A stretch of DNA of 64,000 nt, taken from the NCBI RefSeq assembly GCF_026343945.1, contig NZ_JAPKNJ010000002.1, positions 1,030,533 to 1,094,532 on the forward strand, written 5' to 3'. The DNA is from Kaistia algarum. GTDB taxonomy: Bacteria > Pseudomonadota > Alphaproteobacteria > Rhizobiales > Kaistiaceae. Numbering within the stretch: position 1 is the stretch's first letter; each line of letters begins with the position of its first letter. This document shows positions 1 to 64,000 of the stretch, piece after piece. The notes beneath the pieces were generated by a model. That model was given only the letters and a program-made list of their open reading frames with translations. It searched no databases and had not been told where the DNA came from. The translations under genes were made by a program, and so were the position numbers.

Positions 1-638
1 AGTTCACCGTAGCGGCTCTCGTCGCCGAACATGTCCTTCGCGCGCTTCTTCAGCATATTGTAGATACGGTCCGTGTTGACCGGACCTGGATTGACACCGA
101 CGACGCGGATCTTGTCGTCGAGGCTGGAGCCGCCGAGCGCGCGGGTGAAGTGCATCAGGCTCGCATTGCCCACGGCGCCGGCGATGTAGCGCGGGTCGGT
201 GACCTCGCCGCCATTGCCGATATTGTTGATGATGACGCCGCCGCCCGCCGCCTTCATGCGCGGATAATAGAGCCGGCACAGATTGATATAGCCGAAGACC
301 TTCAGCTCCCAGCCGGCGCGCCACTTGGCCTCGTCGACGTCGAACAACGAGCCTGAGGGGATGACGCCAGCATTGTTGACGAGGATGTCCACGTCGCCGA
401 CGGCATCCGCGAGCCGCTCCGCCGCGCCGCTTTCCGTCAGGTCCATGGGGAAGAGCTCGACCGAGAGCTCGGGCGCTTCGGCGAGTATCTCGGCGCGGAT
501 CGCATGAAGCTTCTCGACATTGCGCGCCGTCAGGCGCACCTCGCAGCCTTCATCGGCAAAGGCCCTGGCAAGCCCGGCCCCGATCCCCTGCGAGGCACCG
601 GTGATGAGCACCTTCTTGCCGGTCAGACGCAGATCCAT
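1..638 (-). CDS. SDR-family oxidoreductase, non-canonical active site (3' end outside window)
   Basis: Short-chain dehydrogenase/reductase fold, last visible gene of the minus-strand operon. The first 212 residues are visible. The nucleotide-binding motif TGASQGIG is at residues 13-20 and NNAG at 88-91. The catalytic Tyr is present (Y151), but the usual Lys four residues on is Ala155 (YIAGA) and the usual Ser 13 residues before Tyr is Asn138. The Ser-Tyr-Lys triad is therefore incomplete, so it may not be a typical dehydrogenase. The start is the ATG at 638, with AGGAGAAT-like sequence upstream. It follows the binding-protein gene ending at 733 after about 95 bases. The C-terminus lies beyond position 1. 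Family is certain; substrate is unknown. Confidence 0.85.
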   Translation of the reverse strand, partial: MDLRLTGKKVLITGASQGIGAGLARAFADEGCEVRLTARNVEKLHAIRAEILAEAPELSVELFPMDLTESGAAERLADAVGDVDILVNNAGVIPSGSLFDVDEAKWRAGWELKVFGYINLCRLYYPRMKAAGGGVIINNIGNGGEVTDPRYIAGAVGNASLMHFTRALGGSSLDDKIRVVGVNPGPVNTDRIYNMLKKRAKDMFGDESRYGE

Positions 639-732
639 GAAATTCTCCTGTTGTGGCAATGGGTCGGGCCGGTTGCGGCATGCGACGCGCTCGCATGGAC
701 CCGGCCGCTCGTGAAGGGTGAATGGGCGCGGC

Positions 733-1662
733 TCATCGATCCGATCCGATCGTGCGGACATCGCGCCAGAACGCCATGGTGCTGGCTTCCTCCGGCGGGA
801 CGGAGCGGGAAAGCTGGCCATGCTCGAACAGGAACCGCTCGGCATCCCGCACGCGGGCGGGATCGATATAGCCGATGCCCCTCGCCGCCCCATCCCCGAG
901 ACGGGCGAGCGCGGCGACCTCGCGGATCATGATGGCCTGATGCGCGGAATCGAGATCCGGGCTGCGGCGCAGGACGGCGGCGACCGCCTCGTCCTGCCGT
1001 TCGAAGGATCTGTGCCATCCGCGCAGGCTCGCCGTCAGGAAACGGCCCACGACATCGGGCCTGTCCTGCAAGGTGCTATCCGCGGCGATGATCGGATCGC
1101 GCGGGATGACGATGCCGAAATCGGCCGGATCGAACGCAACGAGATCGTCGATGCCGGACGCTTCGAGCTTCGGCAACTGGTTGTAGAATGTCGCCGCGGC
1201 GACGGCGACCTCGCCATCGACGAAAGGCTGCATGCTGGCCGCCTGCACCACCTCGTCGACCGTGGAGAGATCCACGCCGGCCCGCCGCAGCATCGCACGC
1301 AGGATGAGATGCACGCCGGTGTACCACGTGCTCACCCGCCGGCCCGCGAAGTCCGCCAGCGACCGGATGCCGGATCCGCGCCGGGCAATATAGACGACAT
1401 CGATCTTCTGGAAGAGCGCGGCGATCGCCACCACGGGGAGACCTTCGGCACGCGCCGCGAGCACGCTCTCGAGGCCCCCGCCCTGCGCGAAATCCGCTTC
1501 ACCCGTCGCGACGGCGACCTCCGGATCGACACCGGGGCCCCCGACGCGAATATCGACGTCCAGGCCGGCCTCGGCATAATAGCCGGCGTCCTCGGCCAGA
1601 TAATATCCGGCGAACTGGGCCTGATGCAGCCATTTGAGCTGAAGCGAGACGTGATCCGTCAT
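733..1662 (-). CDS. NMT1/THI5-like binding protein lacking a signal peptide
   Basis: A 309-residue type 2 periplasmic-binding-fold protein of the NMT1/THI5/ThiY group, whose characterised members bind pyrimidine thiamin precursors and related heterocycles. The family motif LKWLHQAQFAGYYLAE is at residues 9-24, followed by GYYAEAGLDVDI and a GGPGVDPE loop. The mature-protein motif starts only eight residues after the initiator Met and there is no hydrophobic leader, so export is not expected. It overlaps the oxidoreductase upstream by four bases (ATGA) and no ABC permease or ATPase is in this operon. It lacks the Cys-rich motif of the HMP-forming THI5 enzymes. It could be a cytoplasmic ligand carrier or an enzyme; both are inference. 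Confidence 0.85.
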   Translation of the reverse strand: MTDHVSLQLKWLHQAQFAGYYLAEDAGYYAEAGLDVDIRVGGPGVDPEVAVATGEADFAQGGGLESVLAARAEGLPVVAIAALFQKIDVVYIARRGSGIRSLADFAGRRVSTWYTGVHLILRAMLRRAGVDLSTVDEVVQAASMQPFVDGEVAVAAATFYNQLPKLEASGIDDLVAFDPADFGIVIPRDPIIAADSTLQDRPDVVGRFLTASLRGWHRSFERQDEAVAAVLRRSPDLDSAHQAIMIREVAALARLGDGAARGIGYIDPARVRDAERFLFEHGQLSRSVPPEEASTMAFWRDVRTIGSDR

Positions 1663-3065
1663 TCCTGCCCGTCCCGTGTTGCTTCCAAAACAGCCGAGAG
1701 CGGCACGGGCCTGAGCGGGATACGTGGCGGGTTGAAGCCAGCCTCGCGCGGCGTGATGCCGGTCTCGGCGGCTGCGATGTCCGCGATGGCGGCGCCGCAG
1801 ATGCGTCCCTGGCAGCGTCCCATGCCGGCCCGCGTCCAGATCTTGGCGCCCGCGACGGCGTCGGTCCCCGCAGCGAAGGCTGAAGCGATTTCGGCGCGCG
1901 TGATTTCTTCGCAGCGGCAGACGATCGTGTCGTCCTGGGCCAATGTCGCGAGGTCGGCGGGCGGCGCATAGAGCCGCCCGAGGCCATCGGAAAAGGCACG
2001 CGCCCGGGCGAGCTGTTCCCCGAGGCTCGCGCGCTCGCTCTCGTCGCCTGCGGTATCGGCGCCGAGGTCGGCCGCAGCAGAGAGCCCGGCGAGGCGACCC
2101 GAGAGCCGGGCCGGAACGGCGCCGGCAATGCCCGTGACTTCCCCGGCGGCATAGACGCCTTCAACCGAGGTGCGTCCGCTCGCCCGGTCCGTGATGCAAT
2201 GCCAGCCGCCGAGCGCCGGATCATGCTCGTGCCGGCAGCGCAGCAGCGCCGTCAGCTCGATCATCGGCCGGAAGCCCCAGCCGACCAGCAGCGCATCGAT
2301 CCCGCCGATGGTCTCGGAACGATCGCGATCGATTCGCCCGCTGCGATCGACCGGCGCGATGCGGATAGCCGTGACGCGCTCATCGCCGATCGCCTCGGTG
2401 ACGATCCAGCCGCTGCGCCGCTCGGGAATGGCACGGGCCGCCACCAACAGCCTAGCCGCCTCGCGCCAGCGGCCGGGATGGCGCGCGAGATGAGCGATGA
2501 TCGCCAAATCGGTGTGCCGGGCCTCGATCAGCGCAACCGGCGGCTTGCCGAGCTTCACCAGCGTCTCGGCCACCGCCAGCAGGAACGGCCCGCTGCCGGC
2601 GAGCACGACTCGCTCGCCGGCACTCGCCCCGCCGAGCTTGGCGAGGCGCTGGCCGGCGCCCGGCGTCATGACACCGGGCAAGGTCCAGCCGGGGAATGGC
2701 ATCGCGCGGTCATGCGCGCCGGTCGCGACGATGATGGCGCGCGGCACGAATTCGATCGGGCCGTCCGCCGTATTCGCCAGAACGCGCCGATCCGGAAAGG
2801 CAGCGAAAACCTCGGCGCCGGCATGGAAGGCAACACCGCTGGCCTGGGACTTGGCGATGGCCGCCGCCCCCTCCTCGCCCTGCACGGAGAGCGGCGCAGC
2901 CCCCGTCGGGTCCTGCATCCAGTATTGTCCGCCCGGACGAAATCCGGCGTCGACGAGGTCGACCGCAATGCCCGCTTCCGCCGCGGCCCGCGCGGCTTCG
3001 AGACCGGCCGGGCCGCCGCCGACGACGAGCAGATCCGTCTCGATCCGCCTCATGGGTCCACTCAT
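1659..3065 (-). CDS. FAD/NAD(P)-binding oxidoreductase with BFD-like [2Fe-2S] domain (HcnB/OoxA-like)
   Basis: Predicted 468-residue flavoprotein subunit of a multi-subunit amine or amino-acid oxidase of the HcnB/OoxA/sarcosine-oxidase-like class. The N-terminal dinucleotide fold shows LLVVGGGPAGLEA and a central VATGAHDRAMPFPGW segment. The C-terminus has clustered Cys (CRCEEIT, then RCQGRIC) typical of a BFD-like [2Fe-2S] domain. The reading frame is open far upstream, but the start is set at the ATG at 3065 because it overlaps the stop of the ferredoxin-like gene by four bases and puts the GGGPAG motif about 15 residues in. It would accept electrons from the DAO-type subunit at 3313-4479 through the small ferredoxin-like subunit. 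Substrate unknown. Confidence 0.88.
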   Translation of the reverse strand: MSGPMRRIETDLLVVGGGPAGLEAARAAAEAGIAVDLVDAGFRPGGQYWMQDPTGAAPLSVQGEEGAAAIAKSQASGVAFHAGAEVFAAFPDRRVLANTADGPIEFVPRAIIVATGAHDRAMPFPGWTLPGVMTPGAGQRLAKLGGASAGERVVLAGSGPFLLAVAETLVKLGKPPVALIEARHTDLAIIAHLARHPGRWREAARLLVAARAIPERRSGWIVTEAIGDERVTAIRIAPVDRSGRIDRDRSETIGGIDALLVGWGFRPMIELTALLRCRHEHDPALGGWHCITDRASGRTSVEGVYAAGEVTGIAGAVPARLSGRLAGLSAAADLGADTAGDESERASLGEQLARARAFSDGLGRLYAPPADLATLAQDDTIVCRCEEITRAEIASAFAAGTDAVAGAKIWTRAGMGRCQGRICGAAIADIAAAETGITPREAGFNPPRIPLRPVPLSAVLEATRDGQE

Positions 3066-3316
3066 GAGCGCACCGTCTCGACGCGCATGCCGGCGCGGAT
3101 CGGCGTCACGCAGGCGCGTACGCCCTCGCGCCCATCGACACGGACCAGGCAATCGAAGCACACGCCCATGCCGCAGAAGAGTCCGCGCGGCGCGCCGTCC
3201 TTCGCCGTATGACGAAGCACGGCATTCAGCTCGCGATGGAGCAGCGCGCCCAGCGGGCGCCCCGCCTCCGCCTCGACCGCGCGGCCATCGAGATCGATGG
3301 TGACGAGCGCGCTCAT
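3062..3316 (-). CDS. small [2Fe-2S]-binding subunit (HcnA-like)
   Basis: An 84-residue plant-type ferredoxin-fold protein. The Cys pattern CGMGVCFDC followed by a fourth Cys in GVRAC is the usual [2Fe-2S] ligand set of the HcnA/SoxA-N-terminal family. It overlaps both neighbours by four bases (start 3316 with the DAO gene stop, stop 3062 with the next start), which implies tight co-translation and 1:1:1 stoichiometry. Together with the genes at 1659-3065 and 3313-4479 it forms a complete heterotrimeric FAD/[2Fe-2S] dehydrogenase set. This is the electron-transfer subunit; no substrate specificity can be read from it. Confidence 0.9.
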   Translation of the reverse strand: MSALVTIDLDGRAVEAEAGRPLGALLHRELNAVLRHTAKDGAPRGLFCGMGVCFDCLVRVDGREGVRACVTPIRAGMRVETVRS

Positions 3317-4479
3317 GCGGCCGCCCTCCTGTCGAACCGGGCCGGGTCATAGAGATCGCGCCGGAACGGGCTTTCGCGGCCGGCGACGAGGTCCGCGATG
3401 ATGCGGGCCATGCCGAGCGAGCGCACGAAGCCGGTACCGCCATCGCCCGCGGCGACGAAGAGGCCGTCCGGCCCCGCCGGCCCGGTCAGGAAACGATCAT
3501 CCGGCGTCACCGCCTCGTAGCGCACCCAGGAGCGCAGCAGGTCGATCTCTGCGAACTTCGGAAAGAGGAAGAGCAGTGTCGCGATGGAATCGCGGATGAA
3601 GGCGCGGTCGACCTCGGGAATATCGTCCGGACTGCCGGCCGCCGTGACGCCGCCTTCGAGGACGGTGTTGAACAGGATCTGGCCGCTCATCGCCTGCTGG
3701 ATCTGCGTATAGCCGGCATCGACGCCGCCTTCCGCCTTGCAGGCACCGACGACGGTGCGGATCGAACGCGGGACCGAGACGGTGGCGAGACACTGCGCCT
3801 TGCGCGGCACGATCGGCAACTGGACACCCGCCGTCGCCGCGAGCTTCGCGGTCCACGGGCCGCCGGCAATCACGACGATCCCCGCCTCGATCGGCCCATC
3901 GGCCGTCTCGACGCCCGCGATGCGCCCGCCGACGACCCGCAGCGCCGTCGCCGGATTTCGGCTCACCAGCGTTGCCCTCGCCGCCTGCGCGGCTTCGAGC
4001 AGGCGGCGCACGGCGAGGAAGGGATTGACGACGGCCGAATTCGGCGACCAGGTCGCGGCATGGATCGGACCGGTCAGCTCCGGCTCGATGCGGCGCACGG
4101 CCTCGGGATCGAGCAGCGTCGGCGAAAGGCCGGCTGCGGTCTCGATGCCGATCCACTCATCGGCGGAGCGGCGCTCGCTCTCCTGCTTCAGGAACCGCAA
4201 CTGGCCGCAGCGGGAATATTCGAAGTCCGGCGCGGCCTCGGCAAACGCCGCCCATTCGTCGCAGCACCATTTGAGGAGCGGCAGTTCGTCCTCGTCCATC
4301 ATATGCGTGCCAATACAGGCGAGGCTCGCGCCGGAGACCGCGCCGCCCGGCACGCCCTGCTCGATGATGACGACGCGGCGGCCCGCAACGGCGAGCGCGC
4401 GCGCAACGGCCGCGCCCACCACCCCGGCGCCCACGACGACCGCGTCCGCCTTCATGCCCGCACCCGGTTTCATCCCCAT
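3313..4479 (-). CDS. FAD-dependent amino-acid/amine oxidoreductase (DAO family)
   Basis: A 388-residue DAO-fold flavoprotein, the substrate-oxidising subunit of the heterotrimer. The N-terminal FAD motif reads VVVGAGVVGAAVARAL, and the C-terminal GDGGTGFVRSLGMA segment is typical of the FAD site in glycine/sarcosine/D-amino-acid oxidases. Family members oxidise a C-N bond in a primary or secondary amine. Possible starts are the Met codons at 4479, 4473 and 4455; 4479 is preferred because it overlaps the binding-protein gene that stops at 4470. Placed between two leaderless binding proteins, it suggests oxidation of a small cyclic or N-substituted amine. That substrate class is inference. Confidence 0.88.
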   Translation of the reverse strand: MGMKPGAGMKADAVVVGAGVVGAAVARALAVAGRRVVIIEQGVPGGAVSGASLACIGTHMMDEDELPLLKWCCDEWAAFAEAAPDFEYSRCGQLRFLKQESERRSADEWIGIETAAGLSPTLLDPEAVRRIEPELTGPIHAATWSPNSAVVNPFLAVRRLLEAAQAARATLVSRNPATALRVVGGRIAGVETADGPIEAGIVVIAGGPWTAKLAATAGVQLPIVPRKAQCLATVSVPRSIRTVVGACKAEGGVDAGYTQIQQAMSGQILFNTVLEGGVTAAGSPDDIPEVDRAFIRDSIATLLFLFPKFAEIDLLRSWVRYEAVTPDDRFLTGPAGPDGLFVAAGDGGTGFVRSLGMARIIADLVAGRESPFRRDLYDPARFDRRAAA

Positions 4480-5417
4480 GCGGCGCTCCGCACAGCCTCC
4501 GGCGCAGCGCGCCAGAAGCGATCGTCGACCAGACCCTCTTCCGCCGGCGCGTGCCCTTCGACTTCCGACATGGCGACCAGCGCCTGGCGGATATGCTTCG
4601 GATCGGGATAGCCGAGCCCCTGCGTCAGGGTCGCGCCGGCCAGCGCGAGCGCGCGGATATCGGCCAGCTGGCCCTCCTGTTCGAGCCGCGCCATATCCGG
4701 CCGCAGCCGGCAGCAGAGCGCGATCGCTGCTTCGAGATTGTGGAAGGCCTTGGTCCAGCCCGTCAGCACGGCATTGACCACGGCCTGAACGATGTGCGGG
4801 TTGGCGGCGACGAAATCGCGCCGGGCGATGAGCCCATCCTTGAGCAGCGACGCGCCATAATCGGCGGCGCGGAAGAGGACGAAATCGTCGAGCGATCCGG
4901 CCGCGTGCTCCAGATGATGGATCTCGTGATAGGTCGTCATCTGCGCGCAGTCGACACGACCGTCCATCATGGCGCCGACCGTGTCGCCCACCGCAATCCG
5001 CTCATAGGCGTCGAGCGCGAGGCCGGCGCGCTTCAGCATGAAGGTGAGTTCGAGGTCTTCGCGGCCCGGCCAGACGCCGATGCGATGGCCGGCAAGATCC
5101 GTGGGCCGCGCAATGCCCGCACTGCGCCGTGCTGGATAGACCAGCGCGCTCTCCTGCTGGATCGCGAGCAGGAAAACCAGTTCCTCCGAACGGCCGCTTT
5201 CCAGCATGTGCGACGGGCTCGCCACGGCGAAATCGACGTCGCCATCCAGCAGTGCCGCGATCGGGCCCTTGGCGAAATCGAGCGGCACACATTTGAGGTC
5301 CAGCCCGACATCGCGCGCCAGCCCCTCATGCTCGGCGATCAGATAGCCGGCGAATTGCGGCTGCGGGTGCCAGAGAAGGCGGATCTTGATGGGCTGCACG
5401 TCGCCTCGCCTATCCAT
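4470..5417 (-). CDS. second NMT1/THI5-like binding protein lacking a signal peptide
   Basis: A 315-residue NMT1-type binding-fold protein. The family motif is recognisable but divergent (LLWHPQPQFAGYLIAEHEG, beginning near residue 13), and the IGVWPGREDLELTFMLKRAGL segment matches the hinge region of the family. The open frame extends to 5513, but the ATG at 5417 is preferred: it overlaps the aldehyde dehydrogenase stop by eight bases and places the fold at the N-terminus as in the homologue at 733-1662. No signal sequence is visible from this start. Two leaderless copies around the oxidase set are unusual for a family normally secreted to the periplasm. Function beyond ligand binding is unknown. 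Confidence 0.82.
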   Translation of the reverse strand: MDRRGDVQPIKIRLLWHPQPQFAGYLIAEHEGLARDVGLDLKCVPLDFAKGPIAALLDGDVDFAVASPSHMLESGRSEELVFLLAIQQESALVYPARRSAGIARPTDLAGHRIGVWPGREDLELTFMLKRAGLALDAYERIAVGDTVGAMMDGRVDCAQMTTYHEIHHLEHAAGSLDDFVLFRAADYGASLLKDGLIARRDFVAANPHIVQAVVNAVLTGWTKAFHNLEAAIALCCRLRPDMARLEQEGQLADIRALALAGATLTQGLGYPDPKHIRQALVAMSEVEGHAPAEEGLVDDRFWRAAPEAVRSAAWG

Positions 5418-6930
5418 AACGCTTGCCACCGGCGAACCAGTCGTCGAACCGCTCCGCCGTCGAGACCAGCACGTTGCGCTTCCTCTGGTAGGAGCGGAGC
5501 GCGTCCCAGCCATTCTCGGTGCCGTAGCCGCTGTCGCCGAACCCGCCCCAGATCGAGCGCGGATCGTTCTTGTGATGATCGTTCACCCAGATCATGCCGG
5601 CCCGCACCTTGCCGGCCATCCGGTGCGCCCGCGCCACGTCGCGCGTCCAGATCGAGGCGCCGAGCGCATAGGGCGTGTCATTGGCGATCGCGAGCGCCTC
5701 GGCCTCGCCGGAGAACGGCGTCACGGCCGCGATCGGGCCGAAGACCTCCTCGCGGAACAGCGTCATCGACGGTGCGACATCGGCGAAGACCGTCGGCTCG
5801 ACAAAGTTGCCGCCCGAGAACGGTGCCGGAAGAGACGGCACGCCGCCACCCGCGACGAGCCTTGCGCCTTCCGCCTTGGCGGTCTCGATATAGGCGAGGC
5901 AGCGGTCGCGCGAGGTGGCCGAGATCACCGGACCGATATCGGTCGCAAGGTCGGCCGGATCGCCCTGCCGCAGCGCCTCGACGCGCGCCACGAAGGCCTC
6001 GATGAACGGCTCGTAGATCGCCTCCGCGACGATGAAACGGCTGGCGGAGACGCAGGTCTGTCCCGCCGCGACGAAGGCGGCGAAGACGGCGCCGGCCGCC
6101 GCTTCGTCGATGTCGCTGTCCTCGAAGATCACGACCGGCGTCTTGCCGCCGAGCTCCAGCGTGCAAGGCACGAGGCGCGCGGCAGCCGCGGCCGCGACCT
6201 TGCGGCCCGTGCCCGTGCCGCCGGTCAGGTCGATATGGCGGACGGCCGGTGCGTTGCAGACGAGCGAGCCGGTCGTGCCGTCGCCGGTGACGACATTGAC
6301 GACCCCCGCCGGAAGGCCGGCCTCGCGGCACCATTCCGCCAGCAGCAATGGGGTGGCCGGGGCGAGTTCGGATGGCTTGACCACCACCGTATTGCCGGCG
6401 GCGAGCGCGGCGGCCAGCTTCTTGACGAGAATGAGGATGGGATGGTTCCACGGCGTCAGCAGCGCGCAGACGCCATGCGACTCATAGGCGGTATAGGAGA
6501 GGAAGCCACCGCGCAGGCGATTGGATTCGCCTTCAAGGCCCGCGGCGATGCCGCCGAAATAGTCGAGCCACTCCGGAATACGGCCCATCTGCGCGCGCAT
6601 CTCGCGGATCGGCCGGCCGGTGATCGCCGATTCGAAGGTCGCCAGCTCGCCGATGCGGCTGCGCACGATCTCGGCCAGTGCGCGCAGATGCCGGCCACGG
6701 TCGAGCGCATCCAGCGCGCCCCAGGCCGGCGCCGCCGCCGAAGCGGCGTCCATCGCCGCCGCAACATCGTCGGCTCCCGCGAGCGGCACGGCGCCGAAGC
6801 GCGCGCCGCTGGCGGGACTGACGACCGGGATCATCGCCGCCGAACGGGCCTCCTGAAAGGCGCCGCCATAATGCAGCAGCCGGCCCGACAAGAACGGCAG
6901 TTCCGCCCAGCCTGCGGTGTCGGCCGTCAT
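5410..6930 (-). CDS. NAD(P)-dependent aldehyde dehydrogenase
   Basis: A 506-residue aldehyde dehydrogenase superfamily member of normal length. It would oxidise an aldehyde to the carboxylate with NAD(P)+. The general base is Glu259 in LELGGKTP and the nucleophile is Cys293 in GQTCVSASR; the PWNHP and VVKPSELAP cofactor-binding segments are also intact. The start at 6930 overlaps the stop of the luciferase-like gene by four bases. In this operon it probably oxidises an aldehyde produced by the monooxygenase or the amine oxidase. The substrate cannot be told from sequence. Confidence 0.92.
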   Translation of the reverse strand: MTADTAGWAELPFLSGRLLHYGGAFQEARSAAMIPVVSPASGARFGAVPLAGADDVAAAMDAASAAAPAWGALDALDRGRHLRALAEIVRSRIGELATFESAITGRPIREMRAQMGRIPEWLDYFGGIAAGLEGESNRLRGGFLSYTAYESHGVCALLTPWNHPILILVKKLAAALAAGNTVVVKPSELAPATPLLLAEWCREAGLPAGVVNVVTGDGTTGSLVCNAPAVRHIDLTGGTGTGRKVAAAAAARLVPCTLELGGKTPVVIFEDSDIDEAAAGAVFAAFVAAGQTCVSASRFIVAEAIYEPFIEAFVARVEALRQGDPADLATDIGPVISATSRDRCLAYIETAKAEGARLVAGGGVPSLPAPFSGGNFVEPTVFADVAPSMTLFREEVFGPIAAVTPFSGEAEALAIANDTPYALGASIWTRDVARAHRMAGKVRAGMIWVNDHHKNDPRSIWGGFGDSGYGTENGWDALRSYQRKRNVLVSTAERFDDWFAGGKRYG

Positions 6931-8228
6931 CGCTTCGGCTCCGGCCGCGCGAGGCCGAGATGGTCGCGCAGCGTCGTACCTTCATAGTCAGCGCGAAACA
7001 GGCCGCGCTCCTGCAGGATCGGCACGACCAGATCGACGAAATCGTCGAAGCCGCCGGGGAAATAGGGCGGCATGATGTTGAAGCCGTCGGCGGCGCCGTT
7101 CTCGAACCAGTGCTGCAGCGTATCGGCGATGGTCTCCGCCGAGCCGCACAGGACCCAGTGCCCGCGCGCGGCGGCCGTCAGGTTATACAGATCGCGCAGC
7201 GTCATGTTCTCGCGCTTCGCCTTGGCCAGCATGACGCTCGCAAACGCATGATAGGCGTCGGAGGGCTTCAGATCGTCCGGGATCGGGCCATCGAGATTAT
7301 AGACGCTCATATCCTTGCCGAAGCGATCGGAGAGCATCGCGAAGGCATTGGTCGATGAGACGAAACCCTGCAGCGTCTTCAGCTTGTCGAACGCCTCGCG
7401 GTCGGTGCGCCCGACGACCGGCATCACGCCCGGCAGCACCGTCACGTCCTCCGCGCGGCGGCCAAATTCCGGCAGCAGCGCCTTGAACGACGCATATTGC
7501 TGCTGCGCCTCGGCGAGATCCTGCACGACGGAGAAGACGACGTCGGCCGTGCGCGCCGCCAGGCGCTGGCCCGGAGCCGAGCCGCCGGCCTGCAGCACGA
7601 TCGGCTGGCCCTGCGGCGAGCGGCCGATATTGAGTGGCCCCTTCACCTGGAACCATTTGCCGTCGTGATCCAGCGCATGGACCTTGGCAGGATCGATATA
7701 AAGCCCGCTCTCCCGATCCGCGACGATCGCGTCGTCGTCCCAGCAATCCCAGAGCTGCTTCACGACGCCGACGAATTCCTCGGCGATCTCGTAGCGCAGC
7801 GCATGATCGGGGTGTTCACGCCCGAAATTGGCGCCGCTCGCCGCATTCGACGTCGTCACCGCATTCCAGGCGGCGCGGCCATTCGAGATATGGTCGAGCG
7901 AGGCGAAGGCGCGCGCCGTGCTGAACGGGTCGCCATAGGTGGTCGAGGCCGTCGCACCAAGGCCGATATGGCTTGTCGTGACGGAGAGGGCCGAAAGCAT
8001 CGTCAGCGGCTCGAGCCGGGCCGTATAGGACGGATGCGCGGCCGGATCGGCATAGAGATTGTCGCCCATGAAGATCAGGTCGAACTTGCCGCGCTCGGCA
8101 ATCCGCCCGATCTCCTGAATCTGCTTGAGGTCCTGGAAGCTGTCGAAGGCGCCCGGATAGCGCCAGCCGGCGATATGGCTGCCCGTTCCGAGGATGAACA
8201 GGCCGAGATGGATCTGTCGCTTGGTCAT
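6927..8228 (-). CDS. LLM-class flavin-dependent monooxygenase (NtaA/SnaA/DszA family)
   Basis: A 433-residue bacterial luciferase-like protein of the NtaA/SnaA/DszA group. These enzymes use reduced FMN from a separate reductase and O2 to cleave C-N or C-S bonds or to hydroxylate heterocycles. The N-terminus (LGLFILGTGSHIAGWRYPGA) and the later PQGQPIVLQAGGSAPG and QHWFENGAADGFNIMPPYFP segments are family signatures. A candidate reductase is encoded at 26111-26617 in another operon. It overlaps the nucleoside hydrolase by four bases, so the likely substrate is a base or base fragment freed from a glycoside (inference). Length is normal and no damage is seen. Confidence 0.92.
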   Translation of the reverse strand: MTKRQIHLGLFILGTGSHIAGWRYPGAFDSFQDLKQIQEIGRIAERGKFDLIFMGDNLYADPAAHPSYTARLEPLTMLSALSVTTSHIGLGATASTTYGDPFSTARAFASLDHISNGRAAWNAVTTSNAASGANFGREHPDHALRYEIAEEFVGVVKQLWDCWDDDAIVADRESGLYIDPAKVHALDHDGKWFQVKGPLNIGRSPQGQPIVLQAGGSAPGQRLAARTADVVFSVVQDLAEAQQQYASFKALLPEFGRRAEDVTVLPGVMPVVGRTDREAFDKLKTLQGFVSSTNAFAMLSDRFGKDMSVYNLDGPIPDDLKPSDAYHAFASVMLAKAKRENMTLRDLYNLTAAARGHWVLCGSAETIADTLQHWFENGAADGFNIMPPYFPGGFDDFVDLVVPILQERGLFRADYEGTTLRDHLGLARPEPKR

Positions 8229-9169
8229 TTGAGCACCGAAATCATCATGTCGGCGAAACCGGCCTTATCGGCCTTGCGCACGATGCGGGCATTGGGCGTC
8301 TTCTTCTCCCAGCCTTCCACCAGGCCGGCCGGATAGACGGCGGAGAAGCCGCGCGTCGTCTCGCCGCCGACTTCCATCTCGACCACCGCCTCGACGCTTT
8401 CGAGGATCAGGCTTTCGTCGATCGCCATGGCGGTGGTCAGCGAATCCGGATGGGTGTTCATGATCGCGCCATAGCGCTCGCGCGCGGTCTTCATCGGCGT
8501 CTCCGATACGTCCATGTAGAATTTGGAGAGCTTCGTCCCGAGGCCGGCGATGCGCTCGATCGTGTCGGCATGGAAAAAGCCGGAGGAGAGCGTCAGCGTC
8601 CAGGTCGAGAGCGTGACGTTGAAGCCGGCTTCCAGCACAATCTTCGCCGCCTCCGGATCGACGTAGAAATTGAACTCGGCAGCCGGCGTGACATTGCCGA
8701 CCGCGTTGTCGGTGCCGCCCATGATCCAGAGCTGCTTCAGCGCCTTGGCGATGCGCGGCTCCTTCAAATAGGCGAGCGCGATATTGGTCAGCGGCGCCTG
8801 CGCGATGATCGAGATCTCGCCCGGATTGGCCATGACGAGATCGATGATGGCGTCGATGGCGTGCTTCGCCTCGGGGCGCTGCTTCGCCTTCTCGAACACC
8901 ATCTCGCTCATGCCGTTGGAGCCGTGATAGCTCGCGGCGCGCCAGCGGCCCATCAGCGGGCGGGCGCTGCCGAGATAGACCGGCACCTCCCCGCCCCGCC
9001 CCGCGACCTCGATCGTGTGCAGGGCGTTCTCGACCTGAAGGTCGAAGGCGACATTGCCATTGCAGATCGTCACCGCCTCCAGGCTGGCATTCGGATGCAG
9101 GAGACCGAGCAGCAGCGAAAAGCAGTCGTCGCCGGCCGTATCCGTGTCGATAATCAGGCGCGTGGTCAC
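8225..9169 (-). CDS. nucleoside hydrolase (IunH-type), first copy
   Basis: A 314-residue inosine/uridine-preferring nucleoside hydrolase family protein that would hydrolyse the N-glycosidic bond of a ribonucleoside. The Ca2+/ribose-binding N-terminus is IIDTDTAGDD (Asp8, Asp10, Asp14, Asp15); the canonical Pro-Gly between the Asp pairs is Thr-Ala here. IMGG and TPAAEFNFYVDPEAA are intact, and the C-terminal Asp is kept in HPDSLTTAMAID. It overlaps both neighbours by four bases (cupin stop at 9166 and LLM start at 8228). The altered P-loop-like stretch and operon position suggest a non-standard nucleoside rather than inosine or uridine. This is inference. Confidence 0.93.
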   Translation of the reverse strand: MTTRLIIDTDTAGDDCFSLLLGLLHPNASLEAVTICNGNVAFDLQVENALHTIEVAGRGGEVPVYLGSARPLMGRWRAASYHGSNGMSEMVFEKAKQRPEAKHAIDAIIDLVMANPGEISIIAQAPLTNIALAYLKEPRIAKALKQLWIMGGTDNAVGNVTPAAEFNFYVDPEAAKIVLEAGFNVTLSTWTLTLSSGFFHADTIERIAGLGTKLSKFYMDVSETPMKTARERYGAIMNTHPDSLTTAMAIDESLILESVEAVVEMEVGGETTRGFSAVYPAGLVEGWEKKTPNARIVRKADKAGFADMMISVLK

Positions 9170-10131
9170 TTGGCTGCATCCAGGAATGTGAAGCCCATGG
9201 TGCGGGCGTGATAGTGCAGGCCGCCATCCTGGACGATCAGGAACATGGCGCGCTCGTCGCTGTCATTGTGATGGGAATGCGGCTCGGTCGCCGGCGTCAC
9301 CAGCGTCGCGAAAGGTGACCAGTCGCAGCGCTCACCGCCGACCATCGAATAGCAGTTCTCGCCCTTCAGGATCAGCGTGATCGCCGCCGAATTGTGCCGA
9401 TGCGCCCGCTGCTGCTCGCCGGCCGGAACGGTATTCAACGAGAGCGTCAGCGTCGGCAGGATGTTGCGGGCCGCCTCCTGGCGGTCGGAGGAGAAGATGA
9501 GCGCGATGCCTGAGGTCGTGGCGTTCTGCGCGGCTTCGATCACCTTCTGAAGCTGGAGCGCGATCTCGCCCGCCGGATAATGCACGGCGTCGACCGGCGC
9601 CTCGGCGGAATCGGCGGGGCGGAGCGAATCGAAGGCGAGCTGAGGCTCGTTTGTGACAACCCAGAGCACAGCGCCGCCATCAAGGGCCGAAAGGCTAGTC
9701 GGCACGCCGCCGGGTGCCAGAAAGACGTCGCCCGGGCGGAAATCGAAGGCCTCGGTTCCCGCTGCGACCGAGCCGGAGCCACGGATGACGTACCAGATGG
9801 CACCCGTTGCGCGGAAATCGGCGGTGAGCGTTTCCCGGGGAGCGATCGACGCATAGCGCGCCAGCATGAGAGGCGTCGTGGACGGAAAAGGCGAGCCTAT
9901 CGCCGCCGACTGGTCGCAGGCATAGAAGCCGGTCGCGCCCGAAGAGAGGGCGAGTTCCGGCTCGCTCACGAAGCGCGTCGCCGGAACCGGCGGAAGCTTG
10001 ACGTTGAATGCATTGCCGGAGTTGAAGAAGCGCGCCCGGGCCGCCGCGGGTCCATTGGGACCGGAGGGGAGTTGAACCGGCATCTCCGCCATGTCGATCG
10101 GAGCCGGCTTCGGCGCGGGCTGGCTGGTCAT
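9166..10131 (-). CDS. bicupin protein (gentisate-dioxygenase-like)
   Basis: A 321-residue two-cupin protein. The first cupin covers roughly residues 90-155 (WYVIRGSGSVAAG, FRPGDVFLAPGG) and lacks the usual metal His pair. The second (about residues 230-310) keeps HRHNSAAITLILKG and PHSHHND, so only this domain is likely to bind metal. The architecture resembles gentisate and related ring-cleaving dioxygenases, but specificity is not evident. The frame is open to 10305; the ATG at 10131 is chosen because AGGAGAGA lies just upstream and the amidase stop is at 10143. It may be a ring-opening dioxygenase acting on the product of the oxidation steps (inference). Confidence 0.85.
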   Translation of the reverse strand: MTSQPAPKPAPIDMAEMPVQLPSGPNGPAAARARFFNSGNAFNVKLPPVPATRFVSEPELALSSGATGFYACDQSAAIGSPFPSTTPLMLARYASIAPRETLTADFRATGAIWYVIRGSGSVAAGTEAFDFRPGDVFLAPGGVPTSLSALDGGAVLWVVTNEPQLAFDSLRPADSAEAPVDAVHYPAGEIALQLQKVIEAAQNATTSGIALIFSSDRQEAARNILPTLTLSLNTVPAGEQQRAHRHNSAAITLILKGENCYSMVGGERCDWSPFATLVTPATEPHSHHNDSDERAMFLIVQDGGLHYHARTMGFTFLDAAK

Positions 10132-10142
10132 CGGATCTCTCC

Positions 10143-11543
10143 TCAAAGTACCGGACGGCGACGATGCCAGTCGGTCACGGTCTGATAGGCATGGGCGGCA
10201 CGGCAAATCAGTGCTTCCGCGAACGGCCTGCCGGCGAACTGGAACGCCATGGGAATGCCGGAACGGCTGGCGCCGCAAGGTACCGTGATCGTCGGATAAC
10301 CGCACACGTCGAAAGGTGCGTTGAACGGCCCGACAGCGAGAATGCCGTCAGGGTCGGGGCCCAGCGTCGACATATATTCAAGCGTCGGACCGGCCACGGG
10401 GATGGTCGGGACCAGCAGCAGGTCGATCGGGTCAAACATCAGCGCGATCGCACCATTGAATGAGCGCCGCGATTTCAAGGCCTCGGCCAGTTCGAACGCA
10501 GTGACGCGGCTGCCATGGTCCAGAAGCGCTGCCAACCGCTCGCCATATTGGTCGCGCATTGCGGGGAAGGTGTCGCGATGCGCGATGGCGGCCTCGACCG
10601 CGCATTGCGTATGCCAGCCATAGAGAATGGCCTGCGTGTCGGGAAAGCTCACATCGACGAAGCACGCACCGAGCCCGGTCATCACCCCGACGGCCGCCTC
10701 GATGGAAGCCAGCACCTCGTCGTCGGCCTTCGCCCGCATGAAGCTCCAGTCTATGCCGATGGTGAAGCCGGCAACGCCGCCCTCGATCTCGGCGAGATAA
10801 TCGGGAACCACGTTCGGGGAAGCGGTCGGATCCAGCGGATCAGCCCCGGCGATCACCTGCAGCAGCGCGGCGGCGTCCTTCGCGGAGCGGGCCATGGAGC
10901 CGACATGATCGAGCGATTCGGCGAGCGGGAATACACCGTGGCGCGAGACGCGGCCCCAGGTCGGTTTGATGCCGGTCAGACCGCAGGAGGCCGAAGGCAG
11001 GCGGATCGAGCCACCCGTATCGGTGCCGAGCGTGCCATAGGCCAGGCCCGACGTGACGGCGACGCCGGAGCCGCTGGAGGAGTTGCCGGTCCAGTGTGCC
11101 GCGCCAAAGGGATTGATCGGCTCGGTGACCGTTGGATGATGCTGGGCATAGACGCCTTCGGTCGCCGTCAGCTTGCCGAGCAGGATCGCGCCGGCATCGC
11201 GCAGGCGCTGCGTCGTCGTCGATTCATGCGGCACCTGCCAGTCGGCGTAGATCGACGAGCCGAGGCTGGTCTTGATGTCGGTGGTGTAGAAGACGTCCTT
11301 CACCGCAACGGGAATGCCGTGCAGCGGGCTGCGCCGGAGACCGGCCGCGATCTCGGCATCGGCCCTGGCGGCGGCGGCCAGCGCCAGTTCCGGCTCGATG
11401 GCGACATAGGAATGGAGCGCGCCGTCAAAGCGGGCTACGCGCTCGATCATCAGTTCGGTGAGCGCGACGGAGGTTACCGTGCCGCTATCGAGATGCGGCG
11501 CCAGGGCCGTGAACTCCTCCGCCCAAAGTTGCTGCTCGGTCAT
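10143..11543 (-). CDS. amidase-signature family amidohydrolase
   Basis: First gene of the minus-strand operon; 466 residues with a complete Ser-Ser-Lys amidase-signature site: Lys82 (AVKD), cis-Ser155 in the SSSGSG stretch and nucleophile Ser179 in GTDTGGSI. Family members hydrolyse amides, carbamates, allophanate-like or malonamate-like compounds in the cytoplasm. The open frame runs to 11780, but the ATG at 11543 (GGATGAAGG upstream) gives the usual length and leaves a 251-base divergent regulatory region to the ABC operon. Its substrate is likely a linear amide from heterocycle ring opening; this is inference from context. Confidence 0.9.
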   Translation of the reverse strand: MTEQQLWAEEFTALAPHLDSGTVTSVALTELMIERVARFDGALHSYVAIEPELALAAAARADAEIAAGLRRSPLHGIPVAVKDVFYTTDIKTSLGSSIYADWQVPHESTTTQRLRDAGAILLGKLTATEGVYAQHHPTVTEPINPFGAAHWTGNSSSGSGVAVTSGLAYGTLGTDTGGSIRLPSASCGLTGIKPTWGRVSRHGVFPLAESLDHVGSMARSAKDAAALLQVIAGADPLDPTASPNVVPDYLAEIEGGVAGFTIGIDWSFMRAKADDEVLASIEAAVGVMTGLGACFVDVSFPDTQAILYGWHTQCAVEAAIAHRDTFPAMRDQYGERLAALLDHGSRVTAFELAEALKSRRSFNGAIALMFDPIDLLLVPTIPVAGPTLEYMSTLGPDPDGILAVGPFNAPFDVCGYPTITVPCGASRSGIPMAFQFAGRPFAEALICRAAHAYQTVTDWHRRRPVL

Positions 11544-11591
11544 GCCTTCATCCGACTGGGGATCGGCCGCGCATCGCGCCTGCCAGGATGG

Positions 11592-11603
11592 CGTATACAA
11601 TAA
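11592..11603. promoter_or_regulatory. candidate GntR operator, minus operon promoter
   Basis: The sequence GCGTATACAATA (reverse strand TATTGTATACGC) is centred on GTATAC, the usual core of FadR/VanR-type GntR operators. It lies about 50 bases upstream of the amidase start and close to a plausible -10 region read on the minus strand. It resembles the sites at 11765, 16042 and 17859. The assignment is by motif similarity only. Confidence 0.4.
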
Positions 11604-11764
11604 ATGACATTCTGGATAATCATTGCCCATAATGTGAGCGACGGCCGCCCATAAGCGTGGCGATGCGAGAGTTGGGTACCGCGAAGCTCGCGGATTGGAC
11701 TCCTTATAGATGGGAGGCCGGCCTGGAGTGCCGAACTGCGACTGGCATGCATATTGCTGAGCAC

Positions 11765-11778
11765 TTTCTGCATACATC
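11765..11778. promoter_or_regulatory. candidate GntR operator, ABC operon promoter
   Basis: TTCTGCATACATCA lies 17 bases before the ATG of the binding protein at 11795. Read against the reverse complement of the 16042 and 17859 sites (TTCTGTATGCAA), it matches at most positions around a TG-Y-AT-R-CA core. With the site at 11592 it would allow the GntR protein encoded at 16159-16884 to control both divergent operons. Confidence 0.45.
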
Positions 11779-11794
11779 AACCGGAGTGTCGGTC

Positions 11795-12802
11795 ATGACG
11801 TTCTTCAAGCATGGACTTGCCATGGCGGTCGTCGCCGCGGCAGCCGCATGGTCTGCGACAGCGCCAGCCGGCGCCGCCGAGCCCGTTTCCGTCCGTCTCA
11901 AATGGCTGCCGCAGGCGCAGTTCGCCGGCGTCTATGTCGCCAAGGCCAAGGGCTTCTATGAGGCAGCCGGCCTGGACGTGACAGTCAATCCCGGCGGCCC
12001 GAACATCAATGTCGAAACGCTCGTCGCCTCCGGCGCCGATACCTTCGGCGTCGCTTCCGGCACCGAGGGCGTGCTCTATTCGCGCGAAAAGAAGCTGCCG
12101 CTGAAGGCGATCGCCATGTCGCAGCAGATGACGCCCTTCGCCTATGTCGCCTACACCGAATCCGGCATCAATTCGGTCAAGGACTTCAAGGGCAAGAAGG
12201 TCGCCACCTGGATGGTCGGCCCGCAATATACGCTCTACTCCGTGCTCGCCGCCGAAGGTCTGCCGCAAAACGAAGTCGACATCGTCTCGCAGCCCTTCTC
12301 GATGCAGCCTTTCATCGACAAGCAATTCGATGTCGCGACGGTCACGCTCTACAACGAGCTGAACACGCTGAAGGAACAGGGCATCGACAACATCAAGCTG
12401 TTCCTGCCCGATGATTCCGGCGTCACGACGCAGCAGGACGCGATCGTCACCTCCGAGAAGATGATCACCGAGAAGCCCGAGCAGGTTCAGGCCTTCCTGA
12501 ACGCGACGCTCAAGGGCTGGAAATACGCGTTCGAGCACAAGGACGAGGCCGTCGACATTGTCATGGCGTCGGGCCCCGGCCTCGAGCGCAAGCATCAGGA
12601 GCTGATGCTGGCCGAAATCGAGCGCCTCATGGTTGCCAAGCTTGGCTCCTCGGAAGGTCTCGGCGCGATCGACCTCGTCTCGATCGGCAAGGTGCAGGAC
12701 GATTTGATCAAGTTCGGCGCGATGAAGACGCCGGTCGACGTCAAGGAAGCCTTCGACACCTCGTTCTGGGAGAAGGTCCCGGCCGAAGACAAGAAGATGT
12801 AG
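11795..12802 (+). CDS. NMT1-type ABC transporter substrate-binding protein
   Basis: A 335-residue exported binding protein of the ThiY/NMT1 group. Residues 1-30 form a Sec signal peptide with a hydrophobic AMAVVAAAAAWSATAPAG core and an AxA-type end (GAAEP). The mature protein opens with VRLKWLPQAQFAGVYVAKAKG, then the NPGGPNINVE loop. Known members deliver pyrimidine or other planar heterocycles to SsuBC-like ABC partners. The ORF is open upstream, but the ATG at 11795 is chosen because it begins the signal peptide and has GGAG 10 bases upstream. Downstream are the ATPase and two permeases of the same transporter, separated by a hairpin at 12838-12867. Confidence 0.92.
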   Translation: MTFFKHGLAMAVVAAAAAWSATAPAGAAEPVSVRLKWLPQAQFAGVYVAKAKGFYEAAGLDVTVNPGGPNINVETLVASGADTFGVASGTEGVLYSREKKLPLKAIAMSQQMTPFAYVAYTESGINSVKDFKGKKVATWMVGPQYTLYSVLAAEGLPQNEVDIVSQPFSMQPFIDKQFDVATVTLYNELNTLKEQGIDNIKLFLPDDSGVTTQQDAIVTSEKMITEKPEQVQAFLNATLKGWKYAFEHKDEAVDIVMASGPGLERKHQELMLAEIERLMVAKLGSSEGLGAIDLVSIGKVQDDLIKFGAMKTPVDVKEAFDTSFWEKVPAEDKKM

Positions 12803-12837
12803 GTTTTCGGCGCCGCCCCACAGCCGCCGAATACAGG

Positions 12838-12867
12838 CGACCCGCCGTAGACAATCGCGGTGGGTCG
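12838..12867 (+). other. intercistronic hairpin between binding protein and ATPase genes
   Basis: CGACCCGCCG (12838-12847) can pair with CGGTGGGTCG (12858-12867), nine of ten positions matching, with a 10-base loop. No U-tract follows, so it is not a standard terminator. Hairpins in this position in ABC operons often protect the upstream binding-protein mRNA and give it higher expression than the membrane components; that role is inferred. Confidence 0.5.
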
Positions 12868-12899
12868 CTCAGCGCAGTTGCAGCAAGCAAGGAGAGCGG

Positions 12900-13744
<845 letters not shown>

Positions 13745-13748
<4 letters not shown>

Positions 13749-14494
13749 CGATCCGCGACGCCGTCCGCACGCCCTATGCCGCGGTGCTGATCGTCGCGTT
13801 GCTCTGGCTTGTCTGCGTGCCGCTGTTCAAGATCGAGCCGCGCTACCTGCCCGCCCTCCCCGTCGTAATCGCCGATGCCGCCTCGGTCTGGCGTGAGCTC
13901 GCCGCCGGCTTCTGGCGGACCTTTTTGGAGACCGTGCTGGGCTTCCTCGCGGGCTCGCTGCTCGGCATTGCGTTCGGCATCGCCTTTGCCTCCTCGCGGC
14001 TGCTTGAGCGTGCGCTCTTCCCGATCTTCGTCGCGCTCCAGACCGTGCCCGTCATCGCCTTTGGCGCGATCGTCGTCATCTGGTTCGGCAATACGATCCT
14101 CGCCAAGGTCGTGATCGCGCTCTACCTTGCGTTCTTCCCGGTCGCGGTGAACACGCTGCGCGGCCTCGAACAGGCCGATCCGCAACGCATCGCGCTGATG
14201 CGGAGTTTCGGCGCCTCTCGCCTCACCCTCTTTCTCAAGCTGCAACTGCCGACGGCGGCGCCGAACATTATCATCGGCATGAAACTCGCCGTGGCGCTCA
14301 GCCTTGCCGGCGCGGTCGTTGGCGAATGGTTCGGCGATACGGTCGGTCTCGGCGTCATGCTGTTGCAGGCGCTTTACTTCGAGCAGATCGCCCGCGTCTG
14401 GGTGTTGATTATCGCCTGCGGGGTGCTCGGAACGCTGCTTTATGGCGCGCTCGCGCTTCTCGAAAGGAGGTTCGTATGGTGGCGACCCGATTGA
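13745..14494 (+). CDS. ABC transporter permease (first)
   Basis: A 249-residue inner-membrane permease of the BPD_transp_1/SsuC family with about six membrane segments. The cytoplasmic EAA-like loop is seen around DPQRIALMRSFGASRLTLFLKLQLP. The open frame extends upstream to 13601, but the ATG at 13745 overlaps the ATPase stop. The next permease starts inside this gene (14476). The two permeases likely form a heterodimeric channel. Confidence 0.92.
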
Positions 14495-15234
14495 AGTCGC
14501 TTGGCAACGCCCTCCCCGTCGCCGCGGCGCTCGTTCTGCTGCTGCTCGCCTGGCAGTTTGGCGCGGCGGTGCTGGACGTGCCGACTTACATCCTGCCGAA
14601 GCCGGCCGAGATCCTCGCAACCGCCCTGGGCCGCATCGGATTCTTCGGCGGGCAACTCTATGTCACGCTGGTCGAGGCGGTCGGCGGCTTCCTGATCGGA
14701 TCCGCACTCGGCATTCTCCTCGCCGTGCTCATGATCCTGCTGCCGGTGCTGGAGATCATGCTGATGCCGCTCGCCATGGTCATCAATGCGGTGCCGTCGA
14801 TCGCCTTCGTGCCCTTGGTGCTGCTCTGGTTCGGGCTTGGCATGAGTTCCAAGATCGCGATCGGCGCGCTCGCCGTCGTCTTCGTCGTGCTGCTGAATGT
14901 GCTGTCCGGCCTGAAGCGGCCCGACGCCGAGGCGATCAATCTGATGCGCTCCTTCGGGGCCAGCCGGATTGGCATTCTCTGGCGGCTCCAGCTCCCGGCC
15001 GGCATGCCCTCGCTGGTCACCGGCCTTCGCGTCGGCCTTGCCCGCAGCACCATCGCCGTCATCGTGGCGGAAATGATGGGCGCCTATAGCGGCATCGGGC
15101 AAGTCATCTATCAGGCGACCGCACAGGTCGATTCTCTCACGGTCTGGGCGGCGGTGTTCGTCGCCTCGCTGGCCAGTCTCGCGCTTTATGGCGTGCTGGT
15201 TGCCCTCGACCGCAAGCTCGTATGGTGGAGATGA
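14476..15234 (+). CDS. ABC transporter permease (second)
   Basis: A 252-residue BPD_transp_1/SsuC-type permease, paralogous to its neighbour. The EAA-like loop is DAEAINLMRSFGASRIGILWRLQLP, nearly the same as in the first permease, which supports a duplication. The open frame starts earlier (14326), but the ATG at 14476 follows a near-perfect AAAGGAGG (14463-14470) and begins a normal first membrane segment. It overlaps the first permease by 19 bases and the aldolase gene follows directly. Confidence 0.92.
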   Translation: MVATRLKSLGNALPVAAALVLLLLAWQFGAAVLDVPTYILPKPAEILATALGRIGFFGGQLYVTLVEAVGGFLIGSALGILLAVLMILLPVLEIMLMPLAMVINAVPSIAFVPLVLLWFGLGMSSKIAIGALAVVFVVLLNVLSGLKRPDAEAINLMRSFGASRIGILWRLQLPAGMPSLVTGLRVGLARSTIAVIVAEMMGAYSGIGQVIYQATAQVDSLTVWAAVFVASLASLALYGVLVALDRKLVWWR

Positions 15235-15236
15235 AC

Positions 15237-16025
15237 ATGGCGCCGTTCCCGGCCAATGCCGATCCCGCGCTCGATATCGGCTCGACAGACGAGGCGGCGC
15301 TGCGCATCCAGCTCGCCGCCTGCTTCCGCCTCATTGCGCATTTCGGCATGGATGATCTGATCTACAATCACATCTCCGTCCGCCTGCCGGGGCCGGAGCA
15401 TCATTTCCTGATCAACCCCTACGGCCTGTTCTTCTCGGAGATCGACGCCTCCTGCTTCGTCAAGATCGACCTCGACGGCAACAAGGTCGAGCCGAGCGAC
15501 CATGAGGTGAACCAGGCCGGCTTCGTCATCCATTCGGCGATCCACTCAGGCCGCGAGGATGCGCTCTGTGTCCTGCATACGCATTCGGAGGCCGCGACCG
15601 CCATCTCGGCGCTGGAGGAAGGCCTGTTGCCGGTCAGCCAGTTCGCCATGCGTTACCAGGGCCATATGGGGGTCCACGACTATGAAGGGGTCGCGATCGA
15701 TACCGACGAACGTCAGCGCCTCATCGACGATATCGGACCGCACAACACGCTGATCCTGCGCAATCATGGCGTGCTGACCACAGGCCGCACCATTCAGGAA
15801 GCGTTTATCCTGATGTATTATTTCGAGAAGGCGGCGCGGGTTCAGCTGCTCGCACAAACGGGTATCGCCGGCGGCGCCCATCTCGCTTTGCCGGGGGACG
15901 AGATAACCGACAAGGCGGCGCGGCAGTTCAACGACCATCACGGCGACATTCGTGCCCCCGGCACGCGGGAATGGCCGGCCTTCATCCGGCTCCTCGACCG
16001 GACCGACCCGAGCTATCGCAATTGA
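15237..16025 (+). CDS. class II aldolase/adducin family protein
   Basis: A metal-dependent class II aldolase/adducin-fold protein of about 262 residues, the fold of L-fuculose-phosphate aldolase, RhaD and several decarboxylases. Zinc-ligand motifs are CVLHTHS and, later, LRNHGVL. Start choice is open: ATG codons at 15222, 15231 (ATGA overlap with the permease stop) and 15237 are all possible. The last is preferred because GGTGGAG (15224-15230) lies six bases before it. Sitting between the ABC importer and the regulator, it may cleave or decarboxylate a pathway intermediate or the released sugar. No substrate can be named. Confidence 0.85.
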   Translation: MAPFPANADPALDIGSTDEAALRIQLAACFRLIAHFGMDDLIYNHISVRLPGPEHHFLINPYGLFFSEIDASCFVKIDLDGNKVEPSDHEVNQAGFVIHSAIHSGREDALCVLHTHSEAATAISALEEGLLPVSQFAMRYQGHMGVHDYEGVAIDTDERQRLIDDIGPHNTLILRNHGVLTTGRTIQEAFILMYYFEKAARVQLLAQTGIAGGAHLALPGDEITDKAARQFNDHHGDIRAPGTREWPAFIRLLDRTDPSYRN

Positions 16026-16041
16026 ATCCAGGTAGTCGCTC

Positions 16042-16053
16042 GTTGCATACAGA
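16042..16053. promoter_or_regulatory. candidate GntR operator upstream of the GntR gene
   Basis: TTGCATACAGAA occurs here and is repeated identically at 17859-17870. It lies in the 133-base gap between the aldolase and the GntR gene, about 105 bases before the regulator start, consistent with autoregulation. Binding by the encoded GntR is inferred from position and from the TGYATRCA core typical of FCD-type GntR operators. Confidence 0.5.
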
Positions 16054-16158
16054 ACCGCATTTCGAGAATACAGCCATGGCGAGGTCCGCAAGCGTCGGGT
16101 GGGCAGGCCCACCGAACCGGACCGGATTGTTGGAAGCAGGGCGAAACAGGCGGGAATC

Positions 16159-16884
16159 ATGACGGCGCGCGGACGCAGCCAGGCGGCAGTGACGGAGGAA
16201 GCGGTGACGATCCGCGTACGCAGCGGCACGCTCTCGGAGGACCTTCGCAACGAGCTTGAAGAGATGATCGTCTCGGGCCGTCTTCAGCCCGGCTCGAAGC
16301 TCGACGAGGCGGAAATCGCAACGCAGTTCGATGTCTCGCGTACCCCGGTGCGCGAGGCGCTGAAGGCGCTGATCGCCACGGGCCTCGTCGAGGTCAAGGG
16401 CCGGCAGGGCGTCACGGTCGCCACCATCTCGATCCCCATCCTGCTGGAGATGTTCGAGATGATGGCGGCGCTGGAGGGGCTGTGCGCCAAGCTCGCGGCC
16501 CGCCGCGCCACGCTGACCGAGAAGGCCAATCTGCGCGCCATCCACGCCAAGCTGATCGACGCGCTGGATACGAAGGATCCCGAGCGATTCTACGCCGTCA
16601 ATCATGAGTTCCATGACGCGCTCTACGATGCGGCGCATACGCATTTTCTCGCCGGCCAGACGCGGGCGCTGCGGCGCCGCGTGGCTGCCTATCGCCGCCA
16701 TGTCACCCACCAACCAGGCCGCATGGCCGCGACCATCGGCGAGCATGAGCGAATCCTGGAAGCGATCGAACGCGCCGACGCGGAGACAGCTTTCCGTGCC
16801 GCGAGCGAGCATGTGAATCTCCTCGGCGACGATATGGCCGACTTCATCTCGTCGCTGCCGCCCGGTCTGACGCAGTCGCTATGA
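16159..16884 (+). CDS. GntR family transcriptional regulator (FCD/FadR-VanR type)
   Basis: A 241-residue ligand-responsive regulator. A winged helix occupies about residues 20-90 (LRNELEEMIVSGRLQPGSKL and the recognition region QFDVSRTPVREALKAL). The rest is an all-helical FCD domain with likely metal/ligand His residues in NHEFHDALY and in the later HVTH and EH positions. The ATG at 16159 has AGGCGGGAA upstream; an in-frame GTG at 16099 is a less likely start. Proteins of this class repress catabolic operons and release DNA when a small acid or other metabolite binds. It probably controls this operon, the divergent one and the unit at 17897. Confidence 0.92.
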   Translation: MTARGRSQAAVTEEAVTIRVRSGTLSEDLRNELEEMIVSGRLQPGSKLDEAEIATQFDVSRTPVREALKALIATGLVEVKGRQGVTVATISIPILLEMFEMMAALEGLCAKLAARRATLTEKANLRAIHAKLIDALDTKDPERFYAVNHEFHDALYDAAHTHFLAGQTRALRRRVAAYRRHVTHQPGRMAATIGEHERILEAIERADAETAFRAASEHVNLLGDDMADFISSLPPGLTQSL

Positions 16885-17718
16885 GAAGCGGCCTTCCAGC
16901 AGGCCGAGCGCCAAGGCGTTGAAGGCCTCCGGCGTTTCCAGCATCGGGAAATGACCGGTATTGCCGATGAGGCGGACGTCGAGGCCCGGAAGGTCGAGCA
17001 GTTCGTTGCGCGCGGCGAGCATCGCTGAATTGATCGTCGCGGCAGGGACGGCGAGTTCGCCCCAGCGCGCCTCGATGTCCCAGGCGAGCAGCGCCTCCAG
17101 AACGGCGAGCGCGACCGGTGGACGGGAGGAAGCCATGGCGTCCCCGATCCACGCGACGACCGCCGGATCGACCGAGGGATCGGTGATCGCGCCTACCATT
17201 CCGCGCATCGTGCCGGCGAAATCATCACCGAAAGCCGCACAGCGCTCGCGGATTTCCCCATCCGGCCGGCGGCCGTAAAAGGCGGCCTCGTTGAAGGTGT
17301 CGACGCCGAGCATGAAGCGGCATTTCGGGCCCAGCGCTAGCGCCGCCTCGACCGCGACCGCGCCACCCATGGAATGACCCACCAGGCCGACATCGCTGGC
17401 GCCCAGCGCATCGACAACGGCGGCAACATCGGCGCCGAAAGCTTCGATCGACCACCGCCGGTCGCCCCTCTTCGCGTTCGCCTCGCCATGACCAGGCAGG
17501 TCGATCGTGACAACGCGGAAGCGCAGCGAAAGCGGCTCGATCTGCGGCGCCCAGAAGTCCTGATTGCAGCTCCAACCATGGATGAACAACAGGAGGGGTC
17601 CCTCACCGCCATGGTCGCGCACCTCGATCGGGAGGCCGTCCGCGGCGTGGACCGCAAAGGTTCGCCGCAAGGTTTTTTCACTGCCGGGCGAAATGGCCGA
17701 CAGAGGATTTCGTGACAT
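16879..17718 (-). CDS. alpha/beta hydrolase
   Basis: A 279-residue alpha/beta-hydrolase-fold enzyme. The nucleophile elbow is GHSMGG (LVGHSMGGAV), the oxyanion region is FIHGWSCNQDFW and the catalytic His is in NTGHFPM. Such enzymes hydrolyse esters, lactones, amides or C-C bonds. It is convergent with the GntR gene and their 3' ends overlap by six bases. It is divergent from the PPC/ECF operon, so the 178 bases between 17718 and 17897 hold promoters for both. No clear Shine-Dalgarno sequence precedes the ATG at 17718. It may act on a lactone or ester intermediate of the same pathway (inference). Confidence 0.88.
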   Translation of the reverse strand: MSRNPLSAISPGSEKTLRRTFAVHAADGLPIEVRDHGGEGPLLLFIHGWSCNQDFWAPQIEPLSLRFRVVTIDLPGHGEANAKRGDRRWSIEAFGADVAAVVDALGASDVGLVGHSMGGAVAVEAALALGPKCRFMLGVDTFNEAAFYGRRPDGEIRERCAAFGDDFAGTMRGMVGAITDPSVDPAVVAWIGDAMASSRPPVALAVLEALLAWDIEARWGELAVPAATINSAMLAARNELLDLPGLDVRLIGNTGHFPMLETPEAFNALALGLLEGRFS

Positions 17719-17858
17719 GCGGGAGGTCCAGTGCTTCTATGCGACAGGCCAATCGTAATGCAGGAAGCTGCCCTTCGGCCTGCCCATTCGCGAGGCAATG
17801 ACCGATCGCTATTTCCGCAATCGGCTGCCTTGACCGGGCTTATCCAAAGAAACGATAG

Positions 17859-17870
17859 TTGCATACAGAA
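17859..17870. promoter_or_regulatory. candidate GntR operator, hydrolase/PPC-ECF divergent promoter
   Basis: A second exact copy of TTGCATACAGAA, 27 bases before the ATG of the PPC-domain gene and in the divergent region with the alpha/beta hydrolase. The identity with the 16042 site is hard to explain by chance in GC-rich sequence and links this operon to the GntR regulon. Confidence 0.5.
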
Positions 17871-17896
17871 ATCATATCCCTGTGGACAATGACGCC

Positions 17897-18349
17897 ATGA
17901 CCGTCGTCGCAAGACCGATATCCGTTCCCGAAGCGATCCCCAGCGGCGGCCGCTTTTTCGCCATGAGGCTGGAGCCGGGCGAGGATGTGCTCGATACGCT
18001 GCAGGCCTTCGTTGCCGCGAACCAGTTGCCGGCCGCCGCCATCGTCACCGTCGTCGGCAGCCTGACTCATGCCATGATCCGCTACGCCGCCCAGCCGGGT
18101 GGCCATCTGCGTGAAGGCTTGTTCGAGATCGTTTCCATGATCGGCACGGTCGAGGCGACCGGCGGTCATGTCCACATCTCCTGCTCCGACCACAAGGGCG
18201 ACATGTTCGGCGGCCACATGCTGTCCGGCTGCCTGGTGCGGACGACATGCGAGATCGTCGTGCTGGAACTCACCGATCTTTCGTTCAGCCGCGAAACATG
18301 CGCCCTCTCGACCTGGGACGAACTCGTCGTTCGCCGGCGCGCGGTATGA
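17897..18349 (+). CDS. PPC-domain (DUF296/PD1-like) protein
   Basis: A 150-residue protein of the plant-and-prokaryote-conserved (DUF296) family. The conserved stretch TGGHVHISCSDHKGDMFGGH (residues 88-107) carries the His residues that bind metal in bacterial structures of this family, which form trimers. The ATG at 17897 is used; a GTG at 17882 would add five residues. Members are often annotated as DNA-binding, but bacterial stand-alone copies have no proven function. It is the first gene of the ECF/catabolic operon, so it may be a sensor or an accessory enzyme for the imported ligand (inference). Confidence 0.85.
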   Translation: MTVVARPISVPEAIPSGGRFFAMRLEPGEDVLDTLQAFVAANQLPAAAIVTVVGSLTHAMIRYAAQPGGHLREGLFEIVSMIGTVEATGGHVHISCSDHKGDMFGGHMLSGCLVRTTCEIVVLELTDLSFSRETCALSTWDELVVRRRAV

Positions 18350-18388
18350 TGGACCCGAAGCGCTCCCGCGAGCCGGAAGGGCAGTGAA

Positions 18389-19183
18389 GTGGCGAGTGCC
18401 GCGAAGAACAAGGCCAGCAAGCCGTCCCTGCTCTATTCGGCAGGCAACAGCTTCCTGCACAAGGCCAACCCGCTGACGAGCCTCTGCCTGCTGCTATGGA
18501 TGATCTCGGCGGCGATCGTGCTGCCGACGGCGGGATCGGCAACTGTGGCACTTGCCGCAATCCTGGTGGCGCTGGTCACGGGCGTGGGCCGACGGGCGGT
18601 CAAGCGGCTGCTGATGACGATGGTGCCGATCGGTGTCGCGCTCGTCGTCGTGCACGGCCTGCTGATCGACCGGCAGGATTTCGCCGCCCTGGGGCCGCTT
18701 CAGGTCAGCACCACCGGCCTCGACTATGCGCTTCGGGTGTTCATGCGGGTCGCCGCCATGCTGATGGCAACCTTGCTCTTCGTCACGACCACGCACCCGT
18801 CCGAAATGCTGAAGGCGCTCGACCAGCGCGGCGTGCCGCCGGGTGTCGGTTATCTGATTGCCAGCCCCCTGCTGCTGATCGAGCCCTTCACCGAGCGGGC
18901 GCACGCGATCCGCGACGCGCAGCGCGTGCGCGGACTCGACCTGACCGGCTCATGGAAGGCCCGGGCCAAGGCTCTGCCGGTGCTGCTCGTTCCGCTGATC
19001 ACGCTGGCGCTGTCCGATCTCGACCACCGCGCCTCGATCCTTTCCGGCAGGGCTTTCCGCGCCCATAACCGCCGAACCGTCATCAACGCACCGCCGGATT
19101 CGACCTTCCAGATATGGCTGCGCCGCCTTCTGCTGACCCTCGCCGTGCTCCAACTGGGATTGCCTTTGCTTTGGCGCCTCTGA
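18389..19183 (+). CDS. ECF transporter transmembrane T component
   Basis: A 264-residue EcfT/CbiQ-family membrane protein that couples the ECF ATPases to a substrate-specific S component. Several hydrophobic segments are clear (LCLLLWMISAAIVLP and the following stretches), and the coupling-helix region contains RDAQRVRGL, the Ala-Arg-Gly type motif of the family. The start is GTG at 18389 with GGAAGG eight bases upstream. The A subunit gene starts inside its 3' end. No S gene is adjacent; the only candidate is at 47601-48173. Confidence 0.9.
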   Translation: MASAAKNKASKPSLLYSAGNSFLHKANPLTSLCLLLWMISAAIVLPTAGSATVALAAILVALVTGVGRRAVKRLLMTMVPIGVALVVVHGLLIDRQDFAALGPLQVSTTGLDYALRVFMRVAAMLMATLLFVTTTHPSEMLKALDQRGVPPGVGYLIASPLLLIEPFTERAHAIRDAQRVRGLDLTGSWKARAKALPVLLVPLITLALSDLDHRASILSGRAFRAHNRRTVINAPPDSTFQIWLRRLLLTLAVLQLGLPLLWRL

Positions 19184-20025
19184 TCGAGATCCACGACCTT
19201 CGCTTCCGTTTCCCGCAGGCCGAGACGCCCATCCTGGACGGGCTTTCCCTGTCGATCGAGGCGGGCGAGCGCGTCGCCATCCTCGCGCCAAACGCTGCCG
19301 GCAAGACGACGCTCGCCAAATGGCTCTCCGGCCATCTGCCCGAGGGCGCGTTGAAGGCCGAACACGGCACCGTGACGATGGAGGGGCGCGACTGGACGGA
19401 ATGGTCGATCGCAGACCGCGCCTCGGCTATCCAGTATGTCGGGCAGGTCCCCTCACAGCAGCTGACCGGTTGCGCCTTCACCGTCTATGAGGAAATCGCC
19501 TTCGGCCCGTGCAATCTCGCGCTTCCGGAAGCGGAAATCCGCCAGCGCGTCGAGGAAGCGATGGCGATCTGCAACGTTGCTCATCTGGCCGAGCGCGATC
19601 CGTTCACGCTCTCCGGGGGTGAGCAGCAGCGGCTTTCCATCGCCGCCGCGCTCGCCATGCGTCCGCGCGTGCTCGTCCTCGACGAGCCGACCTCCAATCT
19701 CGACCCGGAGTCGCGCGACGATCTGATCGAGCAGATCGACAAGTTGCCGGGCGGGTTGACGATCGTCGTGCTGGAAGTGGCGCTTCGCCCGTCGCTGGCG
19801 CTCGCCGACCGTTTCATGCTGCTCGAAGCCGGGCGGATCTTGGTAACCGGCACGGCGAGCGAGGTGTTGAACGATCGGCGCTGCATCGAGGCGCTCGGCA
19901 TGACCTCGGTCGCCGCGACAGCCGCCGCATTGCGCGAGGCCGGCGCCTGGCCAGAGGAACGGCCGCTGCCGCTGACGCTCGCCGAGGCGCGTCCCTTCTT
20001 CGAGGCCTCCCATGCTATCGGTTGA
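19114..20025 (+). CDS. ECF transporter ATP-binding subunit (first)
   Basis: A 303-residue (or about 284, if a TTG at 19171 is the start) EcfA-type ATPase. Walker A reads APNAAGKTT, with Ala instead of the first Gly. The signature LSGGEQQRLSIAAALA and Walker B LVLDEPTSNLD are canonical. It overlaps the T gene by 70 bases if the ATG at 19114 is used, and its stop overlaps the next ATPase by 14 bases. With its partner it should form an asymmetric A/A' dimer in which this subunit supplies the working signature motif. Confidence 0.92.
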   Translation: MAAPPSADPRRAPTGIAFALAPLIEIHDLRFRFPQAETPILDGLSLSIEAGERVAILAPNAAGKTTLAKWLSGHLPEGALKAEHGTVTMEGRDWTEWSIADRASAIQYVGQVPSQQLTGCAFTVYEEIAFGPCNLALPEAEIRQRVEEAMAICNVAHLAERDPFTLSGGEQQRLSIAAALAMRPRVLVLDEPTSNLDPESRDDLIEQIDKLPGGLTIVVLEVALRPSLALADRFMLLEAGRILVTGTASEVLNDRRCIEALGMTSVAATAAALREAGAWPEERPLPLTLAEARPFFEASHAIG

Positions 20026-20842
20026 ACACGTCAGTTTCGCGTATGTGGAGGACAAGCCGGTCCTCAGCGATATCCACTTCTCGGGCCAGCGCGGCGAGGT
20101 ACTGGCGATCGTCGGGCGCAACGGCGCCGGCAAGAGCACGCTGCTGCGCCTCCTCAACGGGCTCTACCAGCCGGCCGCCGGCCACATCACGGTGGACGGC
20201 ATGTCGACTTCGGACACGCCGATCCACGAACTGGCCCAGCACATCGGCACCGTCTTCCAGGTGCCGGAGCAGCAGATCTTCAATGCGACGATCCATGGCG
20301 AGATCGCCTTCGGACCGAAGCAGCAGGGTCTGACCGGCGAGGCGCTGGAAGCACGGATCGCCGAGGTTCTGGACCGGATCGGGCTATCGGGATCCGGCGC
20401 GATGCACCCCCTCGACATCGACGCCTCGGCCCGCCGTCTCGTCGCCGTCGGGTCGGTGCTCGCCATGCGGCCGCCGATCCTGCTGCTGGACGAACCGCAG
20501 CGCGGGCTCGACAGGGCAGCCATGCAGCGCCTCGAGACGATCATCGCCGAGGAAAAGGCTGGCGGATCGCTGATCGTCCTCGTCTGCCACGATATGGACT
20601 TCGTCGCGCGGCGGGCCGATCGCGTGCTCGGGCTGGCCCGCGGCGTTCTGGCGGCGGACCTGCCGACGGCGGCCTTCTTCGCCGACGAAGCGCTGACGGA
20701 GGCCGTGGGTGTCGAGACGCCGGATGTCCTGCGCCTGTCGCTTGATCTTGGCCTGTCGCCGAGCCTGACGCCTGACGCCTTCGCAAGAGCCTATCTGGCG
20801 CGGCGGGGCACCGCCGGCGAACCGGGGCTTGACGGCGCATGA
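20012..20842 (+). CDS. ECF transporter ATP-binding subunit (second), degenerate signature motif
   Basis: A 276-residue EcfA-type ATPase with intact Walker A (GRNGAGKST), Q-loop region (VFQVPEQQIF) and Walker B (ILLLDEPQRGLD). The LSGGQ-type signature before Walker B is replaced by DIDASARRLVAVGS. Only one of the two composite ATP sites of the dimer can therefore be fully canonical. Such asymmetry is known in ABC heterodimers. The C-terminal 60 residues form an extension typical of ECF ATPases. It is translationally coupled to the first ATPase. Confidence 0.9.
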   Translation: MLSVEHVSFAYVEDKPVLSDIHFSGQRGEVLAIVGRNGAGKSTLLRLLNGLYQPAAGHITVDGMSTSDTPIHELAQHIGTVFQVPEQQIFNATIHGEIAFGPKQQGLTGEALEARIAEVLDRIGLSGSGAMHPLDIDASARRLVAVGSVLAMRPPILLLDEPQRGLDRAAMQRLETIIAEEKAGGSLIVLVCHDMDFVARRADRVLGLARGVLAADLPTAAFFADEALTEAVGVETPDVLRLSLDLGLSPSLTPDAFARAYLARRGTAGEPGLDGA

Positions 20843-20996
20843 GTCGCGCGCCTAGTTTTCGCATTGCAGCATCGGACCCAAAAATGGGCGAGGCTGACAG
20901 CCGATCCGGCCTTTCGCATTCCGTTTCAATCTCGTCCCCGATTGCAAAGGGCAAGAAGCCTGGCGTCGGCATCCAGCTTGGAAAGCAGGATCCGCC

Positions 20997-22478
20997 ATGG
21001 TGAAAGACGGCAAGCGCCACATCGACAGTTTGAAGGACGGCCGCACCATCTATATCGATGGTCGCAAGGTCGTAGACGTCACGACCGACCCGGCCTTCGC
21101 CAAGTCCGTTGCCACGTCAGGCGGGTTCTACGACTACCAGTCGGCCCCGGAAAATCTCGAGGCGATGACGTTCGTGTCGCCGAAGACCGGCGACCGCGTC
21201 AGCCGCGCCTGGCAGTTGCCGCGCAACCCTCGCGAACTGGTCGAGCGTCGCGAAGCGCTGGCGCGCTGGGCACGGCTGACCTGCGGCATGGTGGGCCGTT
21301 CGCCCGACCACGTCGCTTCGACGCTCGCCGGCTTCCGCATGGGCCTGCCCGCCTTCCGCGATAATGACCCGGCCCGCGCGGCAGCGGTCGAATCCTATTT
21401 CGACTATGCCCGCGACAATGACCACTACCTCTCCTACGTCATCATCAACCCGCAATCGGACAAGGCGAAGACCGCCAGTGGCCAGCCTGACCCGCATCTG
21501 GTCGCGTCGATCGTCGATGAGGATTCCGCGGGCATCACCATTCGCGGCGCCAAGATGCTGGCGACGAGCGGCATCATGGCCAACGAGATGCTGGTCTCCG
21601 GCTTCAACGCGCTGCAGGCGGGCGACGAGGCCTATGCCTTCACCGCCATGCTCCCGGTCGGCACCAAGGGCCTGACGCTGATGTCGCGCCGCTCCTATGA
21701 ACAGGCGGCGACGTCGGAATTCGACTATCCGCTGTCGACGCGCTTCGACGAGAACGACGCCGTCGTCTATTTCGACGACGTGAAGATCCCGTGGGATCAT
21801 GTGTTTGTCTTCAAGGATCTGAAGATGGCGCAGGCGCAGTGGCACGACACGCGCGCTCACGTCTTCCAGAACTACCAGTGCATGATCCGCCTGATGGTGA
21901 AGCTGCAGTTCCTGCTCGGCCTCGCCCGCAAGATCGCCGAGATCAACAACATCATCAATTATCCGCAGGTTCGCGAAACGCTCGGCCTGCTTGCGGCCAA
22001 GGTCAACAATATCGAGGCGCTGATCGTCGCCATGGAGGCGGCCGGCGAGCATTTCAACGGCTATTACGTGCCCAACCGGACGATGCTCTGCACGGCACAG
22101 GTGATCGCGCAGACCACCTACCCGGAAGTGGCCGAGGCGATCCGCACCCTGTCGGGCGGCGGCATGATCATGGTCCCCTCCTCCTATGCCGATTTCGAGA
22201 CGCCGGAGACGCGGGCGATCATCGAGAAGACGCAGCGCTCGGTAGCGACGAATTCCGAAGGCCGCGTCAAACTCATGAAGCTCGCCTGGGACGCGATCGG
22301 CTCCGAGTTCGGCTCGCGCCATCTGCAATATGAAATGTTCTATTCCGGCCCGACCTTCGTGACGCGCGGCAATTCTTTCCGCTTTTTCGATTGGGACGGC
22401 GTCAAAGGCTTCGTCGACGGCTTCATGGCAGGCTATGGCCTACCCGAGGCGACGAGCCTCCGTCCCGCGGCGGAGTGA
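20997..22478 (+). CDS. HpaB-type FADH2-dependent monooxygenase (4-HPA 3-hydroxylase family)
   Basis: A 493-residue oxygenase component of a two-component flavin monooxygenase with the acyl-CoA-dehydrogenase-like fold of HpaB/PvcC. Recognisable stretches include RDNDHYLSYVIINPQSDKAK, the KMLATSG flavin-binding region, FDDVKIPWDHVF and GGGMIMVPSSYADF. Family members hydroxylate phenols, pyrroles and other aromatic or heteroaromatic rings using reduced FAD from a partner reductase, here probably the protein at 26111-26617. The start at 20997 has AGGA upstream. A 154-base gap separates it from the ECF genes with no clear terminator, so co-transcription is likely. The true ring substrate is unknown. 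Confidence 0.92.
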   Translation: MVKDGKRHIDSLKDGRTIYIDGRKVVDVTTDPAFAKSVATSGGFYDYQSAPENLEAMTFVSPKTGDRVSRAWQLPRNPRELVERREALARWARLTCGMVGRSPDHVASTLAGFRMGLPAFRDNDPARAAAVESYFDYARDNDHYLSYVIINPQSDKAKTASGQPDPHLVASIVDEDSAGITIRGAKMLATSGIMANEMLVSGFNALQAGDEAYAFTAMLPVGTKGLTLMSRRSYEQAATSEFDYPLSTRFDENDAVVYFDDVKIPWDHVFVFKDLKMAQAQWHDTRAHVFQNYQCMIRLMVKLQFLLGLARKIAEINNIINYPQVRETLGLLAAKVNNIEALIVAMEAAGEHFNGYYVPNRTMLCTAQVIAQTTYPEVAEAIRTLSGGGMIMVPSSYADFETPETRAIIEKTQRSVATNSEGRVKLMKLAWDAIGSEFGSRHLQYEMFYSGPTFVTRGNSFRFFDWDGVKGFVDGFMAGYGLPEATSLRPAAE

Positions 22479-22489
22479 GGGCGGTGGAC

Positions 22490-23686
22490 ATGCCGAACCC
22501 GCCGAGCGCCGACGAGATCGCCCGCCTGGCCTTCGTCGATCACGGCCGCGCGCCGCTGCGCCTTAAGGAAAGCGGCCCGCTTTCCGACCTCACCTTCGCG
22601 GTCAAGGACCTGTTCGACATTGCGGGCTATCGCTCGGCCTGGGGCAATCCGGATCAGCTCCGCGACGGCGCGCCCGCCGTCGCGACGGCGCCTGCCGTGC
22701 TGGTGCCGCTGGTCGCTGGCGCGACCATGATCGGCAAGACCAACACGGACGAAGTCGCCTGCGGCATGTTCGGCATGAACCCGCATTTCGGCACGCCGAT
22801 CAATCCGAAGGCGCCCGACCGCGTACCCGGCGGCTCGTCGAGCGGCTCGGCCTCGGCGGTCGCGGCGGGGCTGGCGGATTTTGCCCTCGGCACCGACACG
22901 GGCGGCTCGATCCGCGTGCCCGCCAGCTTCTGCGGCCTCTATGGCCTCCGCACGACCTATGGCCGCGTCTCGGCGGCCGGCGTCATGGCGATGGCGCCGA
23001 GCTTCGACACGGTCGGCTGGCTGGCGAACGACGCCCGGACCCTTCGCCGCGTGTCGGAGGCTTATTTCGGGCCGATCGGCACGGCGAGGCCACCACGGCT
23101 GATGATCGCCCGTGACGCGTTCGACATTCCGGTGGGCGGCATTGGCGAGGCGCTGCTGTCCGTCGCCCAATCACTAGGGACAGCCCGCGAAATCACGCTC
23201 TATGAGGAAGGCGTCGAGCATTGGCTGGACACCTTCCGCCCGCTGCAATTGCACGACCTCTGGTCGACGCTCGGCGCCTGGGGAACTGCGCCGGGCCGGA
23301 ACCTGTCGCAGGCCGTCCACGAGCGCATCCAGCTTGCCTCGACCGTGAAGCCGGAGACCGTCGCTGCCGCCGTGCCGCGCCGCGAGGCGCTGACCGATCG
23401 GCTCGTCGACCTCCTCGGCGATGACGGCATGATCGTCATCCCGACGGCGCACGACCTACCGCCGCTGCGCAGCGCGCCCGTCTCGGCGCAGATCGCCTTC
23501 CGCGAGAAGACGCTGGCGCTCACTTCCGTCGCGAGCCTGACGCGCCTGCCGCAGATCGCCATTCCGGCGGCGAGCTTTGAAGGCTGCCCGATCGGACTTT
23601 CGCTGATCGGCGGTCCGCGCTCGGAAAAGCAGCTTCTCGCCTTCGCCGAAGCGATGGGCGACCTGACAACACGGCCCTCATCATGA
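22490..23686 (+). CDS. amidase-signature family amidohydrolase (second)
   Basis: A 398-residue amidase with Lys39 (AVKD), Ser116 in GGSSSGS and nucleophile Ser140 in GTDTGGS, the full catalytic triad of the family. It is shorter than the amidase at 10143-11543 and closer to the compact AtzE/AtzF-like forms. The frame is open upstream; the ATG at 22490 (with GTGAGGG before it) is chosen over a GTG at 22484. Its stop overlaps the next gene by ATGA. It probably removes ammonia or an amine from a ring-opened product. Confidence 0.9.
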   Translation: MPNPPSADEIARLAFVDHGRAPLRLKESGPLSDLTFAVKDLFDIAGYRSAWGNPDQLRDGAPAVATAPAVLVPLVAGATMIGKTNTDEVACGMFGMNPHFGTPINPKAPDRVPGGSSSGSASAVAAGLADFALGTDTGGSIRVPASFCGLYGLRTTYGRVSAAGVMAMAPSFDTVGWLANDARTLRRVSEAYFGPIGTARPPRLMIARDAFDIPVGGIGEALLSVAQSLGTAREITLYEEGVEHWLDTFRPLQLHDLWSTLGAWGTAPGRNLSQAVHERIQLASTVKPETVAAAVPRREALTDRLVDLLGDDGMIVIPTAHDLPPLRSAPVSAQIAFREKTLALTSVASLTRLPQIAIPAASFEGCPIGLSLIGGPRSEKQLLAFAEAMGDLTTRPSS

Positions 23687-24606
23687 AGATGGTCCGCGAC
23701 GGCGATCGCGATTTCGTCGGCTACGGCCGCAATCCGCCCGACGCGAAATGGCCCGGCGGGGCGCGGCTGGCGCTTGTCGTCGTGCTCAATGTCGAGGAAG
23801 GCGCCGAGCCGTCGATCCCCGATGGCGACGGCGCCACGGAGGCGGCGCTGACGGATGCCATTCCGGGCGAGGTCGCTGCCGGAAAGCGCGATTTCGTCGC
23901 CGAGACCTTATTCGAGTATGGCTCGCGCGTCGGCTTCTGGCGGCTCCACGATCTCTTCGCGGCGCGCGGTGTTTCCCTCACCATCAATGCCTGCGCGCAG
24001 GCGCTTGTCCGCAACGGCGAAATCGCGGCCGCGATCCGTGACAGCGGGCTCGACCTTTGCTGCCATGGCGATCGGTTCCTGCGCCACTACCGGATGAGCG
24101 AGGCCGAGGAGCGCGGCACCATCGCCGCCGCCTATCGCGGTATCGAGGCGGCGATCGGCAGGCCGCCGCTCGGCTGGCAGAGCCGCTATTCCTCCAGCGA
24201 GGCGACGAGGGCGCTGCTCGTCGAGCATGGCGGATTTCTCTATGATTCCGACTCCTACGCCGATGATCTTCCCTACTTCGTTGAAGTCGCCGGCAAGCCG
24301 CATCTCGTCGTGCCGCATTCCTTCACCCATAACGACAACCGCCTCGCGACGGCGAAGCTGGGCACCGCCAACGATTTCTACGATCACCTCGCGGCGGCCT
24401 TCCGCGTCCTCCATGCCGAGAGCGCACACACGCCCCGTATGATGACCGTCAGCCTGCATTCGCGCATCTCCGGCCAGCCGTCGCGTTTCGAGGCTGTGCA
24501 GCGCTTCCTCGATCTTGCCCAAAGCCATGAGGGCGTCTGGTTCGCCGGCCGGTCCGAGGTTGCGCGCCACTGGATCGCGACGCACCTGTCCGAGACGACC
24601 CGATGA
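23683..24606 (+). CDS. polysaccharide-deacetylase-fold hydrolase, PuuE/allantoinase-like
   Basis: A 307-residue NodB-fold protein of the PuuE branch, cofactor-independent allantoinases that open the hydantoin ring. The start GYGRNPPDAKWPGGARLAL and VVVLNVEEGAEPS match the PuuE N-terminus closely in pattern. The stretch corresponding to the deacetylase metal site reads CCHGDRFLRHYRM, without the HxxxH zinc motif. It is translationally coupled to the amidase before it and the amidohydrolase after it. A cyclic ureide or imide is the likely substrate class; allantoin itself is not implied because no other urate-pathway gene is present. Confidence 0.87.
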   Translation: MKMVRDGDRDFVGYGRNPPDAKWPGGARLALVVVLNVEEGAEPSIPDGDGATEAALTDAIPGEVAAGKRDFVAETLFEYGSRVGFWRLHDLFAARGVSLTINACAQALVRNGEIAAAIRDSGLDLCCHGDRFLRHYRMSEAEERGTIAAAYRGIEAAIGRPPLGWQSRYSSSEATRALLVEHGGFLYDSDSYADDLPYFVEVAGKPHLVVPHSFTHNDNRLATAKLGTANDFYDHLAAAFRVLHAESAHTPRMMTVSLHSRISGQPSRFEAVQRFLDLAQSHEGVWFAGRSEVARHWIATHLSETTR

Positions 24607-26114
24607 GCGCGGCTCCCCTTCTCCTTGCCGGCGGAATGGTGGCTGACCCGCTCGCGGGCGAGGCCAGCCGGAGGGACCTCCTGATCGAGAATGGCAGGAT
24701 CGCCGCAATCGCCGCGCCGGGCGCGATCGGTCGCCCTGACGCCCAGCGCTTCGACGCCTCCGACCGGCTGATCCTACCGGCTTTCGTCAATGCGCATACG
24801 CATGGCCACGCCAATCTGGTCAAGGGCGTCGCCGAGCGCTGGACGCTCGAGGCCTCGCTCACCAACGGGCCGTGGCTTGCCGGAGCACGCGATCCCGAGA
24901 CGATCTATCTCTCGACGCTCCTCGGCGCGCTCGACATGTTGTCGAAGGGCTGCACGAGTTGCTTCGATCTCGTCTACGAGTTCCCGCGCCCGACGCTGGA
25001 AGGGTTCCTGGCGGTGGCCAACGGCTATGCCGATGCCGGCATGAAGGCCGTTCTGGCGCCGATGGTCGCCGATCTCAATCTGTTCCAGGCGGTTCCGGGC
25101 CTGATGGATTCGCTCCCCGAAGATCTGCACGAGACCGTCGGCCGATTCCAGCTGGCCAATGGCGACGAGACAATCGCAGCCATGGAGGCGATCTTCGCCG
25201 CGCGCGACCGCCTGCCGCCGGGCATCTCCCTCGCCATCGCGCCGACGATTCCGCATCACTGCTCGGAGCGCTTCCTGATGCAATGCGTGGATCTGGCCGA
25301 GCGCCATGATCTGCCGATCCACATGCACATCGCCGAATCGAGGCTTCAGGCGACTTCAGCGCGAAAGCTCTGGGGCGTTTCACCCGTCCGCCGCCTTGCC
25401 GATCTCGGCGTGTTGCGGCCTAGCTTCATCGCCGCTCATGCCGTCTGGCTCGACGGGCGCGACCTCGACATCCTCGCCGCGCATCACTGTTCGGTGGCGC
25501 AGATACCGGCCAGCAATTTCCGCCTCGGCGCCGGCATTGCCCATGTCCGACCGATGCTGGAGCGCGGCCTACGCGTCGGTCTCGCCACCGACGGCGCCAA
25601 TTCCTCCGATGCGCTCTCCATGCTGCAGGCCACCCGCCTCGCCTCCTATGCCTCGCGCGTCTTCGATGCGCCGCGCGAAACATGGCTTGATGCCGCGGAG
25701 ACGCTGCGCCTCGCAACTTCCGGCGGCGGCGCCCTGCCCGGCCTTGGCCATTCCGGCCGCATCGAGACTGGCGCTGCCGCCGATCTCGTCCTTTTCGATC
25801 TCTCACACATCGATTTCATGCCTTTGACCGATCCCCTCAATCAAATTGTCACCGCCGCCGACTCCGCCTCGATCACCGATGTCTTCGCGGATGGACGGCA
25901 TGTCGTCGCCGGCCGAAAGCTCCAGACCATCGATCCCACAACGCTGCGTGAGCGCGTCGCCGATTCCGTCGCCCGGCTCTCCGCCAGTCTGGCCGATGCG
26001 CGCGCTCTAGCCGGCCGGTTGGAGCCGCATGTCGTCGCCTTCGCGGACAGCCAGAGGGATGAACCTTTGCCGGTCGCGCGCCATCTACCCGTCGAAGGGA
26101 GGGCCTTCGCATGA
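24603..26114 (+). CDS. metal-dependent amidohydrolase (TRZ/ATZ/cytosine-deaminase superfamily)
   Basis: A 503-residue amidohydrolase-superfamily deaminase. Metal ligands are seen in NAHTHGH (His65, His67), HMHIAES, IAAHAVWLDG and ATDGANSSD, all expected for aminohydrolases acting on amino-substituted heterocycles such as guanine, melamine derivatives or cytosine. The C-terminal 100 residues extend beyond the usual barrel. Both ends overlap neighbours by four bases. It would hydrolytically deaminate or open a ring intermediate in the same pathway as the HpaB-type oxygenase. Confidence 0.9.
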   Translation: MSAAPLLLAGGMVADPLAGEASRRDLLIENGRIAAIAAPGAIGRPDAQRFDASDRLILPAFVNAHTHGHANLVKGVAERWTLEASLTNGPWLAGARDPETIYLSTLLGALDMLSKGCTSCFDLVYEFPRPTLEGFLAVANGYADAGMKAVLAPMVADLNLFQAVPGLMDSLPEDLHETVGRFQLANGDETIAAMEAIFAARDRLPPGISLAIAPTIPHHCSERFLMQCVDLAERHDLPIHMHIAESRLQATSARKLWGVSPVRRLADLGVLRPSFIAAHAVWLDGRDLDILAAHHCSVAQIPASNFRLGAGIAHVRPMLERGLRVGLATDGANSSDALSMLQATRLASYASRVFDAPRETWLDAAETLRLATSGGGALPGLGHSGRIETGAAADLVLFDLSHIDFMPLTDPLNQIVTAADSASITDVFADGRHVVAGRKLQTIDPTTLRERVADSVARLSASLADARALAGRLEPHVVAFADSQRDEPLPVARHLPVEGRAFA

Positions 26115-26617
26115 GCGACGCCTTCGATCCGGCGGAATTTCGCCGCGCCTGTTCGCTGTTCGCCACCGGGGTCGCCGTGGTGACGACGCATGTCGGCGAC
26201 ACATTCGCCGGCATGACGATCAATTCCTTCGCTTCCGTCTCGCTGGAGCCGCCGCTGGTCCTCTGGTGCCTCAAGGACAAGGCGCGCTCGCGCGGCATCT
26301 TCGAGACCGCAGGCCGCTTTGCCATCAATATCCTTGCGGCGGAGCAATTGAGCGAGGCGAAGCACTTCGCCAAGAACACGCTCGAGGCCTTCGAAGGCGG
26401 CGAGCCGATGATCATCTCACCGCGCGGCCTGCCACTCCTGCCGGGCGCCCTCGCCCATCTCGAATGCGAGACGCGCCATGTCTATGATGGCGGCGACCAC
26501 CGCATCATGATCGGCGAGGTCGTCGCGCTTTCGGCACAGCCGGGCTCACCGCTCGTCTTCTTTGAGGGCCGGCTGACGGCAGGATTTCCCGAACTCGAAC
26601 CCATCGGAACGCCATGA
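26111..26617 (+). CDS. flavin reductase domain protein (HpaC/RutF-like)
   Basis: A 168-residue short-chain flavin reductase. Typical stretches are FATGVAVVTTH, GMTINSFASVSLEPPLVLWC and FAINILAAEQ. These enzymes reduce free FMN or FAD with NAD(P)H and supply it to a separate oxygenase. The coupled oxygenase here is probably the HpaB-type enzyme at 20997-22478, and perhaps also the LLM enzyme at 6927-8228, which has no reductase of its own nearby. Both ends overlap adjacent genes by ATGA. Confidence 0.93.
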   Translation: MSDAFDPAEFRRACSLFATGVAVVTTHVGDTFAGMTINSFASVSLEPPLVLWCLKDKARSRGIFETAGRFAINILAAEQLSEAKHFAKNTLEAFEGGEPMIISPRGLPLLPGALAHLECETRHVYDGGDHRIMIGEVVALSAQPGSPLVFFEGRLTAGFPELEPIGTP

Positions 26618-27336
26618 CCATGGTCCGCATCGGCCACATCACGCCCTCGTCCAACACCTGGCTGGAGCCGCTGACCTATGCGATGAACCGGCAGCTGGAT
26701 GGCAGGGTGACGCATCATTTTTCGCGCATCCGCGTCACCCACCTCGCGCTGGAGGCGACATCTGAAGCGCAATTCCAGCTGGAGCCGATGCTGGCCGGGG
26801 CACGATTGCTCGCCGATGCGCCAATCCAGGCGCTGGTCTGGAACGGCACATCGGCAAGCTGGCGCGGGCTCGAAAGCGATCACATGCTCTGCGACGCGAT
26901 CAGCAACCAGACCGGCCTGCCGGTGTCTACCTCGACGATCGCCTTCTACGAGACCTTCGAGGAATTCGGCTGGAAGCGGATCGGCCTTGCGGTTCCCTAC
27001 ACCGCCGACATCACCGCCGACATCGGCACCGAATATGCCCGGCAGGGCTTCACGGTCACATCGGCGGGCTATCTCGGCATCCGCGAGAACATCGGCATCG
27101 GTGCCGCGTCGCCAGACGACATACGCTATGTCCTGCGCGAGGCGGCGGCCTCCAAGCCAGATTGCATCGCGGTGGTGTGCACGAACTTCAACGCGACCGA
27201 GCTGGTCGAGGAGATGGAGGCCGAACTCGGCATCCCGATCGTCGATTCGATCGCCATCACCTTTCGCGAGTCCCTGAAGATCGCCGGCGCGTGGGAGCCG
27301 ATCTCCGGCTGGGGCAAGGTCCTTGCATCGGCCTGA
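26614..27336 (+). CDS. Asp/Glu racemase superfamily protein, arylmalonate-decarboxylase-like
   Basis: A 240-residue member of the maleate isomerase/Asp-Glu racemase/AMDase superfamily. Racemases and maleate isomerase use two Cys; here the first position is Gly78 in WNGTSASW and only the second, Cys189 (VVCTNFNA), is kept. A Gly-Thr-Ser first site with a single Cys is the pattern of arylmalonate decarboxylase, so a decarboxylase or one-Cys isomerase is more likely than a racemase. It lies between the flavin reductase and the imidase-like gene. A malonate- or maleamate-type breakdown product is a reasonable substrate class (inference). Confidence 0.85.
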   Translation: MTMVRIGHITPSSNTWLEPLTYAMNRQLDGRVTHHFSRIRVTHLALEATSEAQFQLEPMLAGARLLADAPIQALVWNGTSASWRGLESDHMLCDAISNQTGLPVSTSTIAFYETFEEFGWKRIGLAVPYTADITADIGTEYARQGFTVTSAGYLGIRENIGIGAASPDDIRYVLREAAASKPDCIAVVCTNFNATELVEEMEAELGIPIVDSIAITFRESLKIAGAWEPISGWGKVLASA

Positions 27337-27378
27337 CGCGCGCATCCCGGCAAAAGCCGCAAAGCACAAGAGGTAAGC

Positions 27379-28275
27379 ATGGCTAAGGAAATCTTCGTCG
27401 CCTATGGCATCGATGTGGACGCGGTCGCCGGCTGGCTTGGCTCCTATGGCGGCGAGGACAGCCCTTGCGACATCTCTCGAGGCGTGTTCGCCGGCGAGGT
27501 CGGCACGCCGCGGCTTTTGAAGCTGTTTGACCGCTTCGGCATCAAGACGACTTGGTTCATTCCCGGCCACTCGATCGAGACTTTCCCGGACGAGATGAAG
27601 GCCGTGGCAGCGGCGGGCCATGAAATCGGCATGCATGGCTATAGCCATGAGAACCCGCTGATGATGACGCGCGACCAGGAAGCCGCCGTGCTCGACAAGT
27701 CGATCGCGCTGATCGAGAAGCTCCAGGGCCGCAAGCCATCCGGCTATGTCGCACCGTGGTGGGAATTCTCGAACACCACCATCGAAATGCTGATCGAACG
27801 CGGGATCATCTACGACCACTCGCTGATGCATAACGACTTTTTCCCCTACTACGCCCGCACGGGCGAAAGCTGGTCGAAGATCGATTATGGCAAGCCGGCG
27901 GAAAGCTGGATGACGCCGATGAACCGCGGCACGGAGACGCCGCTCGTCGAGATCCCCGCCTCCTGGTATATCGACGATCTGCCGCCGATGATGTTCATGA
28001 AGGCGGCGCCGAACAGCCACGGCTTCGTCAACCCGCGCGATATCGAGGAGCTCTGGCGCGACCAGTTCGACTGGATCTACCGCGAATATGACTATGCCGT
28101 CTTCACCATCACCATCCACCCGGACGTCTCGGGCAGGCCCCAGGTGCTGGCGATGCATGAGCGGCTGTTCGGCCATATTGCGCGTCATCCGGGCGTCAAG
28201 TTCGTGACCTTCGAGGAAATCGCCAAGGACTTCCTGCAGCGCCATCCGAAGGGAACGCCCGGCCCGAAGCCGTAG
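27379..28275 (+). CDS. polysaccharide-deacetylase-fold hydrolase, HpPgdA/cyclic-imidase-like
   Basis: A 298-residue NodB-fold enzyme of the group containing Helicobacter PgdA and bacterial cyclic imide hydrolases. The metal site is complete: Asp14 ([10 protein letters not shown]), His86 and His90 (MHGYSHEN), at the same residue numbers as in HpPgdA. There is no signal peptide, so a cytoplasmic small-molecule role such as cyclic imide opening fits better than peptidoglycan deacetylation. It is the second NodB-fold hydrolase of the operon, differing from the PuuE-like one in keeping the zinc ligands. The start at 27379 is preceded by AGAGGTAAGC. Confidence 0.88.
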
Positions 28276-28290
28276 ACGGCGGTCTGCGCC

Positions 28291-28581
28291 ATGTGCGGCC
28301 TCTGCGGTTCGTTCACGACCATCCACTGGAGCACCGGCCCCTCCCTTCCCTCTCGGCCCGCGGCCGGGAGAGTGGCTCTCGCCCGCATCGCCGCGCGGGC
28401 GGCCACTGGTACCGGCGTCGGCATTGCCGCCTGGGGCCAGGGGTTTCGCGTGACCGGCCCGACGGGCCGGACGGAACTGGTCGCCGATCTCGGCGCGCTG
28501 TGGGCAGCGGTTGATCGCCTCGGCCGTAGCGCGCCCGACCCTCTGGACGAGGCCTTTCTGCGTCGGATGGACGGCCCATGA
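28291..28581 (+). CDS. small CxxC protein coupled to a COG0523 GTPase
   Basis: A 96-residue protein of unknown function. It begins MCGLCGSF, so an N-terminal CxxC (Cys2, Cys5) would be exposed; a His-Trp follows at residues 12-13. The rest contains a GKTEL-like stretch (GPTGRTELVADLGALWAAV) and no membrane segment. Its stop overlaps the GTPase start by ATGA. I recall similar small MCGLCG proteins beside COG0523 GTPases in other alphaproteobacteria, but cannot verify that here. A metal-handling partner or metallochaperone target is plausible. The resemblance to the MCGIxG start of class II glutamine amidotransferases is limited to the first residues. Confidence 0.7.
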   Translation: MCGLCGSFTTIHWSTGPSLPSRPAAGRVALARIAARAATGTGVGIAAWGQGFRVTGPTGRTELVADLGALWAAVDRLGRSAPDPLDEAFLRRMDGP

Positions 28582-29591
28582 GCGAGGGCGCCGACCTCAT
28601 CCCCGTCGATGTGCTCACCGGCTTTCTCGGATCGGGGAAGACGAGCCTGATCCGGCGCCTCCTTGAGAGCGGCCGCCTGCGGGACACGGCGATCCTCGTC
28701 AACGAGTTCGCGTCGCTGCCGCTAGACCAGCGGCTGATTGCCCTTTCCGGCGGCAATGCCGCCGTCGTTGGCAATGGCTGCATCTGCTGCGCCGTCGACG
28801 GCAGCGTCCGCGACGCGCTGCTGAATCTGGCGACGAGCCGGGCTGCGGGAACGATCCCCGCCTTCAGCCGCGTCCTGGTGGAAACCTCGGGCATCGCGGA
28901 TCCGGCCGGTCTGGTCGCGACGCTGGCCCTCGACCGCATGCTGAAACCGCGCTTCCGGCCCGGCCGCGTCGTGACGCTCGTCGATCTCTCGCAAGGCGCC
29001 GAGGCGATTGCCGACACCGAAGAGGCTCTGTCGCAAATCGTCTGCGCGGACCTCGTGCTGCTGACCAAGGCCGACTTGGCAAGTGAGGGCACCGCCGCAT
29101 CGCTCCTGCCGCGCATCACTGCGATCAATCCGCTCGCCCGTATCCTTCTCGACGACGGCTCGCTTGACCCGTTCGATCCGGATGCCTTTCCGGTCGTGCC
29201 GGGCGCTCGCGGCGCGCGGACCTTTTCGGCTTCACCGTCCCAAGAGCGGCATGCCACCATCCGCTCCGGCGTTCTGCGCCTTCCCGGCCCTGTCGACTGG
29301 TCGGCCTTCGCAACTTGGCTGTCGCTGCTCGCCCATCGGCACGGCGGCAAGCTGCTGCGCCTCAAGGGGACGCTGACACTGGCCGGCGAAATCGGGCGTG
29401 GCCCGGTCCTCGTGCAATCGGTTCGCCATATCGTGCATCGGCCGGAGCATTTGCCGCCCGGCAGCGCACCCGACGACCTGGAACTGGTCGTGATCCTTCG
29501 CGATCTCGACCCCGCGCGGTTGCAGCGCTCTCTCGCCGCCTTCCTGGCCTCCACCCGCACAGCGCCGCCCGCGGCCATGACGACAGCCTGA
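28578..29591 (+). CDS. COG0523 (CobW/Nha3/ZNG-type) GTPase metallochaperone
   Basis: A 337-residue G3E-family GTPase. The P-loop is GFLGSGKTS (residues 15-23), the conserved metal-binding motif is CICC (CxCC at Cys68, Cys70, Cys71), and ETSGIADP and LTKADL are the downstream G motifs. The C-terminal CobW domain is present. Members insert or deliver metal to specific client enzymes. Clients could be the metallo-amidohydrolases, the zinc NodB-fold enzyme or the DUF5591 protein in this island. It ends the long ECF/catabolic operon. Confidence 0.92.
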   Translation: MSEGADLIPVDVLTGFLGSGKTSLIRRLLESGRLRDTAILVNEFASLPLDQRLIALSGGNAAVVGNGCICCAVDGSVRDALLNLATSRAAGTIPAFSRVLVETSGIADPAGLVATLALDRMLKPRFRPGRVVTLVDLSQGAEAIADTEEALSQIVCADLVLLTKADLASEGTAASLLPRITAINPLARILLDDGSLDPFDPDAFPVVPGARGARTFSASPSQERHATIRSGVLRLPGPVDWSAFATWLSLLAHRHGGKLLRLKGTLTLAGEIGRGPVLVQSVRHIVHRPEHLPPGSAPDDLELVVILRDLDPARLQRSLAAFLASTRTAPPAAMTTA

Positions 29592-29662
29592 AGAATGGGC
29601 AGAAGCTGCTCAGCCTTTCGTCATGATGCCGCCCACGGCCATGCGATGCTGCGATGCGGGAT

Positions 29663-29679
29663 TGGTATGGCATTTGCTT
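29663..29679 (+). promoter_or_regulatory. possible sigma-54-type promoter
   Basis: TGGTATGGCATTTGCTT keeps GG and GC with exactly 10 bases between them and the TTGC -12 element, close to the sigma-54 consensus TGGCACG-N4-TTGC with two mismatches. It precedes the flavoprotein monooxygenase start by about 135 bases. No enhancer-binding activator gene is present in the window, so this is a motif match only. Confidence 0.3.
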
Positions 29680-29698
29680 CTCCGCGACGTGGCCGATC

Positions 29699-29760
29699 GA
29701 CCGGAAATCCGGATCGGACTCCCCCTCGAAGACCGGGCTGCGCTGCGGCGCCGTGGCTCC
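29699..29760 (+). promoter_or_regulatory. leader hairpin motif shared with 43077-43186
   Basis: The stretch starting GACCGGAAATCCGGATC (29699-29715) can fold as CCGG-AAAT-CCGG with a partly paired lower stem. It is followed by CGGGCTGCGC (29734-29743) and GGCTCCCCCACGG. The leader of the binding-protein gene at 43280 has GACCGGAAATTCGGGTC, CGGGCTGCGC and GCCTCCGCCACGG in the same order. Three colinear blocks suggest a duplicated regulatory leader, possibly an RNA element. No riboswitch class could be assigned. Confidence 0.4.
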
Positions 29761-29814
29761 CCCACGGACAACCCCCGTCGTCTTCGCCAGAACGAACCTT
29801 GTGGAGCTGACGCG

Positions 29815-31266
29815 ATGACGACGCATTCCCGAGCCCTCGACGAACTCGCCGAACGGGCGCGGTTCGAGCTCGACTGCGTGAACTACCCGGCGCGGGAATG
29901 GGTTAAGCCGCGCAGTCATGGCGGGGAGAACGTGCTCGACGTAGCCATCGTCGGCGGCGGACAGAACGGCCTTGCTGTCGCCTTCCGCCTGCTGCGGGAA
30001 CGCGTCACCAATATCCGCATCCTCGACAGGAGCCCCGCCGGCCTTTCCGGCCCGTGGCGAACCTTTGCCCGCATGCATACGCTGCGCACGCCCAAGCATG
30101 TCTCGGGCCCGGAACTCGGCACGGCGGCGCTTTCCATTCGCGCCTGGTTCGAGGCCAAGTACGGCGCAGAGGCCTGGGCGAAGCTGCACAAGATCGATCG
30201 GCGAGATTGGCATGACTATGTCGTCTGGCTGCAGCAGACCATCGGCATCGAGACCACGAACGACGCCGAGGTCACCGACATCGAGCCGCTTGAGGATGGC
30301 ATCCTCGCCGTTCACGCCACGATCGGAGGCAAGTCGGAGCGCATCCTTGCCCGCAATGTGGTGCTCTCGACGGGCATCGAGGGCTCCGGGCGCTGGCTGA
30401 TCCCTCGTATCGTCTCGGAATCGCTGCCGAAGGACCGCTACGCTCATACCGCCGACGCCATCGATTTCGAGGCTCTGCGCGGCAAGCGCGTCGCCGTGAT
30501 CGGTGCCGGTGCCTCGGCCTTCGACAATGCCGCGACGGCGCTGGAGGCCGGCGCGATCGTGGACGTGTTCGCCCGCCGCGAGCGCCTGCCCTCCGTCAAT
30601 CCGAACCGCTGGATCGAATTTGCCGGCTTCATGCGCCATTTCGGCGACCTGCCCGACGCCGACAAATGGAGCTTCATGTCGAATTTTCTCGCCATGAACC
30701 AGCCGCCGCCGCAGGAGACCTTCGACCGCTGCGCACGGTTCGGTACGTTCGATCTGCATCTCGGCAGCCCGATCGACGGCCTTGCCATGGACGGCGGCCG
30801 CATCCGCCTCGTGACGCCGCACCTGACCGCTCACTATGACTTCCTGATCGTCGGCACGGGCTTCTCGGTCGAGATGGCCGACCGGCCGGAACTTTCCCGC
30901 TTCGCCGACAAGATCGCGCTCTGGCAGGACCGCTACACGCCGCCGTCCGGCGAAGAGAGCCCGGTTCTGGCGCGCTATCCCTATCTGACGGGTGCCTTCC
31001 AGTTCACCGAGAAGGTCCCCGGCGCGGCGCCGTTCCTGAAGAACATCTACTGCAACACCTTCGCCGCCATGCCGAGCCTCGGCGGCGCAGCGGGCATTTC
31101 GCAGCTCAAATTCACAGCCGACCGCATCGCCTTCGGCATCACGCGCCAGCTCTTCCTCGACGATGCGCCCGGCTACGTCCCGGCCCTCAAGAGCTACGAC
31201 GTAGTCGAACTCGACCTTTCCGCCTTCGAGGCAAACCGCGCGAAGCGGGCCGAGAAGGTCGCCTGA
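29815..31266 (+). CDS. NAD(P)/FAD-binding flavoprotein monooxygenase
   Basis: A 483-residue single-component flavoprotein with two dinucleotide-binding folds: FAD site IVGGGQNGLAV (about residue 44) and NAD(P)H site VIGAGASAFDNAA (about residue 228). The layout matches the SidA/FMO/BVMO-like group (flavin N-hydroxylating or Baeyer-Villiger). The conserved GTGFSVEMADRPEL near the C-terminus closes the FAD domain. The frame is open from 29623, but the ATG at 29815 has GGAG nine bases upstream and starts the family-typical sequence. It leads a four-gene operon with the DUF5591 and binding-protein genes. Substrate unknown. Confidence 0.87.
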   Translation: MTTHSRALDELAERARFELDCVNYPAREWVKPRSHGGENVLDVAIVGGGQNGLAVAFRLLRERVTNIRILDRSPAGLSGPWRTFARMHTLRTPKHVSGPELGTAALSIRAWFEAKYGAEAWAKLHKIDRRDWHDYVVWLQQTIGIETTNDAEVTDIEPLEDGILAVHATIGGKSERILARNVVLSTGIEGSGRWLIPRIVSESLPKDRYAHTADAIDFEALRGKRVAVIGAGASAFDNAATALEAGAIVDVFARRERLPSVNPNRWIEFAGFMRHFGDLPDADKWSFMSNFLAMNQPPPQETFDRCARFGTFDLHLGSPIDGLAMDGGRIRLVTPHLTAHYDFLIVGTGFSVEMADRPELSRFADKIALWQDRYTPPSGEESPVLARYPYLTGAFQFTEKVPGAAPFLKNIYCNTFAAMPSLGGAAGISQLKFTADRIAFGITRQLFLDDAPGYVPALKSYDVVELDLSAFEANRAKRAEKVA

Positions 31267-31286
31267 AACCCAGCCGAACGAGAATC

Positions 31287-32312
31287 ATGGTCACTGTCAC
31301 CAATCGCGCCCAGCGCATCGAGGAATCGGCACAGAAGATCGAGAGCCCCTTCGTGCTGGATCCCTCGCTCTGCCTCTACAGCCCGCAGGACAACGTCGAT
31401 TCACTCACCCATCCGCGCATCGCGGCCTGGCTCGACTTCGTCCGAAACGAGTACGTCCCCGACCTGCCGAAGGCGAAGCGGCGGGTTCTGCTCTTCATGC
31501 CCTGCACGAAGACCAAGCCCTATCCCTTTTCGTCGGAACACAAAGCGATCAACCAGCGGCTTGCCGATTCCGGCTTCAAACCGATCGCGCGGCTTGATCT
31601 GCCGCAGGAATTGATGGCGCGGCTGGAACCTGAGTTTTCTCAGGACGTGCTCAATCTTGCTCCCCTGATGAACGATGCCGGGACGCTGATCCACCGCATG
31701 GTGATCTCCGAGCCGATGTCGGTAGTGCCCTATGAGCACATCGTCGCCTATAACGGCCTGCCCTCGCCGGCGACCGCCTATGACGATCCGGGCCTGTTCG
31801 AGAAGCGCGGCAATGCCGTCTCGCCCTGGCGCGACAACTCGACGGCAACGGCGATCTCGGCGACGCGCTGGCGCTGGGGCGAGGAGGAAAAGCGGCATTA
31901 TGTTTTGATGCACAATGAGATGGCCAAGGCGGTCGCCGATGTGGTGGCGCGGATCCGGCCCCATTATGACGACGTCATCGCCTGGGTGGCGCCGGGACTG
32001 ACACATCGCAGCTTCGTCATCGGCAAGGGCGAGCGCGCGGCAAACAATGTCGCGTCGAGCCGGCTGGTCGGCGCCGAGCGCATCCCACTCCTCGGCGCCA
32101 ATGACTTTTTGCCGAAGGCCGAGGCGATCCGGGCGCTGCCGACCCTCGACGATTGCAAGGACGCGATCGGCCGGCTCGCGAACCGGCTCGGCATCGACAC
32201 CGTGCAGGCGACCGGAATCTATGCCCGAGGCGGGGCGAATGCGACACCGCTGGCATTGCCGGAACTCCTCGACGTGCTCATCGCGCAGATCTCGACGCCT
32301 AGGAAAAAGTGA
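31287..32312 (+). CDS. DUF5591/ArcS-like (tRNA-ribosyltransferase-related) protein
   Basis: A 341-residue protein with the motif LLFMPCTKTKPYPFSSEH (about residues 68-85), which resembles the PCS-x-KPY motif of the DUF5591 domain in archaeosine synthase ArcS and related TGT-fold proteins. The archaeal enzymes act on 7-deazaguanine in tRNA. The whole protein is made of this type of domain, with no TGT catalytic half or PUA RNA-binding domain visible. It stands in a catabolic/transport operon rather than with tRNA modification genes, so action on a free deazapurine or similar base is possible (inference). The family call rests on one motif and overall impression. Confidence 0.65.
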   Translation: MVTVTNRAQRIEESAQKIESPFVLDPSLCLYSPQDNVDSLTHPRIAAWLDFVRNEYVPDLPKAKRRVLLFMPCTKTKPYPFSSEHKAINQRLADSGFKPIARLDLPQELMARLEPEFSQDVLNLAPLMNDAGTLIHRMVISEPMSVVPYEHIVAYNGLPSPATAYDDPGLFEKRGNAVSPWRDNSTATAISATRWRWGEEEKRHYVLMHNEMAKAVADVVARIRPHYDDVIAWVAPGLTHRSFVIGKGERAANNVASSRLVGAERIPLLGANDFLPKAEAIRALPTLDDCKDAIGRLANRLGIDTVQATGIYARGGANATPLALPELLDVLIAQISTPRKK

Positions 32313-32315
32313 AGA

Positions 32316-33293
32316 ATGTCAGGACTTAAGCTCAAGATCGGCGTCAGCGACAGCGACCGGACCCGCCCTATCGCCAATGGCGAAGTGATGATCGACGGCG
32401 TGGTGCCCGAGGTCACGCTGATGGGGGTGCAGGCTCTCTTCAACCGGCAGCTCAAGGAGCATTATTTCGACGTCTGCGAATTCCCGCTCGCGACCTATCT
32501 CCGGACGCTGGAGCGGCCCGAACGACCCTATCTGGCGGTACCGCTGTTCCCCTCGCGCCATTTCCGCTTTTCCAGCGTCTTCGTGAACAAGAAGAGCGGC
32601 ATCGAAAAGCCGGCCGACATGGCCGGAAAGCGGATCGGCCTCATGGTCTTCGACATGGCCGCCGCCGTCTGGCAGCGCGGAATCTTCGAGGAATTCCATG
32701 GACTTCCGCGGAACGCGCCGATTTATGTAACCGGCGGGCTCGAAGCCCCGCGCTCCGGCGACGAGCATCCGCAGGTCTATCCGCCGAAGTTCACGATCGA
32801 GCATCGCACCGACAAGAGCCTCGCCGAACTGCTGGCTACCGGCGAGATCGACGCGCTCTACACGGCAAGGGCGCCGAGCACCTGGCCTTCGGAAACAGTG
32901 GGTCGCCTGTTCGAAGATCCCAAGACCGTCGAGCTAGAATATTATCGCGAGACGGGCATCTTCCCGCCCATGCATATTCTCGCCATCAAGCAACCACTGG
33001 CGAAAGAAAACCCAGCCCTGGCGAAAGCGCTGTTCGACGCGTTCTCCGAGGCGCAGAAAATCGCCCGGGCGAAACTGTTCGACCAGGTGGCGCTCTCGAC
33101 CATGCTGCCCTGGGCGCTCGAATCGCTGCTCGAGGCGGAGCGGGAGCTAGGGACCGACTATTGGCCGGTCGGCCTCGCGAAGAACCGGACCATGCTGGAG
33201 ACGGTCATCCGCTATCTGCGCGAGGACGAACTGATCACGACCGACTTCGCGCCTGAGGATCTGTTCGAAGGCTCGGACATCCTTTCAACCTGA
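32316..33293 (+). CDS. binding-protein-fold protein, 4,5-dihydroxyphthalate-decarboxylase-like
   Basis: A 325-residue type 2 periplasmic-binding-fold protein of the group annotated as 4,5-dihydroxyphthalate decarboxylase or ABC substrate-binding. Features are LKIGVSDSDRTRPIANGEV at the N-terminus, FPSRHFRFSSVFVNKKSGI and AGKRIGLMVFDMAAAVWQRG. There is no signal peptide. Decarboxylase function is proven for only a few members and cannot be confirmed here. It follows the DUF5591 gene by three bases, with a GGAAAAAGTGAAG ribosome site, and precedes the AraC regulator. It is the third leaderless binding-fold protein of the island. Confidence 0.8.
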   Translation: MSGLKLKIGVSDSDRTRPIANGEVMIDGVVPEVTLMGVQALFNRQLKEHYFDVCEFPLATYLRTLERPERPYLAVPLFPSRHFRFSSVFVNKKSGIEKPADMAGKRIGLMVFDMAAAVWQRGIFEEFHGLPRNAPIYVTGGLEAPRSGDEHPQVYPPKFTIEHRTDKSLAELLATGEIDALYTARAPSTWPSETVGRLFEDPKTVELEYYRETGIFPPMHILAIKQPLAKENPALAKALFDAFSEAQKIARAKLFDQVALSTMLPWALESLLEAERELGTDYWPVGLAKNRTMLETVIRYLREDELITTDFAPEDLFEGSDILST

Positions 33294-33305
33294 GGAGCGG
33301 CATCG

Positions 33306-34274
33306 ATGACGGCGATAGGCTTCGGCTGGCGGGAGCTTTCCACCGACGCGGTGCCGGCGCGCGAGCGGCTCGACTATTGGCTTCAGGCGACCAACAGCCT
33401 GTTTCCGCCGACGCGCCTCTCCCGCAACAGCTTCGAAGGCTTCTATGGCCGGGTGGGGTCACTTCAGCTCGGCGAGGTGACGCTGGCGGACATCGTCTCG
33501 ACCAGCCTCGAAGTTTCGCGCACCGAGGCGGAAATCCGGGCGAGCGATGATCGCTGGTACGAACTCACCATTCAGATCGAGGGCGAATGCGCCTTCGCCT
33601 TCGAGCAGGACGGGCGCGATCTCGTCACAAGGCCGCATTCCATGGTGCTCTATGACAGCCGCCGGCCTTACCGGATGCGCCTCTCCGGCCCTTACCGGCA
33701 GATCGCGCTCAAGGTTCCGCGTGCGGCCTTGCGCGAGCGCGTACCCTCGGTCGACCGGCTGATCGCGCAGCCGATCGACGCGACGCGCATTCCCGGCCGC
33801 TTCATCGTCGATTTGGCAGCCGGCCTCTGCGACCGTCCAGGCGAGATCCAGCCGGCGCTCGCGGGGCGGTTGGAGACGCATCTCCTCGAACTCCTCGCCA
33901 CTGCGCTGATCGGTGCCGACCCCGAAACAATGTCGGCAAACAGCCTCGCTCAAGTCGAGCGTATCAAAGCGCATGTTCTCGCAAGGCTCGACGACGCGGC
34001 GCTCTCGCCCCGCTCCGTCGCGGCCGAACTGGGCATCTCGCTCCGCCGGCTCTATGAGCTGTTCGAGGCCGAGGACCAGCCGTTGGCCCGCTTCATCCAG
34101 GCCCAGCGGCTCGACCGCATCCGCCGCACGCTGGCCGATCCGCTGAAGCGCGGCCTGCCGATCGCGACGATCGCATTCGACTGCGGATTCAAGGATTTTT
34201 CCCATTTCAGCCGCGCCTTCCGCAAACAGTTCGGCATCGCGCCGGGCCAGTATCGCAGCGAACGGCTCCACTGA
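33306..34274 (+). CDS. AraC family transcriptional regulator
   Basis: A 322-residue regulator. Residues 1-200 are an AraC-type ligand-binding/dimerisation domain (ELTIQIEGECAFAFEQDGRD, MVLYDSRRPYRM). Residues 215-320 are the double helix-turn-helix, ending in the signature FKDFSHFSRAFRKQFGIAPGQYR. It follows the binding-protein gene by 12 bases with GAGGAGCGG before the ATG, so it is made from the operon it probably controls. An activator of the 29815 and perhaps the 34426 operons is likely (inference). Confidence 0.92.
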   Translation: MTAIGFGWRELSTDAVPARERLDYWLQATNSLFPPTRLSRNSFEGFYGRVGSLQLGEVTLADIVSTSLEVSRTEAEIRASDDRWYELTIQIEGECAFAFEQDGRDLVTRPHSMVLYDSRRPYRMRLSGPYRQIALKVPRAALRERVPSVDRLIAQPIDATRIPGRFIVDLAAGLCDRPGEIQPALAGRLETHLLELLATALIGADPETMSANSLAQVERIKAHVLARLDDAALSPRSVAAELGISLRRLYELFEAEDQPLARFIQAQRLDRIRRTLADPLKRGLPIATIAFDCGFKDFSHFSRAFRKQFGIAPGQYRSERLH

Positions 34275-34425
34275 ACGACCGGCCGCACGCCCTGCCATGT
34301 TTTTGCGCCAGCGCAGCAATGGTCGCCGGGCGGGGCGCGCGGTCTAGTCGGGTGGAATGCGAGCCTCCTTTCTTCACCCCCCAGGCAGAAGTGAAGGGAT
34401 GACATCGCGCCAACGACAGGAACGG

Positions 34426-35817
34426 ATGGAAACGACGATGGCCTTCAAGGAGCTGGATACGCAGAGCTGGCAGGTGCTCGACCGGGCGCACTACCTGCAC
34501 CCCTCCACCGACCATGCGAGCCTGCGCCAGATCGGGGCGCGCGTCGCGGCGCATGCCGAGGGCATCTATGTCTGGGATACGGATGGCGAGCGGCTGATCG
34601 ACGGGCTCTCCGGCCTCGGCAATGTGAATATCGGCTATGGCCGCAAGGAACTGGTCGACGCCGCCGCGGCGCAGATGCTGGAACTCTCCTACTGCCAGTC
34701 CTTCTTCAAGACGACGCACCGTGCGGCGATCAGCCTGGCCGAGAAGCTGACCTCGATGCTGCCCGCGCATCTCAACCACGTCTTCTTCCAGTCCTCGGGC
34801 TCCGAGGCCAACGAGACCGGCACGCGTCTCGCGCGGCGCTATTGGGACCTGCTCGGCAAGCCAGAGAAGCGTATCTTCATCGCACGTGAACTCGCCTATC
34901 ACGGCTCCTCGCATATGGCGGCCAGCCTTTCCGGCATCTGGCCGATGCACAAGGCCGGCGGCGACCTGCCGCTCTCCAACGTCACCCACATCAAGACGGC
35001 CTACCAGTATCGCAACGGCGCCGGTATGGACGCGGACGCGTTCGGCGTGCTCGCCGCCTCGTGGCTCGAAGACAAGATCCTGGAGATCGGCGCGGACAAC
35101 ATCGCCGCCTTCGTGGCCGAGCCGGCGCAGAGCGCGGGCGGCGCGATCTGCCCGCCCATGACCTATTGGCCGGAGATCCAGCGCATCTGCAAGAAATACG
35201 ACATCCTGCTGATCGTGGACGAGGTCGTGATGGGCTTCGGGCGCACCGGCGAGTGGTTCGGCTGCTACAAATACGGCATCGAGCCGGACATCATGCAGGT
35301 CGGCAAGGCGATCACCTCCGGCTACCTCCCGCTTTCGGGCACGATCATCTCGGACCGCGTGGCCGACGTGCTGATCGACCAGGGCGGCACCTGGGATCAC
35401 GGCTATACCTATTCGGGCCATCCCGCCTGCTGCGCCGTCGCGCTCGAGAACATCCGCATCCTCGAAGAGGAAGGGATCGTCGAGAATGCCGGCAAGGAGC
35501 TGGCGCCCTATTTCCAGGCCAAGCTCGACGCTTTCGCCGAGCATCCGCTGATCGGCGATATCCGCTATGTCGGCCTGATGGGCGGCCTCGAAATCGTCAA
35601 GGACAAGGCGTCCCGCGAGGCCTATCCCTACGAGGCCCATATCGGCGATTTCTGCAGCGCCGAGGCGCTGAAGCGCGGGCTGGCGCTGCGTGCCAATGGC
35701 GACACGATGAGCCTGATGCCGCCGCTGATCACGACGAAGGCCGAAATGGACGAGATTTTTGACATCACCCGCGAGTCACTGGATGCCACCGCCAAGCACT
35801 ACGGCGTCACGGCATGA
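34426..35817 (+). CDS. class III PLP-dependent aminotransferase
   Basis: A 463-residue aspartate-aminotransferase-fold class III transaminase of the omega-amino acid/putrescine/beta-alanine-pyruvate type. PLP-site features include SSGSEANETGTRLARRYW, LIVDEVVMGFGRTGEWF (PLP-binding Asp) and VGKAITSGYLPLSG (Schiff-base Lys). The frame opens at 34357; the ATG at 34426 is used for its AGGAACGG ribosome site, with 34438 as a close alternative. It overlaps the deacetylase gene by ATGA. With the deacetylase and the aldehyde dehydrogenase it makes a deacetylate-transaminate-oxidise cassette for an omega-amine. Confidence 0.9.
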   Translation: METTMAFKELDTQSWQVLDRAHYLHPSTDHASLRQIGARVAAHAEGIYVWDTDGERLIDGLSGLGNVNIGYGRKELVDAAAAQMLELSYCQSFFKTTHRAAISLAEKLTSMLPAHLNHVFFQSSGSEANETGTRLARRYWDLLGKPEKRIFIARELAYHGSSHMAASLSGIWPMHKAGGDLPLSNVTHIKTAYQYRNGAGMDADAFGVLAASWLEDKILEIGADNIAAFVAEPAQSAGGAICPPMTYWPEIQRICKKYDILLIVDEVVMGFGRTGEWFGCYKYGIEPDIMQVGKAITSGYLPLSGTIISDRVADVLIDQGGTWDHGYTYSGHPACCAVALENIRILEEEGIVENAGKELAPYFQAKLDAFAEHPLIGDIRYVGLMGGLEIVKDKASREAYPYEAHIGDFCSAEALKRGLALRANGDTMSLMPPLITTKAEMDEIFDITRESLDATAKHYGVTA

Positions 35818-36962
35818 AGCGGGCGACCGGCCTCGTCTGGCATGAACTCCTGATGTGGCACGACACCACGGCGCTGGCCGGATTCCTCAAATCCGGCCGC
35901 GGCGTGGTCGAGCCGGACGAGGCTTCCGAGAGCCCGGCCAGCAAGCGCCGGATCAAGAACCTGCTCGATGTCGCCGGTCTCGCCGAGAAGCTGACCCCGA
36001 TCAAGCCGCGCGAGGCAAGCGACGCGGAGCTCACGCGCGTCCACGCACCGGCCTATCTCGCGAGGCTCAAGGAAATGAGCGCGAGCGACGGCGGCGACGC
36101 CTGCCTCGGCGCGATCGGCGGTGACACGCCCTTCGGCCCCGGCGGCTATGAAATCGCCGCGCTGGCGGCGGGCGGCATGCTGGAGGCCGTCGATGCGATC
36201 GTCGCGGGCAAGGTCGCCAATGCCTATGCTCTGGTCCGCCCGCCCGGCCACCACGCCGTCGCCGCGCATGGCTATGGCTTCTGCATTTTCAATCATGGCG
36301 CACTGGCCGCCCGCCATGCGCAGGCGGCCCATGGTCTTGCCCGCGTGGCGATCGTCGATTGGGACGTGCATCACGGCAATGGCGCGGAGAGCATATTCTT
36401 CGAAGATCCGTCGGTGCTGACGATCTCGATCCACCAGGACAATTGCTATCCGGCGAATTCCGGCGCGGTCGAGACGATCGGCGCCGGCGCGGGCGAAGGC
36501 GCCAATCTCAACATTCCGCTGCCGCCCGGCTCCGGCATCGATGCCTATCTCGCCGTGATGGACCGCGTCGTGCTGCCGGCGCTCCATCGCTTCAAGCCCG
36601 ATTTCATCATCGTCGCATCCGGCTTCGATGCCGGCGCCTATGATCCGCAGGCGCGCATGATGCTGGACGGCGAAACCTTCGCGGCCATGATGAAGCGAAT
36701 CCTCGTCGCCGCCGATACGCTGTGCGGCGGGCGCGTCCTCGTCACGCATGAGGGCGGCTATCACCGCCCCTCGGTCCCCTTCCTCGCCATGGCCCTCGTC
36801 GAGGCGCTCTCCGGCGAGAAAGGCACCGTCGACGACCCGTTCCAGACCCTGATCGCCGGCATGGCGTGGCAGGACCTTCAGCCCCACCAGGACGCGGCGA
36901 TCGCCCGCGCCGCAGCGAATGTGGCGCGCGTGCCGGCAAACGAACAGAGACAAGCCTCGTGA
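35814..36962 (+). CDS. class II histone-deacetylase-family / acetylpolyamine-type amidohydrolase
   Basis: A 382-residue zinc-dependent deacetylase. The active site is intact: RPPGHHA (His146, His147), zinc ligands Asp184 and His186 in VDWDVHHGN, Asp272 in SGFDAG, and the late Gly-Gly-Tyr turnover motif HEGGYHRPS. Bacterial members deacetylate acetylpolyamines or related N-acyl amines. It overlaps both neighbours (ATGA and GTGA). It probably frees an amine that the transaminase at 34426 then converts to an aldehyde. Confidence 0.9.
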   Translation: MKRATGLVWHELLMWHDTTALAGFLKSGRGVVEPDEASESPASKRRIKNLLDVAGLAEKLTPIKPREASDAELTRVHAPAYLARLKEMSASDGGDACLGAIGGDTPFGPGGYEIAALAAGGMLEAVDAIVAGKVANAYALVRPPGHHAVAAHGYGFCIFNHGALAARHAQAAHGLARVAIVDWDVHHGNGAESIFFEDPSVLTISIHQDNCYPANSGAVETIGAGAGEGANLNIPLPPGSGIDAYLAVMDRVVLPALHRFKPDFIIVASGFDAGAYDPQARMMLDGETFAAMMKRILVAADTLCGGRVLVTHEGGYHRPSVPFLAMALVEALSGEKGTVDDPFQTLIAGMAWQDLQPHQDAAIARAAANVARVPANEQRQAS

Positions 36963-38398
36963 CCGACACCACCCTCTTCTATATCGACGGCGCCTTCGTT
37001 CCTGCGGTGAACCCGCGACCGCATGATGTGATCAACCCGGCCACCGAGGAGCCGGCCGGGCGGATCAGCCTCGGCTCGGCCGCCGATGTCGACCGTGCCG
37101 TCGCGGCGGCCCGGCGCGCCTTCCCGGCCTTTGCCGCGACGAGCAAGGAAGAGCGGCTCGCCCTGTTCGCGCGCATCGTCGAGATCTTCAAAGCGCGGCA
37201 GGGGGAACTCGCTGCCGCCGTCACCGCCGAGATGGGCTCGCCGAAATGGCTGTCCTGGGCACTGCAGACGGGTTCGTCGATTATCTATTTCGAGAGCTTC
37301 GCCAAGGTCTTGGCCGGCTTCGACTTCGAACAGCAGCATGGGCAGTCGCGCATCGTGCTGGAACCGATCGGCGTCTGCGGCCTGATCACGCCGTGGAACT
37401 GGCCGCTCAACCAGATCGTCACCAAGCTCGCCCCCGCGCTCGCCGCCGGCTGCACGGTCGTGCTCAAGCCCTCGGAACTTTCGCCCCTCTCCGCCTTCCT
37501 CCTCGCCGAGGTGATGCACGAGGCCGGCGTGCCGAAGGGCGTGTTCAACCTCGTCAACGGCACCGGCCCGGAGGTCGGAGCGGCGATATCGCGTCATCCC
37601 GATATCGACATGATCTCCTTCACCGGCTCGACCCGCGCCGGCATCCAGATCGCGAAGGACGCCGCCGATACCGTCAAGCGCGTGCATCAGGAACTCGGCG
37701 GCAAGTCGGCCAATATCGTGCTGCCCGACGCCGATCTCGACCTCGCCGTGACCGACGGCGTGAAGCGCTGCTTCATCAATTCGGGCCAGTCCTGCATCGC
37801 GCCGACGCGTATGCTGGTGCATCGCAGCCAGCATGACGAAGTGATCGCCCGAGCGAAGGCGGTGGCGGAGACCATGGTCGTCGGCGATCCCACACTCGAC
37901 GAGACCACGACCGGCCCGGTGGCGGGCGCGGCGCAGTTCGCCAAGGTCCAGGGCATGATCGAGGCCGGCATCGCCGAGGGCGCGACGCTCGCCTATGGCG
38001 GGCCGGGCCGGCCGCAGGAATTCAACCGCGGCTACTTCGTGCGCCCGACCATCTTCGCCGACGTGAAGGCTGACATGCGCATCGCGCGCGAAGAAATCTT
38101 CGGGCCGGTGCTCTCGATCCTAACCTATGACGACGAGGACGAGGCGATCCGGCTTGCCAACGACACGCTCTACGGCCTCGCCGGCTATGTCTATTCGCGC
38201 GACCTGGACCACGCCCGCGCAATGGCGAGAAAGATCCGCGCCGGCCGCATCTTCATCAACAATCCCTGGTTCGATTTCGAAGCCCCCTTCGGCGGCTACA
38301 AGCAATCCGGCAATGGCCGCGAGCTCGGCGAACATGGATTGCGGGAGTTTCTGGAGGTGAAGGCGGTGCTGGGCTGGGATCCGGAGGCGGAGAAGTGA
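36959..38398 (+). CDS. NAD(P)-dependent aldehyde dehydrogenase (second)
   Basis: A 479-residue aldehyde dehydrogenase with general base Glu245 (QELGGKS) and nucleophile Cys279 (NSGQSCIAPTR). The PWNWPL and VVLKPSELSPLS segments are intact. The start is the GTG at 36959 overlapping the deacetylase stop (GTGA); the frame is open further upstream but inside the deacetylase. As the last gene of the cassette it would oxidise the amino-transfer product to an acid. Confidence 0.92.
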   Translation: MTDTTLFYIDGAFVPAVNPRPHDVINPATEEPAGRISLGSAADVDRAVAAARRAFPAFAATSKEERLALFARIVEIFKARQGELAAAVTAEMGSPKWLSWALQTGSSIIYFESFAKVLAGFDFEQQHGQSRIVLEPIGVCGLITPWNWPLNQIVTKLAPALAAGCTVVLKPSELSPLSAFLLAEVMHEAGVPKGVFNLVNGTGPEVGAAISRHPDIDMISFTGSTRAGIQIAKDAADTVKRVHQELGGKSANIVLPDADLDLAVTDGVKRCFINSGQSCIAPTRMLVHRSQHDEVIARAKAVAETMVVGDPTLDETTTGPVAGAAQFAKVQGMIEAGIAEGATLAYGGPGRPQEFNRGYFVRPTIFADVKADMRIAREEIFGPVLSILTYDDEDEAIRLANDTLYGLAGYVYSRDLDHARAMARKIRAGRIFINNPWFDFEAPFGGYKQSGNGRELGEHGLREFLEVKAVLGWDPEAEK

Positions 38399-38426
38399 TG
38401 GTGACGTCGGCGACGAGGGATCTCCG

Positions 38427-38606
38427 CTTGAACCCTCCCCTTGAGGGAGGGTCGAAAACGCCCTCGCGTTTGCGGGGAGGGGCTAGCTTCGGCGAAGCCG
38501 AAGCGTACTGCACCGCGACGACGAAGCGCTCTGCGTCTCCGAATGAAGCGACCCCTCCACAAAACCGCTTTGCGGTTTTGACCCTCCCTCAAGAGGAGGG
38601 TTCAAG
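38427..38606. repeat. large inverted repeat, RIME-like intergenic element (part 1)
   Basis: Arms at 38427-38460 and about 38573-38606 are near-exact inverted copies (CTTGAACCCTCC and AGGAGGGTTCAAG ends). Inside are shorter palindromes, including AAAACCGC-TTT-GCGGTTTT at 38561-38579 and CTTCGGC-GAA-GCCGAAG. No coding potential was accepted. The layout of two large palindromes side by side recalls rhizobial intergenic mosaic elements. It lies just after the aldehyde dehydrogenase stop and may also end transcription. Confidence 0.75.
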
Positions 38607-38623
38607 AAAGAAGGCGTGCTCGA

Positions 38624-38756
38624 TTCTTCACCTTTCCCAGAGGGAGAGGTCGACGGCGAAGCCGGCGGGTGAGGGGTTAGGGAATTCTCCGGATGAGGCC
38701 GTAACCCCTCACCCGGCCCTATCGGGCCGACCTCTCCCTCTGGGAGAGGTAAAGAA
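38624..38756. repeat. large inverted repeat, RIME-like intergenic element (part 2)
   Basis: Arms at 38624-38652 and 38728-38756 are inverted copies (TTCTTCACCTTTCCCAGAGG against CCTCTGGGAGAGGTAAAGAA). A second nested pair surrounds GTGAGGGGTTA and TAACCCCTCAC. The right arm ends on the A of an ATG at 38756, so the GGAGAGG there belongs to the repeat; this is a reason to place the next gene start at 38771. The bases 38399-38770 hold nothing else that I could identify. Confidence 0.75.
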
Positions 38757-38770
38757 TGAAAGAGGCCCCC

Positions 38771-40111
38771 ATGCGCCTCTGGCTTAAGGACCCCATCGCC
38801 GTCCTCGCCGAGGGAGCCGAGCGCGGCATTGTCGTCGAGGGTGGGCGGATCGTTGAACTGGTCGGCGCGGGCGCGCCCGATCCCGTGCACGACACCGTCT
38901 TTGACGCGGCGCGGCATGTGATCCTGCCGGGCCTCGTCAACACGCATCACCATTTCTTCCAGACGCTGACGCGCGCCCATCCGGCCGCGATCAACAAGGA
39001 GCTCTTCCCCTGGCTGAAGGCGCTCTATCCGCGCTGGGGCTCGTATCTGAACCGCGACCGGTTCCGCCTCGCCGTGCGCGCCGCCTTGACCGAACTCCTG
39101 ATGTCCGGCTGCACTACGGCGTCCGATCATCTCTTCGTCTTCCCGGCCGACATGCCCGACGCGGTCGACATCGAGGCCGAGGAAGCGGCCCGGCTCGGCA
39201 TGCGTATCGCGCTGACACGCGGCGTCATCAACATGGGCACCAAGAGCGGCGGTGTCGCCGACGAGCGGCTGATGCAGGATGACGACGCCGTGCTCGCCGA
39301 TTGCGAGCGCGTCATCGGCCGCTATCACGACCGCTCGGACGGTGCGATGACCACCGTCGCGCTCGCACCCTGCGCGCCGTTCAACGTGACGCGGCGGATG
39401 ATGTGCGCGGCGGCCGACCTCGCCGAAAAGCATGATTGCCGCCTGCATACGCATCTGGGCGAGACCGAGGACGAGAACGATTTCTGCCTGTCGCGCTTCG
39501 GCATGCGCCCGCTCGACTATCTCGAATCCGTCGGCTGGTTGAACGAGCGCGTCTGGCTGGCGCATGGCATCCATTTCGATGATGGCGAGATCGCGCGGCT
39601 CGGCCGGCACCGCGTCGGCGTCTGCCATTGCGCGACGTCGAACATGGTGCTCGCCTCCGGCATCTGCCGCACGAAGGAACTGGAAGCGGCCGGTGCGATC
39701 GTCGGGCTCGGCGTCGACGGCTCGGCCTCCAACGACGCCTCCAACATGATGGAGGAGGTCCGCCACGCGCTGATGATCGGGCGGTTGCGCTACGGTGCCG
39801 AGGCGGTGACGCATCTCGACGCGCTGCGCTGGGCCACGGAAGGCTCGGCGGCGCTGGTCGGGCGCTCGGATATCGGCCAGATCGCTGTTGGCAAGCAGGC
39901 GGATTTCGCGCTTTTCACGCTCGACGAACTACGCTTCTCCGGCGCCGGGGACCCGATCGCCGCGCTCGTGCTCTGCGGCGCGCATGCGGCGGATCGCGTC
40001 ATGATCGCGGGCGAGTGGCGCGTCGAGGGCGGCGCGCCCGTTGGCGTGGACCTCGCCCGGCTGCGGGCGGAGCACGGCGAGGCCGCCAAGGCGTTTCTGG
40101 CAGAGCCATGA
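38771..40111 (+). CDS. 8-oxoguanine-deaminase-like amidohydrolase
   Basis: A 446-residue amidohydrolase of the 8-oxoguanine deaminase/guanine-deaminase-like branch (COG0402), which converts 8-oxoguanine to urate in characterised members. Metal ligands are in NTHHHFFQ (His59, His61), LHTHLGETEDE, LAHGIHFDDG and GVDGSASND. The ATG at 38756 would add five residues but lies in the repeat; the ATG at 38771 gives the family-like start MRLWLKD. It overlaps the ABC ATPase by ATGA. It points to a purine-like base as the imported ligand or a pathway intermediate. Confidence 0.88.
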   Translation: MRLWLKDPIAVLAEGAERGIVVEGGRIVELVGAGAPDPVHDTVFDAARHVILPGLVNTHHHFFQTLTRAHPAAINKELFPWLKALYPRWGSYLNRDRFRLAVRAALTELLMSGCTTASDHLFVFPADMPDAVDIEAEEAARLGMRIALTRGVINMGTKSGGVADERLMQDDDAVLADCERVIGRYHDRSDGAMTTVALAPCAPFNVTRRMMCAAADLAEKHDCRLHTHLGETEDENDFCLSRFGMRPLDYLESVGWLNERVWLAHGIHFDDGEIARLGRHRVGVCHCATSNMVLASGICRTKELEAAGAIVGLGVDGSASNDASNMMEEVRHALMIGRLRYGAEAVTHLDALRWATEGSAALVGRSDIGQIAVGKQADFALFTLDELRFSGAGDPIAALVLCGAHAADRVMIAGEWRVEGGAPVGVDLARLRAEHGEAAKAFLAEP

Positions 40112-40917
40112 CCTATATGACGATCAACACGTCCCCCGAAGCCGCGATCGACCTGATCATCGACCAGGCCGGCAAGACCTTCCCGACGCCTCGCGGCCCG
40201 GTCGTCGCGCTCGCACCGATCTCGCTGAAGGTGGCGCGCGGTTCGTTCGTTGCGCTGATCGGCCCCTCCGGCTGCGGCAAGTCCACACTGCTGCGCATGG
40301 TCGCCGGGCTCGAACAGCCGGACGACGGCGCGATCCTGATCCGCTCGAAGCATCCCGAGCAGTTCCGGAAAGACGGCGAACTCGGCATCGCCTTCCAGGA
40401 TCCGGCCTTGCTGCCTTGGCGCAGCGTCTTCGCCAATGTCGCCTTCCCGCTGCAGATCCTCGGCCGCCCGATCAAGCCGAACGCCGATAAGATCCGCGCG
40501 CTGATCGAACTGGTGGGGCTCAAGGGCTATGAGGAGGCGCTGCCGAGCCAGCTTTCGGGCGGCATGCGCCAGCGCGTCGCGATCGCCCGCTCGCTCGTCT
40601 CCGATCCTTCCGTGCTGCTGCTCGACGAGCCCTTCGGCGCGCTCGACCAGATCCTGCGCCGCCAGATGAATGTTGAACTGCAGCGCATCTGGGCGGCGCG
40701 GCAAACGACGACGCTGCTCGTCACGCACGGCATCGACGAGGCGGTCTTCCTCGCCGACGAGGTCGTCGTCCTGCATGCCAATCCGGGGCGCATCGCAGAG
40801 ATCATATCGGTTCCGTTCCCCCGGCCGCGCACGCCCGACCTGTTCTCGAACCCCGATTTCCACGCGCTCTGCGACCGCCTGACGACGAGCCTGCATGGGC
40901 CGGGAGCGCTCGCATGA
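40108..40917 (+). CDS. ABC transporter ATP-binding protein (SsuB/TauB-like, second system)
   Basis: A 269-residue importer ATPase with Walker A GPSGCGKST, signature LSGGMRQRVAIA and Walker B VLLLDEP. The H-loop reads VTHGIDEA with Gly where Asp is usual. The frame is open from 39628, but the ATG at 40108 overlaps the deaminase stop and starts a normal domain. It overlaps the fused permease by ATGA. The binding protein for this system is most likely the one at 43280-44260. Confidence 0.93.
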   Translation: MTYMTINTSPEAAIDLIIDQAGKTFPTPRGPVVALAPISLKVARGSFVALIGPSGCGKSTLLRMVAGLEQPDDGAILIRSKHPEQFRKDGELGIAFQDPALLPWRSVFANVAFPLQILGRPIKPNADKIRALIELVGLKGYEEALPSQLSGGMRQRVAIARSLVSDPSVLLLDEPFGALDQILRRQMNVELQRIWAARQTTTLLVTHGIDEAVFLADEVVVLHANPGRIAEIISVPFPRPRTPDLFSNPDFHALCDRLTTSLHGPGALA

Positions 40918-42467
40918 ACGGGGCGATACGCGAGAACGCGCGCGTCCTCTTCGGCGTGCTCCTGTTCTTCGCGCTCTGGGAATTCCTCGGCAGCCAGACG
41001 AGTTGGGGCGTCGCCATGTTCCCGGCGCCCTCGCGCATACTGTCGCAGGCCTTCGCCGATCGCGAGCTCTATGCCCTGCACGGAATTGCGACGATCCGCA
41101 CCTCGGCGATCGGCTTTGCGATCGGCTGCTCGTTCGCCCTCCTCGCCGCCTTCCTGTTCTGCCTGTTTCCAGCGCTGGAGCTCGCTTTTCGCGGCGTCAA
41201 CATCGCGCTCTTCGCTATGCCGGCGATTGTGATCGGCCCGCTGCTGGTGCTGTTTTTCAACGGCGACTGGCCGCAGACCATCCTCGCCGCGCTGATGGTC
41301 TATTTCCCGGCCATGTCGGCGACGCTGCTCGGCCTGCGCCAGGTCGATCCGCGCCTTGCGGATCTCGTCGCGGCCTATGGCGGCGGCGAGGCGAAGCTGA
41401 TGCTGCATGTGCGGCTGCGCGGCGCCCTACCCTCGCTCTTCGCCGGCTTTCGCGTCGCCGCGCCGCTGGCCGTGCTCGGCGCGGTGCTTGGCGAATTCGG
41501 CTCGGGCACGCGCTGGGGCTTCGGCGCGTTCCTGCTCTCGGCGCTGCCGCAGGGCAACCCGGCCCGACTCTGGGGCGTCGGCCTCGCGGCCAGCGCCATC
41601 GCGCTCGCCGGCTATGCCTTGTTCCTTCTCCCCGGTCGCCGCCTGACCACAACGACTTCGGTTGTCACGCTCTCGGCCGTTTCGCCGGCCGCGATCGGAG
41701 TTTCGGCCGGGGGCCGGACAAAGCGTATTGTCTATGCCGCAGCGGCACTCGCCCTGCCCTTCCTGCTCTGGTGGCTGATGGTCACGCTCACCAAGGTGAG
41801 CCCGATCATCGCGCCGGGGCCGGTGCAGACGGTGATGTTCCTGTTCGAAGGCAAGGGAGCCGCGGCGGCGCGTCATGCGCTTGGCCTGGCGCTCGGCCAG
41901 ACGCTGCCGGTCGCGGCGCTCGGCCTCTTCGCCGGCCTTGCCTTCGCCTTCGTTCTCGCGGGTCTATCGTTGGTCGCCCCGGCGCTAGCGCGCGCGATGA
42001 TGCCCGTGGCGATGGTGGCGCAGAACATGCCGCTGGTCGCCGTCGTGCCGCTGGTGACGCTGATATTCGGCCGCGGTGTCACGGCGTCGGTATTCATGGC
42101 CGTGCTGGTGGTGTTCTTCCCGGCCTATGTGCTGCTGCAACAGGGCTTCACGACGGTGCCGCGCGCGGCAAACGACCTCGTCTCCACCTATGGCGGCGGA
42201 AGGCTCAAGACCCTCGTCTTCGTCGCCGTCCCCTATTCTATCGGCCATCTCTTCGCCGCCGCCCGCCTCGTCGCGCCGCAGGCGCTGCTCGGCGTCATGG
42301 TCGCCGAATGGCTGCTCACCGGCGTCGGGCTCGGCAATCTGCTCAACGTCTCGCGCGGCGGCCTCGACTACGACATGATCTGGGCCGGCGCACTGATCTC
42401 GATCCTCATTTCGGTCGCCGCCTATGAGGCGGTGGGCCTCATCGAACGAAAGGTCGTGCGCCGATGA
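40914..42467 (+). CDS. ABC transporter permease with two fused permease domains
   Basis: A 517-residue membrane protein containing two complete SsuC-type permease domains in one chain, about residues 1-245 and 270-517. Each has its own EAA-like loop (DPRLADLVAAYGGGEAKLMLHVRLRGALP and PRAANDLVSTYGGGRLKTLVFVAVPYS regions). The first importer of the island (13745-15234) has the two domains as separate genes. The fusion guarantees one-to-one pairing. It overlaps both neighbours by ATGA. Confidence 0.92.
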   Translation: MNGAIRENARVLFGVLLFFALWEFLGSQTSWGVAMFPAPSRILSQAFADRELYALHGIATIRTSAIGFAIGCSFALLAAFLFCLFPALELAFRGVNIALFAMPAIVIGPLLVLFFNGDWPQTILAALMVYFPAMSATLLGLRQVDPRLADLVAAYGGGEAKLMLHVRLRGALPSLFAGFRVAAPLAVLGAVLGEFGSGTRWGFGAFLLSALPQGNPARLWGVGLAASAIALAGYALFLLPGRRLTTTTSVVTLSAVSPAAIGVSAGGRTKRIVYAAAALALPFLLWWLMVTLTKVSPIIAPGPVQTVMFLFEGKGAAAARHALGLALGQTLPVAALGLFAGLAFAFVLAGLSLVAPALARAMMPVAMVAQNMPLVAVVPLVTLIFGRGVTASVFMAVLVVFFPAYVLLQQGFTTVPRAANDLVSTYGGGRLKTLVFVAVPYSIGHLFAAARLVAPQALLGVMVAEWLLTGVGLGNLLNVSRGGLDYDMIWAGALISILISVAAYEAVGLIERKVVRR

Positions 42468-42913
42468 CATCCGGAATCCGCTGGCACCACGCCTCGCTGA
42501 CCGTCGCCGAGATCGACCCGGCCATCACCTTCTTCGGCGCCGTCTTCGGGTTCGAACCGATCTTCATCGAGCGCGGCCTTTCCGACGACATCGCGGCGCT
42601 GACCGGCAAGCCCGGTCTCTCGGCCGATTTCACGCAGATGCGCTCCAGTGCCTATCCGCTGATCCTGGAGTTGATCGCCTTCCATGCCGAGGGCGATATT
42701 CGCCCCCATGGCGATGCCCTGCCCTGGCGGCCCGGCGCCGGGCATGTCGCCTTCCATGTGGATGATTTCGATAGTGTGGTGGCGACCGTCGTCGCCCATG
42801 GCGGCACGGTCATGGGCCGCGCCATCGAATTCCCCGGTGGCCGCTCGATTTACTGTCGGACGCCCGGCGGGGCCTTCATCGAGATCGAACATCTCCACGA
42901 GGCAACACCATGA
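42464..42913 (+). CDS. VOC-family (glyoxalase/dioxygenase fold) protein
   Basis: A 149-residue vicinal-oxygen-chelate protein: WHHASLTVAEIDPAITFFGAV at the N-terminus and HVAFHVDDFDSVVATV with the C-terminal FIEIEHLHE. The metal ligands expected in the family (His near residue 5, His in GHVAFHV, Glu in FIEIE) appear to be present. VOC enzymes include ring-cleaving dioxygenases, isomerases and glyoxalases. Its coupling to the transporter genes suggests an early step on the imported compound. No specific reaction can be assigned. Confidence 0.87.
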   Translation: MTSGIRWHHASLTVAEIDPAITFFGAVFGFEPIFIERGLSDDIAALTGKPGLSADFTQMRSSAYPLILELIAFHAEGDIRPHGDALPWRPGAGHVAFHVDDFDSVVATVVAHGGTVMGRAIEFPGGRSIYCRTPGGAFIEIEHLHEATP

Positions 42914-42969
42914 TCGAATATTCACCCCCAGCCGATCTGATCGAACGCTGGCGGTTCCATGAACAATAA
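42910..42969 (+). CDS. 19-codon ORF coupled to the VOC gene
   Basis: An ATG overlapping the VOC stop (ATGA) opens a 19-residue reading frame, MIEYSPPADLIERWRFHEQ, ending at TAA 42967-42969. It could be a leader peptide, a remnant of a lost gene's 5' end or chance. No similarity is recognised. It is listed because the overlap matches the coupling style of this operon. Confidence 0.2.
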   Translation: MIEYSPPADLIERWRFHEQ

Positions 42970-43028
42970 ATGAGCAATACATGCCCAACACATAAACAGT
43001 CTATCCGGGTGGACGCCCAACATCGTTG

Positions 43029-43056
43029 TTGAACTCATATTCCTCGTCGTTACTAT
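43029..43056 (+). promoter_or_regulatory. candidate sigma-70 promoter for the 43280 operon
   Basis: TTGAAC (43029-43034) and TACTAT (43051-43056) are separated by 16 bases, a fair match to housekeeping -35/-10 elements. The 310-base gap 42970-43279 is AT-richer than its surroundings at this point. Transcription from here would give a leader of about 215 bases carrying the hairpin motif at 43077. Confidence 0.45.
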
Positions 43057-43076
43057 GCCGCCATACGGTTTCGATG

Positions 43077-43186
43077 GACCGGAAATTCGGGTCGAACCCA
43101 GAGCGGTTGATATCTAAGCGCCGAGCCGGATCGGGCTGCGCGCCATTGCCGGGCTGTGAGCGGATCGAAGCCCGCCTCCGCCACGG
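43077..43186 (+). promoter_or_regulatory. leader hairpin motif shared with 29699-29760
   Basis: GACCGGAAATTCGGGTC (43077-43093) is nearly the same as the sequence at 29699 and can form a hairpin with a GGAAATT-type loop. It is followed in order by CGGGCTGCGC (43132-43141) and GCCTCCGCCACGG (about 43174-43186). The gene that follows is an NMT1-type binding protein. The NMT1-motif/xanthine riboswitch class is known upstream of such genes, but I could not match its consensus here. Confidence 0.4.
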
Positions 43187-43279
43187 CAAGCAGCAACCGA
43201 CAGCACGGACCCGAAACCATAGAGACCAGCGCATGCCGGCGACGGCACCGGCGCCTGGCCGATCCGAAGGAGTTCTTTC

Positions 43280-44260
43280 ATGAAGTCCACATTGACCCGC
43301 CGCGGCTTCGGCATGGCAGCGCTCGCCGGCCTTGCTGCCGCCACCCTGCCGCCCGGCCGCGCCCGCGCCGCCGGCACCCCGCTCAATTTCCAGTCGATCT
43401 GGATCAACGATCCCGAATTCTCCGGTTATTTCATTGCGCTCGACAAGGGCTATTACACGGCCGAAGGCCTCGACGTGAACTACATCCCCGGCGGCCCGGA
43501 CGTGATCCCGCAGGCCTCGCTTCTGACGGGGAAGGCCGATATCGCGCTGACCTCGCTGATCGAGACGGCGAGCGCCGTCTCGGAGAAAGGCGCCCCCTTC
43601 AAGATCGTCGGCGCGCAGTTCCAGAAGAGCCCCGACAGTGTCATCAGCCTTGAGGCCACCGGCATCAAGACGATGAAGGACCTCGCCGGCAAGACCGTCG
43701 CCTGCTCACCGCTCAGTCTCGGCACCTTCAAGGTTCTGCTCGGCTTGAACGGCGTCGCCGAGGATCAGGTCAAGATCGTCCCCTATGCCTTCGATCCGAC
43801 CCCGCTCGCCACGGGCCAGGTCGACGCGGTGGTCGATTTCATGACCTCGCTGCCCTTCATCGTCGAGCAGACCTCCGGCAAGAAGGCCAGCTATCTGCTG
43901 TTCTATGACTACGGCATGCCCTTCGGGCAGGACTTCGTGACCGTCACCGAGGACACGCTGAAGAACCGCCGTAAGGACGTGGTCGGCTTCCTGCGTGCCA
44001 GCCGCAAGGGCTGGGACGATGATTTCGCCGATCCGCTCAAATACACCAAGGAATTCGAGAACAGCTGGTACAAGGGCAATGGCTACACGCCGGAGGCGTC
44101 CGAGTTCCACTCCAAGATCCAGATTCCGCTGATGCAGAACCCGAAGGGCGTCTTTACGATTGATGACGAATCGATCGAAAAGAATATCGCCTCGCTCGAA
44201 AAGATCGGCGTAAAGGCGAACAAGGATCTGTTCGATACCTCCATACTCGCCGAGCTCTGA
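43280..44260 (+). CDS. NMT1-type ABC transporter substrate-binding protein, Tat-type leader
   Basis: A 326-residue exported binding protein. The leader MKSTLTRRGFGMAALAGLAA has the twin-arginine motif TRRGF and ends near ARAAGTP. The mature part has WINDPEFSGYFIALDKGYY and YIPGGPDVIPQ, the family hallmarks in diverged form. It has a strong AAGGAG ribosome site before the ATG at 43280. The ATPase and fused permease at 40108-42467 have no other binding protein, so this one probably serves them. The Tat leader implies folding before export. Confidence 0.92.
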   Translation: MKSTLTRRGFGMAALAGLAAATLPPGRARAAGTPLNFQSIWINDPEFSGYFIALDKGYYTAEGLDVNYIPGGPDVIPQASLLTGKADIALTSLIETASAVSEKGAPFKIVGAQFQKSPDSVISLEATGIKTMKDLAGKTVACSPLSLGTFKVLLGLNGVAEDQVKIVPYAFDPTPLATGQVDAVVDFMTSLPFIVEQTSGKKASYLLFYDYGMPFGQDFVTVTEDTLKNRRKDVVGFLRASRKGWDDDFADPLKYTKEFENSWYKGNGYTPEASEFHSKIQIPLMQNPKGVFTIDDESIEKNIASLEKIGVKANKDLFDTSILAEL

Positions 44261-44287
44261 TTACCAGAGCACCCCCGGATACACGTA

Positions 44288-45391
44288 ATGGTAAACCTCT
44301 TCACGCCCCTGACACTCAGGGGCGTTACTTTCAAGAACCGGATCCTCGTATCGCCCATGTGCCAGTACGCGGCCGTGGATGGTCACGTCACGGACTGGCA
44401 TATCGAGCATCACGGCCGTTTCGCCCTTGGCGGCGTCGGGGGTGCGCTGGTGGAGGCGACCGGCATCCTGCCCGAGGGCCGGATCACACCCGATTGCCTC
44501 GGTATCTGGGACGATGCCCATGTCGCGGGGCTTGCCCGCATCGTGGCGGGATATCACCGCCAGGGCGCCGCGATCGGCATCCAGCTGAGCCATGCCGGCC
44601 GCAAGGGCAGCTCGACCCCACCCTGGGACGGCGGCTGGGCCATTCCCGCCGATGACCCGCGCGCCTGGCAGACCGTCGCGCCCTCGGCGATCCCCTATCA
44701 CGAAGACTGGCCGGTGCCGCATGCGCTGAGTATCGATGAGATCGCCGGGATCACGGCGGCCTTCGTCGCCGCGGCGAAGCGAGCCGTCGCCGCCGGCTTC
44801 GACTTCGTCGAGATCCATGGCGCCCATGGCTATCTGCTGCATTCCTTCGTCTCGCCGGTCTCGAACGAGCGCACGGACGCCTATGGCGGCACGGCGGAAA
44901 ACCGGATGCGCTTTTCGCTGGAGGTCGCGAGCGCGGTCCGCGCGGCGATCCCCGACACCATGCCACTGTTCTATCGCGCCTCCTGCATCGACCGCATCGA
45001 GGGCGCCGGCCTGACGCTCGACGACACCGTACCGCTCGCCATCGCGCTGAAAGGCGTCGGCGTCGATTTGATCGATTGTTCGGCCGGCGGCGTGCTGGTC
45101 CGCACCAATCCGGGCCATATCAAGGAAGGCCCCGGCTTCCAGATCGGCTTCGCCGACCGCATCCGCCGCGAGGCCGGCATCGCCACCATGGCGGTCGGCG
45201 GGATCACCGAGGGCCGTCAGGCTGACGCGGTGATCACCGAGGGCAAGGCGGATTTCGTGGCGATCGGCCGCGAGATGCTGTCGGATTCGAACTTTCCCTA
45301 TCGCGCCGCGCTGGCGATCGGCATCGAAAAGCCGGCCTTCGCGCTGCCGCTCCGCTATGCCTTCTATCTCCAGTTCCGGGAGCCGGCATGA
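44288..45391 (+). CDS. Old Yellow Enzyme family NADH:flavin oxidoreductase (YqjM/XenA-like)
   Basis: A 367-residue FMN enzyme. SPMCQYAAVDGHVTDWH carries the Cys25/Tyr27 pair that defines the thermophilic-like (YqjM) class. HAGRKGS and FVEIHGAHGYLLHSFVSP contain FMN and substrate-binding His residues. It would reduce an activated C=C, nitro group or C=N with NAD(P)H. The stop overlaps the aldo/keto reductase start by ATGA. It may saturate a ring double bond in the catabolic route. Confidence 0.92.
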   Translation: MVNLFTPLTLRGVTFKNRILVSPMCQYAAVDGHVTDWHIEHHGRFALGGVGGALVEATGILPEGRITPDCLGIWDDAHVAGLARIVAGYHRQGAAIGIQLSHAGRKGSSTPPWDGGWAIPADDPRAWQTVAPSAIPYHEDWPVPHALSIDEIAGITAAFVAAAKRAVAAGFDFVEIHGAHGYLLHSFVSPVSNERTDAYGGTAENRMRFSLEVASAVRAAIPDTMPLFYRASCIDRIEGAGLTLDDTVPLAIALKGVGVDLIDCSAGGVLVRTNPGHIKEGPGFQIGFADRIRREAGIATMAVGGITEGRQADAVITEGKADFVAIGREMLSDSNFPYRAALAIGIEKPAFALPLRYAFYLQFREPA

Positions 45392-46461
45392 GCGCGAGGC
45401 TCGCTCAGGTCCCGCTTGGCAAGAGCGGCATCAGCGTCTCGCGCGTCGGTTTCGGCTCGGCTCCGCTCGGCGATTTCTTCGAGAGGCTCGATGAGCGGAC
45501 CGCCATCGGGACCGTCGAGGCGGCGTTCTCTGCCGGCATCAATCTGATCGATACCTCGCCGCATTATGGCAACGGCCTCGCCGAGCATCGCGTCGGCACG
45601 GCGCTGCGCGCGGTCCCTCGCGAGGCCGTCGTGATCTCGACCAAGATCGGCCGCGTCATGACCCCCGGCGCGTCCCGCTTCGACGAGCCCGCGCCGCCGC
45701 TCGCGCGCGGCTTCGTCGGCAGCCTGCCGCACCGTCCGCGCTTCGACTATTCCTATGACGGCGTCATGCGCTCCTTCGAGCAGTCGCTGCTGCGCCTCGG
45801 CACCGACCGGATCGACATTCTCCTCGTGCACGATATCGACCCCTGGTCGCAGGGCGAGGACATGGTCGAGATCCGCTATCGCGAGGTGATCGACAGCGGC
45901 TATCGCGCCCTCGACGAATTGCGTTCCTCGGGCGTCGTCCGGGCTATCGGTCTCGGGCTCGACGACCACGATTATTGCGAGCGCTTCCTGCGCGACGCCG
46001 ATTTCGACGCGGTCCTGCTCGCCGGCCGCTATTCGCTGCTGGAGCAGCCGGCCTTGCCAACGCTGCTGCCGCTGGCGCTCGAAAAAGGCGTCGGCGTGAT
46101 GCTCGGCGGCATCTTCAATTCCGGTATCCTCGCAACGGGCGCCATTCCCGGCGCGCGCTACAATTATGAAGCCGCTTCGCCGGAGATCATGGCGCATGTC
46201 GCCCGGATCGAGGCTGTCTGCGCGGGCCATGGCGTGCCGCTGGCGCGCGCCGCCGTGCAGTTTGTCCTCGGCCATCCAGCGGTCTCGACGCTGGTCCTCG
46301 GCGCCGTCAAGCCGGCAGAGATCGCCCGCAACCTCGCCGCGCTCGACGAGCCCGTACCCGCCGCGTTGTGGGACGAACTCAAGGCCGAGGGCCTGCTCGA
46401 TCCAGCCGCGCCCACGCCATCCGAAACAACAACAACCATGCCTTCCCGGGAGATCGCCTGA
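45388..46461 (+). CDS. aldo/keto reductase (D-threo-aldose / pyridoxal 4-dehydrogenase-like branch)
   Basis: A 357-residue aldo/keto reductase with catalytic Asp55 and Tyr60 (LIDTSPHYGNGLAE), Lys86 (ISTKIGR) and His in ILLVHDID. The long insert with RFDYSYDGVMRSFEQSLLRLG is characteristic of the L-fucose/D-threo-aldose 1-dehydrogenase and pyridoxal 4-dehydrogenase branch. Next to a nucleoside hydrolase, oxidation of a released sugar such as ribose, or of an aldehyde on the base, is equally possible. Confidence 0.88.
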   Translation: MSARLAQVPLGKSGISVSRVGFGSAPLGDFFERLDERTAIGTVEAAFSAGINLIDTSPHYGNGLAEHRVGTALRAVPREAVVISTKIGRVMTPGASRFDEPAPPLARGFVGSLPHRPRFDYSYDGVMRSFEQSLLRLGTDRIDILLVHDIDPWSQGEDMVEIRYREVIDSGYRALDELRSSGVVRAIGLGLDDHDYCERFLRDADFDAVLLAGRYSLLEQPALPTLLPLALEKGVGVMLGGIFNSGILATGAIPGARYNYEAASPEIMAHVARIEAVCAGHGVPLARAAVQFVLGHPAVSTLVLGAVKPAEIARNLAALDEPVPAALWDELKAEGLLDPAAPTPSETTTTMPSREIA

Positions 46462-46462
46462 C

Positions 46463-47422
46463 ATGCCGCTGAACGCCCCCGCCACCACGCTCTGGATCGA
46501 CACCGACACCGGCTCCGACGACGCTGTCGCGCTCGTCATCGCGTTCAAGCATCCCGGAATCGAGATTGCCGGCATCTCCGTCGTTGCCGGGAACTGCTCG
46601 CTCGATAAGGCGCTGCAGAATGCGCTCTACACGCGCGAGATCTGCGGCGCGGAGCACGTGCCCGTCTATGCCGGCCTCGCCGTGCCGCTGATCCGCGGAC
46701 CGTTCCATGCCGAGAACGTGCATGGGGTCGACGGCATGGGCGATATCGGCCTGCCCCTCTATGGCCGCGTGCCTGACGAAGGCCACGCCATCGACAAGAT
46801 GATCGAGGCGATCCTGGCCCGGCCCGGCGAGATCACGCTGGTCACGCTCGGCCCGCTCACCAACATCGCCGTCGCGCTCGCCCGCGAGCCGCGGATCGCG
46901 AAGGCGGTTAAGCATTGCGTGATCATGGGCGGAATTGGTGACGGACCCGGCAATGTGACGCCGGCTTCGGAATTCAATATCTACGCCGACCCCGATGCGG
47001 CGCGTATGGTGTTCCAGTCCGGCATGCCGATCGTGATGTGCGGCTGGGATGTGTCCTGGCGCTATGCCGTGGTCGAGCCGGCCGATACGGACGAGCTGAA
47101 GCGGGTCGGGGGAAAGCTCGGTGATTTCTGCGTCGATATCCAGCGCTTCCTGGTCGAGTTCGCGACCAAGGTTTCGGGCCTGCCGGGCATCGATCTGCCC
47201 GATCCGATCACCGTGGCGATCGCCATCGATCCGTCGATCGTGACGAAGTCGAGCGAAGCTTATGTCGAGGTGGTCAATGGCGACGGCCCGGCGCTCGGCC
47301 AGACCATTATCGACCGCAAGCTGCATGCCGGAAAACCGGTCAACGCCACGGTCGTTGACGTCGCCTCGCGCGAGAAGTTCATGGCGATGCTCACCGCCGC
47401 CGTTTCCGGCTCGCCCGCATGA
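46463..47422 (+). CDS. nucleoside hydrolase (IunH-type), second copy
   Basis: A 319-residue nucleoside hydrolase with IDTDTGSDD (Asp13, Asp15, Asp19, Asp20), IMGG, TPASEFNIYADPDAA and the C-terminal LPDPITVAIAIDPS. It is closer to the canonical active site than the copy at 8225-9169. The frame is open from 46166, but the ATG at 46463 follows the aldo/keto reductase stop by one base and starts the fold. The next gene downstream is the ECF S component, a pairing that implies import of a nucleoside followed by base release. Confidence 0.93.
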   Translation: MPLNAPATTLWIDTDTGSDDAVALVIAFKHPGIEIAGISVVAGNCSLDKALQNALYTREICGAEHVPVYAGLAVPLIRGPFHAENVHGVDGMGDIGLPLYGRVPDEGHAIDKMIEAILARPGEITLVTLGPLTNIAVALAREPRIAKAVKHCVIMGGIGDGPGNVTPASEFNIYADPDAARMVFQSGMPIVMCGWDVSWRYAVVEPADTDELKRVGGKLGDFCVDIQRFLVEFATKVSGLPGIDLPDPITVAIAIDPSIVTKSSEAYVEVVNGDGPALGQTIIDRKLHAGKPVNATVVDVASREKFMAMLTAAVSGSPA

Positions 47423-47546
47423 GCGCGGCGGAGCCAACCTCTTTCTTCCGGACGCGATGCTGCGTCCCCGCCTTCGCAGGCAGCGGTGAAGGGCCCTCCC
47501 CTCGCCGCGATTGCCGGGTTCTGCGCTTGATCCCCGGCCAACCAGA

Positions 47547-47562
47547 CCGGCGAAAACGCCGG
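47547..47562 (+). other. hairpin in the S-component leader
   Basis: CCGGCG-AAAA-CGCCGG forms a perfect six-pair stem with a four-base loop 38 bases before the S-component start. No U-tract follows, so it is not a simple terminator. The 178-base leader 47423-47600 may hold a regulatory RNA, but no known class was recognised. Confidence 0.3.
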
Positions 47563-47600
47563 CGAGCTGACGCATTCACATCTTCCTGCTGGGGAATATC

Positions 47601-48173
47601 ATGAAGTTCGACAACAGAACGCTCGTCCTGATGGCCGCGGCCATCGTCATCAATATCGTCGTCGGCCAGATCGTATCCTGGGTGAAGCTGCCCTTGTTCC
47701 TCGATTCGATCGGCACGGTGCTTGTCGGCATCCTGGTCGGGCCGATTGCGGCTGCCGTCGTCGGCACGCTCGCCAACCTGATCTGGGGCCTGCTCTTCGA
47801 TCCGGTCGCCGCCGCGTTCTTCCCGGTCGCGCTGGTGATCGGCCTCACCGCCGGCATCCTCGCCCGCTATGGCTGGTTCTCCAGCTTGGCGAAGACAATC
47901 GTTGCCGGCGTGATCATCTGCGTGATCTCGACGATCGTCTCGATCCCGATCGTCGTCTACATGTTCGGCGGCGTCACCGGCTCAGGCACCGATTTCGCGA
48001 CCGCCTATATGCTGGCCATGGGCCAGAACCTGATCCAGTCGGTCGCGATCTCCAACCTCGTGCAGAACATGGGCGACAAGATCATCACCGCGGTCGTCGC
48101 GTTCCTGATCGCCAGCCGCCTGCCGCGCAACCTGACCTCGAGCCTGCCCTTCTTCGCCTATTCGCGGACCTAG
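47601..48173 (+). CDS. ECF transporter substrate-binding S component
   Basis: A 190-residue, almost wholly hydrophobic protein with about six membrane segments and the ECF S-type N-terminal pattern LPLFLDSIGTVLVGILVGP, GTLANLIWGLLFDP. It has no ATPase or T partner next to it; the shared energising module is probably that at 18389-20842, 27 kb away. S components of this general type are known for vitamins and for queuosine precursors; in gut clostridia an S component and a nucleoside hydrolase act together in queuosine salvage. The ligand here is not known. Confidence 0.85.
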   Translation: MKFDNRTLVLMAAAIVINIVVGQIVSWVKLPLFLDSIGTVLVGILVGPIAAAVVGTLANLIWGLLFDPVAAAFFPVALVIGLTAGILARYGWFSSLAKTIVAGVIICVISTIVSIPIVVYMFGGVTGSGTDFATAYMLAMGQNLIQSVAISNLVQNMGDKIITAVVAFLIASRLPRNLTSSLPFFAYSRT

Positions 48174-48197
48174 GACATCCCGTCTCGAAACTCCGGA

Positions 48198-48224
48198 GGG
48201 CCGCGTCCGCGCGGCCCTTCTTCG
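48198..48224. terminator. intrinsic terminator between convergent operons
   Basis: GGGCCGCG (48198-48205) pairs with CGCGGCCC (48210-48217) around a TCCG loop and is followed by TTCTTCGT. It lies between the S-component gene (stop 48173) and the convergent epimerase gene (stop 48227), so it can end the plus operon and perhaps both. Confidence 0.8.
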
Positions 48225-48226
48225 TT

Positions 48227-49228
48227 TCAAAGCCCGAAATAGTCCCGGTACCAATCCACGAAGCGCACGACACCGGTATCGACCGGAGTCGACGGTCTGT
48301 AACCGGTGAGCGCTTCGAGCAGTTGCGGCGCGGCGAAGGTGCGCGGTACGTCGCCGGGCTGCATCGGCAGCATGGTGCGGATCGCCGGTCGGCCGAGCGC
48401 GGCCTCGATCGTCTCCACGAAACGCATCAGTTCGACCGGCTGGCCGCCACCAATATTGACGGTGCGGTACGGCGCCTCGGGCGACAGTGTATCGACCCCG
48501 TCGACGCGGTTCAGTTCCGACGGCACGACCTTCACCAGTCGTAGGATCGCCTCGACCAGATCGTCGACATAGGTGAAGTCGCGGCTCATCCGCCCCTCGC
48601 CATAGATCTCGATCGGCTCGCCCTTCAGGATCGCGGACACGAACTTGAACAGCGCCATGTCCGGCCGGCCCCAGGGGCCATAGACCGTGAAGAAGCGGAA
48701 CGCGGTCGTCGGGAGATGGAAGAGATGGGCATAGGCATGAGCCATCAATTCCATGGACTTCTTCGAGGCGGCGTAGAGCGTCAGCGGCTCGTCCGCCCGG
48801 TCCAGCTCGGCAAACGGGATCTTGTCGTTGGCACCATAGACCGAGGAGGTCGAGGCGAGCAGCAGATGGCGCGGCTGCACCGCCTTTGCCAGTTCCAGCA
48901 CGTTCCACGAGCCGACGAGGTTGGAATCGACATAGGCCTTCGGATTTTCGAGGCTGTACCGCACGCCGGCCTGCGCGGCGAGATGCACGATCACCTCCGG
49001 CTCGGCCAGCGCCGCCGCCTCGTCCAGAGCCGTCCGATCCTCCAGGTGGCCAATCACCGGTCGGAAGCCGTTGGACTGCGCCAGAATCGCGTGACGTCGC
49101 TCCTTGAGAGCCACGTCGTAATAGGGCGTCATCGCATCGAAGCCGACGACGAAATGCCCCTCGTCGAGCAGCCGCCGAGCGAGGTGAAAGCCGATGAAAC
49201 CGGCGGTCCCGGTGATGAGATAGCGCAT
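48227..49228 (-). CDS. NAD-dependent UDP-glucuronate 4-epimerase-like protein
   Basis: A 333-residue extended SDR epimerase. The Rossmann motif is GTAGFIG, and the catalytic YxxxK is Tyr152/Lys156 (YAASK). [19 protein letters not shown] is the region typical of UDP-glucuronate epimerases. It would convert UDP-glucuronate to UDP-galacturonate for polysaccharide synthesis. It lies directly downstream of the UDP-glucose dehydrogenase that makes its substrate, in the same minus operon. Confidence 0.9.
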
Positions 49229-49234
49229 CTCAGT

Positions 49235-50578
49235 CTACGCCTCGCCGTCCGCGGCCGGGTCGACGATATCCTCGTTCGGCCGGCCGACCGAAATATAGCG
49301 GAAGCCGTGGCGAACGATTTGCTCGCGGCGATAGACGTTGCGGAGGTCGACGAGGACCGGGCTCGCCATAACCCCTCTCAACCGCACGAAATCGAGCGCG
49401 CGGAAGGCGTCCCATTCGGTGACGATGACCAGCGCATCGGCGCCTTCGGCTATGTCGTACGGTCCGGAGCCGAACATGACATCGTCGAGCAAGAGCCGCG
49501 CCTGCTCCATGCCCTGCGGATCGAAGGCGCGCACGCGGGCGCCGCCATCCTGCAAAGCCTGGATCAGCGCGAGCGAGGGTGCCTCGCGCATATCGTCGGT
49601 GTTAGGCTTGAAAGTGAGGCCGAGCACGGCGATCGTCCGGCCGCGCACCTCGCCGCCGAGAGCCTGGAACACCTTCCTCGCCATGGCGCGCTTGCGCGTT
49701 TCGTTGACGGCGACCGTCGTTTCGACGAGGCGCAGCGGCGTGCCGTAGTCCTGCGCGGTCTTGACCAGAGCGACTGTGTCCTTGGGGAAGCAGGAGCCGC
49801 CGAAGCCCGGCCCGGCGTTCAGGAACTTGGTACCGATACGGTTATCGAGGCCTATGCCCCGCGCCACTTCCTGCACATTGGCGCCGACCTTCTCGCACAG
49901 ATCCGCCACCTCGTTGATGAAGGCGATCTTGGTCGCGAGGAAGGCGTTGGCCGCGTATTTGATCAGCTCGGAGGTGCGGCGCGAGGTGAAGAGCAGCGGC
50001 GACTGGTTGAGGAAGAGCGGGCGATAGACCTCGCTCATCGGCTCGCGCGCCCGCTCGTCCTCGATGCCGATGACGATGCGGTCGGGACGCTTGAAATCGG
50101 AGATCGCGGCGCCCTCGCGCAGGAATTCCGGATTGGAGACGACGACGATTTCGGCCTGGGGATTGGTCTCGCGGATAATGCGCTCGACCTCGTCGCCGGT
50201 GCCGACCGGTACCGTCGACTTGGTGACCACGACGGTGAAACCGGAAACGGCGGTCGCGATCTCGCGCGCCGCGCCATAGACATAGGAGAGATCGGCATGG
50301 CCGTCGCCCCGCCGTGACGGCGTCCCGACGGCGATGAAGACGACATCGGCACCAGCGACGGCCGGCTGCACATCCGTCGTGAAGGCAAGCCGGCCGGAAC
50401 GCGCGTTCATGCCGACGATCTCGGCCAGTCCCGGCTCATAGATGGGCATTTCGCCGCGTTCGAGCGCTTCAATCCGCTCGGCGCTCTTGTCGACGCAGAC
50501 AACCTCATGGCCAAAATCGGCGAGGCAGGCACCGGAGACGAGGCCGACGTAACCCGAGCCAATCATTGCAATTTTCAT
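49235..50578 (-). CDS. ugd: UDP-glucose 6-dehydrogenase
   Basis: A 447-residue UDP-glucose/GDP-mannose dehydrogenase. The N-terminus MKIAMIGSGYVGLVSGACLA is the NAD-binding motif and the catalytic Cys263 is in GFGGSCFPKD. It oxidises UDP-glucose to UDP-glucuronate in two steps. The ATG at 50578 is used; an in-frame ATG 11 codons upstream is less likely because it would precede the Rossmann strand. It is first in a two-gene operon with the epimerase. Confidence 0.93.
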   Translation of the reverse strand: MKIAMIGSGYVGLVSGACLADFGHEVVCVDKSAERIEALERGEMPIYEPGLAEIVGMNARSGRLAFTTDVQPAVAGADVVFIAVGTPSRRGDGHADLSYVYGAAREIATAVSGFTVVVTKSTVPVGTGDEVERIIRETNPQAEIVVVSNPEFLREGAAISDFKRPDRIVIGIEDERAREPMSEVYRPLFLNQSPLLFTSRRTSELIKYAANAFLATKIAFINEVADLCEKVGANVQEVARGIGLDNRIGTKFLNAGPGFGGSCFPKDTVALVKTAQDYGTPLRLVETTVAVNETRKRAMARKVFQALGGEVRGRTIAVLGLTFKPNTDDMREAPSLALIQALQDGGARVRAFDPQGMEQARLLLDDVMFGSGPYDIAEGADALVIVTEWDAFRALDFVRLRGVMASPVLVDLRNVYRREQIVRHGFRYISVGRPNEDIVDPAADGEA

Positions 50579-51238
50579 GAATGCGTCCGTCCCTTTGCCC
50601 GACCGGCACATCGCTCCGGGCGGCCAGACCGTCCAGCGACAAGGAATCGCTGAGCCGCTCTATCCTTTTGTTCTATTGCGTGTTCTTCACACGAACCGGT
50701 GCTCGATCCGCACGAAAGCGCTATAGGCATACACGCAATCCGCTGCTCGTTCAGGTCGTTTGTGACGCCCGAACCGCGGAGGGCGCGCCGTGCCATTGTG
50801 CCGCTATCGCCCGGGCATGTTGCAGAAAGATGAAGGCCCGACCCGGCCGCCGCCGGTAGCTTTCCCCAGGGCACGTTGCCGGCGTTCCCCACCCACAGAA
50901 GATGCAACGTCATATTGCATCGCACAATCGATGTCGCAGCGCTTCCATAGGAAGGAAAATTGGGCGATACTGATGTGTCGCTTTCAAACGCGATGCGGCG
51001 GGTCGGCGTACCCTTTTCGGTGCGAATCGGCTCTCCGCCAGGATTTCGGGCGATGTCGGGGGGCCACCGGCATCGTTCGAAGGGGATGGGCTGGGGCGAG
51101 TTCGGGAATATCTCATGGAACGGATACGGCGTCGCGAACTCATCGCCCGCCTCGGATCGCCGCCCGTTGACCGGGCCGGTGTCCTCGATCCTTTCGCCCA
51201 AAAACCATCTATTTTGATCGATTGAAGGAGCTGGTGAC
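50579..51238. promoter_or_regulatory. 660-base divergent intergenic region with inverted repeat
   Basis: No gene in this gap is convincing; several short ORFs lack ribosome sites and family features. It must contain promoters for the dehydrogenase (minus) and the Sel1 protein (plus). GATGCAA (50901-50907) and TTGCATC (50915-50921) form a perfect inverted repeat with seven bases between, resembling a dimeric operator. The Sel1 ribosome site AAGGAG is at 51225-51230. Confidence 0.5.
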
Positions 51239-54200
51239 ATGCGCCTGAACAGGACCGTCCTCTGTCTCGCCGCCACAATTTCCTCGCTCACGCTCCCTGC
51301 CGCCGTCGAGGCGGCGCAACCTCCCGCCCCGGCAGCCACCGATGCGGCCAAGCCGACGCCGAAAACGGCCGACCAGCTTGCCAAGGAACTCGCCGCCGCA
51401 ACGAATCCCGACGCGCAGAAGGCCGCGCTCGACGCTCTGGTCAAAGCCGCCGATGCCGGCGACCGCGGCGCGATCTACGCGCTGGGCGATCTCTATCTGA
51501 AGGGCGCCGGCGTTCCTGCCGATCCGGCCAAGGGCCGCGACTATCTCGAAAAGGCGATCGCAGCCGGCCATCCTGGCGCCTCGGTGCGGCTCGGCGGAGC
51601 GCTCGTCGAGGGCACGGGGCTGCCGGCCGATCCGGCGGCCGGTATCGCGTTGCTGAAGAAGGCCGCTGCCGACAAAAATCCTGGTGCGCTTTACGTCCTG
51701 GGTGATTTGACGCTGCGCGGCAAGGGCGTGGCAGCCGATCCGGTCCAGGGTCGGACGTATCTCGAAGAGGCCCTCGCCGCCAACTATGCCAGCGCGCCGA
51801 TTCGCCTGGGTACGGCGCTCGTCGAGGGCAAGGAACTTCCGGCCGATGTGCCGGCGGGGCTCGCCCTTCTGGCGAAGGCCGAGGAGGCCAAGAACCCGAG
51901 CGCCTATTATGCTCTCGGCGACATCTATCTGAAGGGCAAGGCGGTTCCGGCCGATCCCGCCAAGGGCCGAGCCTATCTGGAGCAGGCGATCGCCGCCGGC
52001 CATGCTGGCGCGTCGATCCGGCTCGGCTCCGCCCTCATCGAGGGCACGGAACTGCCCGCCGATGTACCGGCAGGTCTCTCCCTCCTCGAAGCCGGCGCAG
52101 AAGCCGGCAATCCGAGCGCCTATTATGCCCTCGGCGATCTCTACCTGAGGGGCAAGGGCGTTCCCGCCGACCCGGCCAAGGGACGCAGCTATCTGGAGCA
52201 GGCGATGGCGGCCGGTCATACCGGCGCTCCGATCCGCCTCGGTTCCGCGCTGGTCGAGGGTGTGGAACTGCCGGCCGATGTACCCGCCGGCCTCACGCTT
52301 CTCGAAGAAGCCGCCGCCGCCAACAATGCCAGCGCTGACTATGCCTTGGGCGATTTTTATCTGAAGGGCAAGGGCGTCGCGGCGGACCCGGTGAAGGGCC
52401 GAGCCTATCTCGAAACGGCCTTGGCGGCGGGTCATCCCGGCGCTCCGATTCGCCTCGGCACAGCCCTCGTGCAGGGCACGGAACTCCCAGCGGATGTGCC
52501 GGCTGGTCTCGCCCTTCTCGACAAAGCGGCGGCGGCCAACAATCCCAGCGCGCTGTACCAGCTCGGCGATATCTATTTGAAGGGCACCGGCGTTCCTGCC
52601 GACCCAGCCAAGGGCCGCGACTATCTCGAACAGGCGATGGCGGCCGGCAATGCCGGCGCCGCCGTTCGGCTCGGCGGAGCGCTCGTCCAAGGCACGGAAA
52701 TGCCAGCGGATGTACCGGCTGGCCTCGCGCTCCTGGAAAGCCAAGCGGCAGCCAAGAATCCCGGCGCCTTCTATCAGCTCGGCGATATCTATCTGAAGGG
52801 AACAGGCGTTCCGGCCGATCCAGCCAAGGGTCGCGCCTACCTCGAACAGGCGATCGCCGCCGGCAATTTCGGTGCAGCCGTTCGCCTCGGTGGCGCGCTC
52901 GTCCAGGGCGTCGAGCTGCCGGCGGATGTCCCCGCCGGGATCGCCCTGCTGGAAGGTCAGGCGGCCGCGAAGAACCCCAGTGCCTACTACCAGCTTGGCG
53001 ACCTCTACCTGAAGGGTACCGGCGTCGCAGCCGATCCCGCCAAAGGGCGCGATTATCTCGAAAAGGCTATTGCCGCCGGCAATGCCGGTGCGGCCGTACG
53101 GCTAGGTGCGGCGCTTGTCCAGGGTACGGAACTCCCGGCCGATCCGGTCGGCGGCATCGCCCTGCTGGAAGGCCAGGCAGCCGCGAAGAGCCCGAGCGCC
53201 CTCTACCAGCTCGGCGACATCTATCTGAAAGGCACAGGCGTCTCGGCTGACCCGGTCAAGGGCCGCGCCTATCTCGAACAGTCGATCGCGGCCGGCAACT
53301 CGGGCGCGGCGGTTCGGCTTGGCGGGGCCCTCGTAATCGGCAAGGAGCTTCCAGCGGACGCGCCTGCTGGCTTAGCCATGCTGGAGAAACTCGCGGATGC
53401 GAAGAATCCCAGCGCGCTCTACCAGCTTGGCGACATCTATCTGAAGGGCGCTGGCGTTCCGGCCGACCCGGCCAAGGGTCGCGCCTATCTTGAGCAGTCG
53501 ATCGCGGGGGGCAATACAGGCGCAGCCGTTCGCCTCGGCGGCGCCCTCGTCCAAGGCGTCGAGTTGCCTGCTGACGTGCCGACCGGCGTTGCTCTTCTCG
53601 AAGGCCAGGTAGCAGCGAAGAACCCGAGTGCGCTCTACCAGCTTGGAGACATCTACCTCAAGGGTACCGGCGTTCCGGCCGATCCGGCCAGGGGACGCGC
53701 CTATCTCGAACAGGCGCGCGCCGGCGGCAATATCGGCGCGACCGTGCGCCTCGGCGGAGCTCTCGTTCAGGGCGTCGAGATCCCCGGCGATGTGCAGACC
53801 GGCCTTGATATGCTCCAGCAGGCCGCGGAGGCCAATAATGCGGGCGCGCTCTATTCGCTCGGCGATCTCTATCTGAAGGGCACCGTGGTTCCGGCCGACC
53901 CTGAAAAGGGCAAGGCCTATCTTGAACGGGCGATGGCCGCTGGCAATGCAGGCGCGCCCGTGCGGCTCGGCGGAGCGCTCGTGCGAGGACGCGAAGTGCC
54001 GCGCGACGCGGAAGCTGGCCTTGAACTTCTGAAGGCATCGGCGGCAGCCGGCAATCCGTCCGCACTCTATATGCTCGGCAATCTCGCCCTCCTCGGCGGC
54101 GCCCAGCCGATCGATGGCAAGGCGGCGGTTCGCTATTTCGAGCAATCGTCGGAAGCCGGCGGCAAGGAAGGCTATCGCCGCATCGGCGAGATGTATCGCG

Positions 54201-54943
54201 ATGGCATGGCGGTGCCGAAGAACAGCCGCCTCGCGCTCAGCTATCTTCAGAAGGCCGTGGCGAGCGGCGACTATTCGGCGCTGGTCTCGATGGGTGCGGG
54301 ATATCTCTATGGCACGCTCGGTCCGAAGGACCCGGCCAAGGCTGAGAAATACTTCAACGAGGCCTATGACAAGGGCGTGCCGAGCGCGCTCATCTATGTC
54401 ACCAACCTGTCGCTGACACCGAACTCGACCTCGAAGGCCCGCACCCGCGCCATCGAGCGGCTGAACGCAGAGACGGAGAAGGGCAATCCCGTCGCGTTTC
54501 GCGCCCTCGTCTCGCTCTACCGCGATGGACGGCCGGGCGTGATGAGCCCATCGCCGAAGAAGGCCCGGGCCTATCTCGACAAATATGGCTCTCTGCTTTC
54601 GCCCAGCGATCTGGCTCTGGAGGAGCTGTTCGTCGACGCGGTTTCCGCTCGCGGAACCAAGGACTATGCAGCGATAGCGCGGCGGTACGACGCCCTGTCG
54701 CCCGGCCTTCAGGAGCGGTTCCTCAACACGATCCGCTGGAAGCAGGAGAACGTCTATGTCTACCTGCTGCAGGCGCGGCTCAAGACGGCCGGCTTCTATA
54801 AGGGCTCGCTGAGCGGCAGTCTCGGAGGCAGCACGCTGACGGCGCTCGCCAAATTCTGCAAGCAGCGCAACCTTGCGGATGCTTGCCGCGCCGGCCCGTT
54901 GTCCACGGCGGCGACCCAGTCCATCGCTGGGGAGCTTCCTTGA
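51239..54943 (+). CDS. exported Sel1-repeat protein with C-terminal peptidoglycan-binding-like domain
   Basis: A 1234-residue protein. Residues 1-26 form a signal peptide ending in VEAA. From 51461 to 54052 there are exactly twelve units of 72 residues (216 bases) without indels. Each contains a NPSALYQLGDIYLKGTGVPA half and an AGNAGAAVRLGGALVQGxELPAD half, so two Sel1-like helical hairpins per unit. Less regular Sel1 repeats follow to about residue 1070. The end (LKTAGFYKGSLSGSLGGSTL) resembles a peptidoglycan-binding domain. Such solenoids scaffold envelope or polysaccharide-export complexes. Its position in a polysaccharide region supports that role. Confidence 0.9.
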   Translation: MRLNRTVLCLAATISSLTLPAAVEAAQPPAPAATDAAKPTPKTADQLAKELAAATNPDAQKAALDALVKAADAGDRGAIYALGDLYLKGAGVPADPAKGRDYLEKAIAAGHPGASVRLGGALVEGTGLPADPAAGIALLKKAAADKNPGALYVLGDLTLRGKGVAADPVQGRTYLEEALAANYASAPIRLGTALVEGKELPADVPAGLALLAKAEEAKNPSAYYALGDIYLKGKAVPADPAKGRAYLEQAIAAGHAGASIRLGSALIEGTELPADVPAGLSLLEAGAEAGNPSAYYALGDLYLRGKGVPADPAKGRSYLEQAMAAGHTGAPIRLGSALVEGVELPADVPAGLTLLEEAAAANNASADYALGDFYLKGKGVAADPVKGRAYLETALAAGHPGAPIRLGTALVQGTELPADVPAGLALLDKAAAANNPSALYQLGDIYLKGTGVPADPAKGRDYLEQAMAAGNAGAAVRLGGALVQGTEMPADVPAGLALLESQAAAKNPGAFYQLGDIYLKGTGVPADPAKGRAYLEQAIAAGNFGAAVRLGGALVQGVELPADVPAGIALLEGQAAAKNPSAYYQLGDLYLKGTGVAADPAKGRDYLEKAIAAGNAGAAVRLGAALVQGTELPADPVGGIALLEGQAAAKSPSALYQLGDIYLKGTGVSADPVKGRAYLEQSIAAGNSGAAVRLGGALVIGKELPADAPAGLAMLEKLADAKNPSALYQLGDIYLKGAGVPADPAKGRAYLEQSIAGGNTGAAVRLGGALVQGVELPADVPTGVALLEGQVAAKNPSALYQLGDIYLKGTGVPADPARGRAYLEQARAGGNIGATVRLGGALVQGVEIPGDVQTGLDMLQQAAEANNAGALYSLGDLYLKGTVVPADPEKGKAYLERAMAAGNAGAPVRLGGALVRGREVPRDAEAGLELLKASAAAGNPSALYMLGNLALLGGAQPIDGKAAVRYFEQSSEAGGKEGYRRIGEMYRDGMAVPKNSRLALSYLQKAVASGDYSALVSMGAGYLYGTLGPKDPAKAEKYFNEAYDKGVPSALIYVTNLSLTPNSTSKARTRAIERLNAETEKGNPVAFRALVSLYRDGRPGVMSPSPKKARAYLDKYGSLLSPSDLALEELFVDAVSARGTKDYAAIARRYDALSPGLQERFLNTIRWKQENVYVYLLQARLKTAGFYKGSLSGSLGGSTLTALAKFCKQRNLADACRAGPLSTAATQSIAGELP
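51461..54052 (+). repeat. twelve tandem 216-bp coding repeats
   Basis: The codons for the NPSALY-type start of each unit recur every 216 bases from 51461, and the thirteenth, partial unit begins exactly at 54053. The DNA units have diverged at synonymous and some non-synonymous sites but keep exact length. Units six to eleven are most alike (YQLGDIYLKGTGVPADPAKG), suggesting later amplification of that block. Confidence 0.9.
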
Positions 54944-54961
54944 CCGCGCAAATCCGCTTGG

Positions 54962-55036
54962 GCGGCGCTGCGGGAAATATCAGCGCCGCACCCCTGAGAA
55001 CGGCTCGACCGTCATCGACGGGCGGCACCGTTCTCA
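54962..55036 (+). terminator. two tandem hairpins after the Sel1 gene
   Basis: GCGGCGCTG (54962-54970) pairs with CAGCGCCGC (54981-54989), and TGAGAACGG (54995-55003) pairs with CCGTTCTCA (55028-55036), the latter enclosing CCGTC-ATC-GACGG. They lie 18 bases after the Sel1 stop. There is no U-tract, so they may be factor-dependent terminators or attenuate transcription into the cytidylyltransferase gene. Confidence 0.45.
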
Positions 55037-55147
55037 AGACCTTCATCAATCTCGAAGAAATTCGGCTTGGAACCGGCCAGGGCGGCCGGTCCGGCCGTGC
55101 CGGAGCGTGGATCACGGGGATCCCGACCAAGGCCTCATGGAGATCTC

Positions 55148-55861
55148 ATGCAGCATAAGCTCGTCGCTCTGATGCCGATGCGCCACTCGTCGGAGCGCGT
55201 CAAGGGCAAGAACTACCGGCCGTTCGGGGACGGCCGCCCGCTGTTCCAGCACATGCTCGACGTGCTGCTGGATACGCCCGGCATCGACAAGGTCCTGATC
55301 GACACGGACTCGCCGACGGTGTTCGAGATTTGCCGCCGCGACTATCCGCAGGTCCTCCTCGAGGAGCGTCCCGTCCATCTGCGCGACGGCGCGACACCGA
55401 TGAACAATGTGCTGCTGCACGACACGACCGTCGTCGATTCGCAGTTCTACCTGCAGACGCATTCCACCAATCCGCTCATGACGCGTGACACGGTGGCTCG
55501 CGCCGTCGATCTGTTCCTCTCGAAATATCCGATCCACGATTCGCTGTTCTCGGTGACGAAGTTCCAGTCCCGCCTCTGGGATCAGCTGACGCGCGCGGTC
55601 AACCACAACCCGTCGATCCTGCTCCGGACGCAGGACCTGCCGCCGCTCTTCAACGAGAATTCATGCCTCTACATCTTCGAGAAGCGCACCCTCGAAGAGC
55701 GACAGAACCGGATCGGCCTGCGCCCGCTGATGTTCGAAATGGACCCGTTCGAGGCTCAGGACATCGACGAGGAAATCAACTTTCAGGTCGCCGAGGCGAT
55801 CTTCAACGCCCGCGCCAAGGCGAAGGCAAACGAGGCCAAGGAGCCCGCGAATGTCGCTTAA
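55148..55861 (+). CDS. acylneuraminate cytidylyltransferase-family protein
   Basis: A 237-residue CMP-sugar-type cytidylyltransferase. The N-terminal nucleotide loop is LVALMPMRHSSERVKGKNYRPFG, and the later LQTHSTNPLMTRDTVARAV and MDPFEAQDIDEEINFQVAE segments match the NeuA/PseF fold. It activates an acidic sugar or related acid with CTP. The frame is open to 55067, but the ATG at 55148 begins the family motif. It overlaps the dehydrogenase gene by 11 bases. No sialic, legionaminic or pseudaminic acid synthase is present in the window, so the activated acid is unknown. Confidence 0.87.
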   Translation: MQHKLVALMPMRHSSERVKGKNYRPFGDGRPLFQHMLDVLLDTPGIDKVLIDTDSPTVFEICRRDYPQVLLEERPVHLRDGATPMNNVLLHDTTVVDSQFYLQTHSTNPLMTRDTVARAVDLFLSKYPIHDSLFSVTKFQSRLWDQLTRAVNHNPSILLRTQDLPPLFNENSCLYIFEKRTLEERQNRIGLRPLMFEMDPFEAQDIDEEINFQVAEAIFNARAKAKANEAKEPANVA

Positions 55862-56834
55862 GTTCCTCGTCACCTGCGGTCATCTGCAGCGCCATATCGG
55901 CCGCTACGAGGACGAGATCCGCTCCCACGGCATCGATGTCTGGGTGCCGAAGCTCGAGAGCCAGCAGTTCAACGCCGCCGAGATGGCCGCCATGCTGCCG
56001 GAGGCCGATGTGGCCGTCGCCGGCGATGACGATCTCTCGGCGCCGGTGCTGCGCGCCGCCATGACCGGCAAGCTGAAGGGCCTGGTGCGCTGGGGCATCG
56101 GCACCGACAATGTCGACAAGCCGGTCGCGACCGAACTCGGCCTGCCCGTCTATAACACGCCGGGCATGTTCTCGAACGAGGTCGCCGACCTCGCGCTCGG
56201 CCATATCCTGACGCTGGCGCGCCATCTGCAGAAGATGGACCGCGACGTGCGCGCCGGCCTCTGGACGCGCTATGAAGGCACGTCGCTGCATGGCCGGACG
56301 CTGGGCGTCGTTGGCCTTGGCGGCATCGGCCGCGAGATCGTGCGCCGCGGCGTCGCCTTCGGCATGAAGGTCATCGGCTCCGACGTCGTCACCGTCGATC
56401 CCTCGCTGATGGCCAGCGTCGGCGGCGTGCAGAAGCCGTTCGAGACCGTGATCGAGGAAGCCGATATCATCGTCCTCGCCTGCAATTTGACGGCCGAGAA
56501 CCACCACCTCATCAACGCCGAGGCGCTCGCCCGCATGAAGGACGGCGTCATGCTCGTCAACGTGGCGCGCGGGCCGATCGTCGACGAGGTGGCGCTCACC
56601 GAGGCGCTGAAATCGGGCAAGGTCGGCTCGGCCGGGCTCGACGTGTTCGAGCAGGAGCCGCTGCCGGCCGACAGCCCGCTGCGGCAGTTCACCGGCAACA
56701 CGCTGTTCGGCACGCATTCGGGGTCCAGCACCGCCGAGGCGATCCAGCGGGTCAACCGGATGAGCGTCGACATCGCGCTCACCATGCTCGGCATCGGGAC
56801 GGCGAAGCTCTCCAGCTTCAACCGCGTCGCTTGA
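55851..56834 (+). CDS. D-isomer-specific 2-hydroxyacid dehydrogenase (phosphoglycerate-dehydrogenase-like)
   Basis: A 327-residue NAD-dependent hydroxyacid dehydrogenase. It has the Rossmann motif GLGGIG, the NVARGPIVDE catalytic-Arg-region segment, DVFEQEP with Glu, and the His in GTHSGSSTAEA. It lacks the ACT/regulatory domains of full serine-pathway SerA. Being translationally coupled to the cytidylyltransferase, it may make the hydroxy- or keto-acid that is activated to a CMP derivative, rather than serve serine synthesis (inference). Confidence 0.88.
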   Translation: MSLKFLVTCGHLQRHIGRYEDEIRSHGIDVWVPKLESQQFNAAEMAAMLPEADVAVAGDDDLSAPVLRAAMTGKLKGLVRWGIGTDNVDKPVATELGLPVYNTPGMFSNEVADLALGHILTLARHLQKMDRDVRAGLWTRYEGTSLHGRTLGVVGLGGIGREIVRRGVAFGMKVIGSDVVTVDPSLMASVGGVQKPFETVIEEADIIVLACNLTAENHHLINAEALARMKDGVMLVNVARGPIVDEVALTEALKSGKVGSAGLDVFEQEPLPADSPLRQFTGNTLFGTHSGSSTAEAIQRVNRMSVDIALTMLGIGTAKLSSFNRVA

Positions 56835-56851
56835 CCGACGCGGTACCCATC

Positions 56852-58324
56852 ATGCGGGTTGGTCTCCGGCGCAGCGTCGAGCGAGTCTGGCACTCGCCGA
56901 CGCTGACGACCTGGCTCAGCCTCGGCATCCGCCTGGGCGGACTGGCGGTCATGCTGCCGCTGGTCCTCACCCATCTGGCGACGCCCGAGGTGCTGGTCTG
57001 GCAGATGCTGTCGACCATCACCATGATGGTGCTCTGGGTCGATTTCGGCTTCGGCCCGACCTTTGCCCGCGTCATCGCGTTTGCGCGCGGCGGCGGCACG
57101 CGCGCTGACCTCGTGCGGACCATGCGGGGGCTGAAGGCGGCCCCGCCGGCCGCAACGCCGGACGACCATGCCCCGTTGGATCTCGGCGCGGTGCTCCGGA
57201 CGCAGCACGCGATCTATATCGGCATCTCCGTAGCGGCGATGGTGGTCGCCGCCGTCGTCGGCACGGCGACGCTGATCCGCCCGATCGCCAACCTGCCCTC
57301 CCCCAGCGCCGGATGGATTGCCTGGATCATCACGGCATTTGCGAGCCAGCTCACGCTGCTCAACAGCGCCAATGTCAGCATCCTCACCGGCTTCAACCGC
57401 CTCGCCTGGGTGCGGCGCATCGAGGCGGCGAACGGCGCGGCGCAGATCGGCTCGACCTGCCTCGTCATCCTGGCCGGCGGCGGGCTGATCGAAATCGTCG
57501 GCTGCTACTCGTTCTGGCTGATACCGCTGTTCGTGGTGAACCGCATCGGCGCGCGCAAGCTCGAGCCGCGCGATGCAAACGGCAAGACGTCGCGCTTCGA
57601 CCGTTCGATCTTCCGCCTGATCTGGCCGGCGGCCTGGCGCAGCGGCATCGGCATCCTGATGAGCGTCGGCATCATCCAGTCGAGCGGCCTGCTCTATGCC
57701 CAGTTCGTCACGCCGGCGGCGGCGGCCTCCTATCTCCTGATCCTGCGTCTGATGACGGCGCTCGCTCCGATCGCGCAGGCGCCGTTCTATTCCAAGCTGC
57801 CCGTGCTGGCGGAACTGCGGGGAGCCAAGAAGCATGACGAACTCTGCCGCGTCGCCATCCGCGGGGTTGCCCTCGCGCACTGGACTTTCGTCGTCGGCGC
57901 GCTCTCGATCCTCTACATCGCCTTCCCGCTGCTCAAATGGCTCGGCAGTTCGGTGCCCTCCCCGGACTTCTGGATGACGGCGACGGTCTTCCTCGCCTTC
58001 TTCGTCGAGCGCTACAGCGCGATGCACATCCAGATCTATTCGCTGACGCATCACATCGTCTGGCACATCGCCAACGGCATCACCGGCGCGCTGATGATTG
58101 GCCTCTTCTTCCTGTTCGTGCCGGTGCTCGGCGCCGTGGCTATGCCGGCGGCGATGCTGGCGAGCTATCTCGGCTTCTGCTCCTGGTACGCCTCGCGCCT
58201 GTCGCTGCAGAGCCTCGACATCCGGCGCTGGACCTTCGAGCGACAAACCGCATTCTGGCCGGCGCTGACGCTGATCGCGGGGCTGCTTGTCTATCGATTC
58301 GTCGTGCAGGGGATGACGTTATGA
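56852..58324 (+). CDS. polysaccharide flippase-like membrane protein (Wzx/MOP superfamily)
   Basis: A 490-residue membrane protein with 12 or more hydrophobic segments and the Wzx-like pattern of lipid-linked oligosaccharide flippases (LGIRLGGLAVMLPLVLTHL at the N-terminus). A TTG at 56831 overlapping the previous stop is an alternative start. No soluble domain is seen. It would move undecaprenyl-linked repeat units across the inner membrane. Confidence 0.82.
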   Translation: MRVGLRRSVERVWHSPTLTTWLSLGIRLGGLAVMLPLVLTHLATPEVLVWQMLSTITMMVLWVDFGFGPTFARVIAFARGGGTRADLVRTMRGLKAAPPAATPDDHAPLDLGAVLRTQHAIYIGISVAAMVVAAVVGTATLIRPIANLPSPSAGWIAWIITAFASQLTLLNSANVSILTGFNRLAWVRRIEAANGAAQIGSTCLVILAGGGLIEIVGCYSFWLIPLFVVNRIGARKLEPRDANGKTSRFDRSIFRLIWPAAWRSGIGILMSVGIIQSSGLLYAQFVTPAAAASYLLILRLMTALAPIAQAPFYSKLPVLAELRGAKKHDELCRVAIRGVALAHWTFVVGALSILYIAFPLLKWLGSSVPSPDFWMTATVFLAFFVERYSAMHIQIYSLTHHIVWHIANGITGALMIGLFFLFVPVLGAVAMPAAMLASYLGFCSWYASRLSLQSLDIRRWTFERQTAFWPALTLIAGLLVYRFVVQGMTL

Positions 58325-58410
58325 CCGTCGGCATCCTGCTGCGCTGCTTCCCGTTTTCTCTCGATGCGGCCTCTGCATCGCTTCGCCATATGCCCAAGGA
58401 GTATCCATGA
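58321..58410 (+). CDS. 29-codon ORF bridging the flippase and MptE-like genes
   Basis: A reading frame of 29 codons (MTVGILLRCFPFSLDAASAS...) overlaps the flippase stop by ATGA at 58321 and the next start by ATGA at 58407. It also contains that gene's AAGGAG ribosome site (58395-58400). Exact coupling at both ends is suggestive of a translated linker or a shrunken gene. No family is recognised. Confidence 0.35.
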   Translation: MTVGILLRCFPFSLDAASASLRHMPKEYP

Positions 58411-59204
58411 GCAATCCGGACATTGCCCGCCTGGGGCACGCGACCCTCAATCCCTACCGCGTGGCAGCCGGTCTCGCGGGTCGGCGCCTGCTCTGGGACG
58501 TTCGGCCGATTTCCTGGTCCGCGCGCGCCAAGATGAAGCGCTGGCACAATCGCTTCGCCGGCCAGAAGGCCGTGATCCTCTGCAATGGCCCGAGCCTGTT
58601 GAAGGTGGATTTCGAACTTATGAAAGGCGTGTTCACATTCGGACTCAACAAGATCAACATGCTGTTCGACAAGACCGATTTTCGTCCGTCGTCGGTCGTG
58701 GTGCAGCAGGAGTTCGTGTTTCAGCAGAACAAGGACTTCTACAACGAGACCGACCTGCCGCTCTTTCTGGCCTCGATCGGAACGAAATATGTCCGCGATC
58801 GGCCCAACGTGGTCTTCTATCACGAGAGCGGCCCCCGGCATTTTGCCCGCGACTGCAACATGAGCCAGTATGGTGGGCACACCGTGACCTACACGGCGAT
58901 GCAACTTGCCTTTCATATGGGCTTTACCGAAGTGGCTCTCGTCGGTTGCGACCACAATTTTGCGACCAAGGGTCCTGCTAACATGACGGCAGTGGCACAG
59001 GGACCTGATCTCAGCCATTTCGACCCAAACTACTTCGCCCACGGCTCCAACTGGGTCCTGCCCGATCTCTTCCAGAATGAAGTCAGTTATCATAGCGCCC
59101 GCGAGCAGTTCGAAGCCTTCGGCCGCCGATTGGTCAACGCAACGGATGGCGGTAAGCTTGAACTGCTGGAAAGGCAGACACTTCGTGATTTTATCGAAGG
59201 CTGA
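58407..59204 (+). CDS. MptE/DUF115-like protein, possible glycosyltransferase
   Basis: A 265-residue protein with KAVILCNGPSLLKVDFELMK (about residues 54-73) and VALVGCDHNF (about residue 178), the hallmark of DUF115/6-hydroxymethylpterin-diphosphokinase-MptE-like proteins often found in glycan clusters. The NGPSL start also recalls the CMP-binding motif of family GT42 sialyltransferases. With a CMP-sugar cytidylyltransferase three genes upstream, transfer of a CMP-activated acid is a reasonable hypothesis. A pterin role is unlikely here. Confidence 0.75.
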   Translation: MSNPDIARLGHATLNPYRVAAGLAGRRLLWDVRPISWSARAKMKRWHNRFAGQKAVILCNGPSLLKVDFELMKGVFTFGLNKINMLFDKTDFRPSSVVVQQEFVFQQNKDFYNETDLPLFLASIGTKYVRDRPNVVFYHESGPRHFARDCNMSQYGGHTVTYTAMQLAFHMGFTEVALVGCDHNFATKGPANMTAVAQGPDLSHFDPNYFAHGSNWVLPDLFQNEVSYHSAREQFEAFGRRLVNATDGGKLELLERQTLRDFIEG

Positions 59205-59260
59205 TCATTTCTAGGGCGAGATCCAGCCAGCCTTATTAGCGAAGGGAGCGGTGACGATCC

Positions 59261-60718
59261 ATGTATGCTTTGACCTTGCTCTTCTTCTGCATCCTTTGGG
59301 CAACGACGATACATATTGAACGTCTATCGTTGCCCGATTTCCGGGTGATGCAGTCACCCTATAGCTGGTTCCTCATCAGTTGGGTGCCGGGGGCAGTCTT
59401 GCTCGCTCTGCCGATCTATCGCTTTGCTGAGACCTTCACGCTGGCGGACGCCATGTATGTCGGGGCACTTCATGCCTCGTTCGTCGGTGGCAACCTCCTG
59501 GCCGTGCTGGCCAGGAAGCAGGCCGTTTCCCCGGATCGCAAGATGCGCTCGGCCATCTTTTCGGAGCCGGTCATCGCCGTATTTCTTCTGATCGGCTTGG
59601 TCGGGCAGGTTCTGATTGCCGTCGACGCACAGCGCAGCGGCACGCTGAGCTTCTCGGATCGCTTCTCCCTGACCTCAATCAGCGATATCAAAAAGCAATA
59701 TACTGATCTTACGCAGTCTTCGTCTTTTGGTTCGTTTGCCGCTGTGATGCGATACATGGTGGCCTTCGGCCAAGTCGCCATCATCGCCTATAGCTGCGCG
59801 GCGGCCAATCGCGTCGATTGGGCGCGGCGCCGTCCCCTATTCCTGCTGGTCGTACTGCTGATCTTTGTCTCCATCGTCAATTCCTGGATTTCGACCGGCG
59901 GTCGGCTTGGCATCATCGTCACCGCACTCTTCTGCGCGTTGCCCTGGACGCTGCAATCGGCATGGCGCGACTCGTTCAGGCGCGGTGGGATCCAGGTTTG
60001 GCAGCTTATCCGACGCTATTTGTTGCCCGGAATCATAGCGGCCGTTGCCGTCGTCTTTCTGAGCACGGCATTCCTGCAAAACCGCATCGGAGAGAATGCA
60101 CCGCTGGACCAGATGTATCTGGCACATCGCGCACAACTCGATCGCGACCTGCTGATCGTCGTACAGGACATGCCGTCGTTGCAGACAGGGTTGTTGCAGG
60201 CGAGCTATCTGACCTCAGGCTTGCCGACTCTCTCTTATTATCTCCACCTCAACGACTATCTGCCCGGCCCAGACTACGGCCTGGTCAATTTCCAGATCTT
60301 CTACCTGACCTTTGGTCGCCTTTTTCCCGGATATGACAACCAGGCCGGCGCGACGGCCTACAATGATCTGCTGTCACCGCTATCCGATCGCGGCTATTTC
60401 GCGAATGTCTGGGGCACCATGGCGCGTGAGGTGCTGATCGATTTCGGTAGACATGGCACGCTCGTTTTCTTTCTGGTGTTTGGCTTCCTCTCAAGTCGAC
60501 TTCGCATCGCCTATTACTTCTCACCAACACTCGAAGTCGGCGTCCTTTATACCCTTTTTCGCATGCAGATGATCTTCTCCGGTTTTCACAGTCTGATTTC
60601 CCATCGGCTGTTCGGCTATGCATTCGTCGTAGCGTTGGCGATCTGGCTCGTGGCGCGCATGGCCCGCAGCCCACGACAAATGGGAGTTACCCTGCTCCCG
60701 TCCAGGCCGGCACGATGA
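59261..60718 (+). CDS. O-antigen/repeat-unit polymerase-like membrane protein (Wzy-type)
   Basis: A 485-residue protein with about ten to twelve hydrophobic segments and a large hydrophilic loop between about residues 270 and 390, the usual Wzy topology. The start at 59261 has GAAGGGAG upstream. Sequence conservation in this class is low, so the call rests on topology and on the position between flippase and glycosyltransferase. It overlaps the glycosyltransferase by ATGA. Base use is slightly less GC-biased than in the catabolic island. Confidence 0.75.
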   Translation: MYALTLLFFCILWATTIHIERLSLPDFRVMQSPYSWFLISWVPGAVLLALPIYRFAETFTLADAMYVGALHASFVGGNLLAVLARKQAVSPDRKMRSAIFSEPVIAVFLLIGLVGQVLIAVDAQRSGTLSFSDRFSLTSISDIKKQYTDLTQSSSFGSFAAVMRYMVAFGQVAIIAYSCAAANRVDWARRRPLFLLVVLLIFVSIVNSWISTGGRLGIIVTALFCALPWTLQSAWRDSFRRGGIQVWQLIRRYLLPGIIAAVAVVFLSTAFLQNRIGENAPLDQMYLAHRAQLDRDLLIVVQDMPSLQTGLLQASYLTSGLPTLSYYLHLNDYLPGPDYGLVNFQIFYLTFGRLFPGYDNQAGATAYNDLLSPLSDRGYFANVWGTMAREVLIDFGRHGTLVFFLVFGFLSSRLRIAYYFSPTLEVGVLYTLFRMQMIFSGFHSLISHRLFGYAFVVALAIWLVARMARSPRQMGVTLLPSRPAR

Positions 60719-61674
60719 CGGGTGGGACCATGGCAGCTGCCGAGCGCAACCATCTTGAGAGTGGGATAGAGAGATCGGCTGACACAGACCTGACGATCAT
60801 CATCTGTACCTATCGCCGGCCCCAGATCGTCGACACGCTCGAGTCGCTGATCGAGCAGGATCTGCCCGCCGGCTTATGTCCCCGGTTTCTGATCGTCGAC
60901 AATGACGAGATCCCTTCCGCCGAAGCGACCGTGCGCTTGTTCTTCACCGACCATGACCGCGTACCCTACCGCTATGTCCACGCGCCGAAGCAGGACATCT
61001 GCATCGCGCGCAATGCCGGCCTCACCTACTGCGAGACCCGATGGGCCTTGATGATCGACGATGACGAGCGCGCGACATCGGGCTGCATCAAGCAAATCTG
61101 GGAAGCTCGCGGTTCGCGTCAGGCCGTTTTTGGGCGGACGGAGGCTCTCTATGATGAGAAAGCGCCCCGATGGATGCGCGAGGCAGATCTCCATAGCAAC
61201 AAGATCATTCCCGGCCGCGTCCTCGACAAGGGCCATACGTCGATTGCGCTTGTTGATGTGGATTTTGTCCGCCTCCACGGTCTGCATTTCGAACCAAGAC
61301 TCGGCCAGGTGGGGGGCGAAGACATGACATTCTTCAACGACATGTTCTTTGCCGGAGGCGAGCTTGGCTATGCGCCGGAGGCTGTCGTGACGGAAGTGGT
61401 GCCCCCAGGCCGGAGCCGGTTGTCCTGGGTCATTAAGCGTCGGTTCCGCGCCGGCCAGGTCGCCTGCTGGATGGCACAGCGGCGCCAGAGCCAGCGCGAG
61501 CGACTGGTAGCCGGATTGCGATCCACCGCGATTTTCGGGGTATCGATCGTCAGCGCCGCCGGGTGGCTCATCGTCTCGCCGGCGCGATCCGCCCAGTGGC
61601 TTGCGCGAGCGACAGAGCATCTCGGCCGACTGGCCCATGCTGCCGGCGTACCGCTCTACCGCGAATATGGCTGA
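60715..61674 (+). CDS. family 2 glycosyltransferase
   Basis: A 319-residue GT-A-fold transferase with TIIICTYRRP at the nucleotide-binding start, the metal-binding MIDDDER motif and GGEDMTFFNDM in the acceptor region. A C-terminal hydrophobic stretch (AIFGVSIVSAAGWLIVSPA) may anchor it. It would add one sugar to the lipid-linked unit. A second ATG six codons on is an alternative start. The donor is unknown. Confidence 0.88.
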   Translation: MTGGTMAAAERNHLESGIERSADTDLTIIICTYRRPQIVDTLESLIEQDLPAGLCPRFLIVDNDEIPSAEATVRLFFTDHDRVPYRYVHAPKQDICIARNAGLTYCETRWALMIDDDERATSGCIKQIWEARGSRQAVFGRTEALYDEKAPRWMREADLHSNKIIPGRVLDKGHTSIALVDVDFVRLHGLHFEPRLGQVGGEDMTFFNDMFFAGGELGYAPEAVVTEVVPPGRSRLSWVIKRRFRAGQVACWMAQRRQSQRERLVAGLRSTAIFGVSIVSAAGWLIVSPARSAQWLARATEHLGRLAHAAGVPLYREYG

Positions 61675-61683
61675 GCCGCCTGA

Positions 61684-62325
61684 TCAGCCGGCCGCAACCC
61701 CTGCGACCGGCTCCACCCCTGCCCCGATCTCGCCGCGGCGGAGCATGCCGAACAGATGAGCGTAGCCGAGTGTGTCCTGCAGGGCGTGATGGGTGTGGTG
61801 ATGGCCGCCGAACCATTCGGGCGGATATTTCTCGCGCTTGCAGTCGAGATAGCTCCAGCCGGTGGCGGCCATGACCATGGAGGGGATATCGACGCCCGTT
61901 CCGTGGAAGAGGCCGGGGTCGCGGGGGCGGATGAAGAGCCGGCGGCCGAGGAAGCGCTGCAAATAGTAGTCGAGCCAGGCGCCGTCGAAGGAAATCGGAT
62001 GCGAGACGAAGACCGGCACGCCCGGCCGCGACAGGGCCCAATCGGCCCAGGCGCGCAGCGCCAGCGCCGGCGCCACCGGCGCTTCGCGCGCCTGCTGCCA
62101 TTCATGCGAATGGCCGCTCCACCAGGCCATGGTGCCCGGATCGGAACTGGCGCCGTCCAGCAGCTCGAAATTGACCGTGAATTCGCCCTGATCCTCGCCG
62201 TCTTCCCCGCGCGCGACCGAGGCGAGGCTGATCATGGAATTGGCTCCCGGATCGGGTCCATCCGCCTCGATATCGGTGACGATATAGCTGGCGTGCGATG
62301 GCGCCGGGCGGGCATACGAATTCAT
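61684..62325 (-). CDS. DEDD-family 3'-5' exonuclease-like protein
   Basis: A 213-residue exonuclease-fold protein. Asp18 and Glu20 (VTDIEADG), an Asp in SHPISFDGAWLDYY, and the His and Asp in HHALQDT supply the DEDDh residues of the RNase T/polymerase III epsilon family. It is on the opposite strand to the polysaccharide genes and converges with the glycosyltransferase with nine bases between stops. The ATG at 62325 is chosen over an open frame to 62715. It probably has a nucleic-acid processing role unrelated to the cluster. Confidence 0.82.
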   Translation of the reverse strand: MNSYARPAPSHASYIVTDIEADGPDPGANSMISLASVARGEDGEDQGEFTVNFELLDGASSDPGTMAWWSGHSHEWQQAREAPVAPALALRAWADWALSRPGVPVFVSHPISFDGAWLDYYLQRFLGRRLFIRPRDPGLFHGTGVDIPSMVMAATGWSYLDCKREKYPPEWFGGHHHTHHALQDTLGYAHLFGMLRRGEIGAGVEPVAGVAAG

Positions 62326-62486
62326 GAGGCGTTCCGATCCGTCGATGGTTCCGATAAGACCGTCCCGGTTGATCCGGCCCGGCTGAACGCATCGCGCGAA
62401 GGCTATCGCAATGCAGCATCGATGATAAGATGCGGAGACGAACGAGGCGGCTGGCCGCGACGCCATGCCGCCCAAAAGGAGATGAG

Positions 62487-63482
62487 ATGAACGCCGATCT
62501 GACGAATGCCTCCCTGACTTACCGTCTTGCCGGCAAGCGGGTCTATGTCGCGGGACATCGCGGCATGGTCGGATCGGCTGTGGTCCGCCGGCTGCAGCGG
62601 GACGGGGTCGAGGTGATGACCTCTTCGCGCGACAAGGTCGACCTGCGCGATTCGGCCGCCGTCGGCGCCTTCCTGAAATCGGCCAAGCCCGATGTCGTGG
62701 TCGTCGCGGCGGCAAAGGTCGGCGGCATCCTCGCCAACGACACCTATCCGGCCGATTTTCTCTACGAGAACCTGATGATCGAGGCGAACCTCATTCACGG
62801 GTCGTTCGTATCCGGCGCCGAGAAGCTGCTCTTTCTCGGCTCGTCCTGCATTTACCCCAAGGTGTCGCCGCAGCCGATTCCCGAGGACGCGCTGCTTACC
62901 GGCCCGCTGGAGCCAACCAATGAGTGGTATGCGATCGCCAAGATCGCGGGCATCAAGCTCTGCCAAGCCTATCGCAAGCAGCATGGTGCCGACTTTATCT
63001 CGGCGATGCCTTCCAATCTCTACGGCCCGAACGATTATTTCGATCCGGAAAAGAGCCATGTCATCCCGGCCCTGCTGCGGCGGTTCCATGAGGCCGAGCA
63101 GCGCGGCGACCGCGAGGTCGTGTGCTGGGGCACGGGAACGCCGCGTCGCGAATTCCTCTATGTCGACGATCTCGCCGATGCCTGCGTATTCCTGCTGGAG
63201 AACTATTCCGGCTACGACCACATCAATGTCGGAACCGGCAGCGACATCACCATTGCGGAGTTGTCCGAGACGGTGAAACGGGTCACCGGATTTTCCGGCG
63301 CGATCCGCTGGGATCACAGCAAGCCCGACGGTACCATGCTGAAGCGCATGGACACCGCGCGGCTGGCGTCGCTTGGCTGGAAATCGTCGACATCGTTCGA
63401 AGATGGCCTGGCGAAGGCCTATCGCTGGTATCTGGAAAACCCCGTGCGCGGCGGCGAGGTTCCCGCTGCAGCGCAGCATTAA
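62487..63482 (+). CDS. GDP-L-fucose synthase
   Basis: A 331-residue extended SDR with VYVAGHRGMVGSAVVRRL (NADP site), SSCIYPK, the catalytic YxxxK in NEWYAIAKIAG and the GTGTPRREFLYVDDLADA segment diagnostic of GDP-4-keto-6-deoxy-mannose epimerase/reductase. AAAAGGAG precedes the ATG at 62487. With the GDP-mannose dehydratase that starts at 63900 it provides GDP-L-fucose for surface glycans. The usual order (dehydratase first) is reversed and separated by 417 bases. Confidence 0.94.
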   Translation: MNADLTNASLTYRLAGKRVYVAGHRGMVGSAVVRRLQRDGVEVMTSSRDKVDLRDSAAVGAFLKSAKPDVVVVAAAKVGGILANDTYPADFLYENLMIEANLIHGSFVSGAEKLLFLGSSCIYPKVSPQPIPEDALLTGPLEPTNEWYAIAKIAGIKLCQAYRKQHGADFISAMPSNLYGPNDYFDPEKSHVIPALLRRFHEAEQRGDREVVCWGTGTPRREFLYVDDLADACVFLLENYSGYDHINVGTGSDITIAELSETVKRVTGFSGAIRWDHSKPDGTMLKRMDTARLASLGWKSSTSFEDGLAKAYRWYLENPVRGGEVPAAAQH

Positions 63483-63899
63483 CGCACTTGGCAAAGATGC
63501 GACGGTTCGGGTAATCCGACGTTAGCCTTCGAACCCGATTGCCACGTCGCATGTGAAGCGCTGCCGGGCCGGCCGCTGTCGATCGGATGGCAGTCACCGG
63601 CACGAGCGGTCGATGCAAGCCCCTGATATCGAAGGAATTTGCCTTCGTTCAGATTGCTCGCAAAGAGCGCATGAGATGTGCCCTCACTATCCTGCGATAG
63701 CAGAATGGCGTTCGTTTCAATCTAGGGCTCAAAATCGCCATTTGTGTGCGCTGCAATAGACCTTGTGCGGTGCGCCGGAAGATCGCATAACTGGCTTGGT
63801 GGCCCGATTTCGGAGCCGGCGGCTCGTCTTGAGCGCCATTGCCACCCGGACAGGAGGCAGCCGCCTCCTCGACCGTTGGCCCTTCATGCGGATGATTGA
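63483..63899. other. 417-base intergenic region with nested inverted repeat
   Basis: No convincing gene is seen. ATGCGACG (63497-63504) pairs with CGTCGCAT (63545-63552), and inside it GGTTCGG pairs with CGAACC. This is a strong stem just after the fucose synthase stop and may terminate transcription despite lacking a U-tract. The later part is less GC-rich and probably contains the promoter of the dehydratase gene. Confidence 0.45.
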
Positions 63900-64000
63900 A
63901 TGAGTTCGACCGGAAGAAAAGTCGCCCTGATCACGGGAGCGACGGGACAGGATGGGGCGTATCTTTCGGAGCTTCTGCTTTCGAAGGGCTATGTGGTCCA
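63900..64000 (+). CDS. gmd: GDP-mannose 4,6-dehydratase (5' end only)
   Basis: The visible 33 residues include [20 protein letters not shown], the N-terminal NADP-binding signature of GDP-mannose 4,6-dehydratase. The gene runs off the window. The ATG at 63900 is used; an ATG at 63891 is followed by a stop after two codons. It supplies the substrate for the fucose synthase at 62487. Confidence 0.88.

Follow-up and report, generated by a model that had tools for sequence, protein, structure and literature searches.

Which substrate is served by the 48-kb gene set (the island) that a Kaistia soil bacterium carries within the 64-kb stretch of DNA analysed here (the window), whose right end is also the end of its contig? 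An earlier note had read it as one regulon for the salvage and catabolism of a nucleoside or N-heterocycle. Catabolism of such a compound is upheld: an ECF S component, a DUF5591 protein and, elsewhere, BMP transporters point to nucleosides or bases. The single regulon does not stand as stated, since two conserved modules (A and B) are separable and few genomes hold both the S component and the DUF5591 gene. In the island these modules adjoin, an ECF importer and a pair of nucleoside hydrolases accompany them, and 13 of its 44 gene junctions overlap by 4 bp, bearing out the tightly coupled operons described earlier. Judged from its genes, the whole looks like two joined assembly lines, in which uptake of an unusual nucleoside would be followed by dismantling of the ring.

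The left part of the island, which holds module A, starts on the minus strand. At the left end of the island, an SDR oxidoreductase (3-893; PF00106), whose frame runs off the window, is kept in genomes G087, G099, G130 and G225. Two NMT1-fold proteins without recognisable signal peptides (733-1662 and 4470-5513; PF09084, N-termini read) flank an FAD enzyme pair of sarcosine-oxidase/amine-dehydrogenase type (1659-4479; BFD-like alpha and DAO-type beta; PF07992, PF17806, PF04324, PF01266). The same strand encodes aldehyde dehydrogenase 1 (5410-6930; PF00171), an LLM flavin monooxygenase of the NtaA/DmoA subfamily (6927-8228; TIGR03860, 536.6 bits above a cut-off of 279.7), nucleoside hydrolase 1 (8225-9169; PF01156, DTDTAGDD), also kept in G087, a bicupin (9166-10305; PF07883, PF02311), amidase 1 (10143-11780; PF01425) and an alpha/beta hydrolase (16879-17718; PF12697). 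On the plus strand lie an NMT1-type ABC importer (11657-15234; SBP 11657-12802, ATPase 12900-13748, permeases 13601-14494 and 14326-15234), a class II aldolase/adducin-family enzyme (15222-16025; PF00596, above the PRK07044 subfamily cut-off), a GntR/FCD regulator (16099-16884; PF07729, PF00392) and a PCC-domain protein (17882-18349; PF03479), which adjoins ECF genes in G099 and G203 too. The ECF core follows (18389-20842, plus strand; CbiQ-type T component 18389-19183, ATPases 19114-20025 and 20012-20842; PF02361, PF00005) and scores below the cut-offs of the ECF T and ATPase models.

All genes of module B lie on the plus strand; their occurrence was counted in 30 loci, i.e. 40 loci (L004-L043) minus 10 of less than 20 kb. 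To the core belong an HpaB-like flavin monooxygenase (20997-22478; PF11794, PF03241; 27 of 30 loci), which reached 312.3 bits against the 480.2 cut-off of TIGR02309 (4-hydroxyphenylacetate 3-monooxygenase HpaB), amidase 2 (22391-23686; NF006169, 422.9 bits above a cut-off of 391; 28 of 30) and an FMO-type flavoprotein (29623-31266; PF13738, PF13454; 27 of 30). Between them are found a PuuE-like NodB-fold hydrolase (23683-24606; 17 of 30), with 317.8 bits against the 424.6 cut-off of the allantoinase PuuE model TIGR03212, the deaminase-type amidohydrolase 1 (24603-26114; PF01979, HxH and HxHxxE; 20 of 30), a flavin reductase (26111-26617; PF01613; 9 of 30), an EutA/arylmalonate-decarboxylase-like protein (26614-27336; PF17645) whose GTS stretch and C-terminal Cys align with 3dtv, an imidase/PgdA-like hydrolase of NodB fold (27379-28275; 489.5 bits to 3qbu), for which we infer an imidase role, and a CobW-type metallochaperone GTPase (28578-29591; PF02492, PF07683).

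The protein encoded at 32316-33293 (28 of 30 loci) is decarboxylase-like, yet has the appearance of a binding protein. It shares 34-39% identity over nearly its full length with proteins annotated as 4,5-dihydroxyphthalate decarboxylase, which make up 6 of the 60 matches listed; most other relatives among these matches are annotated as ABC substrate-binding proteins. No NCBIfam family matched at E 0.01. Its chain starts, as judged by eye, at the start of the domain, and the protein is probably cytoplasmic.

Further downstream, an AraC-family regulator with FeaR as nearest model (33306-34274; 177.8 bits against a cut-off of 199) precedes a side-chain block of a class III aminotransferase (34357-35817), an HDAC-like amidohydrolase (35814-36962) and an aldehyde dehydrogenase (36866-38398). 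An aminotransferase homologue of at least 45% is absent from 20 of the 30 loci, including Bradyrhizobium and Roseomonas. An 8-oxoguanine-deaminase-like enzyme, amidohydrolase 2 (38756-40111; NF006055, 616.9 bits above a cut-off of 532; HxH, HxHxxE; 14 of 30 loci), is followed by an NMT1-type ABC ATPase with a fused double permease (40108-42467; permease 40914-42467), a VOC-fold protein (42464-42913; PF00903), an NMT1-type substrate-binding protein whose N-terminus reads as leader-like (43280-44260; PF09084), an Old Yellow Enzyme (44288-45391; PF00724) and an aldo-keto reductase (45388-46461; PF00248).

The families that the earlier note had listed were all recovered: two nucleoside hydrolases, the ECF module with its distant S component, two NMT1-type importers (11657-15234 and 40108-44260), the 8-oxoguanine-deaminase-like enzyme and a second amidohydrolase, two amidases, both NodB-fold hydrolases, the LLM, HpaB-like and FMO-type oxygenases with one flavin reductase, the Old Yellow Enzyme, bicupin, VOC and DUF5591/ArcS-like proteins. 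Its inventory was nevertheless partial, having passed over the FAD pair, class II aldolase, GntR and AraC regulators, alpha/beta hydrolase, PCC, EutA-like, CobW and 32316-33293 proteins, aminotransferase, HDAC-like amidohydrolase, two aldehyde dehydrogenases and aldo-keto reductase.

The signature of module B is a stand-alone archaeosine-synthase-like (DUF5591) protein of 341 aa (31287-32312), here bacterial and in a catabolic cluster. PF17884 (30.6 bits, Pfam cut-off 26) is its sole Pfam match at E 0.001, and no TGT-like or PUA domain lies on the same chain. Against the NCBIfam ArcS models it scored 27.2 of 600 and 24.2 of 440 bits, far below the cut-offs. The motif PC-X3-KPY-X2-S-X2-H, which we take to define ArcS, is common to 2q07 and occurs in 74 of 75 DUF5591 loci, a count that is partly circular, the locus search itself having used the pattern [ML]PCTKTKP or YDDPGLFE. 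A predicted model of the protein matches AF0587 and a profile search finds 2q07, while a Foldseek search by itself yielded nothing at E 0.001. In archaea, ArcS modifies the 7-deazaguanine of transfer RNA; on motif, profile and predicted fold, the DUF5591 domain is related to an enzyme of 7-deazaguanine chemistry. At E 0.001 the family comprises 624 clustered proteins from several phyla, and its Pfam name is absent from the open-licence literature searched. In other phyla BMP transporters lie near DUF5591; for the single BMP protein scored, the nearest model was a putative B6 transporter, at 115 of 400 bits far below the cut-off.

Nucleoside hydrolase 2 (46463-47422, plus strand; PF01156, 304 bits on a longer ORF; DTDTGSDD) carries, like the first, both the family domain and the DTD...DD motif. 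It is nearest to pyrimidine-type hydrolases and is 88-90% identical in three other Kaistia-group genomes. The nucleoside-type S component at the right end of the island (47601-48173, plus strand) scored 130.6 bits against the 180 cut-off of NF045596 (CD3073-family), as a relative rather than a member. Its relatives occur with a nucleoside hydrolase, a udp-like gene and an ECF core. Even if the substrate differs, the cluster defines a nucleoside-type ECF importer in Alphaproteobacteria.

Taken together, these features lead us to lean, with slightly better than even confidence, towards an island of composite make-up for the catabolism of a modified nucleoside. The substrate and the order of steps are what we infer from the gene set, which a 7-deazaguanine (of preQ1, preQ0 or queuine type) would fit best. 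Nucleosides or bases would enter through the ECF importer (S 47601-48173 with core 18389-20842) and the two NMT1 ABC importers, and the nucleoside hydrolases would split the nucleoside into ribose and base. Module A may provide an oxidative, Rut-like ring opening by LLM oxygenase, alpha/beta hydrolase, amidase, bicupin and aldolase, and module B may dismantle a purine-like base. There, the aminotransferase and aldehyde dehydrogenase would convert an aminomethyl side chain to a carboxylate, the HDAC-like enzyme could free N-acylated forms, and the DUF5591 protein might either use a nitrile or amidine as substrate or do no more than bind the base. Amidase 2 would make the acid, the 32316-33293 protein would remove the carboxyl group of the ring acid, and deamination would fall to amidohydrolases 1 and 2. 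With the flavin reductase as their supplier, the HpaB-like and FMO oxygenases would hydroxylate the five-membered ring. Opening of a cyclic ureide or imide could then be the task of the PuuE-like and NodB-fold hydrolases, and decarboxylation of a malonate-type product that of the EutA-like protein.

As micronutrients, queuine and other 7-deazaguanines are known to be synthesised or salvaged, and nothing on 7-deazaguanine breakdown in soil was found in the open-licence literature searched; nor, among the matches listed there, was any described pathway with this gene set, as the earlier note had supposed. It is conceivable, though we consider it unlikely, that module B is a first pathway mineralising 7-deazapurines. 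For bases of preQ1/queuine type, the aminotransferase and aldehyde dehydrogenase would oxidise the aminomethyl group; for those of preQ0/archaeosine type, the stand-alone archaeosine-synthase-like enzyme would unlock the molecule at its nitrile or amidine group. Both branches would meet at 7-carboxy-7-deazaguanine, from which decarboxylation, deamination, hydroxylation and ring opening would yield carbon and nitrogen. Outside this phylum, the signature enzyme might take part in kindred routes of different make-up, supplied by nucleoside importers of BMP type. This proposal is weakened because the alphaproteobacterial core of module B is missing from the DUF5591 loci of other phyla (among 35 loci: HpaB in 1, the 32316-33293 protein in 2, FMO, amidase 2 and PuuE in 0) and because the decarboxylase name stands on so few of the matches listed. 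A conserved gene set with an archaeosine-synthase-like signature among ring-degrading enzymes is nonetheless a concrete, testable candidate for 7-deazaguanine breakdown; even with another substrate, the cluster defines a DUF5591 protein family recurring in several phyla.

Conservation bears on whether the two modules belong together at all. By tblastn tiling, a near-complete island gene set in the same order was found in G099, G130 and G225; the tiling drops hits overlapping a better hit by at least 100 nt and under-counts overlapping genes (e.g. DAO and bicupin missing from G099, NMT1a and HcnB from G130). The modules also occur apart: G087 has module A without DUF5591 and without an HpaB orthologue, and G010 has module B without nucleoside hydrolase 2 and the S component. 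The earlier note had held that rare co-occurrence of the operons would speak against it, and on this the outcome is divided: among 249 genomes of the order, the S component occurs in 7, the DUF5591 gene in 5 and the pair in 4, all of one genus, with gene order kept in the Kaistia group. It is thus possible, at a low probability, that two unrelated modules adjoin in Kaistia, A for a nucleoside and B for an N-heterocyclic or aromatic amide or carboxylate that is no nucleoside and enters through its own NMT1 importer. Searches of up to 10 kb on either side of DUF5591 in 75 loci found neither a nucleoside hydrolase nor an S gene (in the Kaistia-group loci both lie beyond this distance), and of 20 other genomes with DUF5591, only 3 have an S relative. 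HpaB relatives (50-64% identity) are present in 29 other genomes among the 249, all without DUF5591, and in the loci read are, as judged by eye, often accompanied by branched-chain-amino-acid-type ABC genes; the kinship of the 32316-33293 protein with 4,5-dihydroxyphthalate decarboxylase points the same way. Against separate functions, nucleoside hydrolase 2 and the S component are attached to the module B end of the island in each of the four Kaistia-group genomes carrying it, BMP transporters accompany DUF5591 in other phyla, and the DUF5591 domain has its kin in 7-deazaguanine chemistry. Given the 75 loci, the 3 of 20 genomes and G010, the link of module B to nucleosides depends on the Kaistia group and the BMP transporters elsewhere. 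The Pfam census of neighbours covered 96 ORFs hand-picked from 125 listed (157 non-redundant of 203 neighbours; L045 contributed no ORF, and some of the ORFs are in a wrong frame).

We regard it as quite improbable that module B serves to break down an oxidised purine or pterin (8-oxoguanine, isoxanthopterin), with the 8-oxoguanine-deaminase-like enzyme acting first. The curated score and metal motifs of that enzyme would suit such a role, as would the second amidohydrolase and the PuuE-like gene, and a relative of amidase 2 adjoins hpxZ and a xanthine-dehydrogenase-family gene at one Azospirillum locus. However, the island proteins scanned include no member of the urate oxidase, hydroxyisourate hydrolase or OHCU decarboxylase families, the PuuE-like protein falls below the allantoinase cut-off, and the deaminase-like gene is kept in under half of the loci, whereas the core holds DUF5591 and decarboxylase-like genes needless for urate chemistry. 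Salvage of queuosine or queuine for tRNA, rather than breakdown, is very improbable: a nucleoside hydrolase does adjoin an ECF S component and the genome has a TGT gene, but this lies 0.38 Mb from the island, the many oxygenases and hydrolases would be superfluous, no radical-SAM Pfam family was found among the island proteins scanned and no Rfam match at gathering scores in the window, and a scan of S-component loci showed no preQ1 riboswitch. A chance pile-up without joint function is the least probable of all, most island families being common in soil Alphaproteobacteria but gene order being kept in four genomes with frequent 4-bp overlaps, and for module B it is ruled out by the conserved order and core.

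The proposed composite catabolic island can be compared with several known systems. As in the Rut pathway of uracil breakdown, module A pairs an LLM oxygenase with an alpha/beta hydrolase, and a Neorhizobium relative of the module carries a RidA gene; unlike it, the scores for RutA (54.3 of 498.3 bits), RutD (57 of 238) and RutF (61 of 255) are all far below the model cut-offs. In contrast to 4,5-dihydroxyphthalate decarboxylase (Pht5), no phthalate genes were recognised around 32316-33293. Amidohydrolase 2 resembles 8-oxoguanine deaminase (PRK08203 family) in score and metal ligands, but sits in a cluster without urate-degrading families. QueL, the queuine lyase, is a radical-SAM enzyme. In the C. 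difficile queK-qrtT-queL queuosine salvage genes, a nucleoside hydrolase adjoins an ECF S component (PMC11477304; PMC11130926). The island shares this pairing (46463-47422 with 47601-48173) but has its own ECF core and degradative enzymes, and has neither a radical-SAM gene among the proteins scanned nor a preQ1 riboswitch. With archaeosine synthase (ArcS/TgtA2) and AF0587 (PDB 2q07), the 31287-32312 protein shares the motif and, as judged from its predicted model, the fold of the ArcS-type domain. Finally, transporters like the PnrA/BMP purine-nucleoside ABC systems accompany DUF5591 in other phyla, whereas Kaistia uses NMT1 ABC and ECF importers instead.

The window covers bases 1030533-1094532 of the second contig of a 5.26-Mb genome, its right edge being the contig end. 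The island (1-48173) has a GC content of 63-72% in 2-kb steps, and its genes overlap by 4 bp at 13 of 44 junctions; neither tRNA genes nor Rfam matches were found in the window. The closest protein relatives come from Kaistia species. The DUF5591 protein (31287-32312), for instance, is 79% identical to a Kaistia soli protein and, in a pattern scan, gave a 90% match at a K. hirudinis locus. Downstream of the island, 51239-54943 encodes a 1234-aa protein with 11 Sel1 repeats.

Profile searches recovered in the island all the families named in the earlier note. Curated cut-offs were passed by the 8-oxoguanine deaminase (38756-40111; 616.9 over 532), the LLM gene (6927-8228; NtaA/DmoA, 536.6 over 279.7) and amidase 2 (22391-23686; PRK08310, 422.9 over 391). 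Scores below the cut-off, for which the name does not imply family membership, were obtained with the PuuE-like gene (23683-24606; 317.8 of 424.6 bits), the HpaB-like gene (20997-22478; 312.3 of 480.2 bits), the DUF5591 protein against the ArcS model (27 of 600 bits) and the S component (47601-48173) against the CD3073 S component model (130.6 of 180 bits). Among the genes overlooked previously are a class III aminotransferase, an HDAC-like amidohydrolase, two aldehyde dehydrogenases, an arylmalonate-decarboxylase-like protein, a class II aldolase and a sarcosine-oxidase-like pair. Neither of the NMT1-fold proteins of module A, 733-1662 and 4470-5513, has a recognisable signal peptide or a permease gene next to it; both may act in the cytoplasm, as sensors or enzymes instead of binding proteins.

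Conservation was examined by searching stretches of other genomes with the window proteins (tblastn). In three genomes placed in the genus of the window (G099, G130 and G225), nearly the whole island is found in the same order, from the SDR gene (3-893) through the S component; the few genes that drop out of the tiling include DAO and bicupin in G099 and NMT1a and HcnB in G130. The genus has a fifth genome, G244, which lacks both the S component and DUF5591. Elsewhere the two parts live apart. G087, from another family, carries module A alone, with ECF S, T and two ATPases, alpha/beta hydrolase, GntR, class II aldolase, NMT1 ABC importer, amidase 1, bicupin, the nucleoside hydrolase NH1 (8225-9169, minus strand), LLM and SDR; it shows no match to DUF5591 and, at E 1e-120, none to HpaB. 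Neorhizobium galegae carries a more distant version, in which a nucleoside hydrolase 61% identical to NH1 is accompanied, by annotation, by an ABC importer, class II aldolase, LLM, alpha/beta hydrolase and RidA gene. Conversely, G010 carries module B from HpaB to the aldo-keto reductase (45388-46461), without the second nucleoside hydrolase, NH2 (46463-47422), and S component. Of 249 genomes from the order, 7 carry the S component, 5 carry DUF5591 and 4 carry both, these last all belonging to the Kaistia group; only these four have NH2 at 88% identity or more. The island is thus a composite of two modules. The gene content described earlier is confirmed and its nucleoside or N-heterocycle reading is supported; a single regulon is not supported as proposed.

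A pattern scan with one genome per species yielded 75 DUF5591 loci. Homologues of at least 45% identity were counted in the 30 alphaproteobacterial loci of at least 20 kb, out of 40 (L004-L043). Amidase 2 and the 32316-33293 protein are each present in 28/30, and the HpaB-like and FMO (29623-31266) proteins each in 27/30. Less constant are amidohydrolase 1 (24603-26114; 20/30), PuuE-like (17/30), 8-oxoguanine-deaminase-like (14/30), the aminotransferase and ALDH2 (10/30 each), flavin reductase, EutA-like (26614-27336) and AraC (9/30 each), NodB (8/30) and HDAC-like (7/30). Hosts include Bradyrhizobium, Rhodobacteraceae, Roseomonas and relatives, Martelella, Ciceribacter and Parvibaculum. Among the 249 genomes, precisely the five that bear DUF5591 have an HpaB orthologue at 85% identity or more; relatives in 29 others reach only 50-64%. 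The up to 10 kb covered on either side of DUF5591 in the 75 loci contained neither a nucleoside hydrolase nor an S component, and any S relative (E 1e-5) occurs in only 3 of 20 DUF5591-bearing genomes drawn from them.

Several neighbourhoods were observed besides these. In seven loci of the 50-64% HpaB-like relatives (L154-L160), which represent a candidate for another pathway, a flavin-reductase-like gene adjoins in 5/7 and a small conserved ORF in 4/7; inspection by eye also showed frequent ABC genes of the branched-chain-amino-acid type. On plasmid pRACO34Ac of Rhizobium sp. ACO-34A, module B is preceded by NodB and asparaginase genes and followed by genes annotated as tRNA-specific adenosine deaminase and adenosine deaminase (L141:34455-37070); L009, L010, L018 and L019 also have the asparaginase-NodB pair in the vicinity of module B. 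In Azospirillum brasilense, an amidase 2 relative (49%) adjoins hpxZ (oxalurate catabolism) and xanthine-dehydrogenase-family genes (L164:7980-9538).

The 35 loci from other phyla (L044-L078: Actinomycetota, Chloroflexota, an Elusimicrobia and a Lachnospiraceae MAG, and four labelled only bacterium) nearly lack the alphaproteobacterial core: HpaB is found in 1/35, the 32316-33293 protein in 2/35, and FMO, amidase 2 and PuuE-like homologues (at least 45% identity) in none. DUF5591 lies there with genes for amidohydrolases, DUF1989 proteins, class III aminotransferase, ALDH, HDAC-like proteins, class II aldolase and carbon-nitrogen hydrolase. BMP/PnrA-type binding-protein genes lie nearby in 13/35, as counted with three queries drawn from the same loci and leaving out a further weak match in L049. 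PnrA-type proteins bind purine nucleosides.

A search through 149 genomes from the phylum to which a Lachnospiraceae MAG belongs, taken as Bacillota, gave relatives of the S component in 12 (E 1e-25). ECF ATPase genes are present at 9 of these 12 loci and an NH2-like nucleoside hydrolase adjoins in 3, not counting a weak match 3 kb away in L138. At the closest locus (L129), neighbouring genes resemble proteins annotated, among the matches listed, as uridine phosphorylases (33-42%) and ribokinases (43-48%). Given these neighbours, the ECF importer (core 18389-20842) most likely carries nucleosides in general; the S-relative loci scanned contain no preQ1 riboswitch and gave no link of the importer to queuosine. 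Both Kaistia and G203 have a PCC-domain protein (17882-18349 in the window) beside their ECF genes. In K. soli (G099), a second S component, 61-62% identical to that of the window, lies between a PCC-domain gene and the ECF T gene (L094:5608-6174); the genome of the window has only the distant one. A metagenomic 213-aa protein (P0231, on a 1318-bp contig) with a bicupin-like N-terminus fused to an S component is probably a misjoin.

The 32316-33293 protein resembles an NMT1 binding protein (24 bits) and matched no NCBIfam model. Its chain starts at the domain with no leader, as read by eye, hydropathy score giving no discrimination. Among the matches listed, 60 plasmid records hold a relative; 6 of these, at 34-39% identity, are annotated as 4,5-dihydroxyphthalate decarboxylase and most others as ABC substrate-binding protein, and a Gfo/Idh/MocA gene overlaps or adjoins several of the relatives. 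The binding-protein name is probably misleading; taken with the hydroxylases, the protein suggests that a ring acid is decarboxylated after hydroxylation. The EutA-like protein aligns with arylmalonate decarboxylases.

A 7-deazaguanine substrate would explain why the ArcS-like protein, the aminotransferase and ALDH, a ring-acid decarboxylase, guanine-type deaminases and ring-oxidising flavin enzymes travel together; the order of steps is one that we infer from protein families. Alternatively, Kaistia may simply hold two unrelated modules side by side, A for a nucleoside and B for a non-nucleoside N-heterocyclic or aromatic amide or carboxylate, a possible though rather unlikely arrangement which accounts for the module B core but leaves the importers unexplained. 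An oxidised purine or pterin is quite improbable; it accounts for the deaminase and leaves the remaining gene set unexplained. The 7-deazapurine reading is a good hypothesis, not a result. Among the matches listed in searches of open-licence PubMed Central, including passages of PMC11130926 and PMC11477304, no 7-deazaguanine breakdown pathway was described and no paper named DUF5591. What gives the island above-average interest is module B, with its core that is conserved yet uncharacterised and its ArcS-like signature protein.
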